In this document: in pieces, positions 1-64,000 of the stretch
Position numbering within the stretch: position 1 is the first letter of the stretch
Layout: every line of letters begins with the position of its first letter
DNA from: Argopecten irradians
Taxonomy: Eukaryota > Mollusca > Bivalvia > Pectinida > Pectinidae
Assembly: GCF_041381155.1 (NCBI RefSeq)
Contig: NC_091144.1
Coordinates: 32,482,980-32,546,979, forward strand
Length of the DNA stretch: 64,000 nt
Reading direction: 5' to 3'
Notes under the pieces: model-generated
What the model was told of the DNA's origin: nothing
Databases searched by the model: none
The model's input: only the letters and a program-made list of their open reading frames with translations
Position numbers and translations under genes: made by a program

Positions 1-458
1 GTGGTCAATTTACACCTGGACATCACACACGTGCGGCGTCTTTTTAACAACTAACCCCCGTGGCGATCAATTGTATATGACACTTAATGGTTGTTGAATT
101 AACAGGCAATTTATTCAAGCAGATGACATTTTCAGATAACCCACTATGCTGTCTGCAGCTAAGTGCACTGGACTGGTACAGTCCTCTTAATATCTAGGCC
201 TATAAAATTTGTGAAAATCTGATAATATTTCTTATGATACATTAGTATTGCTATACATACAAGGAAACTATTAACACAGCTAGCAGGCCTACATGTAATT
301 TCTCGAAAGGCTTGAAAAGGTAAAAAATATATTTTCTAATTTCAATATTTATTTCAGAGATAGCTTAATTCAATTGTTATAATTGATATGAAATACAAAG
401 TACAGAAGAAGAAAAATGATGATGTCTTTTTTTTTTAGATGTTTCTTAATATTATTTA

Positions 459-800
459 AAGATGCTCCACCGCTGACAAATGGTAAATTTTAACTATCAA
501 AAACAGGAGCAGACGATTTAGTATTTTTCTTCAGTTACAAAAGTTACTTACTTTACACCATTACCACCATTGAACAGTTTGTGAGCTTCTAATTTTATTT
601 CAAGTTAAAAACATGAAATATAATTAATTGCATCCCGAAAAAAATCCGTGTTACTATATCCTATATGGAATGAAGTACTGATTGCGCATGCACCAAAGGC
701 GAAATAAATTATTCTATATTATTGTTTGTGTTAATTAGACATATATATACACGATTAAACACCAATTATTGTACGATGGTGAATATCAAATTAAAACATT
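459..800 (+). repeat. Dispersed element, GATGCTCCACCGCTGAC family, copy a (3' end lost)
   Basis: The stretch opens with GATGCTCCACCGCTGAC and continues with an internal sequence that recurs near 21011, 44716 and, inverted, 46590. The copy at 21011-21514 ends in the inverse of this start (GCGGTGGAGCATC), which shows the family has terminal inverted repeats. This copy lacks that right end. It has no coding capacity and is probably a non-autonomous DNA transposon remnant. Confidence 0.6.
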
Positions 801-1276
801 ATTCGAAATTGTTTAGAAATACATACGCATATGATTTGATCAGGAAAATTAAATATCACCTCATATATCTCGATCTGTATTATTATTTTTTTTTATAAAA
901 ATGTGTAAGTAACTAAAAAAAGGCACATTATCTATTTTTGTCCCTTAAAATGTTTTTTTTTTTTTTTTTTGTGAAATACATAAATTTATATTTTGTAGAC
1001 ATCTTATCAATCTGATTAAGATTTCAATCATGTGATTTCTAAGTACTATAGGTTAATTTTACACATGGAAATCATTCAGCAATATAATTAAGCCATAGGC
1101 AAATTAATTCGTGATCACTAAACACTATTGTATTGTTTTATCCTCATTAAATTACCTTAACTACTTACATACTATTACTTCTATACTGAAAAAAAATCAG
1201 TAAACAAAAAGTTATCATATTCATTGTAAATGTTTTCCACATGGCTTATATATGTGCCAACCAATGCCAAACAGAT

Positions 1277-1806
1277 ACAGTGGAACTCGGTTAATACGAA
1301 CTCAAATGGATCGAGATAAAACTTTGAGTTATCCGAATGTTCAAATTAAGCGAGTTATCATGTCAACTGATGTCTACTCACCTGACTATCTCTTTACTTA
1401 GTATAGATAGACTATAGTTCCATGTCGTTAAACGATGTGAACAAGAGAGATGTCAAAATCACCAATGGTAGTTGCAAAATTATAACAAGAAAACCTAGAT
1501 ATTTTGAAATGCCGTTCTATGGCATATTCATGGAAAAGAAATCAGCATTTTCGGCGCTTGAGGTCTCGTTGTCCAAAAAATCTCAATTCAAGTGATAAGA
1601 ACATTTTATGTATGAATTTTATTTCATTCAGACTCAAAATATATATCGCATTATCCAAGTTCTTTGAGTTTTCCGAATTCGAATTACATGTATCCTAGTT
1701 CTTGAAACAAAGATGAAGAGGGAATTCGGCCGGGACAGTCAAAGTACTTTTTATGAAGCCGGGTTGTCAAATTATCCTGAGTTCGTATCAACCAAGTTCC
1801 ACTGTA
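1277..1806. mobile_element. Short inverted-repeat element (MITE-like) flanked by TA
   Basis: The left end CAGTGGAACTCGGTTAATAC is matched in inverse by the right end, which reads GTATCAACCAAGTTCCACTG on the plus strand. The inverted repeats are about 28 bp with three or so mismatches. The element is flanked by TA on both sides, as expected for Tc1/mariner-type targets (inference). The ~530 bp interior has no transposase; a 64-codon open frame inside it is not meaningful. Confidence 0.65.
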
Positions 1807-2112
1807 TTACATCAAATATTGATGGAATCAGCAAAATAAAAATAAAGAGAAACAATGAAATTTTCAATTGAAATACATGTATAATGTATAGTATATGCAT
1901 GTATACTGAAGATCTGCTTTTAGCCAGCTTATGAGTATAGGAAATTGATGAATGTAGCGATTATCTCTTTTTCTTTTTAAAGCCCCAAAACTTGAATACC
2001 TTCAAACCCATGAATCTCCGTAACAACGGTCTTTCCTAAATACCTGTGTTCTTGACTGCATGGTTCAATGGTAGATGAAGGTGATGACAAGGTGACAGAA
2101 AGTGTTGTAACC

Positions 2113-5100
2113 ATGGCAACCAGCCTGAGACTTCATACATCGCTGATTGGTGAAATTTGTTTGAGGATTTTCTTCGCAATATTCTTTTAGTAAGTAACAT
2201 TGAATAAGGAGATACTTTATATATATTAGACTTTCTTTTGATTCAGTTCTTTTTTATAATAACATCATATCAATATTCAATAGTTTATAGTTTTATTAAA
2301 TTAGTTTAAAATCCTATACACAGCAAGAGTCATTTAAGGACGTTTCAGGTTTGTTCAAGTGAAGGAAAGCCGGAGTGCCTGAAGAAAAACCACCGACCAG
2401 TGGTCAGTACCTGGCAACTGCCCCACATGTGATTTGAACTTGTAACCCAGAGGTGGAGGGCTTCTGGTAATATGTCGGGTCATCTTAACCATGCACTCAG
2501 CCACTGTGGCCATCTTGTCAATTAAGTTTGTTGAAATGAAATGAAACGTTTGATAATTATTTAAATCTCAAATTACATGTAAACAGATATTCTGTATTCA
2601 ATTGATCAAGTCAATCCAATTCCCCTACAGTAAGATGTTTGTTTATTGAAATGTTGAATTTTGTTGTTGTGCAGTATTTCCGACGATGCTGTTCCTTTTC
2701 GGAGGAAGATTCAGCCAGAGGAATTCTGGTTGTATCAGTTCCCGCGGACACCGAGTTACTATCCAGGTCGATGGCTATGGGTAAATATCACTTGTTTGCT
2801 TAGATCAAATATACATACCCAACCTACTATACATTTGGGCCGGGTATGAATTGGTACCAGTAACACTGGATGGTAGTCAAGGAGCACTGCCTCAGAAACT
2901 CACTTGGGCACAATTTTCTAGACTTTCTTGTAGGTTTCCGATTATTTAATGCATATCTATGTATTTTTATAATGTTTTTGTCCAAAACAAACATAACGAC
3001 CATTTTGTTAAATATCTATGGTACCGAACACATGATGTCAAGTTCATTATTTGTAGACTTACCATATAATTTTCCTTCCAAAAGACATATATATATATAT
3101 GTGAAAAGAAATCTTTGTAAAAATATTCTTGTATCACTTCAGTTTCTACATATGATGGATTTCAATTTTAAAAATTTTATTTTAAATCTGCTGTGTTTAC
3201 ATCAAACTATATCCTTGAAGTTTTGAAAATATCACTTATATTTACAATATCTGAAGGCTACAAAGGCCTTGTGCCATAAAGGGAATTGGTTTAAAGACAC
3301 ACAACTGTGTACGATGTACATTGTATTTGTTTCTATCAAGTCTAACAGTGTTTAGAAAGATTTTTGTTACTTTAGTCAATTTTACCCTAAATATTGTCCC
3401 CTCCCATATAATAGTCTTCTGGAGGTTGAGGACCATATACATTAAAAATTGGTTTTACTGAATTTCTTGGGACCAACAGAATTACTATAGTTCGTTATAC
3501 ACATATTCCATACCCCGTTTACACAACTTACATTTTGGTTCATTTATAAGCCCCCCTTTGTTACAATTATTTAAGCGCCCTTTAAAGGCCCACTACCTTT
3601 CCGAAACGGCTTTTAATTTTTAAAATGGGAATGTAAAACAAGATCGATAATTTTGTAGAGTCGCAAAAATTATTAACTTACCGTTAATACATCATATTCA
3701 TCACCTTCTAAACGATTTGATTAAAATAAATAAAATGTTTATTTTCCTAACGCGGGTCGTATTATGTTCCCGCTGTCATCCTAAATACCGCGCGGTAGTT
3801 GACTATCACTGCGCCAGACGGCAAAACAGCGAATTTACTCTCCACTGTTTTCATATATTACGCAGGAAATCTTGCATGTGTTTGGTGTCGTAACCTTATT
3901 TTAGGTCATCGGTATGCATTTTCTGATGTTATTAATGTTTTAAGAAACCTTTATATTTTGCTCCGGAAAGGTAATGGGCCTTTAAGCAACATTTTTGGGA
4001 ATGAAAATTAGTATGTTACAATAATTACCAGTAATTTGTTGTAAGTGTGTTCATTACAAACTTGTATTACTGTAATTCACAATTTTTATTGGCCTTATGC
4101 CATAGCAGGTTTGTGCAAAATTCTAGTGAATTTGCTTCAGTAGTTTTAGAGACAAAGTCAAAAATGTATATTATTTCTTTCCTGTTTTCAGAGAACAATA
4201 TTTGGTGCTCCTATTATTGTGATAGGAATCGTCTACACCTGGAAAAAGGATTTAATGGACCTAAAACAAGCTTTTCTAGGTAAATATATGTTGATGGCAT
4301 TCAGGAAAATAAAACTAACATACAGTCTACTTCAGTAGAGAGATTACACAGAGAGTATGTAGGTACATGATGGGGGTGATTTTGGACATCGTACGTCATA
4401 CAGCATATATGGTAGGCCTAACTGTATGGTGAGACTTTTATACCAATACGATTTATACATGTACAAAAACTGAAAACAATTGTAAAAAAAAAACCTCTGC
4501 AATTTATGCACAGGTGTGACTTTTCAGCTGGAAAATATGGTACTTCACAAACAGTGGTATACAGTCAAACCTGTCTATAAAGATCACATATGAGATCAAG
4601 AAAAAGTGCTCTTATAGCCAAACTTGTAATTAATGAAAATAAGTGTAACATATAAAATTTAATTATCTTAATTTCTGATTAATGATTTCCACACCTTTGA
4701 CTACTGTATACAAAAAAAAAGAGAAATATTGACTTGTATATGCTTGACACACTAATGGCTGGTAATTAATAGTAAATTAACTTATTACAGGTGTGATATT
4801 ATCTATATTCCTGACTGGATCTGTAACCAACTGTATCAAATTAGGAGTGGGCAGGTAAGTACAATACTGCATTCATAGTAATTAGTACCGAGGTAAATAC
4901 TTAATACCGTATTTACTGTAATAAGTGCCTGGGTAAGTACTTAACATAGATCGTCCCTTCTGTGACGTCATACGTTTGTAACGTCGCTATCCAGATCCCG
5001 CCAAACATATTTTATTTCTCCGTACCCATATATTACAACTGCTCTGAAATCGGCATTGGAGTATTTCGTCTAGAACCTTTTAGAGTGTTTACTTGAAGTG

Positions 5101-8100
5101 TATCAATCTAAAGGTGTGACAATTGGAAAATATAGTATAATTTTGAAGATTCATGCATGAAGTCAAATCCAAGAATCATAATAGTCGCTAAACAATCAGA
5201 TGGAATACACATGGATTTACGGGGATCCAAAATGAAAAACTTCACGTAAGCAGTAACAAATGAATGCCTGTTATCATTATAATTATATACCTATCTTTTT
5301 GCAGAATTGAAATAAATTTACACAGTATATGGATGCCGAAAGAAGTTAGTGGTGCTTTGAATGGAAACATTTAAATTTCGAGGTTCAATAGGCACTATAC
5401 TGAAGATATTGGTATGCTAATTTTGGTCCTGAAACAGACAAAAAAATACAGAAATAAAATCGCTCGAAAATATTTTCATTTTATTTTTTTGTTAAAATCT
5501 TTACTTATAATTTGAAAGATGCTATAACGGAAAATATTCCATTTTAATACAGTACCACACAGAGCAAATTATTTGTCTCAGAAAAAGATGATATATTTCT
5601 TGCTGAATTAGACTCATTTTGAAAGTTTGAGGTCAGGCCTACATATACATGTAGCTTGAAAACTAATGGTTTGTTATATTTTATATAACAAATAAATGAA
5701 ATCATCAAGATATGTAATTATTGTGTTATCTGGTATGCTCCAATAATATAATAAATATAGAAAATTAGCTAGGGTAAATGAATAATAAAAAACGTTGAAA
5801 AGTGCTACCGATTCGCCTATTTTTATTTTACATTTTCAGGCCAAAATTTAAGGGGTATTAGGAAGGAAATTGGTCATATTTTGAAAAATAATGCAGTGAG
5901 GTACCCTTTTTATTGACTTTTCTTATTGCAAATAATCCAATCTTCATGGAAATTCTAAAAAATTGATTTTTCTTGGGACCTTCTTTTTTTCAGAAAAAAA
6001 GAAAACATGACTATTTTGATGCAATTTTTCACTAAAATTGGGTCAGGATTTAATTTTAAAATAATGATATTACGGGCATATTATCTATATGTTAAGGGAT
6101 GGTACAGGGAGGAAATATTATTTATTTAAAAATCCTTAAAATCCGGAATATTAAGTCATTAGTACATATCTTTAAGCAACCCTGGAAGAAAAATTAACAC
6201 GGTGACTTATGATTTTTATGCATTTTTTCTGATCAGAGTATACCTAAAATCAAAATATCAAAATATGAACGAAATCCTTGAGATGAAACCAGAAGGGACG
6301 GTATACCTTAATAACATATTCGCAATAATTATCTCCCAGGGTGCTTAAGAATTGTAACAAAGGGCGGCACTTATTAGGGAACCAAAATGTAAGCTGTGGC
6401 AGAAATCTGGCGGCGCTTATTAGGGAACCAAAATGTAAGCTGTGGCAGAAATCTGGACGATCTGAAAATGACCATATAGACCTGTGTATAAAGCAGTTCA
6501 TGATCAGCTTTTGTCCTTCATTCCATATCCCCATTAATAATTATGTTTTCTGACATATTATCCAGACCCTCAGTTTCTGGGTCACAAATTCAAATACCAT
6601 GTGGGACAGTTGCCAGGTAGTACTGATTATTGCTGGTCTATGGATTTTACTATTGGTACTCTGGCTTTCCTCCACCTACAATTCTGCCATGTCCTTAAAT
6701 GACCCTGGCTGTTAATGGGATGTTAGACCAAGGACAAAAAACCAAATTCTTCAAGTCATTTTCTCTATAGTTTATAACCCACAGGAACATGAGAGATGAA
6801 AAGACTAGTTTCCCTCTATCAAGTCTTATTTCTTCTTTCCAATTTATTTCAAAATATGTTAATTATGCTGACATATGGTATATCATTTCATTTACAGGCC
6901 CCGTCCAGATTTCATGGCTCGCTGTTTCCCCGACGGAGATTTCAATAACGACTTTCGTTGTTCAGGAAACGAGGTGGATGTTATACAAGGGTATAAAAGT
7001 TTTCCCAGCGGCCATTCTTCTTGTAAGTATTATAATATCACTATGTAAAAATCACAAGTTTTCCCAGCGGCCATTCTTCTTGTAAGTATCTAACGTGGAT
7101 CTGTCAAGTAGATACAGATATATCTTATGTGAAAGATATGGCTAGTCAGCATGAGGCTCACTGAATGCAGACCAGCCAAAACTGTCACACTCCTCTTTGA
7201 ATGTTTTCTTACAACGCTTAAAAAGAACAATAATTTATCTCTCATTCTTTTTAGATAACATTCATTACAAGCATGTCTGTATGTGTCAATATTGAGGATG
7301 TTATTATTTGTGTTTTTATATTTATTTTAAAGACATATTCTACCAAGTACATGTAGTTACTGTTGAACTTCTTTTTTACAGTTGCTTTCAGTAGCCTTGG
7401 TTACCTGGCCCTGTACGTTGCGGGGAAGCTTCAATGTTTTAGTCGCCGTGGACGCGGTCAGACATGGAGGCTGTGCTGTGTTGTTTGTTTACTGCTTTGG
7501 CCAGTAATGATTGCTGTATCTCGTACTGCTGACTATCACCATCACTGGCAAGGTAGGTCATGGGGTCAGACAGGGGTCATAGGGTAAGTCGTGTGGTCAC
7601 ACAGGGGTCTTAGGTTAGGTCATGGGGTCACAGGATAGGTCATCAGGTCAAACAGGGGTCACAGGGTAGGTCAAACAGGGGTCACAGGGTAGGTCAAACA
7701 GGGGTCACAGGGTAGGTCAAACATGGTAGGTCGTGAGGTCACACAGGGGTCATAGAGTAGGTCATGGGGCCATAGAGTAGGTCATAAAGTCACATACTGC
7801 TCATAGTGTATGTCATGGGGTCACATAGGGGTCACATGGTAGGTCATGGCGTCTCAAAGGGGTCAAAAGGTTTAGGTCATGGGGTCACACAAGGGTCATA
7901 GAGTAGGTCATAGGGTAGGACATGAAGTCACACACGCCTAATACTGTAGGTCAAGGGGTCACACAGGGGTCATAGTGTAGGTCATGGGGTCAAACAAAGG
8001 ATGCAGGGTAGATCAGTGGTCATAGAGTAGGTCATAGGTCAAACAAGGGTTGCAGGGTAGGTCATTGGGTCACACAGGAGTCACAGAATATAGGTTATCT

Positions 8101-8486
8101 GGTTAAGTAGGAGTCACAGGGTAAATAATGGGGTCACACAAGGGTCATGGAGTAGGAAAAGAGTTCAAAAAGGGGTTCAGGTTATAGGACATGGCTTCAA
8201 ATAGGTGTCACAAGGTAGGTCATGAGGTTACAAAGGTCGATCATTTACAATACTGTAGATCACTACTATTGCACATCAATGAGTCTATGATGTTTTGTTT
8301 ACAGATGTGAGTGTCGGGTCAGTCCTAGGAATGATCATTGCCTACGTATGTTACCGACAGTACTACCCAGCTATCAACAAACTAAACTCGGACATACCTT
8401 ACATGTCACTGCCACAGGAAGTAGAAACACCGTCAACACCACTCTACTCTAACTCACCCAATGATGATGTCCTGAAGATGGTGTGA
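2113..8486 (+). CDS. PLPP5: Phospholipid phosphatase, PLPP4/PLPP5-like (PAP2 superfamily)
   Basis: Seven exons join in phase: 2113-2189, 2675-2780, 4192-4279, 4791-4854, 6898-7022, 7382-7552, 8305-8486. They give 813 nt and 270 aa, close to human PLPP4 and PLPP5 (about 264-271 aa). Every junction is GT-AG. The three PAP2 catalytic motifs are intact: K107-x6-RP (KLGVGRPRP), PSGH at 148-151 and SR-x5-H at 200-207 (SRTADYHH). The IQPEEFWLY block near residue 37 and the tail motif AYVCYRQYYP are diagnostic of the PLPP4/5 subgroup. Hydrophobic stretches match the family's multi-pass membrane topology. The family dephosphorylates lipid phosphates such as phosphatidate and diacylglycerol pyrophosphate at membranes. 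The start ATG was chosen because exon 1 (MATSLRLHTSLIGE) leads straight into the first membrane helix and splices in phase through a shared Tyr codon. Exon 5 has its 3' end duplicated in the next intron (see 6997-7089). PLPP4 and PLPP5 cannot be separated by eye, so the symbol marks the pair. Confidence 0.93.
2362..2512 (+). repeat. SINE-like repeat in PLPP intron 1
   Basis: The segment running from AAAGCCGGAGTGCCTG through CCACCGACCAGTGG to the TTAACCATGCACTCAGCCAC tail matches the layout of a SINE-like repeat common in mollusc genomes. Related sequence is at 9395-9545 and, reversed, at 6545-6735. It is fully intronic and does not disturb the exons. Confidence 0.45.
2781..4191. other. PLPP intron 2
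   Basis: Intron between exons 2 and 3, starting GTAAAT and ending TTTTCAG. The only structure I recognise is the TTAA-flanked inverted-repeat element at 3582-3985. The 118-codon open frame at 2870-3226 is AT-rich and has no domain or splice support. Confidence 0.7.
3582..3985. mobile_element. Inverted-repeat element flanked by TTAA
   Basis: The left end TTAAAGGCCCACTACCTTTC is matched inversely by the right end GGAAAGGTAATGGGCCTTTAA. The inverted repeats are about 20-24 bp with one mismatch in the core. Both extremities carry TTAA, the target used by piggyBac-type transposons; the class assignment is inference. The interior of about 360 bp has no transposase. Confidence 0.6.
6360..6462. repeat. 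Two-copy tandem duplication in PLPP intron 4
   Basis: A segment starting CTTATTAGGGAACCAAAATG and ending at GGCAGAAATCTGG occurs twice back to back, with the GCGGCACTTATTAGG edge slightly varied. The two copies are nearly identical, so the duplication looks recent. The open frames on both strands across it simply reflect the repeat. Confidence 0.75.
6545..6735 (-). repeat. SINE-like repeat, reversed, in PLPP intron 4
   Basis: Read on the minus strand this matches the organisation of the repeat at 2362-2512. The plus strand shows GGCTTTCCTCC, then CCTTAAATGACCCTGGCTG and GGGATGTTAGACC, a 3' end type often seen in mollusc SINE-like repeats (family recollection, not a search). It is intronic. 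Confidence 0.45.
6997..7089 (+). repeat. Duplicated exon-5 end and splice donor of the PLPP gene
   Basis: A 34-bp sequence spanning the last codons of exon 5 (the PSGHSS catalytic motif) and the donor GTAAGTAT is at 6997-7030 and is repeated exactly at 7056-7089, 59 bp downstream inside intron 5. The first donor, at 7023, is the productive one because it splices in phase into exon 6 (SGHSS-FAFS). Using the copied donor at 7082 would keep 59 extra nucleotides and meet an in-frame TAA at 7046-7048, truncating the enzyme right after its second catalytic motif. Confidence 0.9.
7553..8250 (+). repeat. Degenerate GGTCA minisatellite in PLPP intron 6
   Basis: Almost all of intron 6 is an imperfect array built from AGGTCATGGGGTCACACAGG-like units of roughly 25-35 bp. 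AGGTCA and GGGTCA hexamers occur dozens of times in one orientation, often two bases apart (AGGTCAtgGGGTCA, AGGTCAtcAGGTCA starting near 7618-7640). Copies diverge increasingly towards 8250. Exon 7 follows at 8305. Confidence 0.85.
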
Positions 8487-9394
8487 TATTGTGTTAATTA
8501 GGAACATTGTATTTAAATTGTTGTTGTTGTTTATCTCTAAGACACTCAAATGTTGTTTGTTATATTGTTGTTAAATGTTGATATCAATCTGCATAACCAA
8601 GGATAATAATATAGTATCGTAAACCACGCTATTTTTGTGAGATACTGTATTGCGGGTTATTTTCGCAGGCGGAAATTTGAAGGTAAAATTAGAAAATGAA
8701 ATTTAAGCGAATCCAAATTTTGTGATTTGGCTTGAAGTATTTATGTCATTCAAGCGCTTTTTCACGTAGAAAAATTTCATGACCAATATGATGGTTCGCA
8801 AAATCACGAAAATATCAACCTTGCGAAAATAACAGCTGGGATATACAGTTATTTTGCAAAAGAACTTTAACACAAATTCAAATGTTTTCCGAATATTGTA
8901 TAAAAGGTAACATGAATGCACAGTTGTGCATAAGAGCCCTTGATTGCAAATGTTTGTATTGTGAATATTTAAAGTATTTTATATTTAAGTGGTTTACAAT
9001 AATGAAGAGTGATTTGGTGAAGTCATGAATATCTGTACTTTTGTAAGGCAGTATTTCATTTCAATTTAGGTTAAGTTTGAATTACGGTTTTGGGGACAAA
9101 AACAGATATAATTACAGAGACCAAGTATGTAATTAGACCAAATGCAGATTTTAGTTTTAATTTGATTATCGCTCAGGTGTAAAAAAATATTTAATTCAGA
9201 TAAAATTATGTAAATCTAAAAGAATTGTTATCTTCGTTGATATAATTATGATCTTATATTCCCAAATGTGATAAAATGCATGATTAATTATAATTATCAA
9301 ATGTATACAAGGGTAAAATGGAAAGTTTATCGATTGATTGGGAGGTAAACCATATAAATAGTACAAATCATTTTTGATGGCCTGCAAGGGGTCT

Positions 9395-9545
9395 TAGAGT
9401 GGGAGGAAATTGGAGTGTCCAGTGAAATCTCACTTGATCGAGCAGGTGACCCCTGACACATTCATACCTGTGCCGGGGAACAAACCCCAGCTGGCGAGGT
9501 GAAAGGCAGTGGCTTAACCTCTACACCAACCTATCGCCCAAAATG
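9395..9545. repeat. SINE-like repeat
   Basis: The segment carries GGGAGGAAATTGGAGTGTCC, then GATCGAGCAGGTGACCCCTG, then GTGCCGGGGAACAAACCCC and a GTGAAAGGCAGTGGCTTAAC tail. This is the order of blocks in a widespread tRNA-like SINE family of marine invertebrates (from memory of the family). No target-site duplication was established. Confidence 0.5.
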
Positions 9546-10026
9546 TATTATTTTCAATTTAATTGGGTTTTTTTTTTTAAATCAGAATAAGACAAAACAT
9601 TTAATTTGATCTTGCCATATTAATGTAGTCATCAGTCGGTACATCATTTCTCCACATCCTTCTGTTCAATGCATTTAAATCATGACAGCTTAGCAAATTA
9701 AAAGGGAAGAGTTATCTCCCATGCACAATTATCGCAAATATTTCAGAATATTGTGGATTAAAGTGAAAGTATTACATGGCAGTATTGGTAGTATTTATGT
9801 TTAGAAAGTGATTAAATTCTGTTCTCGAGCCTGTTTGTAAGTGAAGTGCGTTTGATAGTTTCTTTTTTTGTTACTTATAGCTGTGACTGTAGTTTGATAG
9901 ATTATATTGACTAGTAATTTAAATCCATAAATGTATTTTGTTAATGCCAATTAAAAGCTCTCAACTGGTCTTGCTTATCTCTCATCATCATCATCAACGA
10001 CATGTTATTATGACTTATTACTATCT

Positions 10027-10240
10027 TATTCTGTTTATGTATCTTACAGAGTTATCTGCCCTTGTAGGTAGGTATTGATTGTGATGTCATGTGTTTGCGA
10101 GCGTAATGTCATACATTTTGGAGAAAAATGTCATACTTTTTGGAGAAAAACAATGTGAATTTCGCTCACAAAATAATGACGTCGCAATGGATACTTAATC
10201 AAAAGGGAGGTAACTCTGTAATATATGCAAAGATGGAATA
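10027..10240. mobile_element. Palindromic element, GAGTTATCTGCCC family, copy 1
   Basis: The inverted ends read CAGAGTTATCTGCCCTTG on the left and GGAGGTAACTCTGTAATATA on the right. The middle has TGATTGTGATGTCATG and AATAATGACGTCGCAATGG, which are near-inverse of each other, so the whole element is a long imperfect hairpin. It has no coding capacity. The same architecture recurs at 13968, 16786, 35313, 36003, 37750, 44829 and 48629. Confidence 0.75.
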
Positions 10241-10393
10241 AACAAATGTCCTAAAATGGATGGCACACCTGTGCACAAGAGAAAATTTTTATATTACCTT
10301 GGGCGTTGTACCTCTACCTTCTGGAAAGATTTGATGTGGCAATGATATTCACTCGATGTTACATTAAAGTGTGTTTGATTTACACAAAATTGT

Positions 10394-13117
10394 CATAGTT
10401 GTAGAAATCTTGGTTTGTGAGTGAATGTAAGAGTTATAGTTGTAGAAATCTTGGTTTGTAAGTGAATGTAAGAGTTATAGTTGTAGAAATCTTGGTTTGT
10501 AAGTGAATGTAAGAGTTATAGTTGTAGAAATCTTGGTTTGTAAGTGAATGTAAGAGTTATAGTTGTAGAAATCTTGGTTTGTAAGTGAATGTAAGAGTTA
10601 TAGTTGTAGAAATCTTGGTTTGTAAGTGAATGTAAGAGTTATAGTTGTAGAAATCTTGGTTTGTAAGTGAATGTAAGAGTTATAGTTGTAGAAATCTTGG
10701 TTTGTAAGTGAATGTAAGAGTTACAGTTGTAGAAATCTTGGTTTGTAAGTGAATGTAAGAGTTATAGTTGTAGAAATCTTGGTTTGTGAGTGAATGTAAG
10801 AGTTATAGTTGTAGAAATCTTGGTTTGTAATAAGTGAATGTAAGAGTTATAGTTGTAGAAATCTTGGTTTGTGAGTGAATGTAAGAGTTATAGTTGTAGA
10901 AATCTTGGTTTGTAAGTGAATGTAAGAGTTATAGTTGTAGAAATCTTGGTTTGTAAGTGAATGTAAGAGTTATAGTTGTAGAAATCTTGGTTTGTAAGTG
11001 AATGTAAGAGTTATAGTTGTAGAAATCTTGGTTTGTAAGTGAATGTAAGAGTTATAGTTGTAGAAATCTTGGTTTGTGAGTGAATGTAAGAGTTATAGTT
11101 GTAGAAATCTTGGTTTGTAAGTGAATGTAAGAGTTATAGTTGTAGAAATCTTGGTTTGTGAGTGAATGTAAGAGTTATAGTTGTAGAAATCTTGGTTTGT
11201 AAGTGAATGTAAGAGTTATAGTTGTAGAAATCTTGGTTTGTGAGTGAATGTAAGAGTTATAGTTGTAGAAATCTTGGTTTGTGAGTGAATGTAAGAGTTA
11301 TAGTTGTAGAAATCTTGGTTTGTAAGTGAATGTAAGAGTTATAGTTGTAGAAATCTTGGTTTGTAAGTGAATGTAAGAGTTATAGTTGTAGAAATCTTGG
11401 TGTGTGAGTAAAATGTAAGAGTTATTGTTGTAGAAATCTTGGTTTGTAATAAGTGAATGTAAGAGTTATTGTTGTAGAAATCTTGGTTTGTATTAAGTGA
11501 ATGTAAGAGTTATTGTTGTAGAAATCTTGGTTTGTAATAAGTGAATGTAAGAGTTATAGTTGTAGAAATCTTGGTTTGTAAGTGAATGTAAGAGTTATAG
11601 TTGTAGAAATCTTGGTTTGTAAGTGAATGTAAGAGTTATAGTTGTAGAAATCTTGGTTTGTAATAAGTGAATGTAAGAGTTATAGTTGTAAAAATCTTGG
11701 TTTGTAAGTGAATGTAAGAGTTATTGTTGTAGAAATCTTGGTTTGTAATAAGTGAATGTAAGAGTTATAGTTGTAGAAATCTTGGTTTGTGAGTGAATGT
11801 AAGAGTTATAGTTGTAGAAATCTTGGTTTGTGAGTGAATGTAAGAGTTATAGTTGTAGAAATCTTGGTTTGTAAGTGAATGTAAGAGTTATAGTTGTAGA
11901 AATCTTGGTTTGTAAGTGAATGTAGAGTTATAGTTGTAGAAATCTTGGTTTGTAAGTGAATGTAAGAGTTATAGTTGTAGAAATCTTGGTTTGTACGAGA
12001 ATGTAAGTTATAGTTGTAGAAATCTTGGTTTGTGAGTGAATGTAAGAGTTATAGTTGTAGAAATCTTGGTTTGTAAGTGAATGTAAGAGTTATAGTTGTA
12101 GAAATCTTGGTTTGTGAGTGAATGTAAGAGTTATTGTTGTAGAAATCTTGGTTTGTACGAGAATGTGAGTTATAGTTGTAGAAATCTTGGTTTGTGAATG
12201 AATGTAAGAGTTATAGTTGTAGAAATCTTGGTTTTGTAAGTGAATGTAAGAGTTATAGTTGTAGAAATCTTGGTTTGTAATAAGTGAATGTAAGAGTTAC
12301 AGTTGTAGAAATCTTGGTTTGTGAGTAAATGTAAGAGTTATAGTTGTAGAAATCTTGGTTTGTAAGTGAATGTAAGAGTTATAGTTGTAGAAATCTTGGT
12401 TTGTGAGTGAATGTAAGAGTTATAGTTGTAGAAATCTTGGTTTGTGAGTGAATGTAAGAGTTATAATTGTAGATATCTTGGTTTGTAAGTGAATGTAAGA
12501 GTTATAGTTGTAGAAATCTTGGTTTGTAAGTGAATGTAAGAGTTATAGTTGTAGAAATCTTGGTTTGTGAGTGAATGTAAGAGTTAGAGTTGTAGAAATC
12601 TTGGTTTGTAATAAGTGAATGTAAGAGTTATAGTTGTAGAAATCTTGGTTTGTAAGTGAATGTAAGAGTTATAGTTGTAGAAATCTTGGTTTGTAAGTGA
12701 ATGTAAGAGTTATAGTCTATAGATGTAGATATCTTGGTTTGTAATAAGTGAATGTAAGAGTTATAGTTGTAGAAATCTTGGTTTGTGAGTGAATGTAAGA
12801 GTTACAGTTGTAGAAATCTTGGTTAGTAAGTGAATGTAAGAGTTATAATTGTAGAAATCTTGGTATGTGAGTGAATGTAAGAGTTATAGTTGTAGAAATC
12901 TTGGTTTGTAAGTGAATGTAAGAGTTATAGTTGTAGAAATCTTGGTTTGTATGTGAATGTAAGAGTTATTGTTGTAGAAATCTTGGTTTGTACGAGAATG
13001 TAAGTTATAGTTGTAGAAATCTTGGTTTGTATGTGATTGTAAGAGTTATAGTTGTAGAAATCTTGGTTTGTGAGTGAATGTAAGAGTTATTGTTGTAGAA
13101 ATCTTGGTTTGTAAGTG
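10394..13117 (+). repeat. Minisatellite, 41-bp unit, about 66 copies
   Basis: The unit begins AGTTATAGTTGTAGAAATCT and continues TGGTTTGTAAGTGAATGTAAG. Period counting over the block gives 41 bp and about 66 tandem copies. Variants recur in a patchy way: GTGAGTG for GTAAGTG, a 3-bp TAA insertion giving 44-bp units, TATTG for TATAG, and a short GTACGAGAATG form. Shared variants in non-adjacent copies suggest block duplication. The array is not open for translation over any length and ends abruptly at GTAAGTGGCTTTTT. It lies about 1.9 kb downstream of the PLPP stop codon. Confidence 0.95.
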
Positions 13118-13518
13118 GCTTTTTGAGAGAAGTATCATTATATATGGTTCTTAAACTAAAGGATTCATTGCATCCATTGGTGTTGTCGAAATATACACCT
13201 ACCACATATAATTTTTGCTGTGTTTGGCACTGACAGAATATCAGATGTATTTCGGAATAATAGCATGTCGGCCAATTTGATAGACCTACTTCCGATGCAA
13301 AAGATTGTTTGAAAGACGGACATATTTGCAAAAGTATTGGCATCTTTCAGGAAATGTGTGTGTTTAGAATGAATGTTGCAGGATAAAAAGTATAAATGTA
13401 ACATGTGTTTTTAATTATATGCACATTGATCTTTTAATAACAGTTTATTCACAAAATCTTTTGCTGACCATTACCAATTAATTACGTACATGACTTGGTT
13501 TTAGTATTAGTGTGCTCT

Positions 13519-13605
13519 TTACCCACACACCCATGAAAATTCAAAATGGACTGTACAGCTTTCACAATTTGAGTCCAAATGTGTTTTCATGGGTAAATGA
13601 GTGAA
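13519..13605. mobile_element. Small ~85-bp palindromic element, TCATTCACCCCTGAAA family, copy 1
   Basis: The left end ACCCATGAAAATTC and the right end TTTTCATGGGTAAATGAG are inverse copies around a GGACTG...AGTCC core. Related copies are at 38925-39000 (reversed), 41848-41930, 50760-50843 and 54488-54565, with a half copy near 33350-33385. The other copies read CACCCCTGAAATTT on the left and CTTCAGGGGTAAATGAG on the right. Confidence 0.6.
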
Positions 13606-13716
13606 GTTATGTACATGCATGTATATGTTTTTTTACAATCAAATAGTTCCATCAGTGTGTATACATGAATGAAAGGAATATATGGAGAAGCATTAAAGTT
13701 TAATTAACGTTCAAGT

Positions 13717-13793
13717 CATCCTCGATACTCCAGGGGTTATTGTCACCATTGTTACGTCACTGCATTATAGTAACCACTGTAGTATTGAGGATG
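13717..13793. mobile_element. Short palindromic element, CATCCTCGATACTCCAGGGG family
   Basis: The left end TCATCCTCGATACTCCAGGG and the right end AGTATTGAGGATGCATTC are inverse copies separated by about 40 bp. Longer members of the family, with several hundred bases between the same ends, are at 24006-24321 and 27181-27466. This looks like an internally deleted copy. Confidence 0.6.
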
Positions 13794-13967
13794 CATTCAA
13801 GTATTCTCAGCATATTACATGCCAACCATATTAAATGATAATGCATGAGGGATTAGATTATTCAATTCCTCTTGTTCTGTTCAGCATTTATATTATGCCA
13901 TCTTGCACCATCTAGTAATACTGTATTAGTAACATGTACAGTAATCTGTATACTGTATATATACCAT

Positions 13968-14139
13968 ATTAGCATATTACAGAGTTATCTGCCCTTGTGG
14001 GTAGATATTGATTGTGATGTTATGTGTTAACGAGCGAGCACAGCGTAATATTTTTCAGAGAAAGTCTTGCCCAGGATATAATGACGCCGCAATTGATACT
14101 TATCCACAAGGGCAGATAACCCTGTAATATGCAAAGTAT
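13968..14139. mobile_element. Palindromic element, GAGTTATCTGCCC family, copy 2
   Basis: The ends read GCATATTACAGAGTTATCTG and GGGCAGATAACCCTGTAATA, with GATTGTGATGTTATG and ATGACGCCGCAATTGATAC inside. This is one of the cleaner copies, with both inverted ends complete. Confidence 0.75.
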
Positions 14140-14327
14140 ATAGTTTGTGTACTACATAAAATGTATGTACATGTACATTGTAAATTTTTTGTATTATGTA
14201 GACTATATAAGCTGTATAAATTTCATAAGCATAGAAACCTTAAAAAATTGCAGTATATATATAATTATACATGCACATATTATTTGATAAAATAGTGAAC
14301 TGTTCCACTCTTAGAAATGAAATAAAA

Positions 14328-14571
14328 TTCCACCCAATAAGCGCTCCCGTCCCTATAAGCACCCATCCCGTTTTTTGAAGCCTCAATTCTACTTGCCTCG
14401 AATTAAATGCAGACTGTAAATAAGAAAACTATCAGTTTCTATATTTGATTTCCCCTGAAAATTGATCGATGGCTTACTTTGTAGAAGGAAGGCTAGTTTA
14501 ACTTTTGTTCAAATTAGCACCTTTTTATTTTTTTCAAAGTTTTAAGCACCATGGGTACTTATTGGGTTAAA
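14328..14571. mobile_element. Inverted-repeat element, CCCAATAAGCGC family, abutting a minisatellite
   Basis: The left end ATTCCACCCAATAAGCGC is answered on the right by GGGTACTTATTGGGTTAAA. The interior includes CCTATAAGCACCCATCCC and, towards the other end, TTTTAAGCACCATGGG. A complete copy of the family is at 49172-49371 and a half copy near 44228. The 33-bp minisatellite begins within a few bases of this element's right end. Confidence 0.6.
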
Positions 14572-14574
14572 CAC

Positions 14575-15237
14575 GTTTTGTCAGATGTCTCTTTACGGGT
14601 GAATGAGATTTTGTCAGATGTCTCTTCACGGGTGAATGAGATTTTGTCAGATGTCTCTTCACGGGTGAATGAGATTTTGTCAGATGTCTCTTCACGGGTG
14701 AATGAGATTTTGTCAGATGTCTCTTCACGGGTGAATGAGATTTTGTCAGATGTCTCTTCACGGGTGAATGAGATTTTGTCAGATGTCTCTTCACGGGTGA
14801 ATGAGATTTTGTCAGATGTCTCTTCACGGGTGAATGGGATTTTGTCAGATGTCTCTTCACGGGTGAATGAGATTTTGTCAGATGTCTCTTCACGGGTGAA
14901 TGAGATTTTGTCAGATGTCTCTTCACGGGTGAATGAGATTTTGTCAGATGTCTCTTCACGGGTGAATGAGATTTTGTCAGATGTCTCTTCACGGGTGAAT
15001 GGGATTTTGTCAGATGTCTCTTCACGGGTGAATGAGATTTTGTCAGATGTCTCTTCACGGGTGAATGAGATTTTGTCAGATGTCTCTTCACGGGTGAATG
15101 AGATTTTGTCAGATGTCTCTTCACGGGTGAATGAGATTTTGTCAGATGTCTCTTCACGGGTGAATGAGATTTTGTCAGATGTCTCTTCACGGGTGAATGA
15201 GATTTTGTCAGATGTCTCTTCACGGGTGAATGAGATT
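14575..15237. repeat. Minisatellite, 33-bp unit, about 20 copies, open on both strands
   Basis: The unit GATTTTGTCAGATGTCTCTT + CACGGGTGAATGA is repeated about 20 times and is almost perfectly homogeneous. The only recurrent variant is GGTGAATGGG, in two copies. Because 33 is divisible by 3 and the unit happens to lack stops, the array reads as ILSDVSSRVNE repeats on the plus strand and HLTKSHSPVKR repeats on the minus strand, giving long open frames (269 and 218 codons). There are no supporting splice sites, no unique coding flank and no known domain, so I annotate it as a minisatellite and not a gene. Confidence 0.9.
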
Positions 15238-15239
15238 AT

Positions 15240-16785
15240 TTACTTGACCAATTTACATTGTAAGCCTTTAATATTTACTGATTGGAAGCCTTATTTCACA
15301 CAACTTTGTAATATACCATGTAGCCGTTTATTTTCGCGGAATAAAATTTTCACGATTTGATCTAAAAACAAGAAAATCCAATTTAAGTGGTATTAAATTT
15401 TTTGCAGCATGGATTTAAGGGTATATATCGTTCAACCATTTCTCAATATTTTGCAGATCAAATTTTCGTAATCATAGCAATACCCTGCAAAATCGCAAAA
15501 AAATCCATCAGATTTTCAAACCTGTTACAACTTTGTTGAATATCAAATATCGAATACATCTTTGATATAATAGGTATGATAATTAAACATCATTACAGTT
15601 GTAGTTGCTATGGTAACCATCCTAAATATGCAAAATTATGAAAATGTTGAAATTTAGTCAATTTTCAACATTTTTGGTAGTTTTTCATCTTGAGCGCATC
15701 CTTGAACAAACTTTTTATTTCTCCTGAAGATGTATCTATTCAGATTAAATGTTAAGTTTGTTCAAGATTGCATTTTATTGATTCTTAGACTACTACTATC
15801 AAAAAATGACAAAATTTCCAATTAAAATGTATGTATATTTCAGATGGTTGCCATGGCAACTTAAAGCTGCAAAATTAGAAAACTTTTATTACAATTAAAC
15901 CAGGAATGTTCTAAATATTTGAAATGCAAAAATATTGTGTCTTAATTTTTAGTTTAAAAAATCGATAGACTTTGGGGCCAAAAAGGGCTCAAACCATACA
16001 TAGTTTCCGGCTATACAGTACATAATAATATGTACATATGTACATAATCACTCGTGACAAAATTTGATTTCATTATAACGAGCTGCTCTGCCATGTCATA
16101 TTATTGCATTGCCTTATACAGACTGTTAAAACCTGTCTATAAAGACCACTCAAGGGACAACGAACAGCTAGTGATCTTATGGTGAAGTGGTCTTTATACA
16201 GAGGTCAAATCTCAATTAGCCATTTGGGACCACAAGAAAGTGAAATATGGGGCTATGAGCAGGTGATCATTTTACAAAGAAGCATCAACGCAGGTTCAGC
16301 TCAACAATTAAGCCCAATGACAAATTTGTTATTCTTGCGATCACAATATTTTTTTCTATTAAATAAACACAAAAACTACAATTACCTAAGGTAATTTTAG
16401 GGCGATTAGTGCCAAAATTCTGGCATAAAACCATTGAAATAAGATATTTCATGCAATGTATGCATGTATGCATGTTTATGTATTAAAAATGTAGTTATTA
16501 TACATACTTAAGCTTACACTTAGGAGCTTATGTCTTTCGTTTATTTTTCCAACACTGTGTTATTTTACATAGCTATATTTTCTGTACACTGTAATAAAAA
16601 TGCTGCTTGCCTGAATTAATTTTTCATTTATTTGTTGTCTAAAGACCTAAAAAAATCTATTTTTGCATACGCTTTTGATTATGTGGTTTTCTTCTTTGAT
16701 CTATATAACGATGCACATGATCTATGTGAGTATGAATACTTGTCTTCTTATTGTTTCATTGATATGCATGGTAAACTATTGTTGT
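15240..16785. other. Non-coding spacer
   Basis: I see no exon or RNA gene. The stretch 15361-16060 is AT-rich, with a repeated GGTTGCCATGGCAAC / TTGCTATGGTAACC pair (about 15606 and 15845) that may be the two ends of an old palindromic element. An AACCTGTCTATAAAGACCAC dispersed repeat is at about 16129-16230. Confidence 0.5.
16129..16230. repeat. Dispersed repeat, CCTGTCTATAAAGACCAC family
   Basis: It reads AACCTGTCTATAAAGACCAC, then AAGGGACAACGAACAG, then GTGGTCTTTATACAGAGGTC, so it is an inverted pair around a short centre, followed by CATTTGGGACC. Other copies are at about 4561-4625, 49440-49615 and 52745-52850. It is a non-coding hairpin-type element. Confidence 0.55.
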
Positions 16786-16927
16786 CTATTCTATCTTTGC
16801 ATATGACAGAGTTATCTGCTCTTGCGGGTAGGGAGCGTAACGTCATTCCCTTTTCAGTGAAGACTGCAATTTCGCTCACTAAACAACCACATCACAATGG
16901 ATATAGTACATGCAAGGGAGGTAACTA
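16786..16927. mobile_element. Palindromic element, GAGTTATCTGCCC family, copy 3 (3' end eroded)
   Basis: The left end CTTTGCATATGACAGAGTTA is well kept. The right end CAAGGGAGGTAACTAAC stops short of the usual CTCTGTAATATGCAAA. The interior has ACCACATCACAATGGATA and lacks the usual full central inverse. Confidence 0.6.
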
Positions 16928-16949
16928 ACAAATCTTGGAACTTTTGTTG

Positions 16950-17400
16950 TTTTGGCTCTTAGACAGCATTGTTGATATGGGCCTCCCACAGCTCTGTCAG
17001 TTCCAACGTCAGTTCCGCCAGCACATCCTGCTTGGACGATAAAGACCAAATAGCTCTGTCCGGCCTTTGATTGGTAACTGCTGTATCTGGAAACTTCATA
17101 TAGCCATTCAGATTTGCCCTCATTTGTCTATATGCCCTGATGTACCCAGCACTTCACTGCCTTCCATACCCTTGTCTCCGGCCTTGACGAAATTAACTAA
17201 TTTAAAGCCGCCTTTGTCCCTCTCTGATCTCCAGTTACACCCCAGGGTGTCTGCAAGCACAGAAAGAACGTTAACCTTGCTGTGACGCCAGGTGTGCCGT
17301 CCATCCACTAGAGCCACTGAGCAAACAGAAAGGATTTGCTACTAATTTGCAGGTCTGGAATTATAGCCTCTGAGGACCCATGCACCAAATGTCAATCTAT
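16950..17400 (-). pseudogene. Decayed retroelement ORF tail
   Basis: Read on the minus strand, 17120-17317 encodes ALVDGRHTWRHSKVNVLSVL, and 16968-17110 in another frame encodes RPDRAIWSLSSKQDVLAELT followed by LELTELWEAH. These resemble the C-terminal blocks GRYTWRH..VL and RPD..L......ELTVPWE that follow the reverse transcriptase in a family of invertebrate retroelements (recognition from memory). Frames are broken by stops and shifts, so it is a relic. Upstream minus-strand sequence at 17400-18300 may be older parts of the same element, but I cannot place any domain there. Confidence 0.4.
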
Positions 17401-18540
17401 GACAATTTCTTTTGAAGGGTGTCTTCCCAATTCGACCAACTGCACTCTAAATATTTACAAGTGACTGTTCTTCTATTGCATGAACTTCCTTCTGAACAAG
17501 ATGTCTCCTCTTTTCCTGTTTTGATGTCCTCCACTCTCTACCTGTTGTTACTCCATGTCCTTGCCTATTCACAACTCCGTTCCTATCCCCATGTTGAAGT
17601 TGTGATTCTGCCTCTTCCATACTCTTCTTTGCTGATCATTTACGTCCTGTTCTGATGTTTACTCTTGCCTCTTTCACCTTGACATCCCGACTGTACCTCG
17701 GCATAAGTAACTGCCTAACCGTAGTCACCTTGATCTCTTCCATCAATGATATGAGAGGAAGTTGCAGCTTACTTCCGGAGCTGTAATTAAAGTACTATGC
17801 TGTTGGAGCTTCGTTTTACAGACAACCATCTCTAAGGTATTTACTTGCCAGCCTTTCAATTGTCTCAACAGTTGTCATCGGTACGTCATAGACTAACAAC
17901 TGCCAAACAATCTTCCATGTTGGTATATCTCAAGCTGTCTTTGTGTGTGTTGCTAACGTTGCCAGTATCGCTGAGTGAGGCGTCAAAATATTTTCCAGGG
18001 CACTTAACTGGCCTCTGTTAACTGTTGAAATGGTTTCCTATTCAGTCTTGTATATTTCATTCTTGACCTTTCCCTTCTTCAGAATAAGGATTCTGGACTT
18101 GGATGGTTTTATCTTCATATGGACCCAAAAATTTGATATCTTCTATTTTCCGATGAGTCCATCTTGCTACGATGACTGTCTTTATGCTGATGGTCATATC
18201 ATCCATGCATGTTCTTACTAAGGTTTTTTTTTACTTCCGTTCTCATCCATGACCCCTTAACTGATCTCCTCCATTGATTTTACGAGTGTTCTCCCCTTAA
18301 AGGATTTTTACTGCTGGTTCTAAGGACCAGCTGACCTAAAAGTTACCGGTCCTGACTGAAAATTACTGGTCCTTACAAGTTTACAATTCATCCTGCATCC
18401 TTTTAGTTTATTTAATTAAAGATATATACTAGCAAAGTATAATAGTTTTACTAAGAAAATATATCTGCTGCATATCCGGATTAGTATCGTGGGCTTTCAA
18501 CAAAGTTGACTGAAAACCCAGAATATTACAAAAAAAATAT
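17401..18540. other. Non-coding, possibly older part of the retroelement relic
   Basis: Base composition is less AT-rich than the neighbourhood and pyrimidine-rich on the plus strand, consistent with degraded former coding sequence of the minus-strand retroelement ending at about 16950. I could not align any reverse transcriptase motif. The short open frames have no domain. Confidence 0.35.
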
Positions 18541-18840
18541 TTTGTACAGTTTGATCTTCAACGTATGGTGGCATATTTCTGTCATCGAGTTGCCGACTTA
18601 CGACTTAATGATGTCGACATAATTAAGGCATTATGTCGACATCATATCAGAAGATGTCGACATAAACAGTAGAATATGTCGACTTACCACATGTTCATGC
18701 CCACATAATGATTCCAAGATAATTATGTAGAAAGTCGGTAACTCGGCGATTAATCGTGTTTATGCTCGGGTGTGACACCGACTTGTCAGTTATTGATGTC
18801 GAAATCTAAACTAAACGATGTCGACATTTGGTCTTGAAAG

Positions 18841-18950
18841 CACAGGGACCTGGCGCGATTTTTTTTAACTCACAGTATACGAATATATATTAAAGTGTAA
18901 TATATGTATGTATGCTGTTGGTTAAAAAAATTTTGTGCCAGGTCCCTGTG
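18841..18950. mobile_element. Hairpin element with CACAGGG ends and a putative 8-bp target duplication
   Basis: The left end CACAGGGACCTGGCGC and the right end GTGCCAGGTCCCTGTG are inverse copies. The flanks are CTTGAAAG before and CTTGAAAC after, a 7-of-8 match directly adjoining the ends. An 8-bp target duplication fits hAT-type transposition (inference). It interrupts the left arm of the large inverted repeat and has no coding capacity. Confidence 0.6.
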
Positions 18951-21007
18951 CTTGAAACTGGAAATCAAAGGCCACTCTTTCATGAAGCACTGTGTATATG
19001 CAGCAAGGCACCATACAGCAGAGATCGACGTTGATTTTGTTAATTCAGGTTTTTATGTATTTTAATTAAAAATAAAAAAAAATGTGATCCTGCACATCCC
19101 GGCCATGCAGCTGTAGCCTGCGTGTACGATGCTGTTAGTCCGAGCTGAGGAAGTTAGAGTGCATTTCCATCCTCTCGGTCATAATTATTTATTTATATAA
19201 TATATATATAACCGTGGGTTGAAAATTCGTTTAAAAGCTGTGTGTGTATTTTAATTGTGGATTGGCATTCGTACCAAGTCCATGTGGTACATACCGTACT
19301 ATACTATATTAAAAGAATTAATGAAAAATGAAAATGCAAAACAATGATTTTTTTCATGTTTTATTTTCTTGCGAATCACGAAAATTTTAAAAGCCATTAA
19401 GGGCACAGTACAGGTACACACAATGGGAAACCAACTTTACTTGTTATCTTGTCCTGTCCATATATATAAATGTACATAAATATTTACATCCCTTTACACT
19501 TATATAAAGGCATCACGATTATTTGTTATGGTCTTAATTTCCAGATTCAAGCTTTGGGCTAAAAATCCTCCCGGGACGAGGTTTTAAACTCCAAACTCAG
19601 GATACATCTGCATCTATTTTTTGTAGTAAAAACACGCGTTCTTTGTAGTCAAGTGTAGTAAAACAAGTCACATGCTTATACCTCATTCATGCCATTGGCC
19701 GGAATATGCATTTGTATTATGGGTAATTAGTGATCACGTGATTGGGTGTTTACTTCCAAATATGGTGATAGTTTGCTTGCCATTTCTTCGGAAAAATTGA
19801 TTTATATCTGAAAATATTTAGATTCCAAAATGTTATTAAAATTACATGCATATAATTTTGACTTAAACATATGTGCTGTTTTACTATAAATAATGAATTG
19901 AAATGAGTTATAAAACTACAATTTTCACGTTTTTTTAAATAAATGATATAATGCGAATTGACCAATTCAATAGGTCTAGCCGTCTAATCTAGGATCAGCG
20001 AAGATCGGCTACTCCCGGCTAAATTCGTAGAATTCTAAATTTATATTAATTTATTTCGGCCAATGGCATGAATGATCGAGGTACATATGTATAAGCACGT
20101 GACCCGTGTTTTGTACCATTATAGGGAAAATCCCCCGCGGATCGTGGTTTCACTTCCACCATTTGAAATTGTTAAGCAATACTATCATATCATTGTTAAT
20201 TTTCCATGTTCTTTCCAAACAAATGGTTAAACTTCCGCGTAGCCCACTTTTGGGAATCTAGTACATGTGTACACATATATATACAGTACTTAGGAAAATG
20301 ATGTACATGCACGGGCTTATGTGCTTACATGGCAGCTTCGCGCCTGGTAAATTGGGACCTTGGACCTAACTCATTATGCTTCGGTAGGTTCTGAACGAAA
20401 ATGCACCATTTTGTTTGTCAGAAATACTCTTTATAGAATGAAAGGTCTCAAGGTCCTCTATCAATATTGTGAATTTCATGGCCCTGGGGTCTCGGAATTT
20501 TCTCCACGGGAGAGGGTCAAATTTACCATAGTTTATGTAGGGAAAGCATTATTTACTCAATTTTCATAGGAAATGTAACAGATGTAATGGAATCAAATAG
20601 TTTTTTTATTACTGCTATATAGACTTCATTTTTAGTTTTCTCATGTTATAAAACATTTCAAAGAGGAAAGAAAAAGGTAAAAAGTTACAGAAATAGAGAA
20701 AAGATCCATCTTTATTGGCATGATTTACATTAGTCAGTAGTGGATACCAATTTCATTAAGATTTAATGTGCCACTGCAGGGGCGTAGGAAGAAAAAGGGT
20801 CCTCCTGCACATTTTTCGTACTTCATTTTAGAAAATGTTGCCGCTTTGTGGCGCATTTCCTAAAACGTTCAAGCACGTAATGTTCAAACCTTTAATAATA
20901 AAAATTCAATGCACATGAACTAGACTAAAAATGTCCATCAAGGGATTCTACTATTTCAAAAATGTCTTAGCAAAACAGTTAAATCCATTCATTATTTTTT
21001 TTTAATT

Positions 21008-21514
21008 AAAGATGCTCCACCGCTGACAAATGGTATTATTGCACTATAAAAAACAGGAGCAGACGATTTGGCATTTTTCTTCAGTTACAAAATTTACTTA
21101 CTTTACACTATTACTACCATTGAAAAGTTTGAGATTATAATTTTACTTCAATTTAAAAATATTAAAAAATATTAATTATATTGAATGAAGTACTGATTGC
21201 GCATGCACCAAAAGCAAAATAAATTATTTTATATTATTTTGTTGTATTAATTAGACATAGATTTACACGATTAAACACAAATTATTGTTCAAATGATGAA
21301 TATCATTTATACTCTGTCGGCGGTGGAGCATAATGTGCATCCCAAAAAAAAAATCCGTGGCACTATGTCCTATATGGAATGAAGTACTGATTGCGCAGTA
21401 ATTAATTATTTTAAATTATTCTTTTGTGTGTTAATTAGACATATACACGCGATTAAACACCAATTATTGTTCATATGATGTGTATCATTTATGTTCTATC
21501 GGCGGTGGAGCATC
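21008..21514. mobile_element. GATGCTCCACCGC element, full copy plus partial duplicate (copies b and c)
   Basis: A complete unit runs from GATGCTCCACCGCTGAC (21011) to GTCGGCGGTGGAGCAT (ending about 21331), with inverted ends. It is followed at once by a second right-hand portion that repeats the internal TATATGGAATGAAGTACTG block and ends again in ATCGGCGGTGGAGCATC (about 21514). The arrangement looks like a unit with a duplicated right half. It sits in the centre of the large inverted repeat. Confidence 0.7.
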
Positions 21515-23441
21515 TCTAAAATATTCATATGTACATTATCAAAGTTCCGGACCCTGATTTTCAAAGCCCAAATTATTGAATCTATTCTGTCTTAAGACAG
21601 CTATGTTTCTATCCCATAAGACATCTGCTTCATCAGCTGACGTTGTATTTTACTTGTATTTCATGTACCTTCCTTTGAAGAACTGGGCGTTGACTCATTT
21701 CTTTGTAGATTATATAGGAATTTAGGACTGCAATGCCAAGGACATGAAAAAAACCTTCTTCCACCATTTCAATGTCCAACTTAGGAAAAGCCAACAGCGC
21801 TTTAATAAAGAATTCGAAATAAAATATAAACTCATTTAATGACATGCGCCTCTCGTAGCATCATTCATCCAGTATTTACAATGTAACCAAATCTTTTCCA
21901 ACAGATTAAATTTTAATGGCTCTCATATTATTGATCTATCAACAAAGTGTTTATCTGTAAGAATTCAATTTAGTCTGACTATTTGACTTACCTGTCTACT
22001 GTCCCATAGCATGCGCTTGTGTAGCACAAAACACAGTCAGGCGGACAATTCTGTTACCACTGTGTTGATTCCGTTACATCTGCTACATTTCCTTTGAAAA
22101 TTGAGCAAATAATGCTCATAAATGTATTTCCCTATATAAACTATGGTAAATTTGACCCTCTCCCATGGGGAAAATTTCGAGACCCCAGGGCCATGAAATT
22201 TACAATTTTGGTAGAGGGCCTTGAGACCTTTCAATCTATGAAGAGCAATTATGACGAACTAACCAGCACACAAGCCCGTGCATGCACATCATTTCCTAAT
22301 TAGTATGTGTAGAAGTACATGTATTAGATTTCCTTTGTAGTCAAACGTAATAAAACAAGTCACGTGTTTATACCTCATTCATGCCATTGGCCGAAATAAA
22401 TATGGAATTGTATTATGGGTAATTAGTGATCACATGAGTGTGTGTTTACTTCCAAATATGATGATATCTCTGACCTGTATTTGGCCTTTTGACGAAGATC
22501 TTATTTTCTCTGTGTTATATGTATCTGTTCTGAACCTAAAGCAGGTAATAATGTATATAAATATAAATTTAGATTTCTACGAATTTAGCCGGGAGTAGCC
22601 GATCTTCGCTGATCCTAGATTAGACGGTTAGACCTATTGAATTGGTCAATTCGCATTATTTACAAACGTGGAAATGGCAGTTTTATAGCTCATTTCAGTT
22701 CATTATTTATAGTAAAACAGTACATATGTTTAAGTCAAAATGATATGCATGCAATATTGATAACATTTTGGAGTCTAAATATTTTCAAATAAATCAATTT
22801 TTCCGAAGAAATGGCAAGCAAACTACTACCATATTTGGAAGTAAACACACAATCACGTGATCACGAGTTACCCATAATACAATTGCATATTCCGGCCAAT
22901 GGCATGAATGAGGTATAAGCACGTGACTTTTTTATACTACGTTTTTACTACAAAAAAATAGATGCAGATATATCCTGATTTTGGAGATAAAACCGCGTCC
23001 CGGGAAGATTTTTAGCCCAAAGGTTGAATCTGGCCATTAAGACTATAACAAAAATTCGTTGTGTCTATAAGTGTATCGAGGGATGTAAATATTTATGTAC
23101 CTTCCTGTAATATATCAACATAATGCCTTACAATGTAATTCTGTCGACAACTCGTAAGTCGGCAACTCGGTGGAAGAAATATGCCACCATATCAACGTTT
23201 GTACAATTCTGCTGCTATTTTTTATTTTGTATATATCGTCTATCTGGACCAAAAGTTGCAAGTCAAAGGACCAGCTACATGACAAAAATTGTCTGCCCGA
23301 CTGCAAAGTTGTTGGTCACGGGCAGAAGGACAGGCGTTAATTTCGAACGCTGGATTTTACCTTTGCCATATATAGTACCGCCAGTGACCATATAGTCCTG
23401 GACTGTGAATCGTATCTCAGCAGATATATTTTTTTTTCTCT

Positions 23442-23658
23442 CACAGGGATCTGAGAATTAGTTACAGATTATATAATCATGGACCCATCAGAGTGCCCCA
23501 AGACCATTTTTAGACGTTTTAGAGGTCTAGATAAAAGTAACGGTAAAATCATACTCTACATGGCACTATATAGATCTACTCTAAAAACGGTCTTGGGGCA
23601 CTCCGGTGGGTCCATGATTATATTAGGCCTATCTGTAACTAATTCTCAGATCCCTGTG
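23442..23658. mobile_element. Hairpin element with CACAGGGATC ends
   Basis: About 75 bp at the left (CACAGGGATCTGAGAATTAG onward, through GAGTGCCCCAAGACC) is repeated in reverse complement at the right (GGTCTTGGGGCACTC, ending CTCAGATCCCTGTG). Fewer than 70 bp separate the arms, so the DNA could fold into a long stem. The terminal CACAGGG is shared with elements at 18841 and 26658. Confidence 0.8.
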
Positions 23659-23689
23659 GTTCCGATTACTTATATCTCGTAGTAAATTT

Positions 23690-24321
23690 GGAGGCAGTTC
23701 AGCGAAAAACAGCTGAACCGATCACAGGCTAGCAAAAATTTCCTTTGAAGACTACAAAGAGAGCGAAGCCCAACACCAAAGCCAAACAGACTTATACTGC
23801 ACGTTTGATGTACATCAAACGACTAAATTACCTGTTCTGTTGCCTCCAGTTTTACTATGAGATAGTCGAAGGGTGTAGAGATCGTAAGTGATCGTAACCC
23901 CTGGAGTATCGAGGATGCCCTCACCCCGCCCCATTCTGCTTTATTTGTCCTCAAGATGGCCACTTGATCTTTGCTTTTCTACTATCAGTCAGGTTTGGTC
24001 CCTGTCATCCTCGATTATCCAGGGCTTCCGATCACTTAAGATCTCTACACCCCTGGACTATCTCATAGCGAAATTGAAGGCAGCTCAGCGGAAAACATTT
24101 GACCAATCACAGACTAGCAAGTATTTCATTTGAAGACTACAGAGAGAGCAACGCCTAACATCAAAGTCACAGAGTCAACCACAGTGTACCGTTATACGGC
24201 TCTTTTGATGTACATCAAATGACTAAGTTACCTGTTCTATTCTGTTGCCTCCAGTTTTACTATGAGATAGTCCAGGGGTGTAGAGATCGTAAGTGATCGG
24301 AACCCCTGGAATATCGAGAAT
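23690..24321. mobile_element. Two adjacent CATCCTCGATACTCCAGGGG-family elements
   Basis: A complete unit is at 24006-24321: it starts CATCCTCGATTATCCAGGGC, ends CCCCTGGAATATCGAGAATG, and has inner inverted blocks CACCCCTGGACTATCTCATA / TATGAGATAGTCCAGGGGTG. A second, left-truncated unit is at about 23690-23915. It shares the same interior (TGACTAAGTTACCTGTTCT-type and GATGTACATCAAA segments). Further members are at 13717 and 27181. Confidence 0.7.
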
Positions 24322-24754
24322 GGGTCCCTGTATCCTGACACTGTGAACCCGAACTCAACAAAGGCAGTTAACTTCTTTAAATGACCCAGAATAATTTTGA
24401 CACGAAATCCAGTTCTCTTTTTGTCACACCAAAATGGCTTGCATTTTACCCGATTTAATGACGAAAATGTTGATCTGTGCATTACGTGTATCAAACTCAT
24501 ATCAGAGATTTAGATAGATTAAATTATCTATGTCTCTGGTCATATTCATAGTGCAATTTGAGCAAAAAATATCTCGTGATAATTATAATCTTTGTTTTAA
24601 CTTATTATCTATCTTTTTTTGAAGAATTGTCATACCAAGGATTTATATGTTCATTTACGTCCTTGATCATACATTTCATTAAAAAATAATTAAAATGGTT
24701 TAATTTTAAATTAAGTAATAGGTTTAAATTCGTTACTTTCAAGACCCAAAAGGA
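24322..24754. other. Non-coding sequence upstream of THOC3
   Basis: AT-rich sequence between the last inverted-repeat element and the proximal promoter of THOC3. The minus-strand open frames of 87 and 93 codons have no domain or homology that I can recognise. Confidence 0.5.
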
Positions 24755-24847
24755 CCCGGAATCCTTTTCCAAACTCCGGATCCGTTTTACACTATAAGCG
24801 TTAGACGGATATTTATAAAATTCCTGATCCGGAATTAGTTTTTCAAA
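24755..24847 (+). promoter_or_regulatory. Candidate proximal promoter / 5' leader of THOC3
   Basis: Three ETS-type cores lie within 93 bp of the start codon: CCGGAA at 24756-24761, CCGGAT at 24776-24781 and CCGGAA at 24829-24834. There is no TATA box at a sensible distance. Clustered CCGGAA cores near the start are typical of housekeeping promoters (known for ETS factors), so a TATA-less promoter is plausible. The transcription start is not determined. Confidence 0.35.
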
Positions 24848-27800
24848 ATGGCGACTTACTTGGAAAACACGCGAAAATATTTCCAAAGTAACAACAGAGT
24901 AAGAGAATCACAGGCTCACTCGGCAAAAGTTCATTCAGTAGCATGGAACTGTGATGGGAGACGACTTGCCTCGGGATCATTCGACAAAACTGTCAATGTT
25001 TTTATGCTGGAACGAGATCGATTGGTAATTCCCCTACTCCCTACTTATCGACGATACTCAGTTAACGTTACAGTACTAAGAGTTTTGCTTTGATCTATCT
25101 TTGCTATGTAATATTGTTTACAATATTTATAGTGATAAGTCACTAAAATTCTTTGCAACAATCGGTACTCCTTGTTCCTTTGGTGTTAAATACACATGAT
25201 TTGCTGACACAGTTTGCAAATTAATTTGCCTGTTAAAATTTATTGTAATACTGATCTAGATAGCTACTGTTGTAGTGGAAAAGATATCACCTTATGACTG
25301 ATTTTAGCAACATTTTATATCCCTTGCAACATGGTTTTAGGCAGTCTAGATTATGTGAGAGCCAGATCATTGAATTCATAGATGACATGACATTACAACA
25401 AATCTAGAACATGGTAAACAGAGAGACATTCTGATCATGGATTTTAGTAAGGCATTTGATAAGGTGAGTCATGACCTACTTATTCATAAATTGGAAGGCT
25501 ATGGTGTTACAGGAAATTCATAAATTGGAAGGCTATGGTGTTACAGGAAAAACTAACACCTGGATACAAAATTTCCTGAATAATAGATCCCAATGTGTCA
25601 TTGTCGAGGGGGAAATGTCCAACTCTGTCCAGTAAGATCCGGGCCCCCCAGTGCTTGTTCCAAGTGTTTTTCTTTATTATATCAATGACATTGTAGATGG
25701 CATCTCTTCCTCCATCAGGCTCTTTGCAGATGATGCCATTATGTATTTAGCAGTTGCATCCACAGAGGGTGCCATATATACCCGCAGAGAGACCTTTACA
25801 AGTTGCCCCAATGGGAGAAAAAATGAAAAAAGGCTTTCCATCCTGGGAAATGCCAAGTCCTCACTGTCACTAAAAACACCAAACCCACCGTCAATTTAAC
25901 CCATATGTACTTCATGCTCAAGAACTAGAGCATGTGACTGAGGCGAAATACTTGGGTGTCGCCATTAATTCAGATACAAAATGGGACACCCATGTTTACA
26001 ACATCAGTAAAATAGCTAATTCCAACCTTGGCTTCCTGAGGCAGAACCTCAAAGTATCATAGTGTTCCATCAAAGAAAAGGCCTACAAGTCCCTGGTCCG
26101 CACTCAGGTTGAATATGCTAGTGCATTATGGGACCCCTATTTAAAGAAAGATATAGATAAGGTGGAAATGGTTTTGTCTCCAACCGCTTCCATAACACAT
26201 CTAGTGTCGGAAGTATGTTGGAAGTACTAAACTGGTGCAGTCTCAAAGATCGCCGTAAAGACACGAGAATGACCATGATGTTTAAGATCATCCACCAGAA
26301 GGTTGCTATTACAACAAAGCACCTCAATCCAATAAAAAGACCCACAAGACACAACCACCACTTATCATTTCGATTAACATCATGCAGAACAACTTCCAGA
26401 AAAGAATTTTTTTCCCAAGAACAATAAAAGAATGGAACCACCTCCCTACACAAATTATATCTTCTGAACCTGTACCCTTATTCAAATCCCCATCTCAAAA
26501 CACAAATATTAATTTCCAGTTCCCACATTTCGTGCACCACAACCACTCGACATAATCTTCAGATCACCATGTTGAAGTAGGTCGATAACCGGTAGAAGTA
26601 GAAGAAGGTGATATCTTTTCTGCAACAGTAGCTAAGATCTAGAGGACTCCACCTAATCACAGGGGCCCGTAACTACCAGGGATATTACGTAAATTACCTA
26701 GTGACTGAAAATATATGTTATAATATAAACAGTAGTTACAGGCCCCTGTGCATGACCTCCCGTTATTCGAATAAAATATCTAGGAAATTCTAAAAATAAA
26801 ATTGAAATTTTTTGAATTTGGAATGTATTTCAGCGAAATTCGATGATATATGTTTCAAGATAAAAATAAAATGATATCTTTTTGTTTGTTTTAAGTGTGA
26901 ATAATTAACGTATTTATCATGTGTAGGAAACAATATATATATATATTTGCCTGTTCACATTTATGAAGGTGATCAAACTGAGGTGCAAAATCATTATACC
27001 ATCTCCACCTATTCGAATACTACAGTTATTGGAATATTTTCTTCTGGAAAATACCCAATTCAAATAAGCTTGACTTGATAGGTATTATATCCCTAGAAAG
27101 ATTTTGATTGGTTTGTTTACCATAAAAAAACTTACCATGGAATGCTTCTTATGTTCTTAAAAAAATCATCATAGGAAAGCATATCCTCAATACTCCAAGG
27201 TTTACTATCACTAACATTATATCCACCCAAGGACTATCTCATAGTAAAACTGGAGCTAGGTCAGGAGAAAAAAAGTGACCAATCACAGGTCTCTAGAGAG
27301 ACAGAGAGAACAACATCTACACCACTTCCTCTGGTGCACATACATCAAAGGATCAAATTACCCATATGTCATTTGTTGCCTCCAGTTATACTGTGATATG
27401 GGTTGATATTTTCCAAGGGTGGATATATCATGCCAGTGATAGTAACCCCTGGAATATCAGGTATGAGAAAGCAGGACGGCTCCTAATTAGGATGATAAAA
27501 TGAGACAGACACCTGTGTAATACTACAGATCTAGCGTCTGGTATGAGGAAGAGGAAATCTAATTAAATCATCTGGAGTTATTTTTTGGGAACCTATGTGC
27601 ATATTTGATATATTCCTTGATTAATTTTTGAACGATTTCCAGGTGAAAGACTTGACCTTTCGTGGTCATGGTGACAGTGTGGATCAGCTGTGTTGGCACC
27701 CCAAACATCCAGACCATCTCGTTACTGCCAGTGGTGACAAAACAGTCAGAATCTGGGACGCAAGGACCAACAAATCTGTAGCTACAGTCAACACAAAAGG

Positions 27801-29937
27801 TACAAGCTTTTAGGCTCGCTTGGTCAGTGATTAGGAAGGCCAACCAAATCAATGACAAATCAATGGGATATTTTCTTTTTGTATGGGCCATTATGTTTTC
27901 ACAATCCCGAGAATTTTGAATAATGATATCGAACCAATCAGAAACATTCTACTTTCGTTTTCAGTCATTACTTTAGCAACAAGAGTTGAGATTTGACTAT
28001 TGAACTGCCGGTTGAAAACTGTGAGTCTTGTAACACATGTGTAACTGTCGAAAGGGTTATAAATCGTATGTGCTGGTATGGCATCTAGGAGAACAATTTT
28101 AAGCGCCATTTTGCGGGTTTATACGCAAATTGTGCATGGAGCATTGCCTTCCTAATCACTTCATGCATGTTTTTCAAACTTGGAAAGAAGCCTTGTATAA
28201 TTGTTTTAATTCATTAGGTTGATCCACAAGGACAGGACTTGACATGTTCTGTGTATATGACCTAGATTGAAAAATGTGATGCCAACTAACTTGACCCTCG
28301 GACATCTATATTTGGCCTGATCTTTGGACACCTTCATACATCCAAGGGTCAGCTGAACACAGGCCAAATATAAGATTTTTAGGGGCCTCGGATCCCCATC
28401 TTACATGTAAGTGTCAATGGCAGATTTTGTTGTTTAATTTTTTCAGGGGAAAACATCAACATTTGTTGGTCACCTGATGGAAGTACAATCGCCGTCGGCA
28501 ACAAAGACGACCTTATCACATTCATAGATATCAGAAGTCACAGGTCAAAGGCAGAGGAACAGTTCAAATTTGAGGTTAATGAGATATCTTGGAACAACGA
28601 GGGAGATTTATTCTTCTTGACCAGTGGTCAAGGCAGTATACACATCCTAAGGTACCGATATCACCTTTCTTTATAATATTAAGTATTTGAAAAAGGACTC
28701 ATATACAGATACAAAAACGGAAGGACATCCTTCATAGACGCGAATTGTCTATGAAATTAAATTATTTCGTTATAAACATATAAAACTTTATCGACATATT
28801 GCAAACATCTAACAGGAATACTGAAGGGGAATGAAAATAACTTTGTTATAAACATGATTTACTGTATACATGTATATAGATTTTTATTCCCTGTATTTTT
28901 CCACAGTTACCCAGAACTAAAACTACAGTACTCCCTGACGGCTCACCCTGCCAACTGTATCTGTATAGAGTTTGACCCAGTTGGTAAATACTTCGCCACA
29001 GGAAGTGCAGATGCTCTCGTCAGCCTCTGGGACACGAGTGAGCTGGTGTGTGTACGGACATTTTCAAGGTATGTGGGGAAAATTATTCATTATTTGGGGA
29101 GAATATACACTTTGCATGTGAAGAAAATATGCTGGAAATAATACATTTTGAAAATGAAGAAGACTGCTGGAAAATATTTGAGAAATGTATTAAAGTTTGA
29201 TTGAGAAATGTAGAAATCATGTAAAATTCAAAACAAATTTCTTTTCTTGGACTACCGTTGCTAATACATGGCATGTTTAAAGATACAGAATTGTAATAAT
29301 TTTAAAGATTACACTAATCATACTAAGTCAAGTTTAATGAAATTTTTATTGATTGAACTTTGTGACAATTAATCATATTCAATGACCTAGAATGTAATCA
29401 TAGTGAAAAATTCACTATCTATTGATACCTGCTGTATGATTATTTATAGATTGGACTGGCCAGTGCGGACATTGAGCTTCAGCCATGATGGATGTTTGTT
29501 AGCATCCGCATCTGAAGATCTGGTTATAGATATCGCAGAGGTTGAAAGTGGTATGTAAAAATAATTCAACATCCTCATGATGCTTTTAAGTTCTGTAAGT
29601 AAGAGTTATTGAAAATCCAATTAATTTAAATACCATTAAATATAAGTCAGGTTGATAAAGATTTGTGAAAAAAAACTTTTGTGAATTTACTTTGGCTGCA
29701 AATTTAATGAAAGTAAATCACACATGAAAGAAAGCCAAATGTATGTTACACTCTTATTGTTTTACTTAATCAATAGGTGAGAAGGTGACTGAGATAGCGT
29801 GCGAGTCTCCAACATTCACTGTGGCCTGGCATCCAAAGCGTTACCTGTTGGCATTCGCCTGCGACGACAAGTACGAAGGGCATCGTGGCGATGAACGTGG
29901 CAGCGTCAAGGTGTTTGGTATTCCATCTGATCCTTGA
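24848..29937 (+). CDS. THOC3: THO complex subunit 3 (WD40 protein of TREX)
   Basis: Six exons join in phase with GT-AG borders: 24848-25024, 27643-27799, 28447-28651, 28907-29068, 29450-29550, 29777-29937. They total 963 nt and encode 320 aa (human THOC3 is 351 aa, mainly because of a longer N-terminus). WD40 repeats run throughout: AHSAKVHSVAW...RRLASGSFDK (about residues 24-50), GHGDSVDQLCWHP...ASGDKTVRIWD, ENINICWSPDG, FEVNEISWNNEGDLFFLTSG, AHPANCICIEFDPVGKYFATG with ADALVSLWD, and DWPVRTLSFSHDG with IDIAEVE. It closes with ESPTFTVAWHPKR...FACDDKY and GSVKVFGIPSDP. Near-identity to human THOC3 over these blocks makes the assignment firm. The protein is a nuclear scaffold of THO, which couples transcription to mRNA export. 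The ATG gives a compact MATYLENTRKYF start and no upstream in-frame exon is needed. Intron 1 (2.6 kb) carries a reverse transcriptase relic and two palindromic elements. Confidence 0.96.
25253..26645 (+). pseudogene. Broken non-LTR retrotransposon reverse transcriptase in THOC3 intron 1
   Basis: Frame-shifted pieces on the plus strand read as a jockey/CR1-type reverse transcriptase: PLQHGFRQSRLCESQIIEF (about 25322), QRDILIMDFSKAFDKVSHDL (25413), WIQNFLNNRSQCVIVEGE, then FLYYINDIVDGISSSIRLFA with the catalytic FADDA motif (FADDA at about 25723), then SNLGFLRQNLK, AYKSLVRTQVEYASALWDP and FFPRTIKEWNHLPTQI (about 26405-26455). Stops and frameshifts break it, including a duplicated ~35-bp block (AAATTGGAAGGCTATGGTG twice, about 25480-25550). 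It is therefore dead. Inverted repeats of about 38 bp flank it: ATCTAGATAGCTACTGTTG at 25254 and CAACAGTAGCTAAGATCTAG ending about 26642. Confidence 0.85.
26658..26750. mobile_element. Hairpin element with CACAGGGGCC ends
   Basis: The left end CACAGGGGCCCGTAACTAC and the right end GTAGTTACAGGCCCCTGTG are near-perfect inverse copies about 55 bp apart. It lies in THOC3 intron 1, 13 bp beyond the reverse transcriptase relic. I found no clear target duplication. Confidence 0.7.
27181..27466. mobile_element. CATCCTCGATACTCCAGGGG-family element in THOC3 intron 1
   Basis: It starts ATATCCTCAATACTCCAAGG and ends ACCCCTGGAATATCAGGTAT, with inner inverted blocks GGACTATCTCATAGTAAAAC and GTTGCCTCCAGTTATACTG. 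Same organisation as 24006-24321 but more diverged. Confidence 0.65.
27826..28160. mobile_element. Inverted-repeat element in THOC3 intron 2
   Basis: The left end AGTGATTAGGAAGGC is repeated exactly in inverse at the right, GCCTTCCTAATCACT. The interior is about 300 bp with no transposase; its minus-strand open frame is not a recognisable protein. It begins 26 bp after the exon 2 donor. Confidence 0.65.
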
Positions 29938-32900
29938 TCCATGACCCCTGACCTTGAGGGTCAAGGTCAATAACTAGAGACTGATATCTGGATTGTTTTA
30001 TGGATGGCCATAGCAACAAAAAGATTCAGGTACAAAAAAAGACAATACTGCTGTCCTCGACAGGACTCAACGGGACAAGCTGTTGGTATAAAGTGTTATA
30101 TCAAAGTACTAACAGCATAGTGTTAAGTGTCTAAAATTTCTATGCGTGGAAATTCTTGTGAATTTTCTATCTGGTGACCAATGGTAGCTACCTAGTGAAG
30201 TGTTGTTGGACAAATACTCGGTATACTCTGCCTACACTATGTTATGGCAGGTTACGACTGGCAGGTTACGACCAGTTAATGCATTTGATACAAAGGATGA
30301 AAGTTTTTCATAAACTTAAATTATGAAGTGTTGTTGGACAAATACTTGGTATATTCTGCCTACACTACGCTCTGACTGGTTACGACCGATCTATTGGAAC
30401 TGATATTTAGGATGGAAGTTTTTCACAACGTTGAAATGTATGTCTAAGCGCAGAAAACTACTGCAAAGTACAGGGTCACATAATGAGAGTATGATTAGTT
30501 ATGTATATATTCTAACTGTTAGATATTTGTTGAGTTGTCATTAGATATTACATGAAACATACCTGGGTCGTTTTTGTTTATTCAGAACAACCGGTTCGAC
30601 CGTTTGTAAAATTCATTATTTTAAGTATAGATCCTGACAGACCTGCAGATTTTGATACAGGCCTGTGAGGGCTTTGCCAAGGCTCGTCTGAAAACAATAT
30701 AAAATCACCAGGTCTCAACTCAAATCAGGTTTAATTCATAAAATGAATTATTAGGTCCAACCAGTCATACTGTCTAATCGAGAACGGCCATAGTGGTGTA
30801 GTGTAGACCAGTTCATATTTGATGTATGTGTCTGTAATTTTGAGACGGGATAGATATTGTTGATGTTTTAATGGTTAGAAAATGGATTAAATGAGATAAA
30901 GCACACTGCTGTATTTGCCATAAATATTTCATTCAATGGCACCTGAAGAGTTGCTCTTTAAAGGAAATGTTGATAATAGAACAAAGACATTATTTCTGAA
31001 AGAAAATTGATGGATCTTTGGGTACCTGAAAAATTGCTCTTAAAGGAAATGTATTATTGTTGATAATAGAACAAAGACATTATTTTTGAAAGAAAATTGA
31101 TGGTTTGTTAATCAAGATTACCTCAAAATATTGCTCTGAAAATGCATACATGTATAAGGAAATGTTTGTAAGAGAACTAAAACATAGTTCCTGGGAGATA
31201 AATGATGGCTCTCAAGCTGTCAATCAAATTTTCTGGGTATCACCTATGACTTTGCATTTTGCATGCTACAACATTAAATGGGTTCACATACATGTGTGAT
31301 GCGAGCGTGGGCGTGGCTAAATACTGTGTGCTGATTGGTCAGTTGTGACCCGAGAGTAATATTTATCACTATACTTTAAGCCTCTGATATGTTAAGTGTC
31401 AATATGGAATTATCTGTAAGTTAAATGTCAATATTGTAATATGGAATTATCTGTAAGTGTATATATGGTGAGAAGCTGTCACAAAAGTTGCCTTTTACTA
31501 ATTCCTTCACTTCTTTAGAAAGAATGAGGTGTGCTTATGGTAAGATTATTGCAGAGAAACAGGTGCTAGTTACAGCAGTGAATAAGGCGTGGGAGTATTT
31601 TGTAATGTATGTTTAATGTCATGTATACATCGACCAATAAATGTTTTTATTTCATTTATCTCAAATGTGGTCTTATTTCATCAACAGCTGTACAGTTGCT
31701 CTACATCTTTCATGACGATTCATTATACTATCAACTCTATTTTTTTTTCAATTGCCACAAATTTTCATTCGATGACATCAACATCAGAACAAACAAACCA
31801 TTCATTAGGAACTTATACCAAAATAATAACAAAGGTAATTAAAAGTGTATCATTCAGACCTAGGAACCTTTAGATTGTTTGTTTGACTTGTATAACTGCT
31901 GTAAATGTACATGTATTTATTTTACCAGTCAAATTTTAGTGTCGATGTGAAAGACTAAATTATAATTTATTGGCGTGAATATAAATTAGTGCAATTCTGT
32001 TGCCAATACTAGGAAATGCGGAAATATCTAAAAGTTAGCACTGTACATGAATTAGCTCTTCAAAGACAGTGAGTAAAGCTCTAAAATTAAAGTACTACTA
32101 AAACAAGTTTGTTTACAGTATCCTACACAAGGTTTGAAGGACTGTCAACTGTATGCCTGTCAGAACCTTTACCCACTAAAGTGAGGCTCTTTGGAACATC
32201 TACTAGACAGGACAGCTCCAATAGATGGACACAGGATTGGTTGGGAAGCTAAGGCGTGCTTTCAGACTTCACATCGTTAACATCACAAGGTGTCCTTTCA
32301 GACTTCCACATCATGACCGTTCCAAGGTGTCCTCTCGTACATTTGTATGTGACCTTGAAATCTGTAGAGATCTCTACGAATGGAGTACTCCCATAACATA
32401 AGGGTTGACTGGTCATTTGTTTTCTTATCAGACGTTATTTTCCGTAATGTTTCAAAAGGTTGGGAGTACCAATGGGGAGATTTCGGGTCATTCATGATCA
32501 ACCCACTAACTTCTACCAGTCGTTTTCTTATTGGACGTTGTTTTCTGTAATTCTTCAAAAGTAGACTTTCACCATTTGGGTTGTGTTAAATATTTCATGG
32601 AATTTAGATTCCGAAGTTATATTGAAACAAATGCATTTCTTTGTAACTTCAATTTGGAATAAAAACCAAAGCTTTCTGTAATACATGCCTGCTCAATGAT
32701 CCAAGTTACTCTATTCGTGATGGTAATGAATGAAAATAACAATTCCACAAAATTTCGCAGATTTATAGTATATTTGTAAAAAGAAATACCATGTCAGATA
32801 TAGAAAACAAAACTTCTTTCCACGATATAAGACATTTTAATGTATCGTTATACGTTTTTGTCAATAACTTATACAAAAATATAAATAACAAACAGAAATT

Positions 32901-34858
32901 ATATGCATTAAGAAGAACAATTCAATTCGATGGACTTTGTATTAAATCTAAACGCTTTGTGTTAGAAGTTAATATTTGCACTCATTTTATTGCCGTGTCG
33001 CTCACCAGGAATATCATATGTAATAAATAGTGACAGTGTATAGAAACTTGAAACAACAAATGTTGGTGAAGAGTTCTGATAAAGGGAGATAATTATACTC
33101 CATAGTTCAAAACTGGATTTTTGATTCATGAAATAATGATGAACAATTAGTAACTAGTTTATTAAACCATGTTTTGTATATATATATATCATAGGAGAAT
33201 TTTCTTCCAGAAATATTTCAGGACAAATCATTTATAAATTTTCACAGGCAACAAACCATCACGATGTATCTGTATAACGATGTGGATAAAAATATGGAAA
33301 ATTTCCCCTCTGAAGACATTTGAACTCTTCTAACATAAAGGATGGGACAATTCATTATGAAATTTTAGGGGTGACCAGGTTAAATAGCATTCTGTATTAC
33401 AACAATAACTATAGGCTTCTGAACTGAATATAATTGCTATACTGCATACTTGATGCAATTTAAGAATAATTAATCCATACATTTTTCAGAATACATACTG
33501 ATATATTTTCACTTATGCAGAACATCTAGTTCCCATGAACAAGAATTGATTGTTTACAAACAATGTGAGAAAAATGTCATAGAAAATGACAAAATTCCTC
33601 ATGCATATTAATTAATGCTACACAAGGGTAGATAATTCTGTATATTACCCATTAATATCTTAACAATAGTGAACATTCCCAATATCTATCCCACAATGCT
33701 ACTGACCATGTGATCCACTTTGTGACCTTGACCTTTATCAGTCAATGACAAAATTAAATGAATATCAATACAATGCCATATGTTGATATTGAAATATCTT
33801 TAATCTGAACCTCTTTGAATCTTGATTTAGAAATGTCACGATAACAAATTAGGGAAACGTTTTTTTCCTTATCAACACAACATTTCTAAATTGTGGCAGT
33901 GAGAAATTCTCTTGGAATCTACAAATGATTAAGAAATGCCATGATAAATAACTGTGCAAACTTTTTCTTCTTCTACGAAACATTTCAAAATAGAGAACTT
34001 CTTTTAGAATCTACAAATCTTCTGCGACAACAAAAGATTTAAAGAATCGCCTCAACTTAAACTCTAGTACTTCAAACAATCGAAAAATTCAAAAGCTTCT
34101 ATCGATTAATGTTGATTCTTAAGATTTTTCTGAAAATGATATAATGGAGTTTAAGTCTGGATTTGAGGTAGATTCAAGAAATGTTCGTTTAACAGAAATT
34201 GGCTAATATGCCTACATGTAGACTTCAAAAAAATTTCAGTATAGAATCAAGAAATGTTTGTGAAACAGAAATTGGCTAAAAATTGTAAATTTTTTAAGCA
34301 CAGTATATCCTTCAAATGATACTAATCAACTCCATCAACCCAGAAGCCACAAAGTTTCCAATGGTTTGATTCCAAAATGTTCAGTTTAAAAATATTTTTA
34401 AAAAACCCAGTAACGTGATGAACCAGAACACAGAATTGAACAGAATTATTTTGATTGACAATAATTAAATGTAAGCACCTGGACATTCATATTCTTTAAT
34501 GACACTAACCACTATTTTATATTTAACTTTTGCTGCACAAAGATTAGGAATTATGGAGAGAAAAAACCATAGTCATGCTAACGAAAAATAACATCTAGTG
34601 TTACATAACACATACAAAAAACACATAAGATTAATATCAACGTTAAATACACGTACCATTATTCACAAATGGTAACAACGAAAATTTTACAATTATAAGA
34701 GCAAACTCGTTTTGCACAACTATTTATAAATTTTTCGTATTTTGCAATTTTTATAGGTGCTACCCCTTTAATATAAGTTGCACCAAATTTTCACATGATT
34801 TCTATAAATATCACAGTTATCTTCGTAGTGTGCCAGGTTGGACTGGCATTAATGCTGG
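29938..34858. other. Convergent 3' region between THOC3 and the coiled-coil/SH3 gene
   Basis: It starts after the THOC3 stop and ends at the stop of the minus-strand gene. It holds both 3' UTRs and no exon. Locally duplicated segments occur: about 30190-30265 repeats at 30325-30385 (GAAGTGTTGTTGGACAAATA), and about 30945-31010 repeats at 31020-31100 (ATAGAACAAAGACATTATTT). A partial GAGTTATCTGCCC-type element is near 33545-33655. The best plus-strand poly(A) signal is AATAAA at 31636-31641. On the minus strand ATTAAA (34767-34772 as TTTAAT) is a weak candidate about 90 bp past the stop. Short open frames here are noise. Confidence 0.65.
31636..31641 (+). other. Candidate THOC3 polyadenylation signal
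   Basis: A canonical AATAAA is followed within 30 bases by a T-rich tract (GTTTTTATTTCATTT). It lies about 1.7 kb beyond the THOC3 stop, which would give a long but reasonable 3' UTR. I saw no better hexamer with a downstream T/GT-rich tract nearer the stop codon. Confidence 0.35.
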
Positions 34859-36334
34859 TTACGTCCGCTGATGGGTGTGCTTCGTCTCCACTGCGCCTCG
34901 ATACGCTGTTGGAGATTTCGGCGACAACTGAAATATAAATATCGCATATTTCATTCATTGAAACATACATATTTATACAGTTTCAAAATCATAAATAAAC
35001 GACTTATTATTATCAACTGAATTTTCTCAAAACAATGAACACCAGAATACTACATTTTGAATATTTTCAGTCTGGTAAAAATCTGCTCAAAAATTCTTGT
35101 AAAAGTTGTATTAAAAGCTTGGAAAGTATTGTAAAGTTGTATTATAAGCTCATGACAGCATTACAATGGGTTCTTCAAAAGAATAAATGATTTATTTGCA
35201 GACTGAAGCTCCTTATAAAAAGACACACCCATACATAGCTATGCAATATAACCAGATAGATCTAGCGCCATTACAACAGAGCATGTCAACTTTGTTTCCC
35301 TACCATATTCAATCTTTGTATTTATATATGAGAGAGTTATCTGCCCTGGAGGCGGGGTATTGATTGTGGTGTTGTCCAACAAGGGCAGATAACTCTGTAA
35401 CGTACAAATGAAGGGTTAGTAACCGTCGGATAATCTAGAAATCTCAGGAATTCATTGTTAATAGCTTACCTTGACACCAGCACTGTTAACTGGAATCTCT
35501 TCCATGAAACTGGCCGGCACTAGTCCTCGGCGACCATTTATCTGAAAAATACCAAAGGCAATGTCATATTCAAATTACATCCTTAATTCATATTCTTATG
35601 TTAATTCTTTGTCCATCTTCAATGATTTTTAAAGCTGGATTTAAGTATGAAATATATGAGTCGTCTTTGATCTGGGAATATCAATATGAGAGAATATGAA
35701 ATAGTACCCGAAAACTTGTTGGATAATCACAGGGCCACAAGCTTCATCATCATCATCATTATCATCATCAATTCATAATCATCATCATCATTATCAATCC
35801 AAAATAATCACCATCATATCATCATCATCATATCATCATCATCATCATTATCATCATATCATCATCATCATCATCATCTTTCTGTAATCATCATCACACC
35901 ACCCTCATCGTCCTTCATCATCATCATTTACATCATTATCATCCTCATATCATATCATTTCATAACATAATGGTGACCTTATCACTATATACCATTACTA
36001 GAATATTCCTTATTTGCATATTACAGAGTTATATAGTCTTGCAGACAAAATAATGACATCACAATGGATACCTACCTGCAAGGGAGCTAACTCTGTAATA
36101 TGCAAAGACGGAATATTATGAAAGTAAAGACTATCTTTGTATGAAAGTCCGCTACAAAATAAACTGTAAGTGACCTTGACCTATGACCTTGACCCTTACC
36201 TCTCCGTAGTAAAAGCCATCTGGACGTTCTCTGCCGTACACAGTGATGACATCTCCAGCATGGAAGGCGAGTTCGTAGCTGGAGTTCTCACGCGGTGACT
36301 GGTGGGAGGGGTCGTAGTCATACACACCCAAAAA
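34859..36334 (-). CDS. C-terminal SH3 domain and tail (last three exons of the coiled-coil/SH3 gene)
   Basis: Exon 36200-36334 encodes FLGVYDYDPSHQSPRENSSY then ELAFHAGDVITVYGRERPDG and FYYGE. Exon 35470-35541 completes the fold with INGRRGLVPASFMEEIPVNS. The ALYDY-type motif appears as GVYDYDP, the RT loop is long, and DGFYYGE replaces the usual WW, exactly as in the SH3 domains of RIM-binding proteins (family knowledge). GLVPASFMEEI supplies the conserved Pro and aromatic of the binding groove. The last exon, 34859-34927, adds a 22-residue basic tail (LSPKSPTAYRGAVETKHTHQ...) and stops with TAA. Frame was fixed by the phase-0 junction after GVK; other frames of this exon would give different tails but break the splice phase. 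Confidence 0.85.
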
Positions 36335-39300
36335 CTGTAACCATGGCAACATTGATAGTGAATAAAGATTATAAACCAGTTTATACATGGATGTATGTGT
36401 TCACTTTCAGATTTGAAAACTAGCAACAGACCTTTATCAACATATCAGCAATGCAATTATCAATTCAACAAATTGTTTTTGACAGAACGTAAAATAAATT
36501 GAATAAAGGTTGTTTTAAAATAACCAATGAATACAAAAATTCTAAATAGCAAAGGTGTCAGTATTTTCATTAAGAAACAAGAAATTGTATTCAAATCTAG
36601 AGTCATTTAAAACAAACCAGCTAAAATGATGTGTGATAATTTCACATACCAGAAAGTTATGAGTAAAACACAAACTATTTAGAAATTGAAGTGTTGGATT
36701 CTGAAGGTTGTTTTAATAATTTGTCATGAAATATTGATAAAATATTTTCATACCATATGTCGTTTTCCTGCTCGGAAGTCAGTACTGTTTAGGTGATGTA
36801 CCAGGTCCTCCCCCTCTGGTTCCCCTTCTGTGGCCTCCTTCTTGTTGTCAGGGCGATAGCTGATCTCCTTGACGACAGACACTGGACCATTTGTGGTGAG
36901 CGTTTGGATGCCCAGTCGGACAGACTGACCATTGTCGGGAGTGTCCACTACAGCCTTGGACAGATGGGGACTGTTCACTTGCTGTTGGACCTTTCCATTC
37001 ATATAGATCTGGTAGATCAAACATTGTGTTAGTTAATATTTACAACTGAGTAGAGTTATCTCCCTTGTGCTTTAGTACATAATACTTCACGATCTTCATT
37101 TATACTTTTGGAGTTATAAATTTTCACTAAAAATGCTGTAAACCAATTTTCTTTCGCTGTAATTTACTTCTGCGAATTTTGCGATTCAAGTAAATTCACA
37201 TAAATTACTCTCCGCAGATTAACATCCACATTATTCATACTGATCGGAAATTCTGTTCAAATTTCTAAATCTACGAATGTTAATATTTAAGAACTTGGTT
37301 TTAAATGGAAATCGCGAAATTAGCTGCGAAAGAAATTTGATTAATTGTAGTTTAAAAGATGACAAAACCAGTTCTCAAGGACATCATTATCCCGTAACAT
37401 TTATTCAAATTCTTTTTAGAAGCTTTTGATTTGCAACGAAAAAGAAAAGTATAAAGCTAGGGAGCAAATTGTATGTGCCTTTAACATTTTGTTAAATATC
37501 AGTTTACTGAATTACTAAACATGACCTATGACCTACCTTATAACCGATGACCTGTGACCTATTACTCTGGGCAAGTTCATTCAGTTTAGGGGGTGTCCAT
37601 GAGAGTAAGATGCTTTTCCCTCCAGCAGTCTTCTCAGCTTTTAAGTCTGTAGGGGGTTCTGGAACACCTGGCATAATAAAGGAACCAAGTTAAATGATTT
37701 AAGTTTGAGAATTGATTTAAATCATTTGTATTTCTCCTGTGAATTTATCTGCTGTATTTGCATAAAACAGAATTATCAGCCCTTGCCAGTAGGTACTGAT
37801 TGTCATATAAATTGAAGTTGTTTCTGCTGATAAAAATAATGACATCACAATCTATACCTAACCGCAAGGGAAATAACTCTGTTATATGCAAAGATGAATA
37901 TTGTACATATAGATCTTTCATGTTTTTGTTTTTTTTAAACATCAAAATTTAAGTAGTATCATATGATTACGAGTTTAAAATTCAGATAAAACTCACCTTG
38001 TTTAAACTGAGGTGAGAGCTGTGAATTTTTCTGCACTCGAGGGGAAAGATTTCCCGGCAAATGACCATTAAGATGAACACCGTGTTTTGGAGATATGATT
38101 TTTGGTGGCACTGCAAGTTTAAAATAACAGAAATATCATCATTATGTATAGGTAGAAGCAGTGATGTTATATCAACTTGAGATAAAGACCATTATAAAAT
38201 GAAACTGCATGTCTTAGATATTTTTATTCTTTCATATATACATGTATTTTTTTTAAACTGACATCTCTAATATAATACTAATATGGTATAGTTGCTTTTA
38301 TTATGGTTTTAATACTTTGTGGTCAATTTAATTTTTCTTAAATATCCATGAACAAATCCATCAAAATGACAACCTAGATAGCCTATTATTGTTAAGACTG
38401 ACAAACACACATATATTTCTCCCCATTTATAAGTAACAAAGAGAAGAAATTTTCTTATCACAAAAACGACAATTTCTATAAAAGTCTTAGTCTTATGAAG
38501 AAAGATAATTATGTGAGTTTCTTTTCTATGAAAAAAATACTACTTACAGTATCTATGGGGCTGGTGTGATTTCTGGAGCTGGACATGCATGTTGAGGATT
38601 TTCTCTGGGCTGGGATCGAGATGTGACGGCGTACTTTGTAACTGTTGTATCCTCCGTTCGTTAGGACTCGGATTCAGATTTCCCAGATCTTCTATCCCCG
38701 ACTCCGGCTGAACATGACTGGCAGGTACCAAACCTACACGACCTTTGACCTCAGCCTCATAATACCCATGGCTGTCTAATGGACCTATGAAATGAAAAAA
38801 AAAATGAAGAAGATTATGACATGACAACATCGTGCTGTGTGTTACGGATTTAATCCATAAATGTTGACATAGAAGCATGTTGTCATCAGACCTACCAAAT
38901 GTTTGATTTGCTTTGTTGCCTGATTACCCCTAAATATACATTTGAATTCATCTTATTCTAAGACTAGTCTATTATGAAATTTTAGGGGTAAATGAGTTAT
39001 CAAAGTTAGGCCGAAACTTCATAATGTTTAATACACTATATCTTTAACTTCCAAAGGATCAAAGAAATTATATCTCAGAAAATTGAATAATGTGTAAATA
39101 AACAGTTCTATTTCAGGATTATCTATGTTATTTGGTAAAAATGTAATAATTAGAACATACCAGTTTTTAAATAATTTGTCATAAGATATCAACAAACTTT
39201 GTCTTTGTTATGCTCACAAACAAACATTTATAAACATAGGTCATCTTAATTTTTTTATGAAATAAATATTTAATTTTCAATCAGAAACATACACAAAATC

Positions 39301-42300
39301 TTTTTATCTGTTTATAACACAAAGGTACAGAGAAAAATTTGATCTGAATTAACTAACCTGTGATTGTGACAGTGTTGCCCTCTGTGAGCTGTAACTCCAG
39401 TCGAGGACGGCCACTCTTGGAGAATGTACTCGGATCATAATCAGCCACAGCCACATAGGCTGGGTGGCGGGGCATGTGTCCGGCAGGTGGCTGTTTGTGG
39501 CCCTGTTGTTCTAGGCTATACACCGGCAATCTGTTCGGCCGGTGAATCAGAGGAAGCTGCTGTGATGGTAGTGGCCTCTGGTGGCGATCATACTGATCGG
39601 GTCGTCCATTGATATTACGGGGAGATAACTCTGAGTCACTCCATGCACCATGATCTAACACATCGTTAAAAGAGGATACCGAGGAAGATCGCTGCAGATC
39701 CTCGTCAGGTTTGTTGTATTCCTCACCAGCCATTAGTTCCTCCATGTGACGGAGCTGTTCAAGAAGGACTACAGGTTTACTGATCCCCTTAAATTTCCGT
39801 AATTCTTCACCCAGTCGACGTAGCAGCTCATCCTGTAATTTTTTTTTTAAATTCAAAGGTCAAAGGCTGATGTTCTGTATTGAAATTCAAGGTCAATGCT
39901 ATTAAGGAAAGTCACCAATTGCCTTCTTTTGAAGTTATAGATTTCAAGGGCATTCATGTTAAACTTAGCTCAAAGAACTTCAAAATTTATTTTTTAAAGT
40001 TATTTGCATAAAATGCATTACTCTAGATAGACAATATAAAACTATTTTTAAGGCCAGTGAAGCAAACAATTAACAAATTTTAATGGTTCAAAGTCATTCA
40101 TTAACACAAACAAATTACATTGTTTCATTATGATTCATTAGCCACCATCCCTCACATAATCTATTTTATCGTGAGTTATCTCCCCTCTCATAAATTGTCT
40201 CCCCTTACCTTATCTTTACATTTCTGTGAAAGACGATGGACTTTAGACTTCAGCGGTACAAGAGCCAGAACGGCCTCCTCTTTAGTTTGCTTCATCTGAG
40301 AGAACTGCAAAACATAAAATTATGATCAGCATTCCATCTAATATTACCTACCAAACATGTAATATAAGTGTTCAGACAAAATTTGACATCAGTATTGGCT
40401 TTTTGATATAGGGTTTTGTAGAACTTCAGCATTCTATGATGTATGATTTAGAGTTGTATTAAAGCAATATGTCATGAGGCGAATAGTTTGTTAAAGCATG
40501 TATGATATACAAGAATTCCATGGAAGTGGATGTGTCGCCTGCACAGCATCACAAAAAAATAGTTATTTACAGTTGAAAATATTGTTAATAATTAGGTGAA
40601 GTTATCAAGTCCCTTATCTCTTGCAAATATTGATGGATTTTGACCAGTATCGAACTCATCTAAGACCTCATTAATATAAAGCAATACACCATATTTGGTT
40701 GAAATCAGACAATAAATACTGAAGTTATCGAACGGAAACCATGTTTTGACAATTTTAAAGTTCTGTAACTCTTGCAAATATTGATGGATTTTGACCAGTA
40801 TCGAACCCATCTGAGCTCTCATTGATATAAAGCAATATACCAAATTTGGTTGAAATCAGACAATAAATAATTTATTAAGTTATTGCACGCAAACCGTTTC
40901 CCGGACACTGACATAGTGATACCTAAGTGTCGCCTTTGCGTTGCAGGCGACACAAAAAGTGTGAGTTAGAAAATGGTACAGTTGATAATAATCATAATCA
41001 TAATTTAAATTGTCATTGTTTCACAATGCATTCGCAGCAGACACTGGTTAGATGTATATGGTGAAAATATTCAATTCTGTACATATTAATTAATCATATC
41101 TAAAATATCCCAATGACTGTAAACCTGCCTGGAACTAGAAAAGAAATTGTTTGTTGTCATGATCAAGCAAGTGAACTGAAATTCAATAGTATAAATGACA
41201 GTTAAATGTGATATTCACTAAATACAACATATAACCTATCGTGAAAACGAGTGATGTTTTATATTCTGTCACAGAAAACAAAGAAAATATGAAGACTTTG
41301 ATTATTAGACTTTTCATATGAAAACTTGTGAACCATGCATATCTGAAAATTTTCTTCCTAGAAAGACAACATCCAGTGAGTGATGATAGAATTTAATAAA
41401 GTGAAACATCTCATTGTATTCCACCACACATACAATGTGTCTCAAATGATAGCCTGAACTAGAATGGGATGTAGGAGCATGGACATCAGGGTAGTTATAA
41501 AACATTAGCCCCCTATTCTATGGTAGGAGGTTCAATTTGGGACAAAATGCAAAAGCCTCTCTGAATGCTAATGAGCTTTACGTAGTTAGAAGGAATCAAA
41601 TCTTCCTTGTAGAACAGAAGTTTCACCAGCTAAATTCTATGATCAAAATGTTGTTTGGCAGTTCACATTCAAATACCCACAACTGAAAACTGTATCAAAA
41701 TGTAGAAAAATTCAAACATGGATATCACTTTCTTAAGGATGGTTGAAGAAACTAAAGGCTTAGATATTGAACATTCTACTACAAGTCTTCCACCTCTGGG
41801 TCTTGAGTTTAAAGCCAAAGTGTATTGTGCAAAGATCATTAATTTATTCACCCCTGAAATCTCTTAATGAAACGGTCTAGTCTTTGATTACGAAGAGTTT
41901 AAATGTGTCTTCAGGGGTGGATAAATCAAGGTTAGTAATTTCTTATCAAGGTTTTTGTATCAAAAAAAAAAAAAAATGCTGGCAAACCTATATGAAAGTA
42001 CAGATATGGAGGATGGGTTTTGGGGTGAGGGTGGAGTGATCCCTCCATCCCTAAGCTAGGAAAAATAATTTAAAATAAAAATCAATATTTCCACCACCAT
42101 GCTTGGATCATGCAGACATCAATGGATTTAGAAATATTACCTGTGCCTTCACATTGTCGTAACCAACAATGTCTTTCTCAAGGCAAATGTTATCTTGTTC
42201 AAGGGAGACAACTTTGCCCTTACAATCTGATATCTCTCTTAAGAGATCTTTTATCTTTTCCGACTGATATAGGCAAAAGAAGAGAATATGATTTGTGTTA

Positions 42301-45300
42301 TTTTTTCATGAATTTATAATTGTAAGGATTTAAAAAATAAAGAAGAATTCAGATAACAATTTTCTGTTATTTTTTTCTCAAAGTGTTTAAATCGTTCTTT
42401 TGTTTTCATTTTTTTTTTACTTTCATTACTTTTGTGTATGCAAAGAAGCACTAAGTTATGCAGAAAGTAAAAATTTCCTTTAGGTATATTCTTTGAAAAA
42501 TATTCAAAATTGGCGAATTTCATGGATTTTATCAGTTTTAACCAATTTTTTTCATGAATTTCAATTAATCAATCAGTGCCATCCAATTAATTTCCTTTAT
42601 GAATTTCATTTTATGGTTTATTTGTGATTTTTTTTAACGTTGGTGATTTACAACAAGTATGTTTACCCTATCTTCTAAAAGCTTAGAACACTCGTCAAGT
42701 TTTTCCTCCAAATGAGAATTATCTTCCTCTAATTGCGGGATGAGTTCAACCTCGGACCTCAGAGAGGACACCTGGTCAGTCAGCCGAGTGTTTTCTGCGA
42801 CTGTTATCTCTAAATCCTTTATACGTCCTTTGAGTTTTTTCGACTGTTTTGGGGAACAACATTAGCAAAGCATAATCAAATTATTACAACTTAGCATTGG
42901 CAGTGTTTAGTGTATTAATTTCAGATTTGGTAAAATTGAACTTTTATATAATGTAAACTAACTTTTTTGCAGCTGCTTTTCAGAAGTTCCTCTTCAAAAT
43001 AAATTTGCATAGATAAACATTCACGGAATCAAAAATTAAATATTAGAAAATTCGATATAAATGTTTGTATTTTAATTTGTGAAGAGAATCTTTCGCGAAT
43101 TTATTTGGATCTTGAAATTCGCGAAAGTAAATTGCATGCGAAAGAAAGATGATGTACAGTATCTAGAAGTTGTCAAGAACCATAAATAGTATTGAGTTAT
43201 CCAAGCATTTGAATAGATTTGTGGTAACCCAGTAATTTTAATGATTAGTGTAAAGTTATGTTAGGACCAACAAGATTAAGAAACGTCTTCAAGTAACACA
43301 AAGTAAAGATATTACAGATCTATATGTGAGAACAAAACTCCCTGGGCTTTGGTAAAAGTCTTTACCTGTTTTAGAAGCTTGTTGTTTTCATCTTTGGCAT
43401 GTTTTAGAGATTTCTCCAGTTCCTTGATCTCCTCTGCTTCCTGTTGAAGACATTGGAGGGAGTCAAGTGCGTTAGTTCGCATGTCCTCGATCGTACGGCA
43501 TTCCTCCTGCCATTGTCGTAACTCGCGCATCAAGCTATCAGCTTCATTTCTCTGTCAAACACAAATTTTCATAAAAATTTTTTTTCTATAATCTATACAA
43601 ATTTATATCAAACTTTAACAGTCCAAATTAAAGCAAAGAATGATTTCATATTCTTGAAACAAAACAATGACATCACATCATCTATTCAAAATCAATCAAT
43701 AAAACACTGTTCTGCAATGTGATCTCTTGGTTGTTTTTTTTAAATTACTAGTCAATTTGGTTTTATTTGTTTAAACTTCCCATAAACAACCATGGTAGTT
43801 AAAGGATCTGCCAGGTTTGCTGGTAGAGGAAAGTCAGAGTTCCTGGAGAAAAATCACCACCCAGCGGTGTGTAAACTTCATTTTTGTGACAATTCTTACC
43901 TTAGCGACAAGTTCTCGTTGCCGTTTGTTGAGCTCCATATTAAGAGCAACAACATCTTGCGACAAATCAAGCTTCTTGTGACCAACATCAGCAAGCTCCT
44001 CACGGACCTTGATTAGTTCGGCCTCTACGATCTGGATGACTTCCTTACTGTTTCTAGTATCCTGTTAGAAATTGAAGTAAGATTTGGAATTTTATAGGAG
44101 TTCGTAAAACGGGACATGAATTCATACTTTTTTTTATAGTTTACCGGTATAACTGTATACAATGTGTGATAAAATGAGGAAGACACTATAAACAAATTAA
44201 TGGTAATATAAATTTACTGTGCATACTGTATTCGACCCAATAAACGCCCACATCCCTATAAGCTCCCTCCCCCTTCTTTTAGGCTTCAATTTCACTTACT
44301 TTGAATTAATGCAGACTGGAAATATTATTATTCCCAACTGATGTCTTTTGTATATTGATTGATGGCTTACTTTGAAGAATTATTTTATGAAAGGCAAGTC
44401 CAAATTTGTTTCTATATTTTTTTCTTTATCTATCCAGACATGATATATACTTATAACTAAACAAATCTATTGTCTTACCTTTAGTTTGAGGGTTTCAGAC
44501 AGCGTGTCCAGGAATCGCTCCAAGATGAGAATGTATCGAGATTTGTTTTCCAAATCTTTCTCCAACTTTGCTATCTAAAAGCAGAAGGTATACCATTTAG
44601 AACTTGTAACATCTACACATTTATTTCTATCAACATTGAAGGCTATATATTACAGGACAGCCTTTCCCATACACATAAAAGGTGTGTGTATACATGCATT
44701 ATAAGTATTTTTCATATTCAATTGAGTTTATTAAAGATACTGCCAATGGTAATTATAATCTTTTAATAAAAACAGGAGCAGATGGATTTATGTTTTTCTT
44801 CAGTAACAGTAGTTACTTACTTAACATTATTCTGTCTTTGCATATTGCAGAGTTAGCCCCATTGCCGGTAGGTATCAATTGTTACGTCATGATTTTGTAA
44901 GCACAATTCATGTCATTTTCTCTGAAATGTGTTACGCTACGCTCGCAAACACATGACGTCACAATCAATATCACCCGTAAGGGCAGATAATTCTATAATA
45001 TGCAAATACAGAATTACCATCATTGAACAGTGTGAGCATCATTCTTATTTTACTTTAGAATAGAAGTATTTAAAACTTTTAATATAATTATACATCCTAA
45101 AAAGTCCAGGCATTATGCCCTATATGGAATGGCATCTAACAACTGTTTGGATTTCGTTCAAAATCAGATACTTTCATAGTTGTAGAGATAAAAGATTTAT
45201 ATTAAAATTCTTAGAAATTGTGCTTGAATTTTTTTTTAATATTTCTTAATATCTACAGAACTTTTTACAACAACATTAGAAAGACGAGCAGTTTACTGAG

Positions 45301-48300
45301 AATTTTGTTTGGTAAAATGTAGCAAGTGTATATTTGACATATACTTCATGAGATAAAACCCAACAATCAGAATCTGCAGTAGATATCTGTGAGACATAAA
45401 AAAGGAAATTAATGATTCAATAAACTACAGAGAGGCACATATATATTATCTATGACACTTCTATGATATCTGCATCTTCTATATTTTTCTCTTACAATAA
45501 AATATCTAGGTCACAACAAACCTAATCTTAAACTGTAACACAAAAGTTGAACAACGTATGTGACCTTGCCCTTGACCTAGACAGGTGACCTTGACATTCA
45601 TAAGTCAAGCTGATTGAATAGTGAGCTATCCCAGCATGCAATGGTGACATTTTAAACTAATAGAAAATTTCTCAAATTTGGAATGACTGAATAAAAGATG
45701 GAATGAAAAGACAAATAATGTGAATGTATGCAAAACATTTTCCTTCGTGGAACAATATAACATCATTGTAATTACATTCCACATCAAAAACTAGGAAATT
45801 CCAATCTCAAAGAAAGTCTTATTTCAAAGAGATCAGAAAGAAATTTCACAACATGTAGTGCATAAAAAGATTTTTTTTTTATGGTGAAGACAACTTTCAA
45901 GATGGCCGACTTACCTTGGCTTTACGTCTTACAGCTGGAGGGAGCTATATCAAAGGTATGATGGGATACAGTAACCATAGCAACAATGGAAATATCAGGG
46001 GGTACTAACCATAGTAACAACAGATAAATGTCAGGAGTCTGTTTTTCGCAATGGCCATTATTATGCTTTATCTATACATGTGAGTAATAGGGTCTAGTTT
46101 TTAATGCAAACGTAAATGGCAATTCAGGGAAGGGTGATAATGCAGAACAAGGGGAGACAATCAGCAATGAAAGGTGAAATGTTACTTAGAGTGTTTGGGG
46201 TAAGGGTTCAAGAAGGCTCTCTTTTTGAGACATGAACTTTGGGGTTCTCTAAAGTAAAACTATTTAAATGAATTGGATGGAATCTGATTGTATACTGTTA
46301 TTGTAGAAAACCTTGGGTAGACAATATATTTGAATCATTACCCACCTCTTCTTTGAGATATCTGTTCTCCTTGTCATAATTCTCCATTTGACGAAGAGCT
46401 TCTGAGGTCTGAAATATAAACAGGGTTTTAGAATAATTGTATTTTGCTGATCAATTTGTTTTTCTTTTTAATATTTCTTTATTAAATATACTCCATCACC
46501 CAAGGGCATAAACAATATCTATATCATTCAACAATAATTGATGTTTAAAATATATGTCTATTTTATATTTTGTTTTTTGTTTCTTGTCTGCAAAATCAGT
46601 ACCTATAATTCCATATAGGGCATAGTGCCATCAATTCAGTTAATGATTTTAAATATTTGGATCTAAAAAGTTAAATTAGAAGCTCAAACATTACAATAAT
46701 CAGGTAATGGTGTAAAATAAGTAACTTTTGTTACAAAAGAAAAATATTAATTTGTCAAACTTGTTTTAATTCAATAAAAATTACTATTCAGCAGCAATGT
46801 AGCACCTTTTAGAAAATCAGTTAATCACAAATTATACTCCCAAGTTAAATATAGTCACCTTGATTTTCCAGATCATGACACCTTCATCATCTGTGACCTC
46901 ACTGTTCACTCCCGGCTTCTTCTGTTGGGAGTTGAATAAGTTAATGAGCTAATGATATCATAATCAATGACAATTATATTAAATTTTATATCAAAAGGTC
47001 AATTAAAATCTTGATTGTCAATTAAAATCTCAATTAAAATCTCAATGTCAACTAAAGTGACTAGCCCAGTAAAAAGAGAAAACTGACCTTGATGTCTATG
47101 TAAAGAATTTAAAGAAACACAAGTACAATCCCTTTTTCTTTTTCCTCAATTTCAACAAATATTACATCAAAATTATGAAATTTGTTGATTTCTTTCCTTT
47201 TTTTCTTTTAAGGTATAGAACTTGCTAGCACCTTTAGTAAAAGTCTTGTAATAAATATATATGTAATTAAAACCTGTCATTATTACCTGTAATTACCACC
47301 TGTAATTTAACCCTGTAATTAACACCTGTAATTACCTGTAAAGCATGACTAATCTCCGAGATTCTGTCTTGCAGTGCCTGACTCCTGAATGTTGACACGG
47401 TACCGTGTCCACTATCAGGCACGCTCATCATGGAGTGAGGGGTCGGAGCAGATACCAAATGGTAATCCTGCTCGTACATTATCTCATCCGGAAATTCCTG
47501 TTCCAGTCCAGGAAATCCAGCGTTAGCGAAATTATCGGCAGTATTGAATGTGGAGTTTAACGATGGTGGCTGGCTTTGTGGCAGTGGTGGCGGGGCTTCG
47601 GAGTCGACACTTTCTGTGGGGCGAAATTTTCTCCTTTTCATCAAAGGGCTTGCCATAGTGGAATCGGTGTCATTCTGTGTGCTATATTTAGCTTGACTTT
47701 CACTTTCAGACGGGAGGGTTAATCCTAACACTAGCTCCTCGTCTGGGTTTAAGCGGGACCCTGATTTGGCACTCGATTGGTTGAGACTTGTGGCCTTGCC
47801 AACGTTGACCCAACGTTTGTCTCGACGGTTGATCCCTGCTGCCCTGGGTGACAGGGATTCAACCTGTTTCCAATGTGCCTCTTCTAATGGATTCTCAGCA
47901 GAATCAAGATGGCTGACCAGATCATCAATCATCCGCTGTCGATCATCCGATATTAATTGTGCATTGGGTACATTTTTATGTCCCCGCGCAGCCTGACAAC
48001 AAAAACAAAAGACCCATATTTAGTATAAAGACCAGACAAAAAACCATTAGGAAATCTGAGATACATTACAAGTACCTGAATCAAAACTCTCAAAACGCTA
48101 CATCAGGGGAGATAACCGATATAAAATACTATATTATTCTGCAAAAGATAAAAAGATTTTTGTTTTTTTGTTAATCCTAATACAATGTACTTTCAAACCT
48201 GGCTGTTGAAAGGGTCTAGGGTATCTTCATATTGGTTCCAAAGGTAAAGAAACTTATTGCTATGACTGAACCGAAGGTCTCCATGAAAATGTGTTCATTA

Positions 48301-51300
48301 TGAAATTATCAAATATGATGTATTGTGTAAAAATGACATCAATATTTCTAGTAATATTTCTATAAAACTCCAATCCTTTGTACTGAATAAAAAGTAATTT
48401 TTAACCACTTATCATATAGATAGTGTAGAGTTGTGATTTTGAAATTTATTATTTGCATGGTGTTTATGCTACAAACATGATTTGGTACATGTGCAATCAT
48501 GGGGTGTGGTTACTTGTAAATACTGCCTAGCGATTGGTCAATAAGTCTATAGGATGTGAAAATAACAATGACTTCAAAAATAGTGCAGAATACAGATTTA
48601 CATTGGTGATGAGCTACTTCTGATCAATATATTCCGTCTTTGCATATTACAGAGTTAGCTCCCTTGCGGGTAGGTATCCAGTGTTACGTCATTATTTTGT
48701 GAGCACAATTTACGTTGTTTTCTCCCAAAAGTATGATGTTACGCTTGAAACACATGACGTCATAATCAATACCTCACCACAAGGGCAGATAACTCTGCAA
48801 TATGCAAATACAGTATAATATCATTTATGAGAAAATTTTATGACAACTTTGGTAAAGGGAATGGCTGTGTTTGATGATACAAGATGCCAATTTCATAAAC
48901 ATGTAAACAGCTGCAGTTGAAGCAACGTATGCATGTACACAAATATCACAGACAAAAACATCCTGTGTATAGCTATAATTGTGACCATCACCTATTTACC
49001 AGAAGCTCCCTAAATCTATAACAACTAGTTTTATGTCAATTTATCTATACCATTTTCGTAAAAATCTATGGCTACGTTTTGTTGCTAATCTCCATGTAAC
49101 CTGTATCACTGTAAGATACTTTGAAGACATATGCAATATTCCTTTTGAACATACATATTCCTTTTGAACATACCATATTCAACCCAACAAGCGCTCAGGG
49201 CGTTTAGAAAATTGAAGAAAATGAAAAGGTGCTTAATAAGACAAATTTATTGCAAACCTATTTAGTTTTGATAGTTTGGGTCTTTATTTATGCCTGGGAA
49301 ATTGAAATTGAGGCCTCAAAAGTGGAAGAGGCGCTTATAGGGACATGGACCCTTATTGGGTTGAATATGGTGTACAGGTACTAATCTAGTTCTGTTTATT
49401 AAATATACATATGCAGTATTTTTCTGTAACCAGCATACAGTCAATCCAGCCTTATAGCTGCTACCTCTTTATAAAGACCACCTGCTTAATAAGACCACTT
49501 TTTCAGGATCCCAAATGGTCATTTTATACACAATTCAACCTGTGTATACAGACCACCTAGCTATAAGGACAATATTTCTTTGTCTCTTGGGTGGTCTTTA
49601 TAGACCGGATGGACCCTATAAAGTTCCAGCAAATCCATATATGAAACAAACATAATTATGCGGTATATTCCTTTGTAACTTGTATAAATAATACTTTATA
49701 GTAACCACTAGTTCTGGTTTGTGGAACAGACAATTCCTTAAAACTTCTACACAAAGTATTATATCCTATACACCAGCAACCATACAAACTATAGCTTTGA
49801 CATACCACATTGTTAACACACAATACCACGGCATGCTCTGTAACCTTGGACAGTTATGACACTATAACTATCCGTGCCTTCCATTTGCAGATTCGTACCA
49901 GTTGTATCGATACGAATCTGCTGTATCTCAAATGGAACGCGCCGTACCAGCAGAACCGAACCGGTATCGTTGGTTCGTTTTCAGAAGCGTACCACTTGGA
50001 TCCAAGATGGCGGACCCAGATTCTTCATTTATCACCGGAGTGTCTTCTTTGTTGAAAACAAGGCAGAGCGTTTTTATATCCAATAAAATTACATGGATTG
50101 TTTATTTCAAGATGTGCCGAAACTATTTAGTATTATTTTTATATTCATTTCATTGTTAACACCGAAAATACTTAGCTTTTATATTCGAAGCATATCTTTC
50201 ATATCGGTGCCGCCATCATGGAAAAATCCAAACACGTTCCATTTGGCGGTACTGTATCACTTTAGTGCAACTGGTACGAATCCGCAAATGGAACGCACGG
50301 TATGTAACCTTATGTATGTGTGACAGGAGAGGAGAAAATGTAGCGGTCAGACATAGATTCGAACCCTAGCCAGTACTCTACCGATTGAGCTACTTGTATG
50401 ATCGGTCTAGTCCAATTCCGCTCCACACCTCCCTCCATTCTCAAACTCCTTGCCCTAGAAAACATTGGAGTTTGTAGCAGGAGAGGAGAAAATGTAGCAG
50501 CCAGACTACATGGTGCTCGAACTCGAGACCTCCGAACACTAGCCAGATGCTCTAACGATTGAGTTACCTGGTCACTGGATAATCAACTCAGTCTAGTCCC
50601 ACTACACTTGTAAACGGTGCTAAGACATATTTATGTACATATCTTGCTGTAACCTAACAGACAAGTTAAGACCTTCATTGTCACCTCACATGGCTAAGCA
50701 TATTAAGACATATTTAAACGTACATTGCTCAGCATGCAGCAACAACGCCATATGTTAAACTCATTCACCCCTGAAATTTCATAATGGACTGGTCTAGGCT
50801 TTGATTAAGAAGAGTCTAAATGTGTCTTCAGGGGTAAATGAGTTTATTTGTTAGGCTAGATTTTGTAAAGCATAGAATTATTGAAACACTGAAGTATTAA
50901 TTATCTTTAGACACTTATGAACGACACCAGAATCTGAATGTGATCATGAATCCATGCTAAACTGAAAATGTTATATTATTAATCTTGCAAAAACAAAGGT
51001 ACTATATATCTGTGATTAAAATAAGATATTTCACATTCAAAAATAAACTTTAACATACACATTACAACGATGGATGGCACATTGAGGACAAAAACCCAGG
51101 TTTTGGTTCGGTATGGCAGGAAAGCAACAGAACGATTCTAAGCTGCTAACACAAAAGCAGGCAAGCACTTGTTGTTCCCCTTATCCGAGCTCTCCTGTAC
51201 TAGGAGGTGCTTAAAGTCATACCTCGTGTGGTCCCAGCACCACAAACCTGCCGTCCTTAGTCAGGCGAATGTGAACACTGGTTTTCTCAACCTTACATTA

Positions 51301-54300
51301 GCAGCAGTGAAAATGATCATACAACACAGTTTAACACGCAGTGAAATCTACATACGAACGTGTAACATTTTGTCAATTGTTGTTATAATGTTACGATACA
51401 ATAACATTCCTGTGACGGCAACTTTCTAGAATTTGTGATCGATAAGCAAACACACGAGTGAAACAATCTGTCAAACTACCCTGCTGGTATCTACATTGGT
51501 TAAAAAGCAAGTCTCATTTCATCACAATAATTAGGTTATCAAGTAAAGTTAACAGAAATCAATATTTCTTTCTTTAAAAAAAAGAAAATGTTAATCAATA
51601 TGAAAAGCTAAATCACAGTGCTTGTTAAATCTAAAACAGTTTCTAAGAAACTAAAATTTGATTGAACAAAAAAAGAACATTTAATGCTGGTTAATTATGG
51701 GTTAATTAAAACAAATCTTTCAAGCAAACAGTCAAGATTGAGACAACAATTAAACAACACGATGCTTACCTTATGGACGCTGCCCTCGTCAACGGTGCTA
51801 GCGTCTGACATGTCATCATAATTCATGACATCATAACGGTCACTCTGGACCGGCGATTGCGTAGGGTGTCCGGCCTTGGCGGACCTGGTCATTTGACCTT
51901 GACCCTTAGCTCCTCTCTCTGCTAGGCGACCAGGAGCCTCCATGTGTGAGACTTGTGCCTGGTCAGCTGAGATGCCTGTTAAAATGAACAAAAGGATACT
52001 GAGGTATGACAAAAATTAATTTCATTAAATATCCTAGATTCTATCATAGAACTGTTAAATAGACGAGCCTGTAGCTAACTGGTATACCATGACAAAGTCA
52101 ATTCATTAACATCAATCTTCCACAGACAACCCATTAAAATTACATGGAAGACAAAAAACCTTTTAGATTTAAAAGAATAATGACATAGAAATGAAGGTAG
52201 CACATTCATATAAAAACTTAAGATCATTTTACCCAAATATATTTTCATTAAAATTTCTCCTCATAAACTCAATTCAAAGGAAAGAAATAAGCAGACGACA
52301 CAGTGGATACCTACAGCACAACAAGAGGTGGTGACCAGCTGCTGTGCCTGGTACGTAATGTTCTTTATAGATATATTACCTACAGCCCCTTATTGATCTA
52401 CAAATGTGTCCACATCTGGCTCCATACACTTCAATTGTCTTTTGTGTCCATGTGTGGCATTTCATGGATCATATATATGATTTGGATGCATGTTAAATAC
52501 AGACGTCACAGATAAGAGATTTTGATAGATATCTACATTACAAGTGTCCTTGTAAAGAAAAAACATTTTCCAGGATCGTATTTGATTTCGGTGCAAAAAT
52601 CAAAATGAAGGTGGTAACTTGGATTACAGACAATCATAATAAGAATAATCAACTCACCATTATGTACGACTGGCCCCAAGTCCTTCCACTGCACACTGTG
52701 CATATTCTGTCGCATTGCCTGTCATGACAATATTGACAATACATACACAGTCAAACCTGTCTATAGAGACCAACCAAGGGACAGAGGGAAAATGTTCTTT
52801 ATAGCCAAGTGGCCTTTATACACAGGTCAAATTGAAATTGATCATTTGGGACCAGAGATAGATGCACATTCTGTCGCATCGCCTGTCGACAACGATGTTG
52901 ACAATACAATAAACAGTCAAATCTGTCTTAAGACCACTGATGAGATATAGAAAAAGAACACCATTATAACCATTTAAGTCATCTTTTAACTCGGGGCAAA
53001 TTGTGTTGAAATTTTGGATGAACTTTAGGGGCTGTGTTTGGGTAAGGGCATTCACTGCAAGGGGTCATGTTGGAGAATGGCTTTGAAAGGTTACATTACA
53101 ATTGGGGAAATACACAAAGGGCTATGTCAGTGAAATAATTTAAACGGGTCATGTTTTAATGAACCAATTTTAAAAGAATCTTACTTCTACAATAATTAAA
53201 CTTCTTTAAAATATTGATAGCATATAAATGAATGCAATGCAATTACTTTTATCTGATCTTGACCTTATGAGGACTAGTGCGAACTTGAACCCTGCGACTT
53301 ACCTTAATTGTCTTGGTAGACTGAGCCAAACGTCTTTGGATAGCCTCGAGTTCAGGACTACTAACGTCCTGTTTGGTCAGAAATGAAAGTAAACAAAATG
53401 TGATCAACATGCCAAGCTGGAGGTGAGAAAAGGTCATTTGAAGGTCAACTCAAGGTCAAAGTGATAAATGTGTCTATGTGAGTATCTAAAAATATATCTT
53501 AGTGTAATTCAATTATTTTATAAATTTAACTACTGGTAGCATCTACATACTAATTTCAAAAGGTGAAACAGTTGTTGAGAAAAAAAAACATGAACAACAC
53601 AAGTCATTATACAGTTTCTATATGTATATACATATGAAACAGAAAAAAGAGTTAAATTTACATGCATTTATGTCTGAACAATACTTCAACAGTTATTTTT
53701 CTCTTTTCGTATACCGCCCTCCCCACAATTTTTTTTTTGGTAAAGTAGTGATATCGCCCCCTCCCCCCTCCAGAAGCTTTCTTCAAAGTAACAATTTCTT
53801 GAGATGTAATCATTTTCCCAGGTATGAATTTACATTTATTCCCTTCCCAAGGGGCCATGGTGGCTAATAGGCACTAGCCCTCTTCTCATGGTTTCGAAAA
53901 TGTGCTAATAATTTTTTTTTTTTCAATGGTGGAACTACAAAGTGAAAAAGAATAAAGCACAATATTACAAGCATATCTTTAAAAATAATTCAAAAAAGGT
54001 AACAAATAGAAACTTGTTCAAGCTTAATTATCTCCCTTTGTCCTTACCTGCCCTTCTTGCATCCGTTTGACTGTATCTAACAGCTGGGCGTTTGTCTGCT
54101 CCATTTCGTCGAGATGGAGTTCCGTCTGCTCCAGCAGAGCCACCTTTGTTTGTAACTCCTGATACTCCACTAGAGGGAGCTTCACTGCCGATTTAGACGT
54201 CGAAAGGTTTTGATAATCGAGTACACGAGATTTGAGCTTCTCGTTTTGGTTCTGGAGGATAATCAAACGGCGTTGACAGTCCTCCAGCTTCCTGGGAACC

Positions 54301-57300
54301 TTGAGGGAGCTTGGCGCGTCCAGTGGTAACTATGGCAACGGGATAGAATGAAATATAAATCAGCAATGGTGTAATTTGGTCGAAACAACAATGTTTAGTA
54401 ATTTTAAAACGTTGATTTTAAGTACAATGTACTGTTACAGTTCTGTGCAATGTAATCAATGAACCTTTTTTAAACTCAATACAATAACTCATTCACCCCT
54501 CAAATTTTATAATGGACTGGTCTAGTATTAGAAGCAGAAGAGCCCAAATGTGTCTTCAGGGGCAATATAATCAAATTAATTCTCAACAATTCAATTCTTT
54601 TTGAATCAAAAGAAAACAGTTCTTTGATTATGAATGCAGAGTTCATCAACAGATACACCTTGAGAATTGTAAATAAAATGAAAATTTCTTGTTCATTAAT
54701 GAATATTTCATGAGTTTTGATGGTATATATACATCTTCAAAGAATACATTCTAATACATGAAATGATTTCCATTTTTTTTAAAAAGTTCTCTAACCTGTG
54801 TGCCTGAGTTCTCCAGTTCCTGTATCCTATACTTTAACTTATTCTCACTACGTTGGAGCTTGCTGAGTTTATCCTTCAGGATTGTCTCCTCTTCTTCTGC
54901 CTGACGGAGCTTACCCTGCGTATCGACCTCCTTCAGCTGAAGGTCCTTGACCTTCTTCTGAAGTTCCTTTTCACTTTTCTCGAGACTTTCGGCTTCCTGT
55001 TGAAGCCGAAGTTCAGTGTCCTTGAGGGCGATAGCTTGTTGTTCTAACATTTGAACCTGGTTCTGTAACTGAACAATGTGATGTGTGAGTGCACCGTTTT
55101 CCTGAACGACGTGATTAAAGTTTTGCGTCAGATCAACGTTTACCATTTGTAATTCCGAGTTTTGTTGGTCGGTGCTAGACCCATGTGTTTGAAGCTCAGA
55201 TAACTTTTCATTAAGCATGATTTCCTTATTTTCTTGGTCCTTTGTCCGCTGTATTAAATTAGCTTCTGCATTTTCCAACTCCTTCAACCTTAAGTGTAAA
55301 TATTCCGTTTTTTCTGCAAGTGCATTCCGTTCTGTTTCCAAACTTTGCACCTGTTTTTTCATTTTTGCCTCGGAAACACTCAACTCTGTCATGGAGGTTT
55401 CAAGGTTTTCCGACTTACTCAGCCAAACTTCCTCATCCAGCTTATATTTCCGAACCAATTCCTTGAGTCGCATTTCCATAACTTTCAGTTCGGAGATCCT
55501 GTCTTCAAGACGAGAGATTTGGTCCTCCAGTTCCTCGACTTTATTGTATAAGCTTCGTTCCGAGGCTTCAAACTGATTTACCTGTTCCTTTAAATTTTTC
55601 TCCGAAAGAGTTAGCTCACGCAGTTTGACATTTTGGTCGTGGATGAGGTTTTTATCTTTCCTGGCAATCTCATGGAGTTCCTCACGGTCCTGTTCCATGT
55701 CCAACACCTGCAGAATGTCAAGGTCATGTACAGAAATTCAAGGTCACAATGAATTGTATTCTATGCAAACACATTTGAGATAATTTTGTGTTGTTTTTTG
55801 ATAGTGTAACTTAACATTTTTGAAGAATGTAAAGGTCATATACATAATGTCAAGGCTACATACAGAAATTCAAGGTCATGTACAGAAACTCAAGGTCACA
55901 ATAAATTGTATTCTATGAAAACAAATTTGAGATGATTTTGTAAAATTTTCTGATTAAGTAACTGGACTTTTTTGAAGAATTCAGAAAGAGGATATTATTC
56001 ATAATTCTTCTGTAATGCAAACGGTACTTTTTATTTAAATGTGTAAATAGCCACAGCTACTAAAGTTTTGATGATAAAATAAGCCCTCTAATTGTATTAC
56101 TTTATTTTTATCCTTTCTCCTGTCTAGAAGGAACATTTTTTTTTTTTGGGGGGGGGGGAGGGTATTTTTGCTACTGTAAGCCTGTATATATACGCGTGTA
56201 ATTTCGCGATTTGTAAGTGTTAAGATTTTGAAATATTTTTATTTTCCGAATATATACACTTCTTCGAACTTCAAGCATCAGATTTAAACTTTGAAATTTT
56301 TTCCACAGTTAAAGATTTCCGTGTTATAAGCAAAAATTTTAACATCACGTAAATTTCCATTTTTACAGTATATCCATAATTTTTCTGAAATCCACGAATC
56401 CAAAACACCAGTGAAATATTTTGAATTACAGTACTGTTATGTAAAATATGAAACACTTCAATTATGTTACCCGGTCAACGAATTTAAAGCACTCAGTAAC
56501 ACAGTACCTGTTGCTTAAGGTGTTTCTCCAATCTCTCCAGCTCTCCAATTCGTTTTCTCAGGATATCCTCCGGTTGGTCCAACATGGTGACTGTTGTCAT
56601 GGGAACACCAGTAACAACCTGTAACTTTTCCTTCAGATGTTTCTCGCTCTGTTCCAACGCTGTAATCCGATCCAGCAGATCCTGCCTGCTCCCATCTGAA
56701 GATGAGGTCACATGATTACGATCCTGAGCACCAAAGCCTCTTTCTGAGGTTGCATTCCTGACCTTGAGCTCAAGGTCAGCCTTTGACTGCTCTAGATGAT
56801 GGATTCGTTGTTGAAGTCGTTTCTCGGACGATTGGAGAACATTTATCTGTTGATTGAGGTCGGCATCAGATCCTGTGTCACCAGTGCGGAGTGACGATCT
56901 GTGGAAAAAGGAAACTTGTATAAATAGACATCAACTAGAAGTTTTAATCCAGTTTTATATCATATCTTGTGTTTATAACTTTTGTTTAAACACTGGGGTT
57001 GATTTAGTGCACATAGCATGTTGGGTCGAAATAACCCGCCGTATACATCACACGTATACATCACACGGGCTGAGACATTTCATACCTGCGCACAATAGAT
57101 GTAAACAAACATGTAGACGACCACATTGTGTTAGTGTTATTTCAGACTAAAGAAGGCCCTATAGTGGCTGAATATATATTCCATAGAAATGATTTTGATC
57201 TTACTTTGAATTTATTTTGACCATTTAATTTGAATTATTAATATACTAGCTTTATACCATTTTTACCTCATTATTAATCCAGTAGCAAATGGTTTTTTTC

Positions 57301-60300
57301 AAAAGTTACAGCTTTAACTATTTTCTCAACTTTCTGCATTTTAACTAAAGTCCAAAATAAATGGGCAGATCCAGAAGTTGAAAAGGGGCACTGAAAATGA
57401 TTTTATAATGCAATAAATTTGCTTTATCAATTATTGAAACAAAATTACAAAATAAAATAAGTGTGGATACAAATTAGTGCAGTTCGGTGGTTCAATACTG
57501 AAAGTACCCTTTCACAAAAATTAGGGCTGTACAAAAATATGCACTTCAAAGACAGCATTAAATTAAACTACCACTATAAACTTTAAAATCCTCTAAATCT
57601 GTGACTGAACAAAGCCCAGTGAAAGTTAAGATACTACATTGAAATGTGAATAATTTAAGTTCCTTGTGATACCTGCATGATAACGTTTATGCAAGACTAT
57701 TGCTTCTATCCATTTAGTTGACTCTCACAGAATACCTAGATTTTCATCATCTCAAACTCATGTGAGACAGAGATACCACTTTCTGGAAAGTATTCCATTT
57801 TTCCATTTTCTATCCTGGAATATCAAACACTAAAACATTCAAACTTGATTTACTTTAAGTTGATCCTGCTTGCTGGTCAATATGTAGAAATCTGACCAGA
57901 AGTCGTATATCCTAGTGTGTAAGTTGACTATATCATAATCCATTATAACAGTATATATATTACACACACATGACCTGATTGCCTAATCCATCTACCCTTT
58001 AAGGCTAGGGATTATATGACTCAGTAATTCTAATTCTGACTTCAGTAATCCACAAATCTTTCAACCAGGTCTAGATTTCTGACTTAGTTTTGTTCTAAAT
58101 GAAGGCTGAATCAACTAGAACTGTCGCCAGAGTGGACAACCAATACCTGCCGCTGCACAAATTTAGTAATAACTTCATTAATAGGGGACATTGCAGAACC
58201 CTATATAGTTTTCTCAACTCCACTTTATGTCAGGGTTTGGTGTACCAAATTTTATCGAAATCTGTCAAAAAGTTTAGGAGGAATTTGCTGGGCAATGTTG
58301 TGTCTGTACAGACAGACAGACAGACAGAAAATGCAATTCCAATATACCCTCCCTTAACTCCGTTACCGGGGTATAACTAAGCTTTTCATGACCTCCTGTC
58401 ATTTTCAGTTCTGTTACTCTCCAAATTAGATTTTTGATGAACGTTTGTTGTATTATGCCTACATTACACCTTACCATTAGATCAAGGTCAAGTATTAAAT
58501 AGGTACACTAGATGATACTTTCAATAATTTTTGTCAGGTGATAACTTCAAACCAATTAGGATGTTAGCATGTTGCATACCAGAGTCATACTTACCAATGT
58601 ACAGTACATTATAATAAGATATATTTTACCTTGACTCATAGGTCTGAGAATTTTTTTTTGGCGGGAATTCTTGTAAATCACAGAGGTGTACAACAAGGTG
58701 ATGTTATTATCCCTTAACTATTAAAGAGATAAAAATATTTCATCTTTGATATTTTTCACAAAACAAATTTATCGTTGATGCAATTTCTTTCTCATACACA
58801 ACATCTATATTCATTGCTACAATGGTCAGATAAAACTTACTATAAGGAAAGATCAATATGAAGCTTTTAAAGGAATACCTATATATATATCTTAGTGTGT
58901 ACTGTAATCTTCTATAATCCTATTACACAATGGACAAATACTTCACTATCATTGCGGCTAAGGAACAACTCCAAACCCACAATATCCCCTTATCAAAATA
59001 GAATTCCAGTCTCTTTTGTAGCCCAGCTAAGAAATATACATGTGTAGGTAAACCTATGGTAAATATATTTGACTTGAAACACTCAAAGAAAAATCTCCCC
59101 AGATCTTTTATTACATATAAATAATTTGCAATATCACATAAGAGAAATAAAGTCTGACAGCATGCTCTTATGACAGAACTAGTTAATATAACAGCTACAT
59201 AGCATTCACCATGGCTATAGTAATATGGATATTCAATATAAATTGCATTTATTGACAAGCTCGCAACATTTTGACCATAAACAAAATGCTCTGTCCAGAA
59301 CCATTGCTTTGTTATTCTTAAAATGAAGTACCAATTCGAAACGAAATTCAAAGCACAGAAAATCGAAACAAACAGACTCAGTATATGGTATTTTTTAATA
59401 TTTGGAGCAGTCTTAAGTTTCTAACTTTACATTTGGCAATATTTCAACCCTCCCCCAACACCTCCTGTCGGAGTCATATATCTCCATTCTACAATGTTCC
59501 ACCAGACTGAAATTGTGTGCATTATTTACCTGGATGCATCCAAGTCAATCGATCTATCCCACAAACCAGGTAATTATAACATATATACACTGGTGACCTG
59601 ACCTCTCTACTCACAAACAGATTTAGGACAGGACTTCCAACACATCCAATCAGAATATCGCTCCATTTTAGGTTTCACAGGTGAGAATAACACCAAACAG
59701 TATACAGGTGAGATATGTAAGTCTGTGATTATGGCACAAACAGATGTTCATTGGTATTTCTTAACAGTTGCTGAGGCTGCAGCTAGCTTAAGTGTACCAG
59801 GTTGCTGTAGTGAGCTTTGACCCCAAAAGTCATGCATAAATGATGCAATGTGGCCCTAACCTAATATCTTACCTGTATCTAATTAATTTTCAGGTGTGTA
59901 ACCGTCAATGGGCACCGGGTGGAACCATTTACTAGGGCAGCTAGCTATAAGGTTCTAACCAAGTCTGCAACTTTAAGCACTAGTGCGATGCCCATGACTA
60001 GTAATTTTACAGCAGGACTAGAACCAATTGGAATGACCTAGTCCGATTGGACTAGTGGCTCCCCATTCAATTAATATTGTTAAATACTACATTTACAAGA
60101 GCGGTGGTAAATTGCATTTTTCAACACATTTTGAGTGCATTCTTTATGCGATTATTTCAGTCCGGATGCATCATCTTGAGAATTTGTGTTAACTAAAGCA
60201 TCTAGACTGCAATTTGGGTAAAAAATTGTAAACTGATCATGACTGAATTTGAAGTGCTGAAGCAAAACGGCTGTATATTTAATTTGGACTAGTGACTTAT

Positions 60301-63300
60301 CATATAATCGTACTAGTAAAATTTTGGGGTTTACTTGTCAAAATGACAAGCAGTAGAAAAATTAGCGTCACAGACTGCTAACCAAAGATGTTATTGGGAT
60401 ATTTAAGTTCTAATCAGGATGTAAATATTGGAATTGCTATCAGGTTGTACATGTGTTAAAACTCTATTGGGATGCCAATGTCAATTTCAAAATTGCATCT
60501 TCTTCTCAATTCATATGTTAGTACCTACAGTTCATGATGATATGAACTTTGAGAGTTAACCTAAAATACATGTTGTTCATGATTATATGAACTTTTATGA
60601 ATGCTCATGGTACATGTTCGTGAATTCATGAACTACAATACAATGCAGTGAAGTCTTTTAGTAATCATGAATTGTTTACACTAACATATTTCTTCATTAG
60701 ATACAGTTCATGACTATTAATATGAATTTGGGTAATGGTCTGGTCTTCATGTTTTAAAGAATGCCATCTTGATACAATAACTGATACTCAAACATTTAAA
60801 TACCAAACTTGTTAGCACACATACTAGAAATTTCAATAAAAGCAATTCAGATATCCATTACAATTTAAAGCAGAAAAACAGGTCAGGATTGGTAAAGATA
60901 GAGTCAGATCCATTTTCACGACCACAAACATTTTTATGACCCATATTATTTAAGGTGCAAGAATAGTAAACTATCATATCAATAAATCATTACTGCCACT
61001 TGAAAACAAACCCAGGGCTTGACCTAAAAATACTGATATTACAACATCACCATTTAGACAGAGACATTTTCAACTATTAAAGATAATAATTATATACATG
61101 ATAAGTGTCAACAGGTATTTAAGAACATATTGTCTTGCTTTCTATATTTATTATAGCATCCCATCAGAGTTGCATGTGTCAAAGCCCACATATTGAGCAG
61201 TTGTAGGCAACTATACCCATCGATTGGTGGTTTTTCCTCCAAGTACTCTAACTTTTACCATCAAACCTTCATTAGCATGTCCTAAAACGACCTTGAGTGT
61301 TAGATGATGCCGGCAACAATTAAATCAAGCCAAACATTTCAGCAGTGAGGACAGTCTTGTATGGTGATAAAAGCATGTGTGTTGGAGTTAACTTGAATAT
61401 TAGCCTACAGTATAGATATTCGTGTTGATCTTCTTGGTAATTAGCTAGTATAAGACAGAAATGGTGTCAATTTTATAGTGCATATAAACATACCGAGAAA
61501 AAAAATTGTATATAAAATTTGGATATTTATCTGGTCAAATTATACTGACAATGAGTGAAACATAAGCCTACCATCTTTATTTTACATACATGAGCACCAA
61601 AGAAAGTGTATACAGACACCATGACATATATAACATTCTTTGGTCATTATGTACAATCACCTGGGAATCAGTGTTCCTTGTCAGTTTGATTTTACCTAAA
61701 TCTACAGTAAGATACAAGCTTGTCAACGATTCAATTAAAGATATCGGAGCCTTTATCGTAATGAACATCAAAATATCACACACTTGCACATGGTAAATGA
61801 AAGTAGATCACATTCCTACTTACCAATATAGAGAAGAGAAATGAACACGACCAGACGACCAAATTCTACACTACAAAACACAACCACATGGTAGAGTAAT
61901 ACCCTACTCCATAACACATGGAAGATCCTCCGTAAATCCAATAATATGATTAGTAGCACAGGGCAAGACCATAAATCCCGAAAATTCACCGATATCTCTG
62001 AAATATCTCCGAGATAATGTATACAGGTGACAGGGCACACATACCTGTAACGATTTACCTGGAGATTTGTTTACCTGGGTGGGTGGGTCTCGGGAGGACA
62101 ACAAGCCAAAACCTGTCAATACCTAACAGTAAATCCCAAACATACACACGTGTGCTCCACCATGGTTCATTGAACACACCTCAGCGTGTAAATCTGTCAC
62201 GGATCATTACATGCCTCAACAGACATTTAAATGTTTGTATGTAAAATGACACAAGTTTATTGTTATGCTGAAAACCCTATTGTTGTGGATATACGAAGGG
62301 TAAACAATAGCATTAAGAGTCAATAAACATTACATAGGACCTATACCAGCTAGACTTAGGGTTGTTATATGTATAAATAGCTCTTAATCGTCAGATTATG
62401 TATGGTAAATGATTGTAAATGGTTTCATTCATTTGCTTTTTTATATGCATACTCCCACATAGTGCTGTTGATAAAAAATTCAACCATTTTAGATGATTAA
62501 TCAATTGTGAAATGAAAATTTTCAGTATTTAGTAGCGATGCTGGGGTAGTAATTTTTATGCAAAAAGGCTGTGTTTTGCTAGGGGTATTTAGAGTATCTG
62601 GATAATTTTTCATTCAGGAGATACCTTTTATATACATGACACCGGTAATAAACTTTTCATGCCCAAGAATTTGATCAATTTAAATGTGTCCTCATGACAT
62701 ACATTTACAGACAAATATAGGAAATTGGTAATAAACTTTGGGCAATAAAGGTGAACATTTTGAATAAATAACTTTTTTGGAGGGGGCATATGCTCTTGGC
62801 AGAAACCAGGAAATCTAAGGAACTTGTATGGTAGGCCATGGAAAGGTGACCAAGAATTTATACACAATCAAAATGAGGAATCAGCAGGTTATGTGAACCA
62901 TTACTTTATTAATTAGCTTTGTTGAATTGTGTTAGCAACCACTACACAATGAACCATCTGACCATGGATTACTCGATATAATATTACCAAACACTACAAT
63001 GACAAAGTCACCAAGTCCTTGAGTAAATAGATTACCATGCCTGATAGGCTCTGATACAGAGAAAGTGACCATCGCAACAAAGGGAGGTAATTCAGGAGAG
63101 TACAATTGGGAGATGCGTTGACAAGGTTACCTATAAATACTACACAGGTGTAAAAGATACAGATGGGTGTATTGATCTACTATAGGGATATTGATCCAGC
63201 CCGGTTGCCTAGTATACCAATATAGGGTGATATAGCGAGTCTGGACAGAAGGGGCTAATGTTATAGTTTTGAATTATTGATTTGTTTCTACCCTTCACAT

Positions 63301-64000
63301 CTGTTGCTAACCAAAGCTACACAGAGAGGAATCTAGGATGAACTCAAAACAAATATCTATTTTTCAAAAATCATCTATTGCATGTTTTACTTTGCTAGGC
63401 TAATTTCAAACAAATATGTACCAGCCGTCACAGAATATTAGTTTAAGTTTGCTTGTGACCTAATGCAGAAGAATATTGGGTCTAATAGAAGCTTGTATCT
63501 GGCAAGGCCAAGATATCTGTGTTTTCAAAAATATGTCTTATGTCAAATTTATTGTATATATATATATATATATATTTTTTTTTTTTTTATTGAGAATTAT
63601 GAGTCATAAAGCTATGTATGAGCATAAGAAAAAAATCTAAAAAGAGCGAACCCTTCAATGTCTAAAACAATGTATATTTAATACTTTCTCCGATACATAA
63701 TTTTCAGATTTTTATATTTTCAGATTTTGTGTATTTATCATAAAAACTTTGAAAATATTTCCAAAGTCCATCAAATGTATTATTTGATAGGATGGAATAA
63801 TTGATCATAAGCGACAGTGTTTTACTTTAAGCTAAATAAATTTCCCAAGCTATTTTAATAACTGTATATCAAATAGAGGAAGCTACAAAAAATCTCTATA
63901 CATTATGCAGGGAAGGGAGACAACTCTTTCATCTCTACACCAACACCACAAAAATTCTAATGTTGTATACTAGCTATGCTATATAAGCTTACCTGATCTT
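34859..64000 (-). CDS. Long coiled-coil protein with SH3-FN3-SH3 C-terminus, RIM-binding-protein-like (5' end outside window)
   Basis: Twenty-five exons on the minus strand join in phase: 63993-64000 (partial), 56508-56898, 54796-55707, 54048-54329, 53303-53368, 52658-52718, 51770-51975, 47336-47992, 46859-46921, 46346-46408, 45915-45944, 44479-44574, 43900-44061, 43366-43551, 42667-42843, 42141-42263, 40209-40304, 39358-39832, 38548-38784, 37997-38110, 37537-37667, 36754-37008, 36200-36334, 35470-35541, 34859-34927. They total 5,067 nt: 1,688 codons plus stop with no internal stop. All borders are GT-AG. Residues about 1-1210 are mostly coiled coil, with a low-complexity Pro/Ser region in exon 47336-47992. 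An SH3 domain lies at about 1318-1373, an FN3 domain at about 1470-1565 and a second SH3 at about 1598-1657. The SH3 and FN3 modules look most like RIM-binding proteins, which tether presynaptic channels and RIMs, but those usually have three FN3 and three SH3 domains, so I leave the symbol empty. The protein is probably a cytoplasmic scaffold. Confidence 0.85.
35313..35412. mobile_element. Palindromic element, GAGTTATCTGCCC family, copy 4 (short)
   Basis: A 100-bp form: GAGAGAGTTATCTGCCCTGG on the left, GATTGTGGTGTTGTCC in the centre and AAGGGCAGATAACTCTGTAA on the right. The central inverse present in longer copies is deleted. It lies in the intron just before the 34927 exon. Confidence 0.7.
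35742..35950. repeat. ATC/CAT microsatellite
   Basis: An interrupted (ATC)n run of about 200 bp, with TTATC and AATTC interruptions. Intronic, with no coding role. Confidence 0.9.
36003..36116. mobile_element. Palindromic element, GAGTTATCTGCCC family, copy 5 (short)
   Basis: The ends read ATTTGCATATTACAGAGTTA and GCTAACTCTGTAATATGCAA around CAAAATAATGACATCACAAT. The outermost bases GAATATTCC and GGAATATT are also inverse. It is intronic, about 85 bp from exon 36200-36334. Confidence 0.7.
36754..37667 (-). CDS. Fibronectin type III domain exons
   Basis: Exon 37537-37667 encodes the first half of an FN3 domain: VPEPPTDLKAEKTAGGKSIL, then LLSWTPPKL (the conserved tryptophan of strand B), then a stretch ending VIGYK. 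Exon 36754-37008 continues with IYMNGKVQQQV (strand C'), RLGIQTLTTNGPVSVVKEIS (strands F and G) and an acidic linker (EATEGEPEGEDLVHH). The phase-0 junction inside the domain gives GYK-IYMNG, matching the GY.VY pattern of FN3 strand C. RIM-binding proteins usually contain three such domains; here exon phases leave no gap for more. Confidence 0.82.
37750..37900. mobile_element. Palindromic element, GAGTTATCTGCCC family, copy 6 (diverged)
   Basis: The left end CTGTATTTGCATAAAACAGA, with AATTATCAGCCCTTGCCAG, and the right end GCAAGGGAAATAACTCTGTT are diverged but collinear with the family. ATAATGACATCACAATC lies in the centre. It is intronic, between exons 37537-37667 and 37997-38110. Confidence 0.65.
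38548..39832 (-). CDS. First SH3 domain with preceding Ser/Pro-rich linker
   Basis: Exon 39358-39832 starts with the end of the coiled coil (DELLRRLGEELRKFKG), passes through a disordered Ser/Pro/His-rich linker (RSSSVSSFNDVLDHGAW, RPLPSQQLPLIHRPNRLPVY) and enters an SH3 domain at AYVAVADYDPSTFSKSGRPR with ELQLTEGNTVTIT. Exon 38548-38784 finishes it: GPLDSHGYYEAEVKGRVGLV then PASHVQPESG. As in RIM-binding proteins the paired tryptophans are replaced by GYYEAE. The domain is split by a phase-1 intron at the GP junction. The adjoining Pro-rich linkers could be intramolecular SH3 ligands (inference). Confidence 0.83.
38925..39000 (-). mobile_element. Small ~85-bp palindromic element, TCATTCACCCCTGAAA family, reversed
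   Basis: TTACCCCTAAATATACATTTG on the left and GAAATTTTAGGGGTAAATGA on the right, with GACTAGTC in the middle. It lies in the intron that splits the first SH3 domain. Confidence 0.6.
40209..46408 (-). CDS. Central coiled-coil block, eight exons
   Basis: Exons 46346-46408, 45915-45944, 44479-44574, 43900-44061, 43366-43551, 42667-42843, 42141-42263 and 40209-40304 are all phase 0 and each a multiple of three. They encode an almost uninterrupted heptad-repeat region: TSEALRQMENYDKENRYLKE, IAKLEKDLENKSRYILILER, VREELADVGHKKLDLSQDVV, LQCLQQEAEEIKELEKSLKH, LKGRIKDLEITVAENTRLTD, SEKIKDLLREISDCKGKVVS and MKQTKEEAVLALVPLKSKVH. Since every exon keeps the frame, any of them could be skipped without a frameshift, which would change rod length in exact steps. 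No motor, membrane or enzymatic motif is present. Confidence 0.85.
40520..40955. mobile_element. Inverted-repeat element with GTGTCGCCTGCA ends and an internal duplication
   Basis: The left end GTGTCGCCTGCACAGC is answered on the right by GCGTTGCAGGCGACACAA. Inside, a ~150-bp segment (TCTTGCAAATATTGATGGAT, GACCAGTATCGAAC and TTTGGTTGAAATCAGACAAT) is tandemly repeated twice. It is intronic, just upstream of exon 40209-40304 in the gene's own orientation. Confidence 0.7.
41848..41930 (+). mobile_element. Small ~85-bp palindromic element, TCATTCACCCCTGAAA family
   Basis: TTCACCCCTGAAATCTCTTA on the left and GTGTCTTCAGGGGTGGATAA on the right flank the shared GGTCTAGTCTTTGATTACGA core. Intronic. 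Confidence 0.65.
44228..44330. mobile_element. Half copy of the CCCAATAAGCGC family
   Basis: ATTCGACCCAATAAACGCCC followed by TCCCTATAAGCTCCC and GGCTTCAATTTCACTTAC matches the left half of the element at 14328. I could not find its right inverted end, so it is truncated. Confidence 0.5.
44716..45140. mobile_element. Nested insertion: GAGTTATCTGCCC element (copy 7) inside a GATGCTCCACC-family element
   Basis: The outer element runs 44716-44828 (AAACAGGAGCAGATGGATTT, TTTTTCTTCAGTAACAGTAG) and resumes at 45015-45140 (ATTACCATCATTGAACAGTG, GCCCTATATGGAATGG). The order is the same as in the uninterrupted copy at 459-800, where ACACCATTACCACCATTGAA is continuous. The inner element occupies about 44829-45014, with ends TTCTGTCTTTGCATATTGCA and ATATGCAAATACAGAA. 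So the GAGTTATCTGCCC family was active after the GATGCTCCACC family. The insert contains a perfect TGACGTCA near 44955. Confidence 0.8.
45915..45944 (-). CDS. 30-nt microexon in the coiled-coil region
   Basis: Between acceptor TGATATAG and donor GTAAGTCGG lie 30 nt encoding LPPAVRRKAK. It is phase 0 on both sides, so it can be included or skipped without a frame change. It inserts a Pro-Pro kink and a basic patch between KEE and IAKLEKDLEN, breaking an otherwise continuous coiled coil. The alternative acceptor CTCCAG, 11 nt further in, would read CTG TAA and stop, so the ATATAG acceptor is preferred. The polypyrimidine tract is weak. Short, frame-neutral microexons of this kind are often nervous-system specific in animals (known pattern); that is only a suggestion here. 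Confidence 0.65.
46590..46760 (-). mobile_element. GATGCTCCACC-family element, reversed fragment (copy e)
   Basis: Read on the minus strand it has TTACACCATTACCTGATTAT, AGCTTCTAATTTAAC and GCACTATGCCCTATATGG, collinear with 540-670 of copy a. Both ends are missing. Intronic, between exons 46346-46408 and 46859-46921. Confidence 0.6.
46859..47992 (-). CDS. Low-complexity Pro/Ser-rich exon and following linker exon
   Basis: Exon 47336-47992 (219 codons) is the largest non-coiled-coil segment. It has an acidic helix (SDDRQRMIDDLVSHLDSAEN), a tryptophan pair in basic surroundings (HWKQ, DKRWVNVGK), SESESQ, a basic MKRRKFRP patch, a polyproline stretch (APPPLPQSQPPS), and ends in an amphipathic helix (RSQALQDRISEISHALQ). 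I do not recognise this segment from any family. MKRRKFRP could act as a nuclear localisation or acidic-partner motif and APPPLPQSQPP as an SH3 ligand, including for this protein's own SH3 domains (inference). Exon 46859-46921 adds KKPGVNSEVTDDEGVMIWKI K. Both are phase 0. Confidence 0.82.
47271..47345 (-). repeat. Tandem array of donor-like GTAATTACAG repeats at the end of an exon
   Basis: On the minus strand the end of exon 47336-47992 (TTTACAG) runs into GTAATTACAG repeated with variation about six times. Possible CAG|GT donors follow at exon ends 47336, 47326, 47300, 47287 and 47274. Use of the one at 47300 would add exactly 36 nt in frame (VITGVNYRVKLQ) with no stop. The others shift the frame. 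Confidence 0.75.
48629..48815. mobile_element. Palindromic element, GAGTTATCTGCCC family, copy 8
   Basis: Complete: CCGTCTTTGCATATTACAGA with GTTAGCTCCCTTGCGGGTAG on the left, and CAAGGGCAGATAACTCTGCA with ATATGCAAATACAG on the right. The centre holds GTGTTACGTCATTATTTTG and ACATGACGTCATAATCAAT, the latter with a perfect TGACGTCA near 48757. It is intronic, between exons 47336-47992 and 51770-51975. Confidence 0.8.
49172..49371. mobile_element. Complete inverted-repeat element, CCCAATAAGCGC family
   Basis: The left end ACCATATTCAACCCAACAAG and the right end TTATTGGGTTGAATATGGT are inverse copies. Inner inverse blocks include GGTGCTTAATAAG and GCGCTTATAGGGAC. About 200 bp, non-coding, intronic. 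Confidence 0.75.
49440..49615. repeat. Dispersed hairpin repeat, CCTGTCTATAAAGACCAC family
   Basis: CAGTCAATCCAGCCTTATAG on the left, CTTTATAAAGACCACCTG twice in variant form, and TGGGTGGTCTTTATAGACCG on the right. Related to 4561, 16129 and 52745. Intronic. Confidence 0.6.
49868..50303. mobile_element. Inverted-repeat element with CCGTGCGTTCCATTTGC ends
   Basis: The left end CCGTGCCTTCCATTTGCAGA with TTCGTACCAGTTG and the right end CAACTGGTACGAATCCGCAA with ATGGAACGCACGG are inverse over about 34 bp with three mismatches. TAT is present on both sides and may be a 3-bp target duplication. A second internal fragment (ACGAATCTGCTGTATCTCAA then ATGGAACGCGCCG, about 49912-49945) repeats the end sequence, so the left end is doubled. 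Four overlapping open frames here are by-products. No transposase. Confidence 0.7.
50325..50620 (-). repeat. Tandem dimer of a tRNA-derived SINE
   Basis: On the minus strand two units about 152 bp apart each carry tRNA promoter boxes. The first has TAGCTCAATCGGTAGAGTA (A box, 381-392 of the 50 kb block) and GGTTCGAATC (B box, 50356-50365) with the anticodon arm deleted. The second has TAACTCAATCGTTAGAGCA and GAGTTCGAGCACC with a fuller tRNA-like body (about 50510-50568). Both units share the tail CTACATTTTCTCCTCTCCTG. The boxes are diverged from a functional tRNA gene, so I call them SINEs and not tRNAs. Confidence 0.7.
50760..50843 (+). mobile_element. Small ~85-bp palindromic element, TCATTCACCCCTGAAA family
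   Basis: CTCATTCACCCCTGAAATTT and GTGTCTTCAGGGGTAAATGAG are almost perfect inverse ends around GGACTGGTCTAGGCTTTGAT. This is the cleanest copy in the window. Confidence 0.7.
51770..53368 (-). CDS. Three linker exons between the coiled-coil blocks
   Basis: Exon 53303-53368 encodes DVSSPELEAIQRRLAQSTKT IK (phase 0). Exon 52658-52718 encodes AMRQNMHSVQWKDLGPVVHN and leaves one nucleotide. Exon 51770-51975 completes GISADQAQVSHMEAPGRLAE, passes through a polar stretch and ends in DRYDVMNYDDMSDASTVDEG SVHK. The tail has the look of an acidic, phosphorylatable motif. No domain is recognised. The 5' end of exon 52658-52718 and its acceptor are duplicated upstream in the gene's sense (52863-52929). 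Confidence 0.8.
52740..52930 (-). repeat. Duplicated exon 5' end and acceptor, with a CCTGTCTATAAAGACCAC repeat
   Basis: The exon start and acceptor at about 52699-52765 (plus-strand ATATTCTGTCGCATTGCCTG, then CAATATTGACAATACA and ACAGTCAAACCTGTCT) recur at 52863-52929 (ACATTCTGTCGCATCGCCTG, then ACGATGTTGACAATACA and ACAGTCAAATCTGTCT). The copy keeps a usable AG at the same place (exon-like edge at 52882) but no donor follows, so it is a decoy acceptor. A hairpin repeat of the CCTGTCTATA family lies between the copies. Confidence 0.75.
54048..56898 (-). CDS. N-terminal coiled-coil block (three large exons)
   Basis: Exon 56508-56898 (SSLRTGDTGSDADLNQQINV, ITALEQSEKHLKEKLQVV, RIGELERLEKHLKQQ), exon 54796-55707 (304 codons: VLDMEQDREELHEIARKDKN, LRELTLSEKNLKEQVNQFEA through YRIQELENSGTQ) and exon 54048-54329 (LPLDAPSSLKVPRKLEDCQR, QTELHLDEMEQTNAQLLDTV). 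A loose internal motif LExSExxLKxxVxxLE recurs every 25-40 residues, suggesting growth by internal duplication. Low Pro/Gly and strong a/d hydrophobics predict a long parallel dimeric rod. The 304-codon exon is the longest in the gene and is phase 0 at both ends. Confidence 0.87.
54488..54565 (+). mobile_element. Small ~85-bp palindromic element, TCATTCACCCCTGAAA family
   Basis: CTCATTCACCCCTCAAATTT and GTGTCTTCAGGGGCAATAT flank GGACTGGTCTAGTATTAGAA. Intronic. Confidence 0.6.
55725..55940. repeat. Two-copy duplication beside the 304-codon exon
   Basis: ACAGAAATTCAAGGTCACAA then TGAATTGTATTCTATG at about 55730-55785 recurs as ACAGAAACTCAAGGTCACAA then TAAATTGTATTCTATG at about 55883-55935, again followed by AATTTGAGATGATTTTGT. 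Several TCAAGGTCA motifs lie within it. Confidence 0.75.
58120..58380. repeat. Dispersed repeat with an ACAG microsatellite
   Basis: The segment CTGTCGCCAGAGTGGACAAC through ACCAAATTTTATCGAAATCT to AGACAGACAGACAGACAG and TTACCGGGGTATAACTAA looks like a dispersed repeat (a 93-codon plus frame crosses it). Related repeats in invertebrates often end in a CAGACAGACAG run (general recollection). I found no second copy in this window. Confidence 0.4.
60530..60740. repeat. Cluster of GTTCATGATNATATGAAC palindromes
   Basis: Four variants lie within about 200 bp: GTTCATGATGATATGAAC, GTTCATGATTATATGAAC, GTGAATTCATGAAC and GTTCATGACTATTAATATGA. Each is a near-perfect dyad. The purpose is unknown; it may be a local duplication or an intronic regulatory cluster. 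Confidence 0.5.
63553..63588. repeat. TA dinucleotide run followed by poly-T
   Basis: (TA)n of about 24 bp followed by about 12 T. A simple sequence repeat with no other role visible. Confidence 0.9.

Follow-up and report, generated by a model that had tools for sequence, protein, structure and literature searches.

A 64,000-nucleotide stretch of the Argopecten irradians genome (NC_091144.1, positions 32,482,980 to 32,546,979; hereafter the window) carries a real, intact-looking gene whose product ends in one SH3 domain (SH3-A), one FN3 domain and a further SH3 domain (SH3-B), preceded by long stretches of predicted coiled coil. We give a probability of about 0.7 to the reading that this is a second, divergent relative of the RIM-binding proteins (RIMBPs), shaped by duplication, module loss and coil lengthening, whose product would act as a tether with an SH3-FN3-SH3 head. 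Derivation from a RIMBP as such is very likely. The genome carries two RIMBP-type loci, whereas one Rimbp has been reported for invertebrates, the sea urchin excepted.

Splice-aware assembly joined 25 minus-strand exons, from 56898 to 34859, into 5,128 bases in frame (Table 1), giving 1,708 codons followed by the single stop. All 25 acceptors have AG and all 24 donors have GT. These results bear out the first-pass annotation, which had described 25 exons joining in phase, at least 1,688 codons and a 22-residue tail; the final exon encodes 22 residues and the stop, which ends at 34859. Joining in phase is cheap evidence here, since phase 0 accounts for 20 of the 24 introns in the window. Codon and splice-site scores were trained on the clearest of these 25 exons, so scores within the window are not independent, while those of exons outside it are out of sample. 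A pseudogene was considered and set aside: together with the upstream exons described below, the chain runs to 3,188 codons without an internal stop, with AG/GT at all borders. The intron that splits SH3-B contains a TCA-type microsatellite (35744-35959).

Table 1. Features of the window, in window coordinates.
Feature	Description	Positions	Strand
Linking exon, window end	edge of the 95-base exon 63993-64087, putative bridge between exon 1 and the upstream rod exons	63993..64000	-
Exon 1	coiled coil; requires 2 bases from upstream exon	56508..56898	-
Exon 2	coiled coil, long exon; motif L..[STAND]E..L...V..L, six copies	54796..55707	-
Exon 3	coil	54048..54329	-
Exon 4	coil	53303..53368	-
Exon 5	first coil block ends, non-coil linker starts	52658..52718	-
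Exon 6	linker	51770..51975	-
Exon 7	short linker exon	51223..51291	-
Exon 8	219-residue linker, 657 bases, single exon	47336..47992	-
Exon 9	linker	46859..46921	-
Exon 10	second coil block starts just ahead (residue 2379 of 3188)	46346..46408	-
Exon 11	30-base micro-exon, weak acceptor (score 1.6)	45915..45944	-
Exons 12-17 (span)	second coil block	40209..44574	-
Exons 12-17 (singly)		44574-44479, 44061-43900, 43551-43366, 42843-42667, 42263-42141, 40304-40209	-
Exon 18	coil end, linker, first half of SH3-A	39358..39832	-
Exon 19	second half of SH3-A, linker	38548..38784	-
Exon 20	linker, SH3-A to FN3	37997..38110	-
Exon 21	first half of FN3 (PF25523)	37537..37667	-
Exon 22	second half of FN3, linker	36754..37008	-
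Exon 23	first part of SH3-B	36200..36334	-
Exon 24	remainder of SH3-B	35470..35541	-
Exon 25	22-residue tail and stop	34859..34927	-
Possible poly(A) signal	AATAAA or ATTAAA, downstream of stop	34767..34772	-
Paired TTTGCATATTACAGAGTTA elements	five elements (ten of 13 matches)	13969-14135, 36013-36106, 37757-37892, 44837-45006, 48639-48808	

The start of the protein does not lie inside the window, and coding exons in the same direction continue in the DNA beyond its end. In coordinates continued past 64000, five further minus-strand exons (63993-64087, 64469-67636, 70077-70943, 71967-72113 and 72761-72922; the second is 3,168 bases long) bring the product to 3,188 residues without an internal stop, SH3-A beginning at residue 2,818. 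The protein is therefore probably 3,188 residues long or longer, across one weak link. Four of these exons have out-of-sample codon scores of 24.7, 30.6, 55.3 and 249.4, while the 95-base linking exon (63993-64087) scores 0.4, with 3.9 in another frame, and its total of 14.8 falls inside the range, 12.6-16.0, reached by the top-scoring exons when a 36 kb stretch was shuffled ten times. The same exon has the phases that the chain needs (0 in, 2 out) and a G+C content of 48%, compared with 25-27% in its flanks.

Still farther upstream, 45-58 kb beyond the window, nine candidate exons lie on the same strand between 109048 and 121566 (continued coordinates). Eight joined pieces of these match JAKMIP_CC3 (PF16034), a domain of the Janus kinase and microtubule interacting proteins (JAKMIP), at E 2.2e-19, the best stretch covering three pieces, and five of the nine exons match human JAKMIP1 weakly, one by one. 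If they belonged to the window gene, the encoded protein would be a giant composite, some 3,500 residues or more in length, with a JAKMIP N-terminus, a rod and the SH3-FN3-SH3 head. Such a molecule would bind microtubules at one end and PxxP motifs at the other, and would represent an overlooked second RIMBP class, perhaps together with the sea urchin Rimbpb. Consistent with this, a phase 0 junction could connect the last JAKMIP-like exon to the first rod exon, the genome search for JAKMIP found only this place (one exon, 7.4e-4 and 27.8 bits, by itself below the 30.2 cut-off), and no exon on the gene strand of the intervening 36 kb exceeds the shuffle range (best 14.0 versus 12.6-16.0). However, that gap is about fivefold the longest of the chain's other introns (7.1 kb) and would be unremarkable as the spacing between two genes, an in-frame ATG lies at 72943, immediately ahead of the first rod exon, and vertebrate JAKMIP1 ends near this point. 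A composite is unlikely, and a transcript shared with the adjacent JAKMIP_CC3 exons is conjecture. On the other strand of the same gap, only a glycine-rich low-complexity frame exceeds the shuffle range; partial tandem copies lie immediately upstream of the exon at 111468-111551.

The prediction could instead have fused two adjacent genes, one long and encoding coiled coil, the other shorter and RIMBP-like, whose border lies in a large intron. Phase 0 at 20 of the 24 in-window introns makes such joining cheap, introns of 7.1 kb and 3.2 kb, the two longest of the chain, offer places for a border, and the linking exon has the poor codon score and shuffle-range total given above. Yet, within the 7.1 kb intron, no initial exon candidate scores above 7.6 and no terminal one above 9.8; for the 3.2 kb intron the two maxima are 7.5 and 7.7 (values that have no matched background, and short end exons are easily missed). 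Furthermore, exon 1, exon 2 and the 3,168-base upstream exon share the coil motif L..[STAND]E..L...V..L, with one, six and three copies respectively, whereas neither the rest of the protein nor any of four control coils contains it. These same exons supplied the motif; with that reservation, its recurrence favors a single gene, and we regard fusion of two genes as rather improbable.

In the single gene that we prefer, the head is of RIMBP type. Pfam matches of the whole product are SH3_2 (5.1e-24, in two stretches), Ig_RIMBP2 (PF25523; 6.5e-17) and fn3 (0.011), with further matches to SH3_9 and SH3_1 and weak coil matches. Profiles built from RIMBP and other reference domains, with the window domains left out, were run against all stop-to-stop stretches of at least 15 residues in six frames of the window and 70 kb upstream (134 kb). 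Below E 0.1 they found four SH3 pieces and two FN3 pieces, all within the exons of the chain and none elsewhere in the 134 kb, and missed FN3 or SH3 exons were therefore set aside. The earlier description of exactly one SH3, one FN3 and one SH3 thus agrees with both searches, while its statement that the SH3 domains carry FYxGE-type sequences applies to SH3-B (FYYGE) and not to SH3-A (YYEAE).

Compared with 177,635 PDB sequences, SH3-B has RIMBP SH3 domains at ranks one to six (2csi 7.1e-20, 4z88 1.1e-14, 4z8a 3.5e-14, 2ege 2.5e-12, 2csq 3.5e-12 and 1wie 2.6e-11), followed by GRB2 at 5.4e-8. SH3-A is more divergent: its first four matches are RIMBP domains (best 4z88, E 7.1e-9), CED-2 ranks fifth, and the other two RIMBP SH3 domains rank seventh and eighth. 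Among the best matches of both is 2ege (KIAA1666, or RIMBP3). The window FN3 domain is nearest to fly RBP (5.2e-10) and human RIMBP2 (2.5e-5), then to a receptor phosphatase (0.003), and on its own scores 68 bits against PF25523, with a cut-off of 27. Both SH3 domains also have an RT-loop insertion of RIMBP type that is absent from four other SH3 domains. By PDB ranking, RT-loop insertion and PF25523, then, the SH3 and FN3 domains are of RIMBP type. Their number is different, with two SH3 domains in place of three (six frames, 134 kb) and one FN3 domain in place of two to three (Pfam and profile search), and for this reason we do not file the gene as a canonical RIMBP. The SH3 labels of 4z88 and 4z8a follow PMC4536467.

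A canonical RIMBP is present elsewhere in the genome, as the first-pass annotation had suggested checking. PF25523 finds three places, one of them the window gene and the other two on another contig (C9), where 90 kb hold SH3-I, FN3-I, FN3-II, FN3-III, SH3-II and SH3-III in that order. The three C9 SH3 domains are 61, 77 and 62% identical to the matching human domains; the labels SH3-I, II and III of the human PDB entries agree with the C9 order. Since a canonical RIMBP sits on another contig, the window gene would be a second, divergent relative. An SH3-B search of the genome listed 16 places, comprising two window-gene exons, three on C9 and eleven others (E 2.1e-5 to 0.52); a third RIMBP-like locus was set aside, as PF25523 finds only the two C9 places and the window gene.

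The correspondence between individual modules of the two genes is less clear. The C9 FN3-III stretch, the window FN3 and C9 FN3-I score 118, 68 and 34 bits against PF25523, which indicates that this is an FN3-III-type model and that the window FN3 is nearer to it than C9 FN3-I is. By pairwise BLAST, the window FN3 is equally near C9 FN3-I and FN3-III. The window FN3 and C9 FN3-III each begin after a phase 1 intron ahead of a PEPP motif, which is weak evidence because a phase 1 intron is common before FN3 domains. SH3-A is no nearer SH3-I than SH3-II by sequence. Its placement as SH3-I is supported by the coil end, which lies roughly 100 residues before SH3-A, in pairwise scores over 207 windows: this segment is the best window against a human RIMBP2 coil (65; at most 41 elsewhere) and a TSPOAP1 coil (54 versus 49). 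It is not supported by the pre-SH3 coil of the C9 gene, for which this expected place ranks only tenth of the 207 windows (46; best elsewhere 53). Exon 18 and the end of exon 17 also carry a RIMBP-like V..L...C motif.

Some of these comparisons could be taken to mean that the gene belongs to a separate family, in which the combination of a coil with SH3 and FN3 modules arose by convergence. SH3-A is just 31-40% identical to nine RIMBP and C9 SH3 domains (top identities to PDB and C9 domains are 40% for SH3-A and 52% for SH3-B), introns split SH3-A and SH3-B at other positions than the C9 SH3 domains, and the C9 coil has its best match away from the expected place. In a 15-row SH3 tree that included four non-RIMBP SH3 domains, the free topology placed both window SH3 domains with RIMBP (94/96, not starred) and left subtypes open. 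The AU test on this tree rejected none of nine groupings, among them subtypes I, II and III and the grouping with the four non-RIMBP domains (p-AU 0.545 for SH3-A, 0.259 for SH3-B). As the tree does not decide, the RIMBP assignment rests on the other lines, and against convergence the PDB ranking (RIMBP at ranks one to six for SH3-B), the RIMBP-specific FN3 model and the RT-loop insertion all agree, and the module order is compatible with RIMBP. Of the two origins offered by the first-pass annotation, these lines, together with the canonical RIMBP in the genome, favor a RIMBP relative that lost modules and leave convergence a slim chance. A reading in which the animal has no RIMBP besides the window gene, with its reduced module number, would fit the domain types but is refuted by the six-module canonical gene on C9, barring contamination or misassembly.

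On the RIMBP-derived reading, the head would be SH3-I, FN3-III and SH3-III, two deletions away from the canonical order. After a RIMBP duplication, FN3-I, FN3-II and SH3-II may have been lost with their long linkers, and the coiled coil ahead of the first SH3 may have lengthened. The earlier suggestion that the gene gained a long rod is not supported as worded, because the C9 gene also has coiled coil ahead of SH3-I; that of the window gene is longer. The label lophotrochozoan-specific likewise goes further than a comparison within one genome supports. A crude heptad scan marks 1,792 of the 3,188 residues as coil-like, compared with 317 to 647 in five shuffled sequences. Within the window, the same scan marks 806 of the 1,338 residues before SH3-A. 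The marked residues form blocks, between which some 335 residues, exon 8 included, have no coil marked; the coil is thus shorter than the roughly 1,200 residues of the first-pass annotation.

Exon 8 had been described as unlike anything recognized, and it has no match in Pfam, NCBIfam, PHROGs or PDB. It falls on the disordered side of the charge-hydropathy rule (H 0.411, boundary 0.428), and its single-sequence AlphaFold2 model has a mean pLDDT of 54.9 and a pTM of 0.17, with helices only near the ends. The model is weak evidence, since alignment-free models are often poor; taken with the charge-hydropathy value, the simplest reading is that exon 8 looks like a flexible, disordered linker. Within the coil, a 14-residue repeat suspected by eye in exon 2 proved weak (z 1.8 at lag 14, -1.3 at lag 7), while in the 3,168-base upstream exon lags 7, 14, 21 and 28 all give positive values. 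The end of the rod also matches PF15030 (DUF4527) 1.1 bits above the cut-off. We set this identity aside as coil cross-matching because the C9 coil does not match PF15030.

The predicted product would be a long rod, probably dimeric, that includes a flexible hinge and ends C-terminally in a compact SH3-FN3-SH3 head. SH3-B retains the groove aromatics and the GxVP proline in alignment and may bind PxxP-type ligands. SH3-A keeps the GxVP proline, has Ala at the first groove aromatic and has Ser-His where others have Asn-Phe or Asn-Met; with these aromatics lost, it may bind weakly or not at all, given the usual roles of these groove positions. The architecture could therefore suit a long tether, or a scaffold for transport, in which a single PxxP-competent SH3 links a proline-motif partner to a ligand of the rod itself, a function to which we give even odds. 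The canonical C9 gene would then perform synaptic calcium-channel coupling. As a family, RIMBPs bind RIM and voltage-gated calcium channels at active zones. Across the 3,188 residues of the window gene's product, a class I-like motif occurs only in the protein's own tail. In fly RBP (PMC4536467), the calcium channel, the kinesin adaptor Aplip1/JIP1 and RIM have PxxP motifs to which SH3-II and SH3-III bind. The Aplip1 and Cac crystal structures show class I binding, and replacing proline by leucine in the GxVP motif of either domain abolishes Aplip1 binding.

Compared with the known RIMBPs (Drosophila RBP, RIMBP2 and TSPOAP1/RIMBP1), the window gene shares RIMBP-type modules, a compatible order and a coil before the first SH3, which coiled coil also precedes in vertebrate RIMBPs. 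It differs in having two SH3 domains and one FN3 domain where they have three of each, a short stretch before the last SH3 where they have a long linker, a much longer coil, a partly altered SH3-A groove and a coexisting canonical copy. Mammalian RIM-BP3, of the spermatid manchette, is likewise a diverged RIMBP paralogue, though RIMBP3 keeps three SH3 domains. The animal survey by Coppola and colleagues (PMC7565545) attributes RIMBP3 to duplication within vertebrates and gives RIMBPs three SH3 domains and two to three FN3 domains, with losses reported and no FN3 in a cartilaginous-fish Rimbp3. According to the same survey, invertebrates including Crassostrea gigas and Octopus have a single Rimbp, the sea urchin excepted, and highly divergent sequences were kept out of the tree (PMC7565545). 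The sea urchin Rimbpb, compared here only by its description there, is also a second, divergent invertebrate Rimbp, and we found no report of a second molluscan RIMBP in the open-licence literature. If such a second class proves widespread, a branch in the evolution of the active-zone scaffold has been overlooked, and a comparison of the two genes would tell the RIMBP modules needed for synaptic roles from those needed for other roles, e.g., transport.

Rfam and tRNA searches of the window were empty. An open frame at 25636-25899 (+) has a stretch that by eye resembles reverse transcriptase (YINDI...FADDA) and no Pfam match at E 0.01. The downstream neighbor, on the opposite strand, is represented by two pieces of a THOC3-like WD40 protein at 28383-29141 (+), which match PF25174 at E 4.7e-51 (174 bits on partial sequence, with a cut-off of 305). 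Short elements with inverted ends TTTGCATATTACAGAGTTA account for 13 matches in the window with at most three mismatches, where 0.1 are expected, and are likely a small non-autonomous transposon. Two tandem arrays are also present: a 41-base satellite at 10395-13117 with about 66 copies (93% matches), and a 33-base minisatellite at 14576-15237 with 20 copies (99% matches) that is open in one plus and two minus frames.
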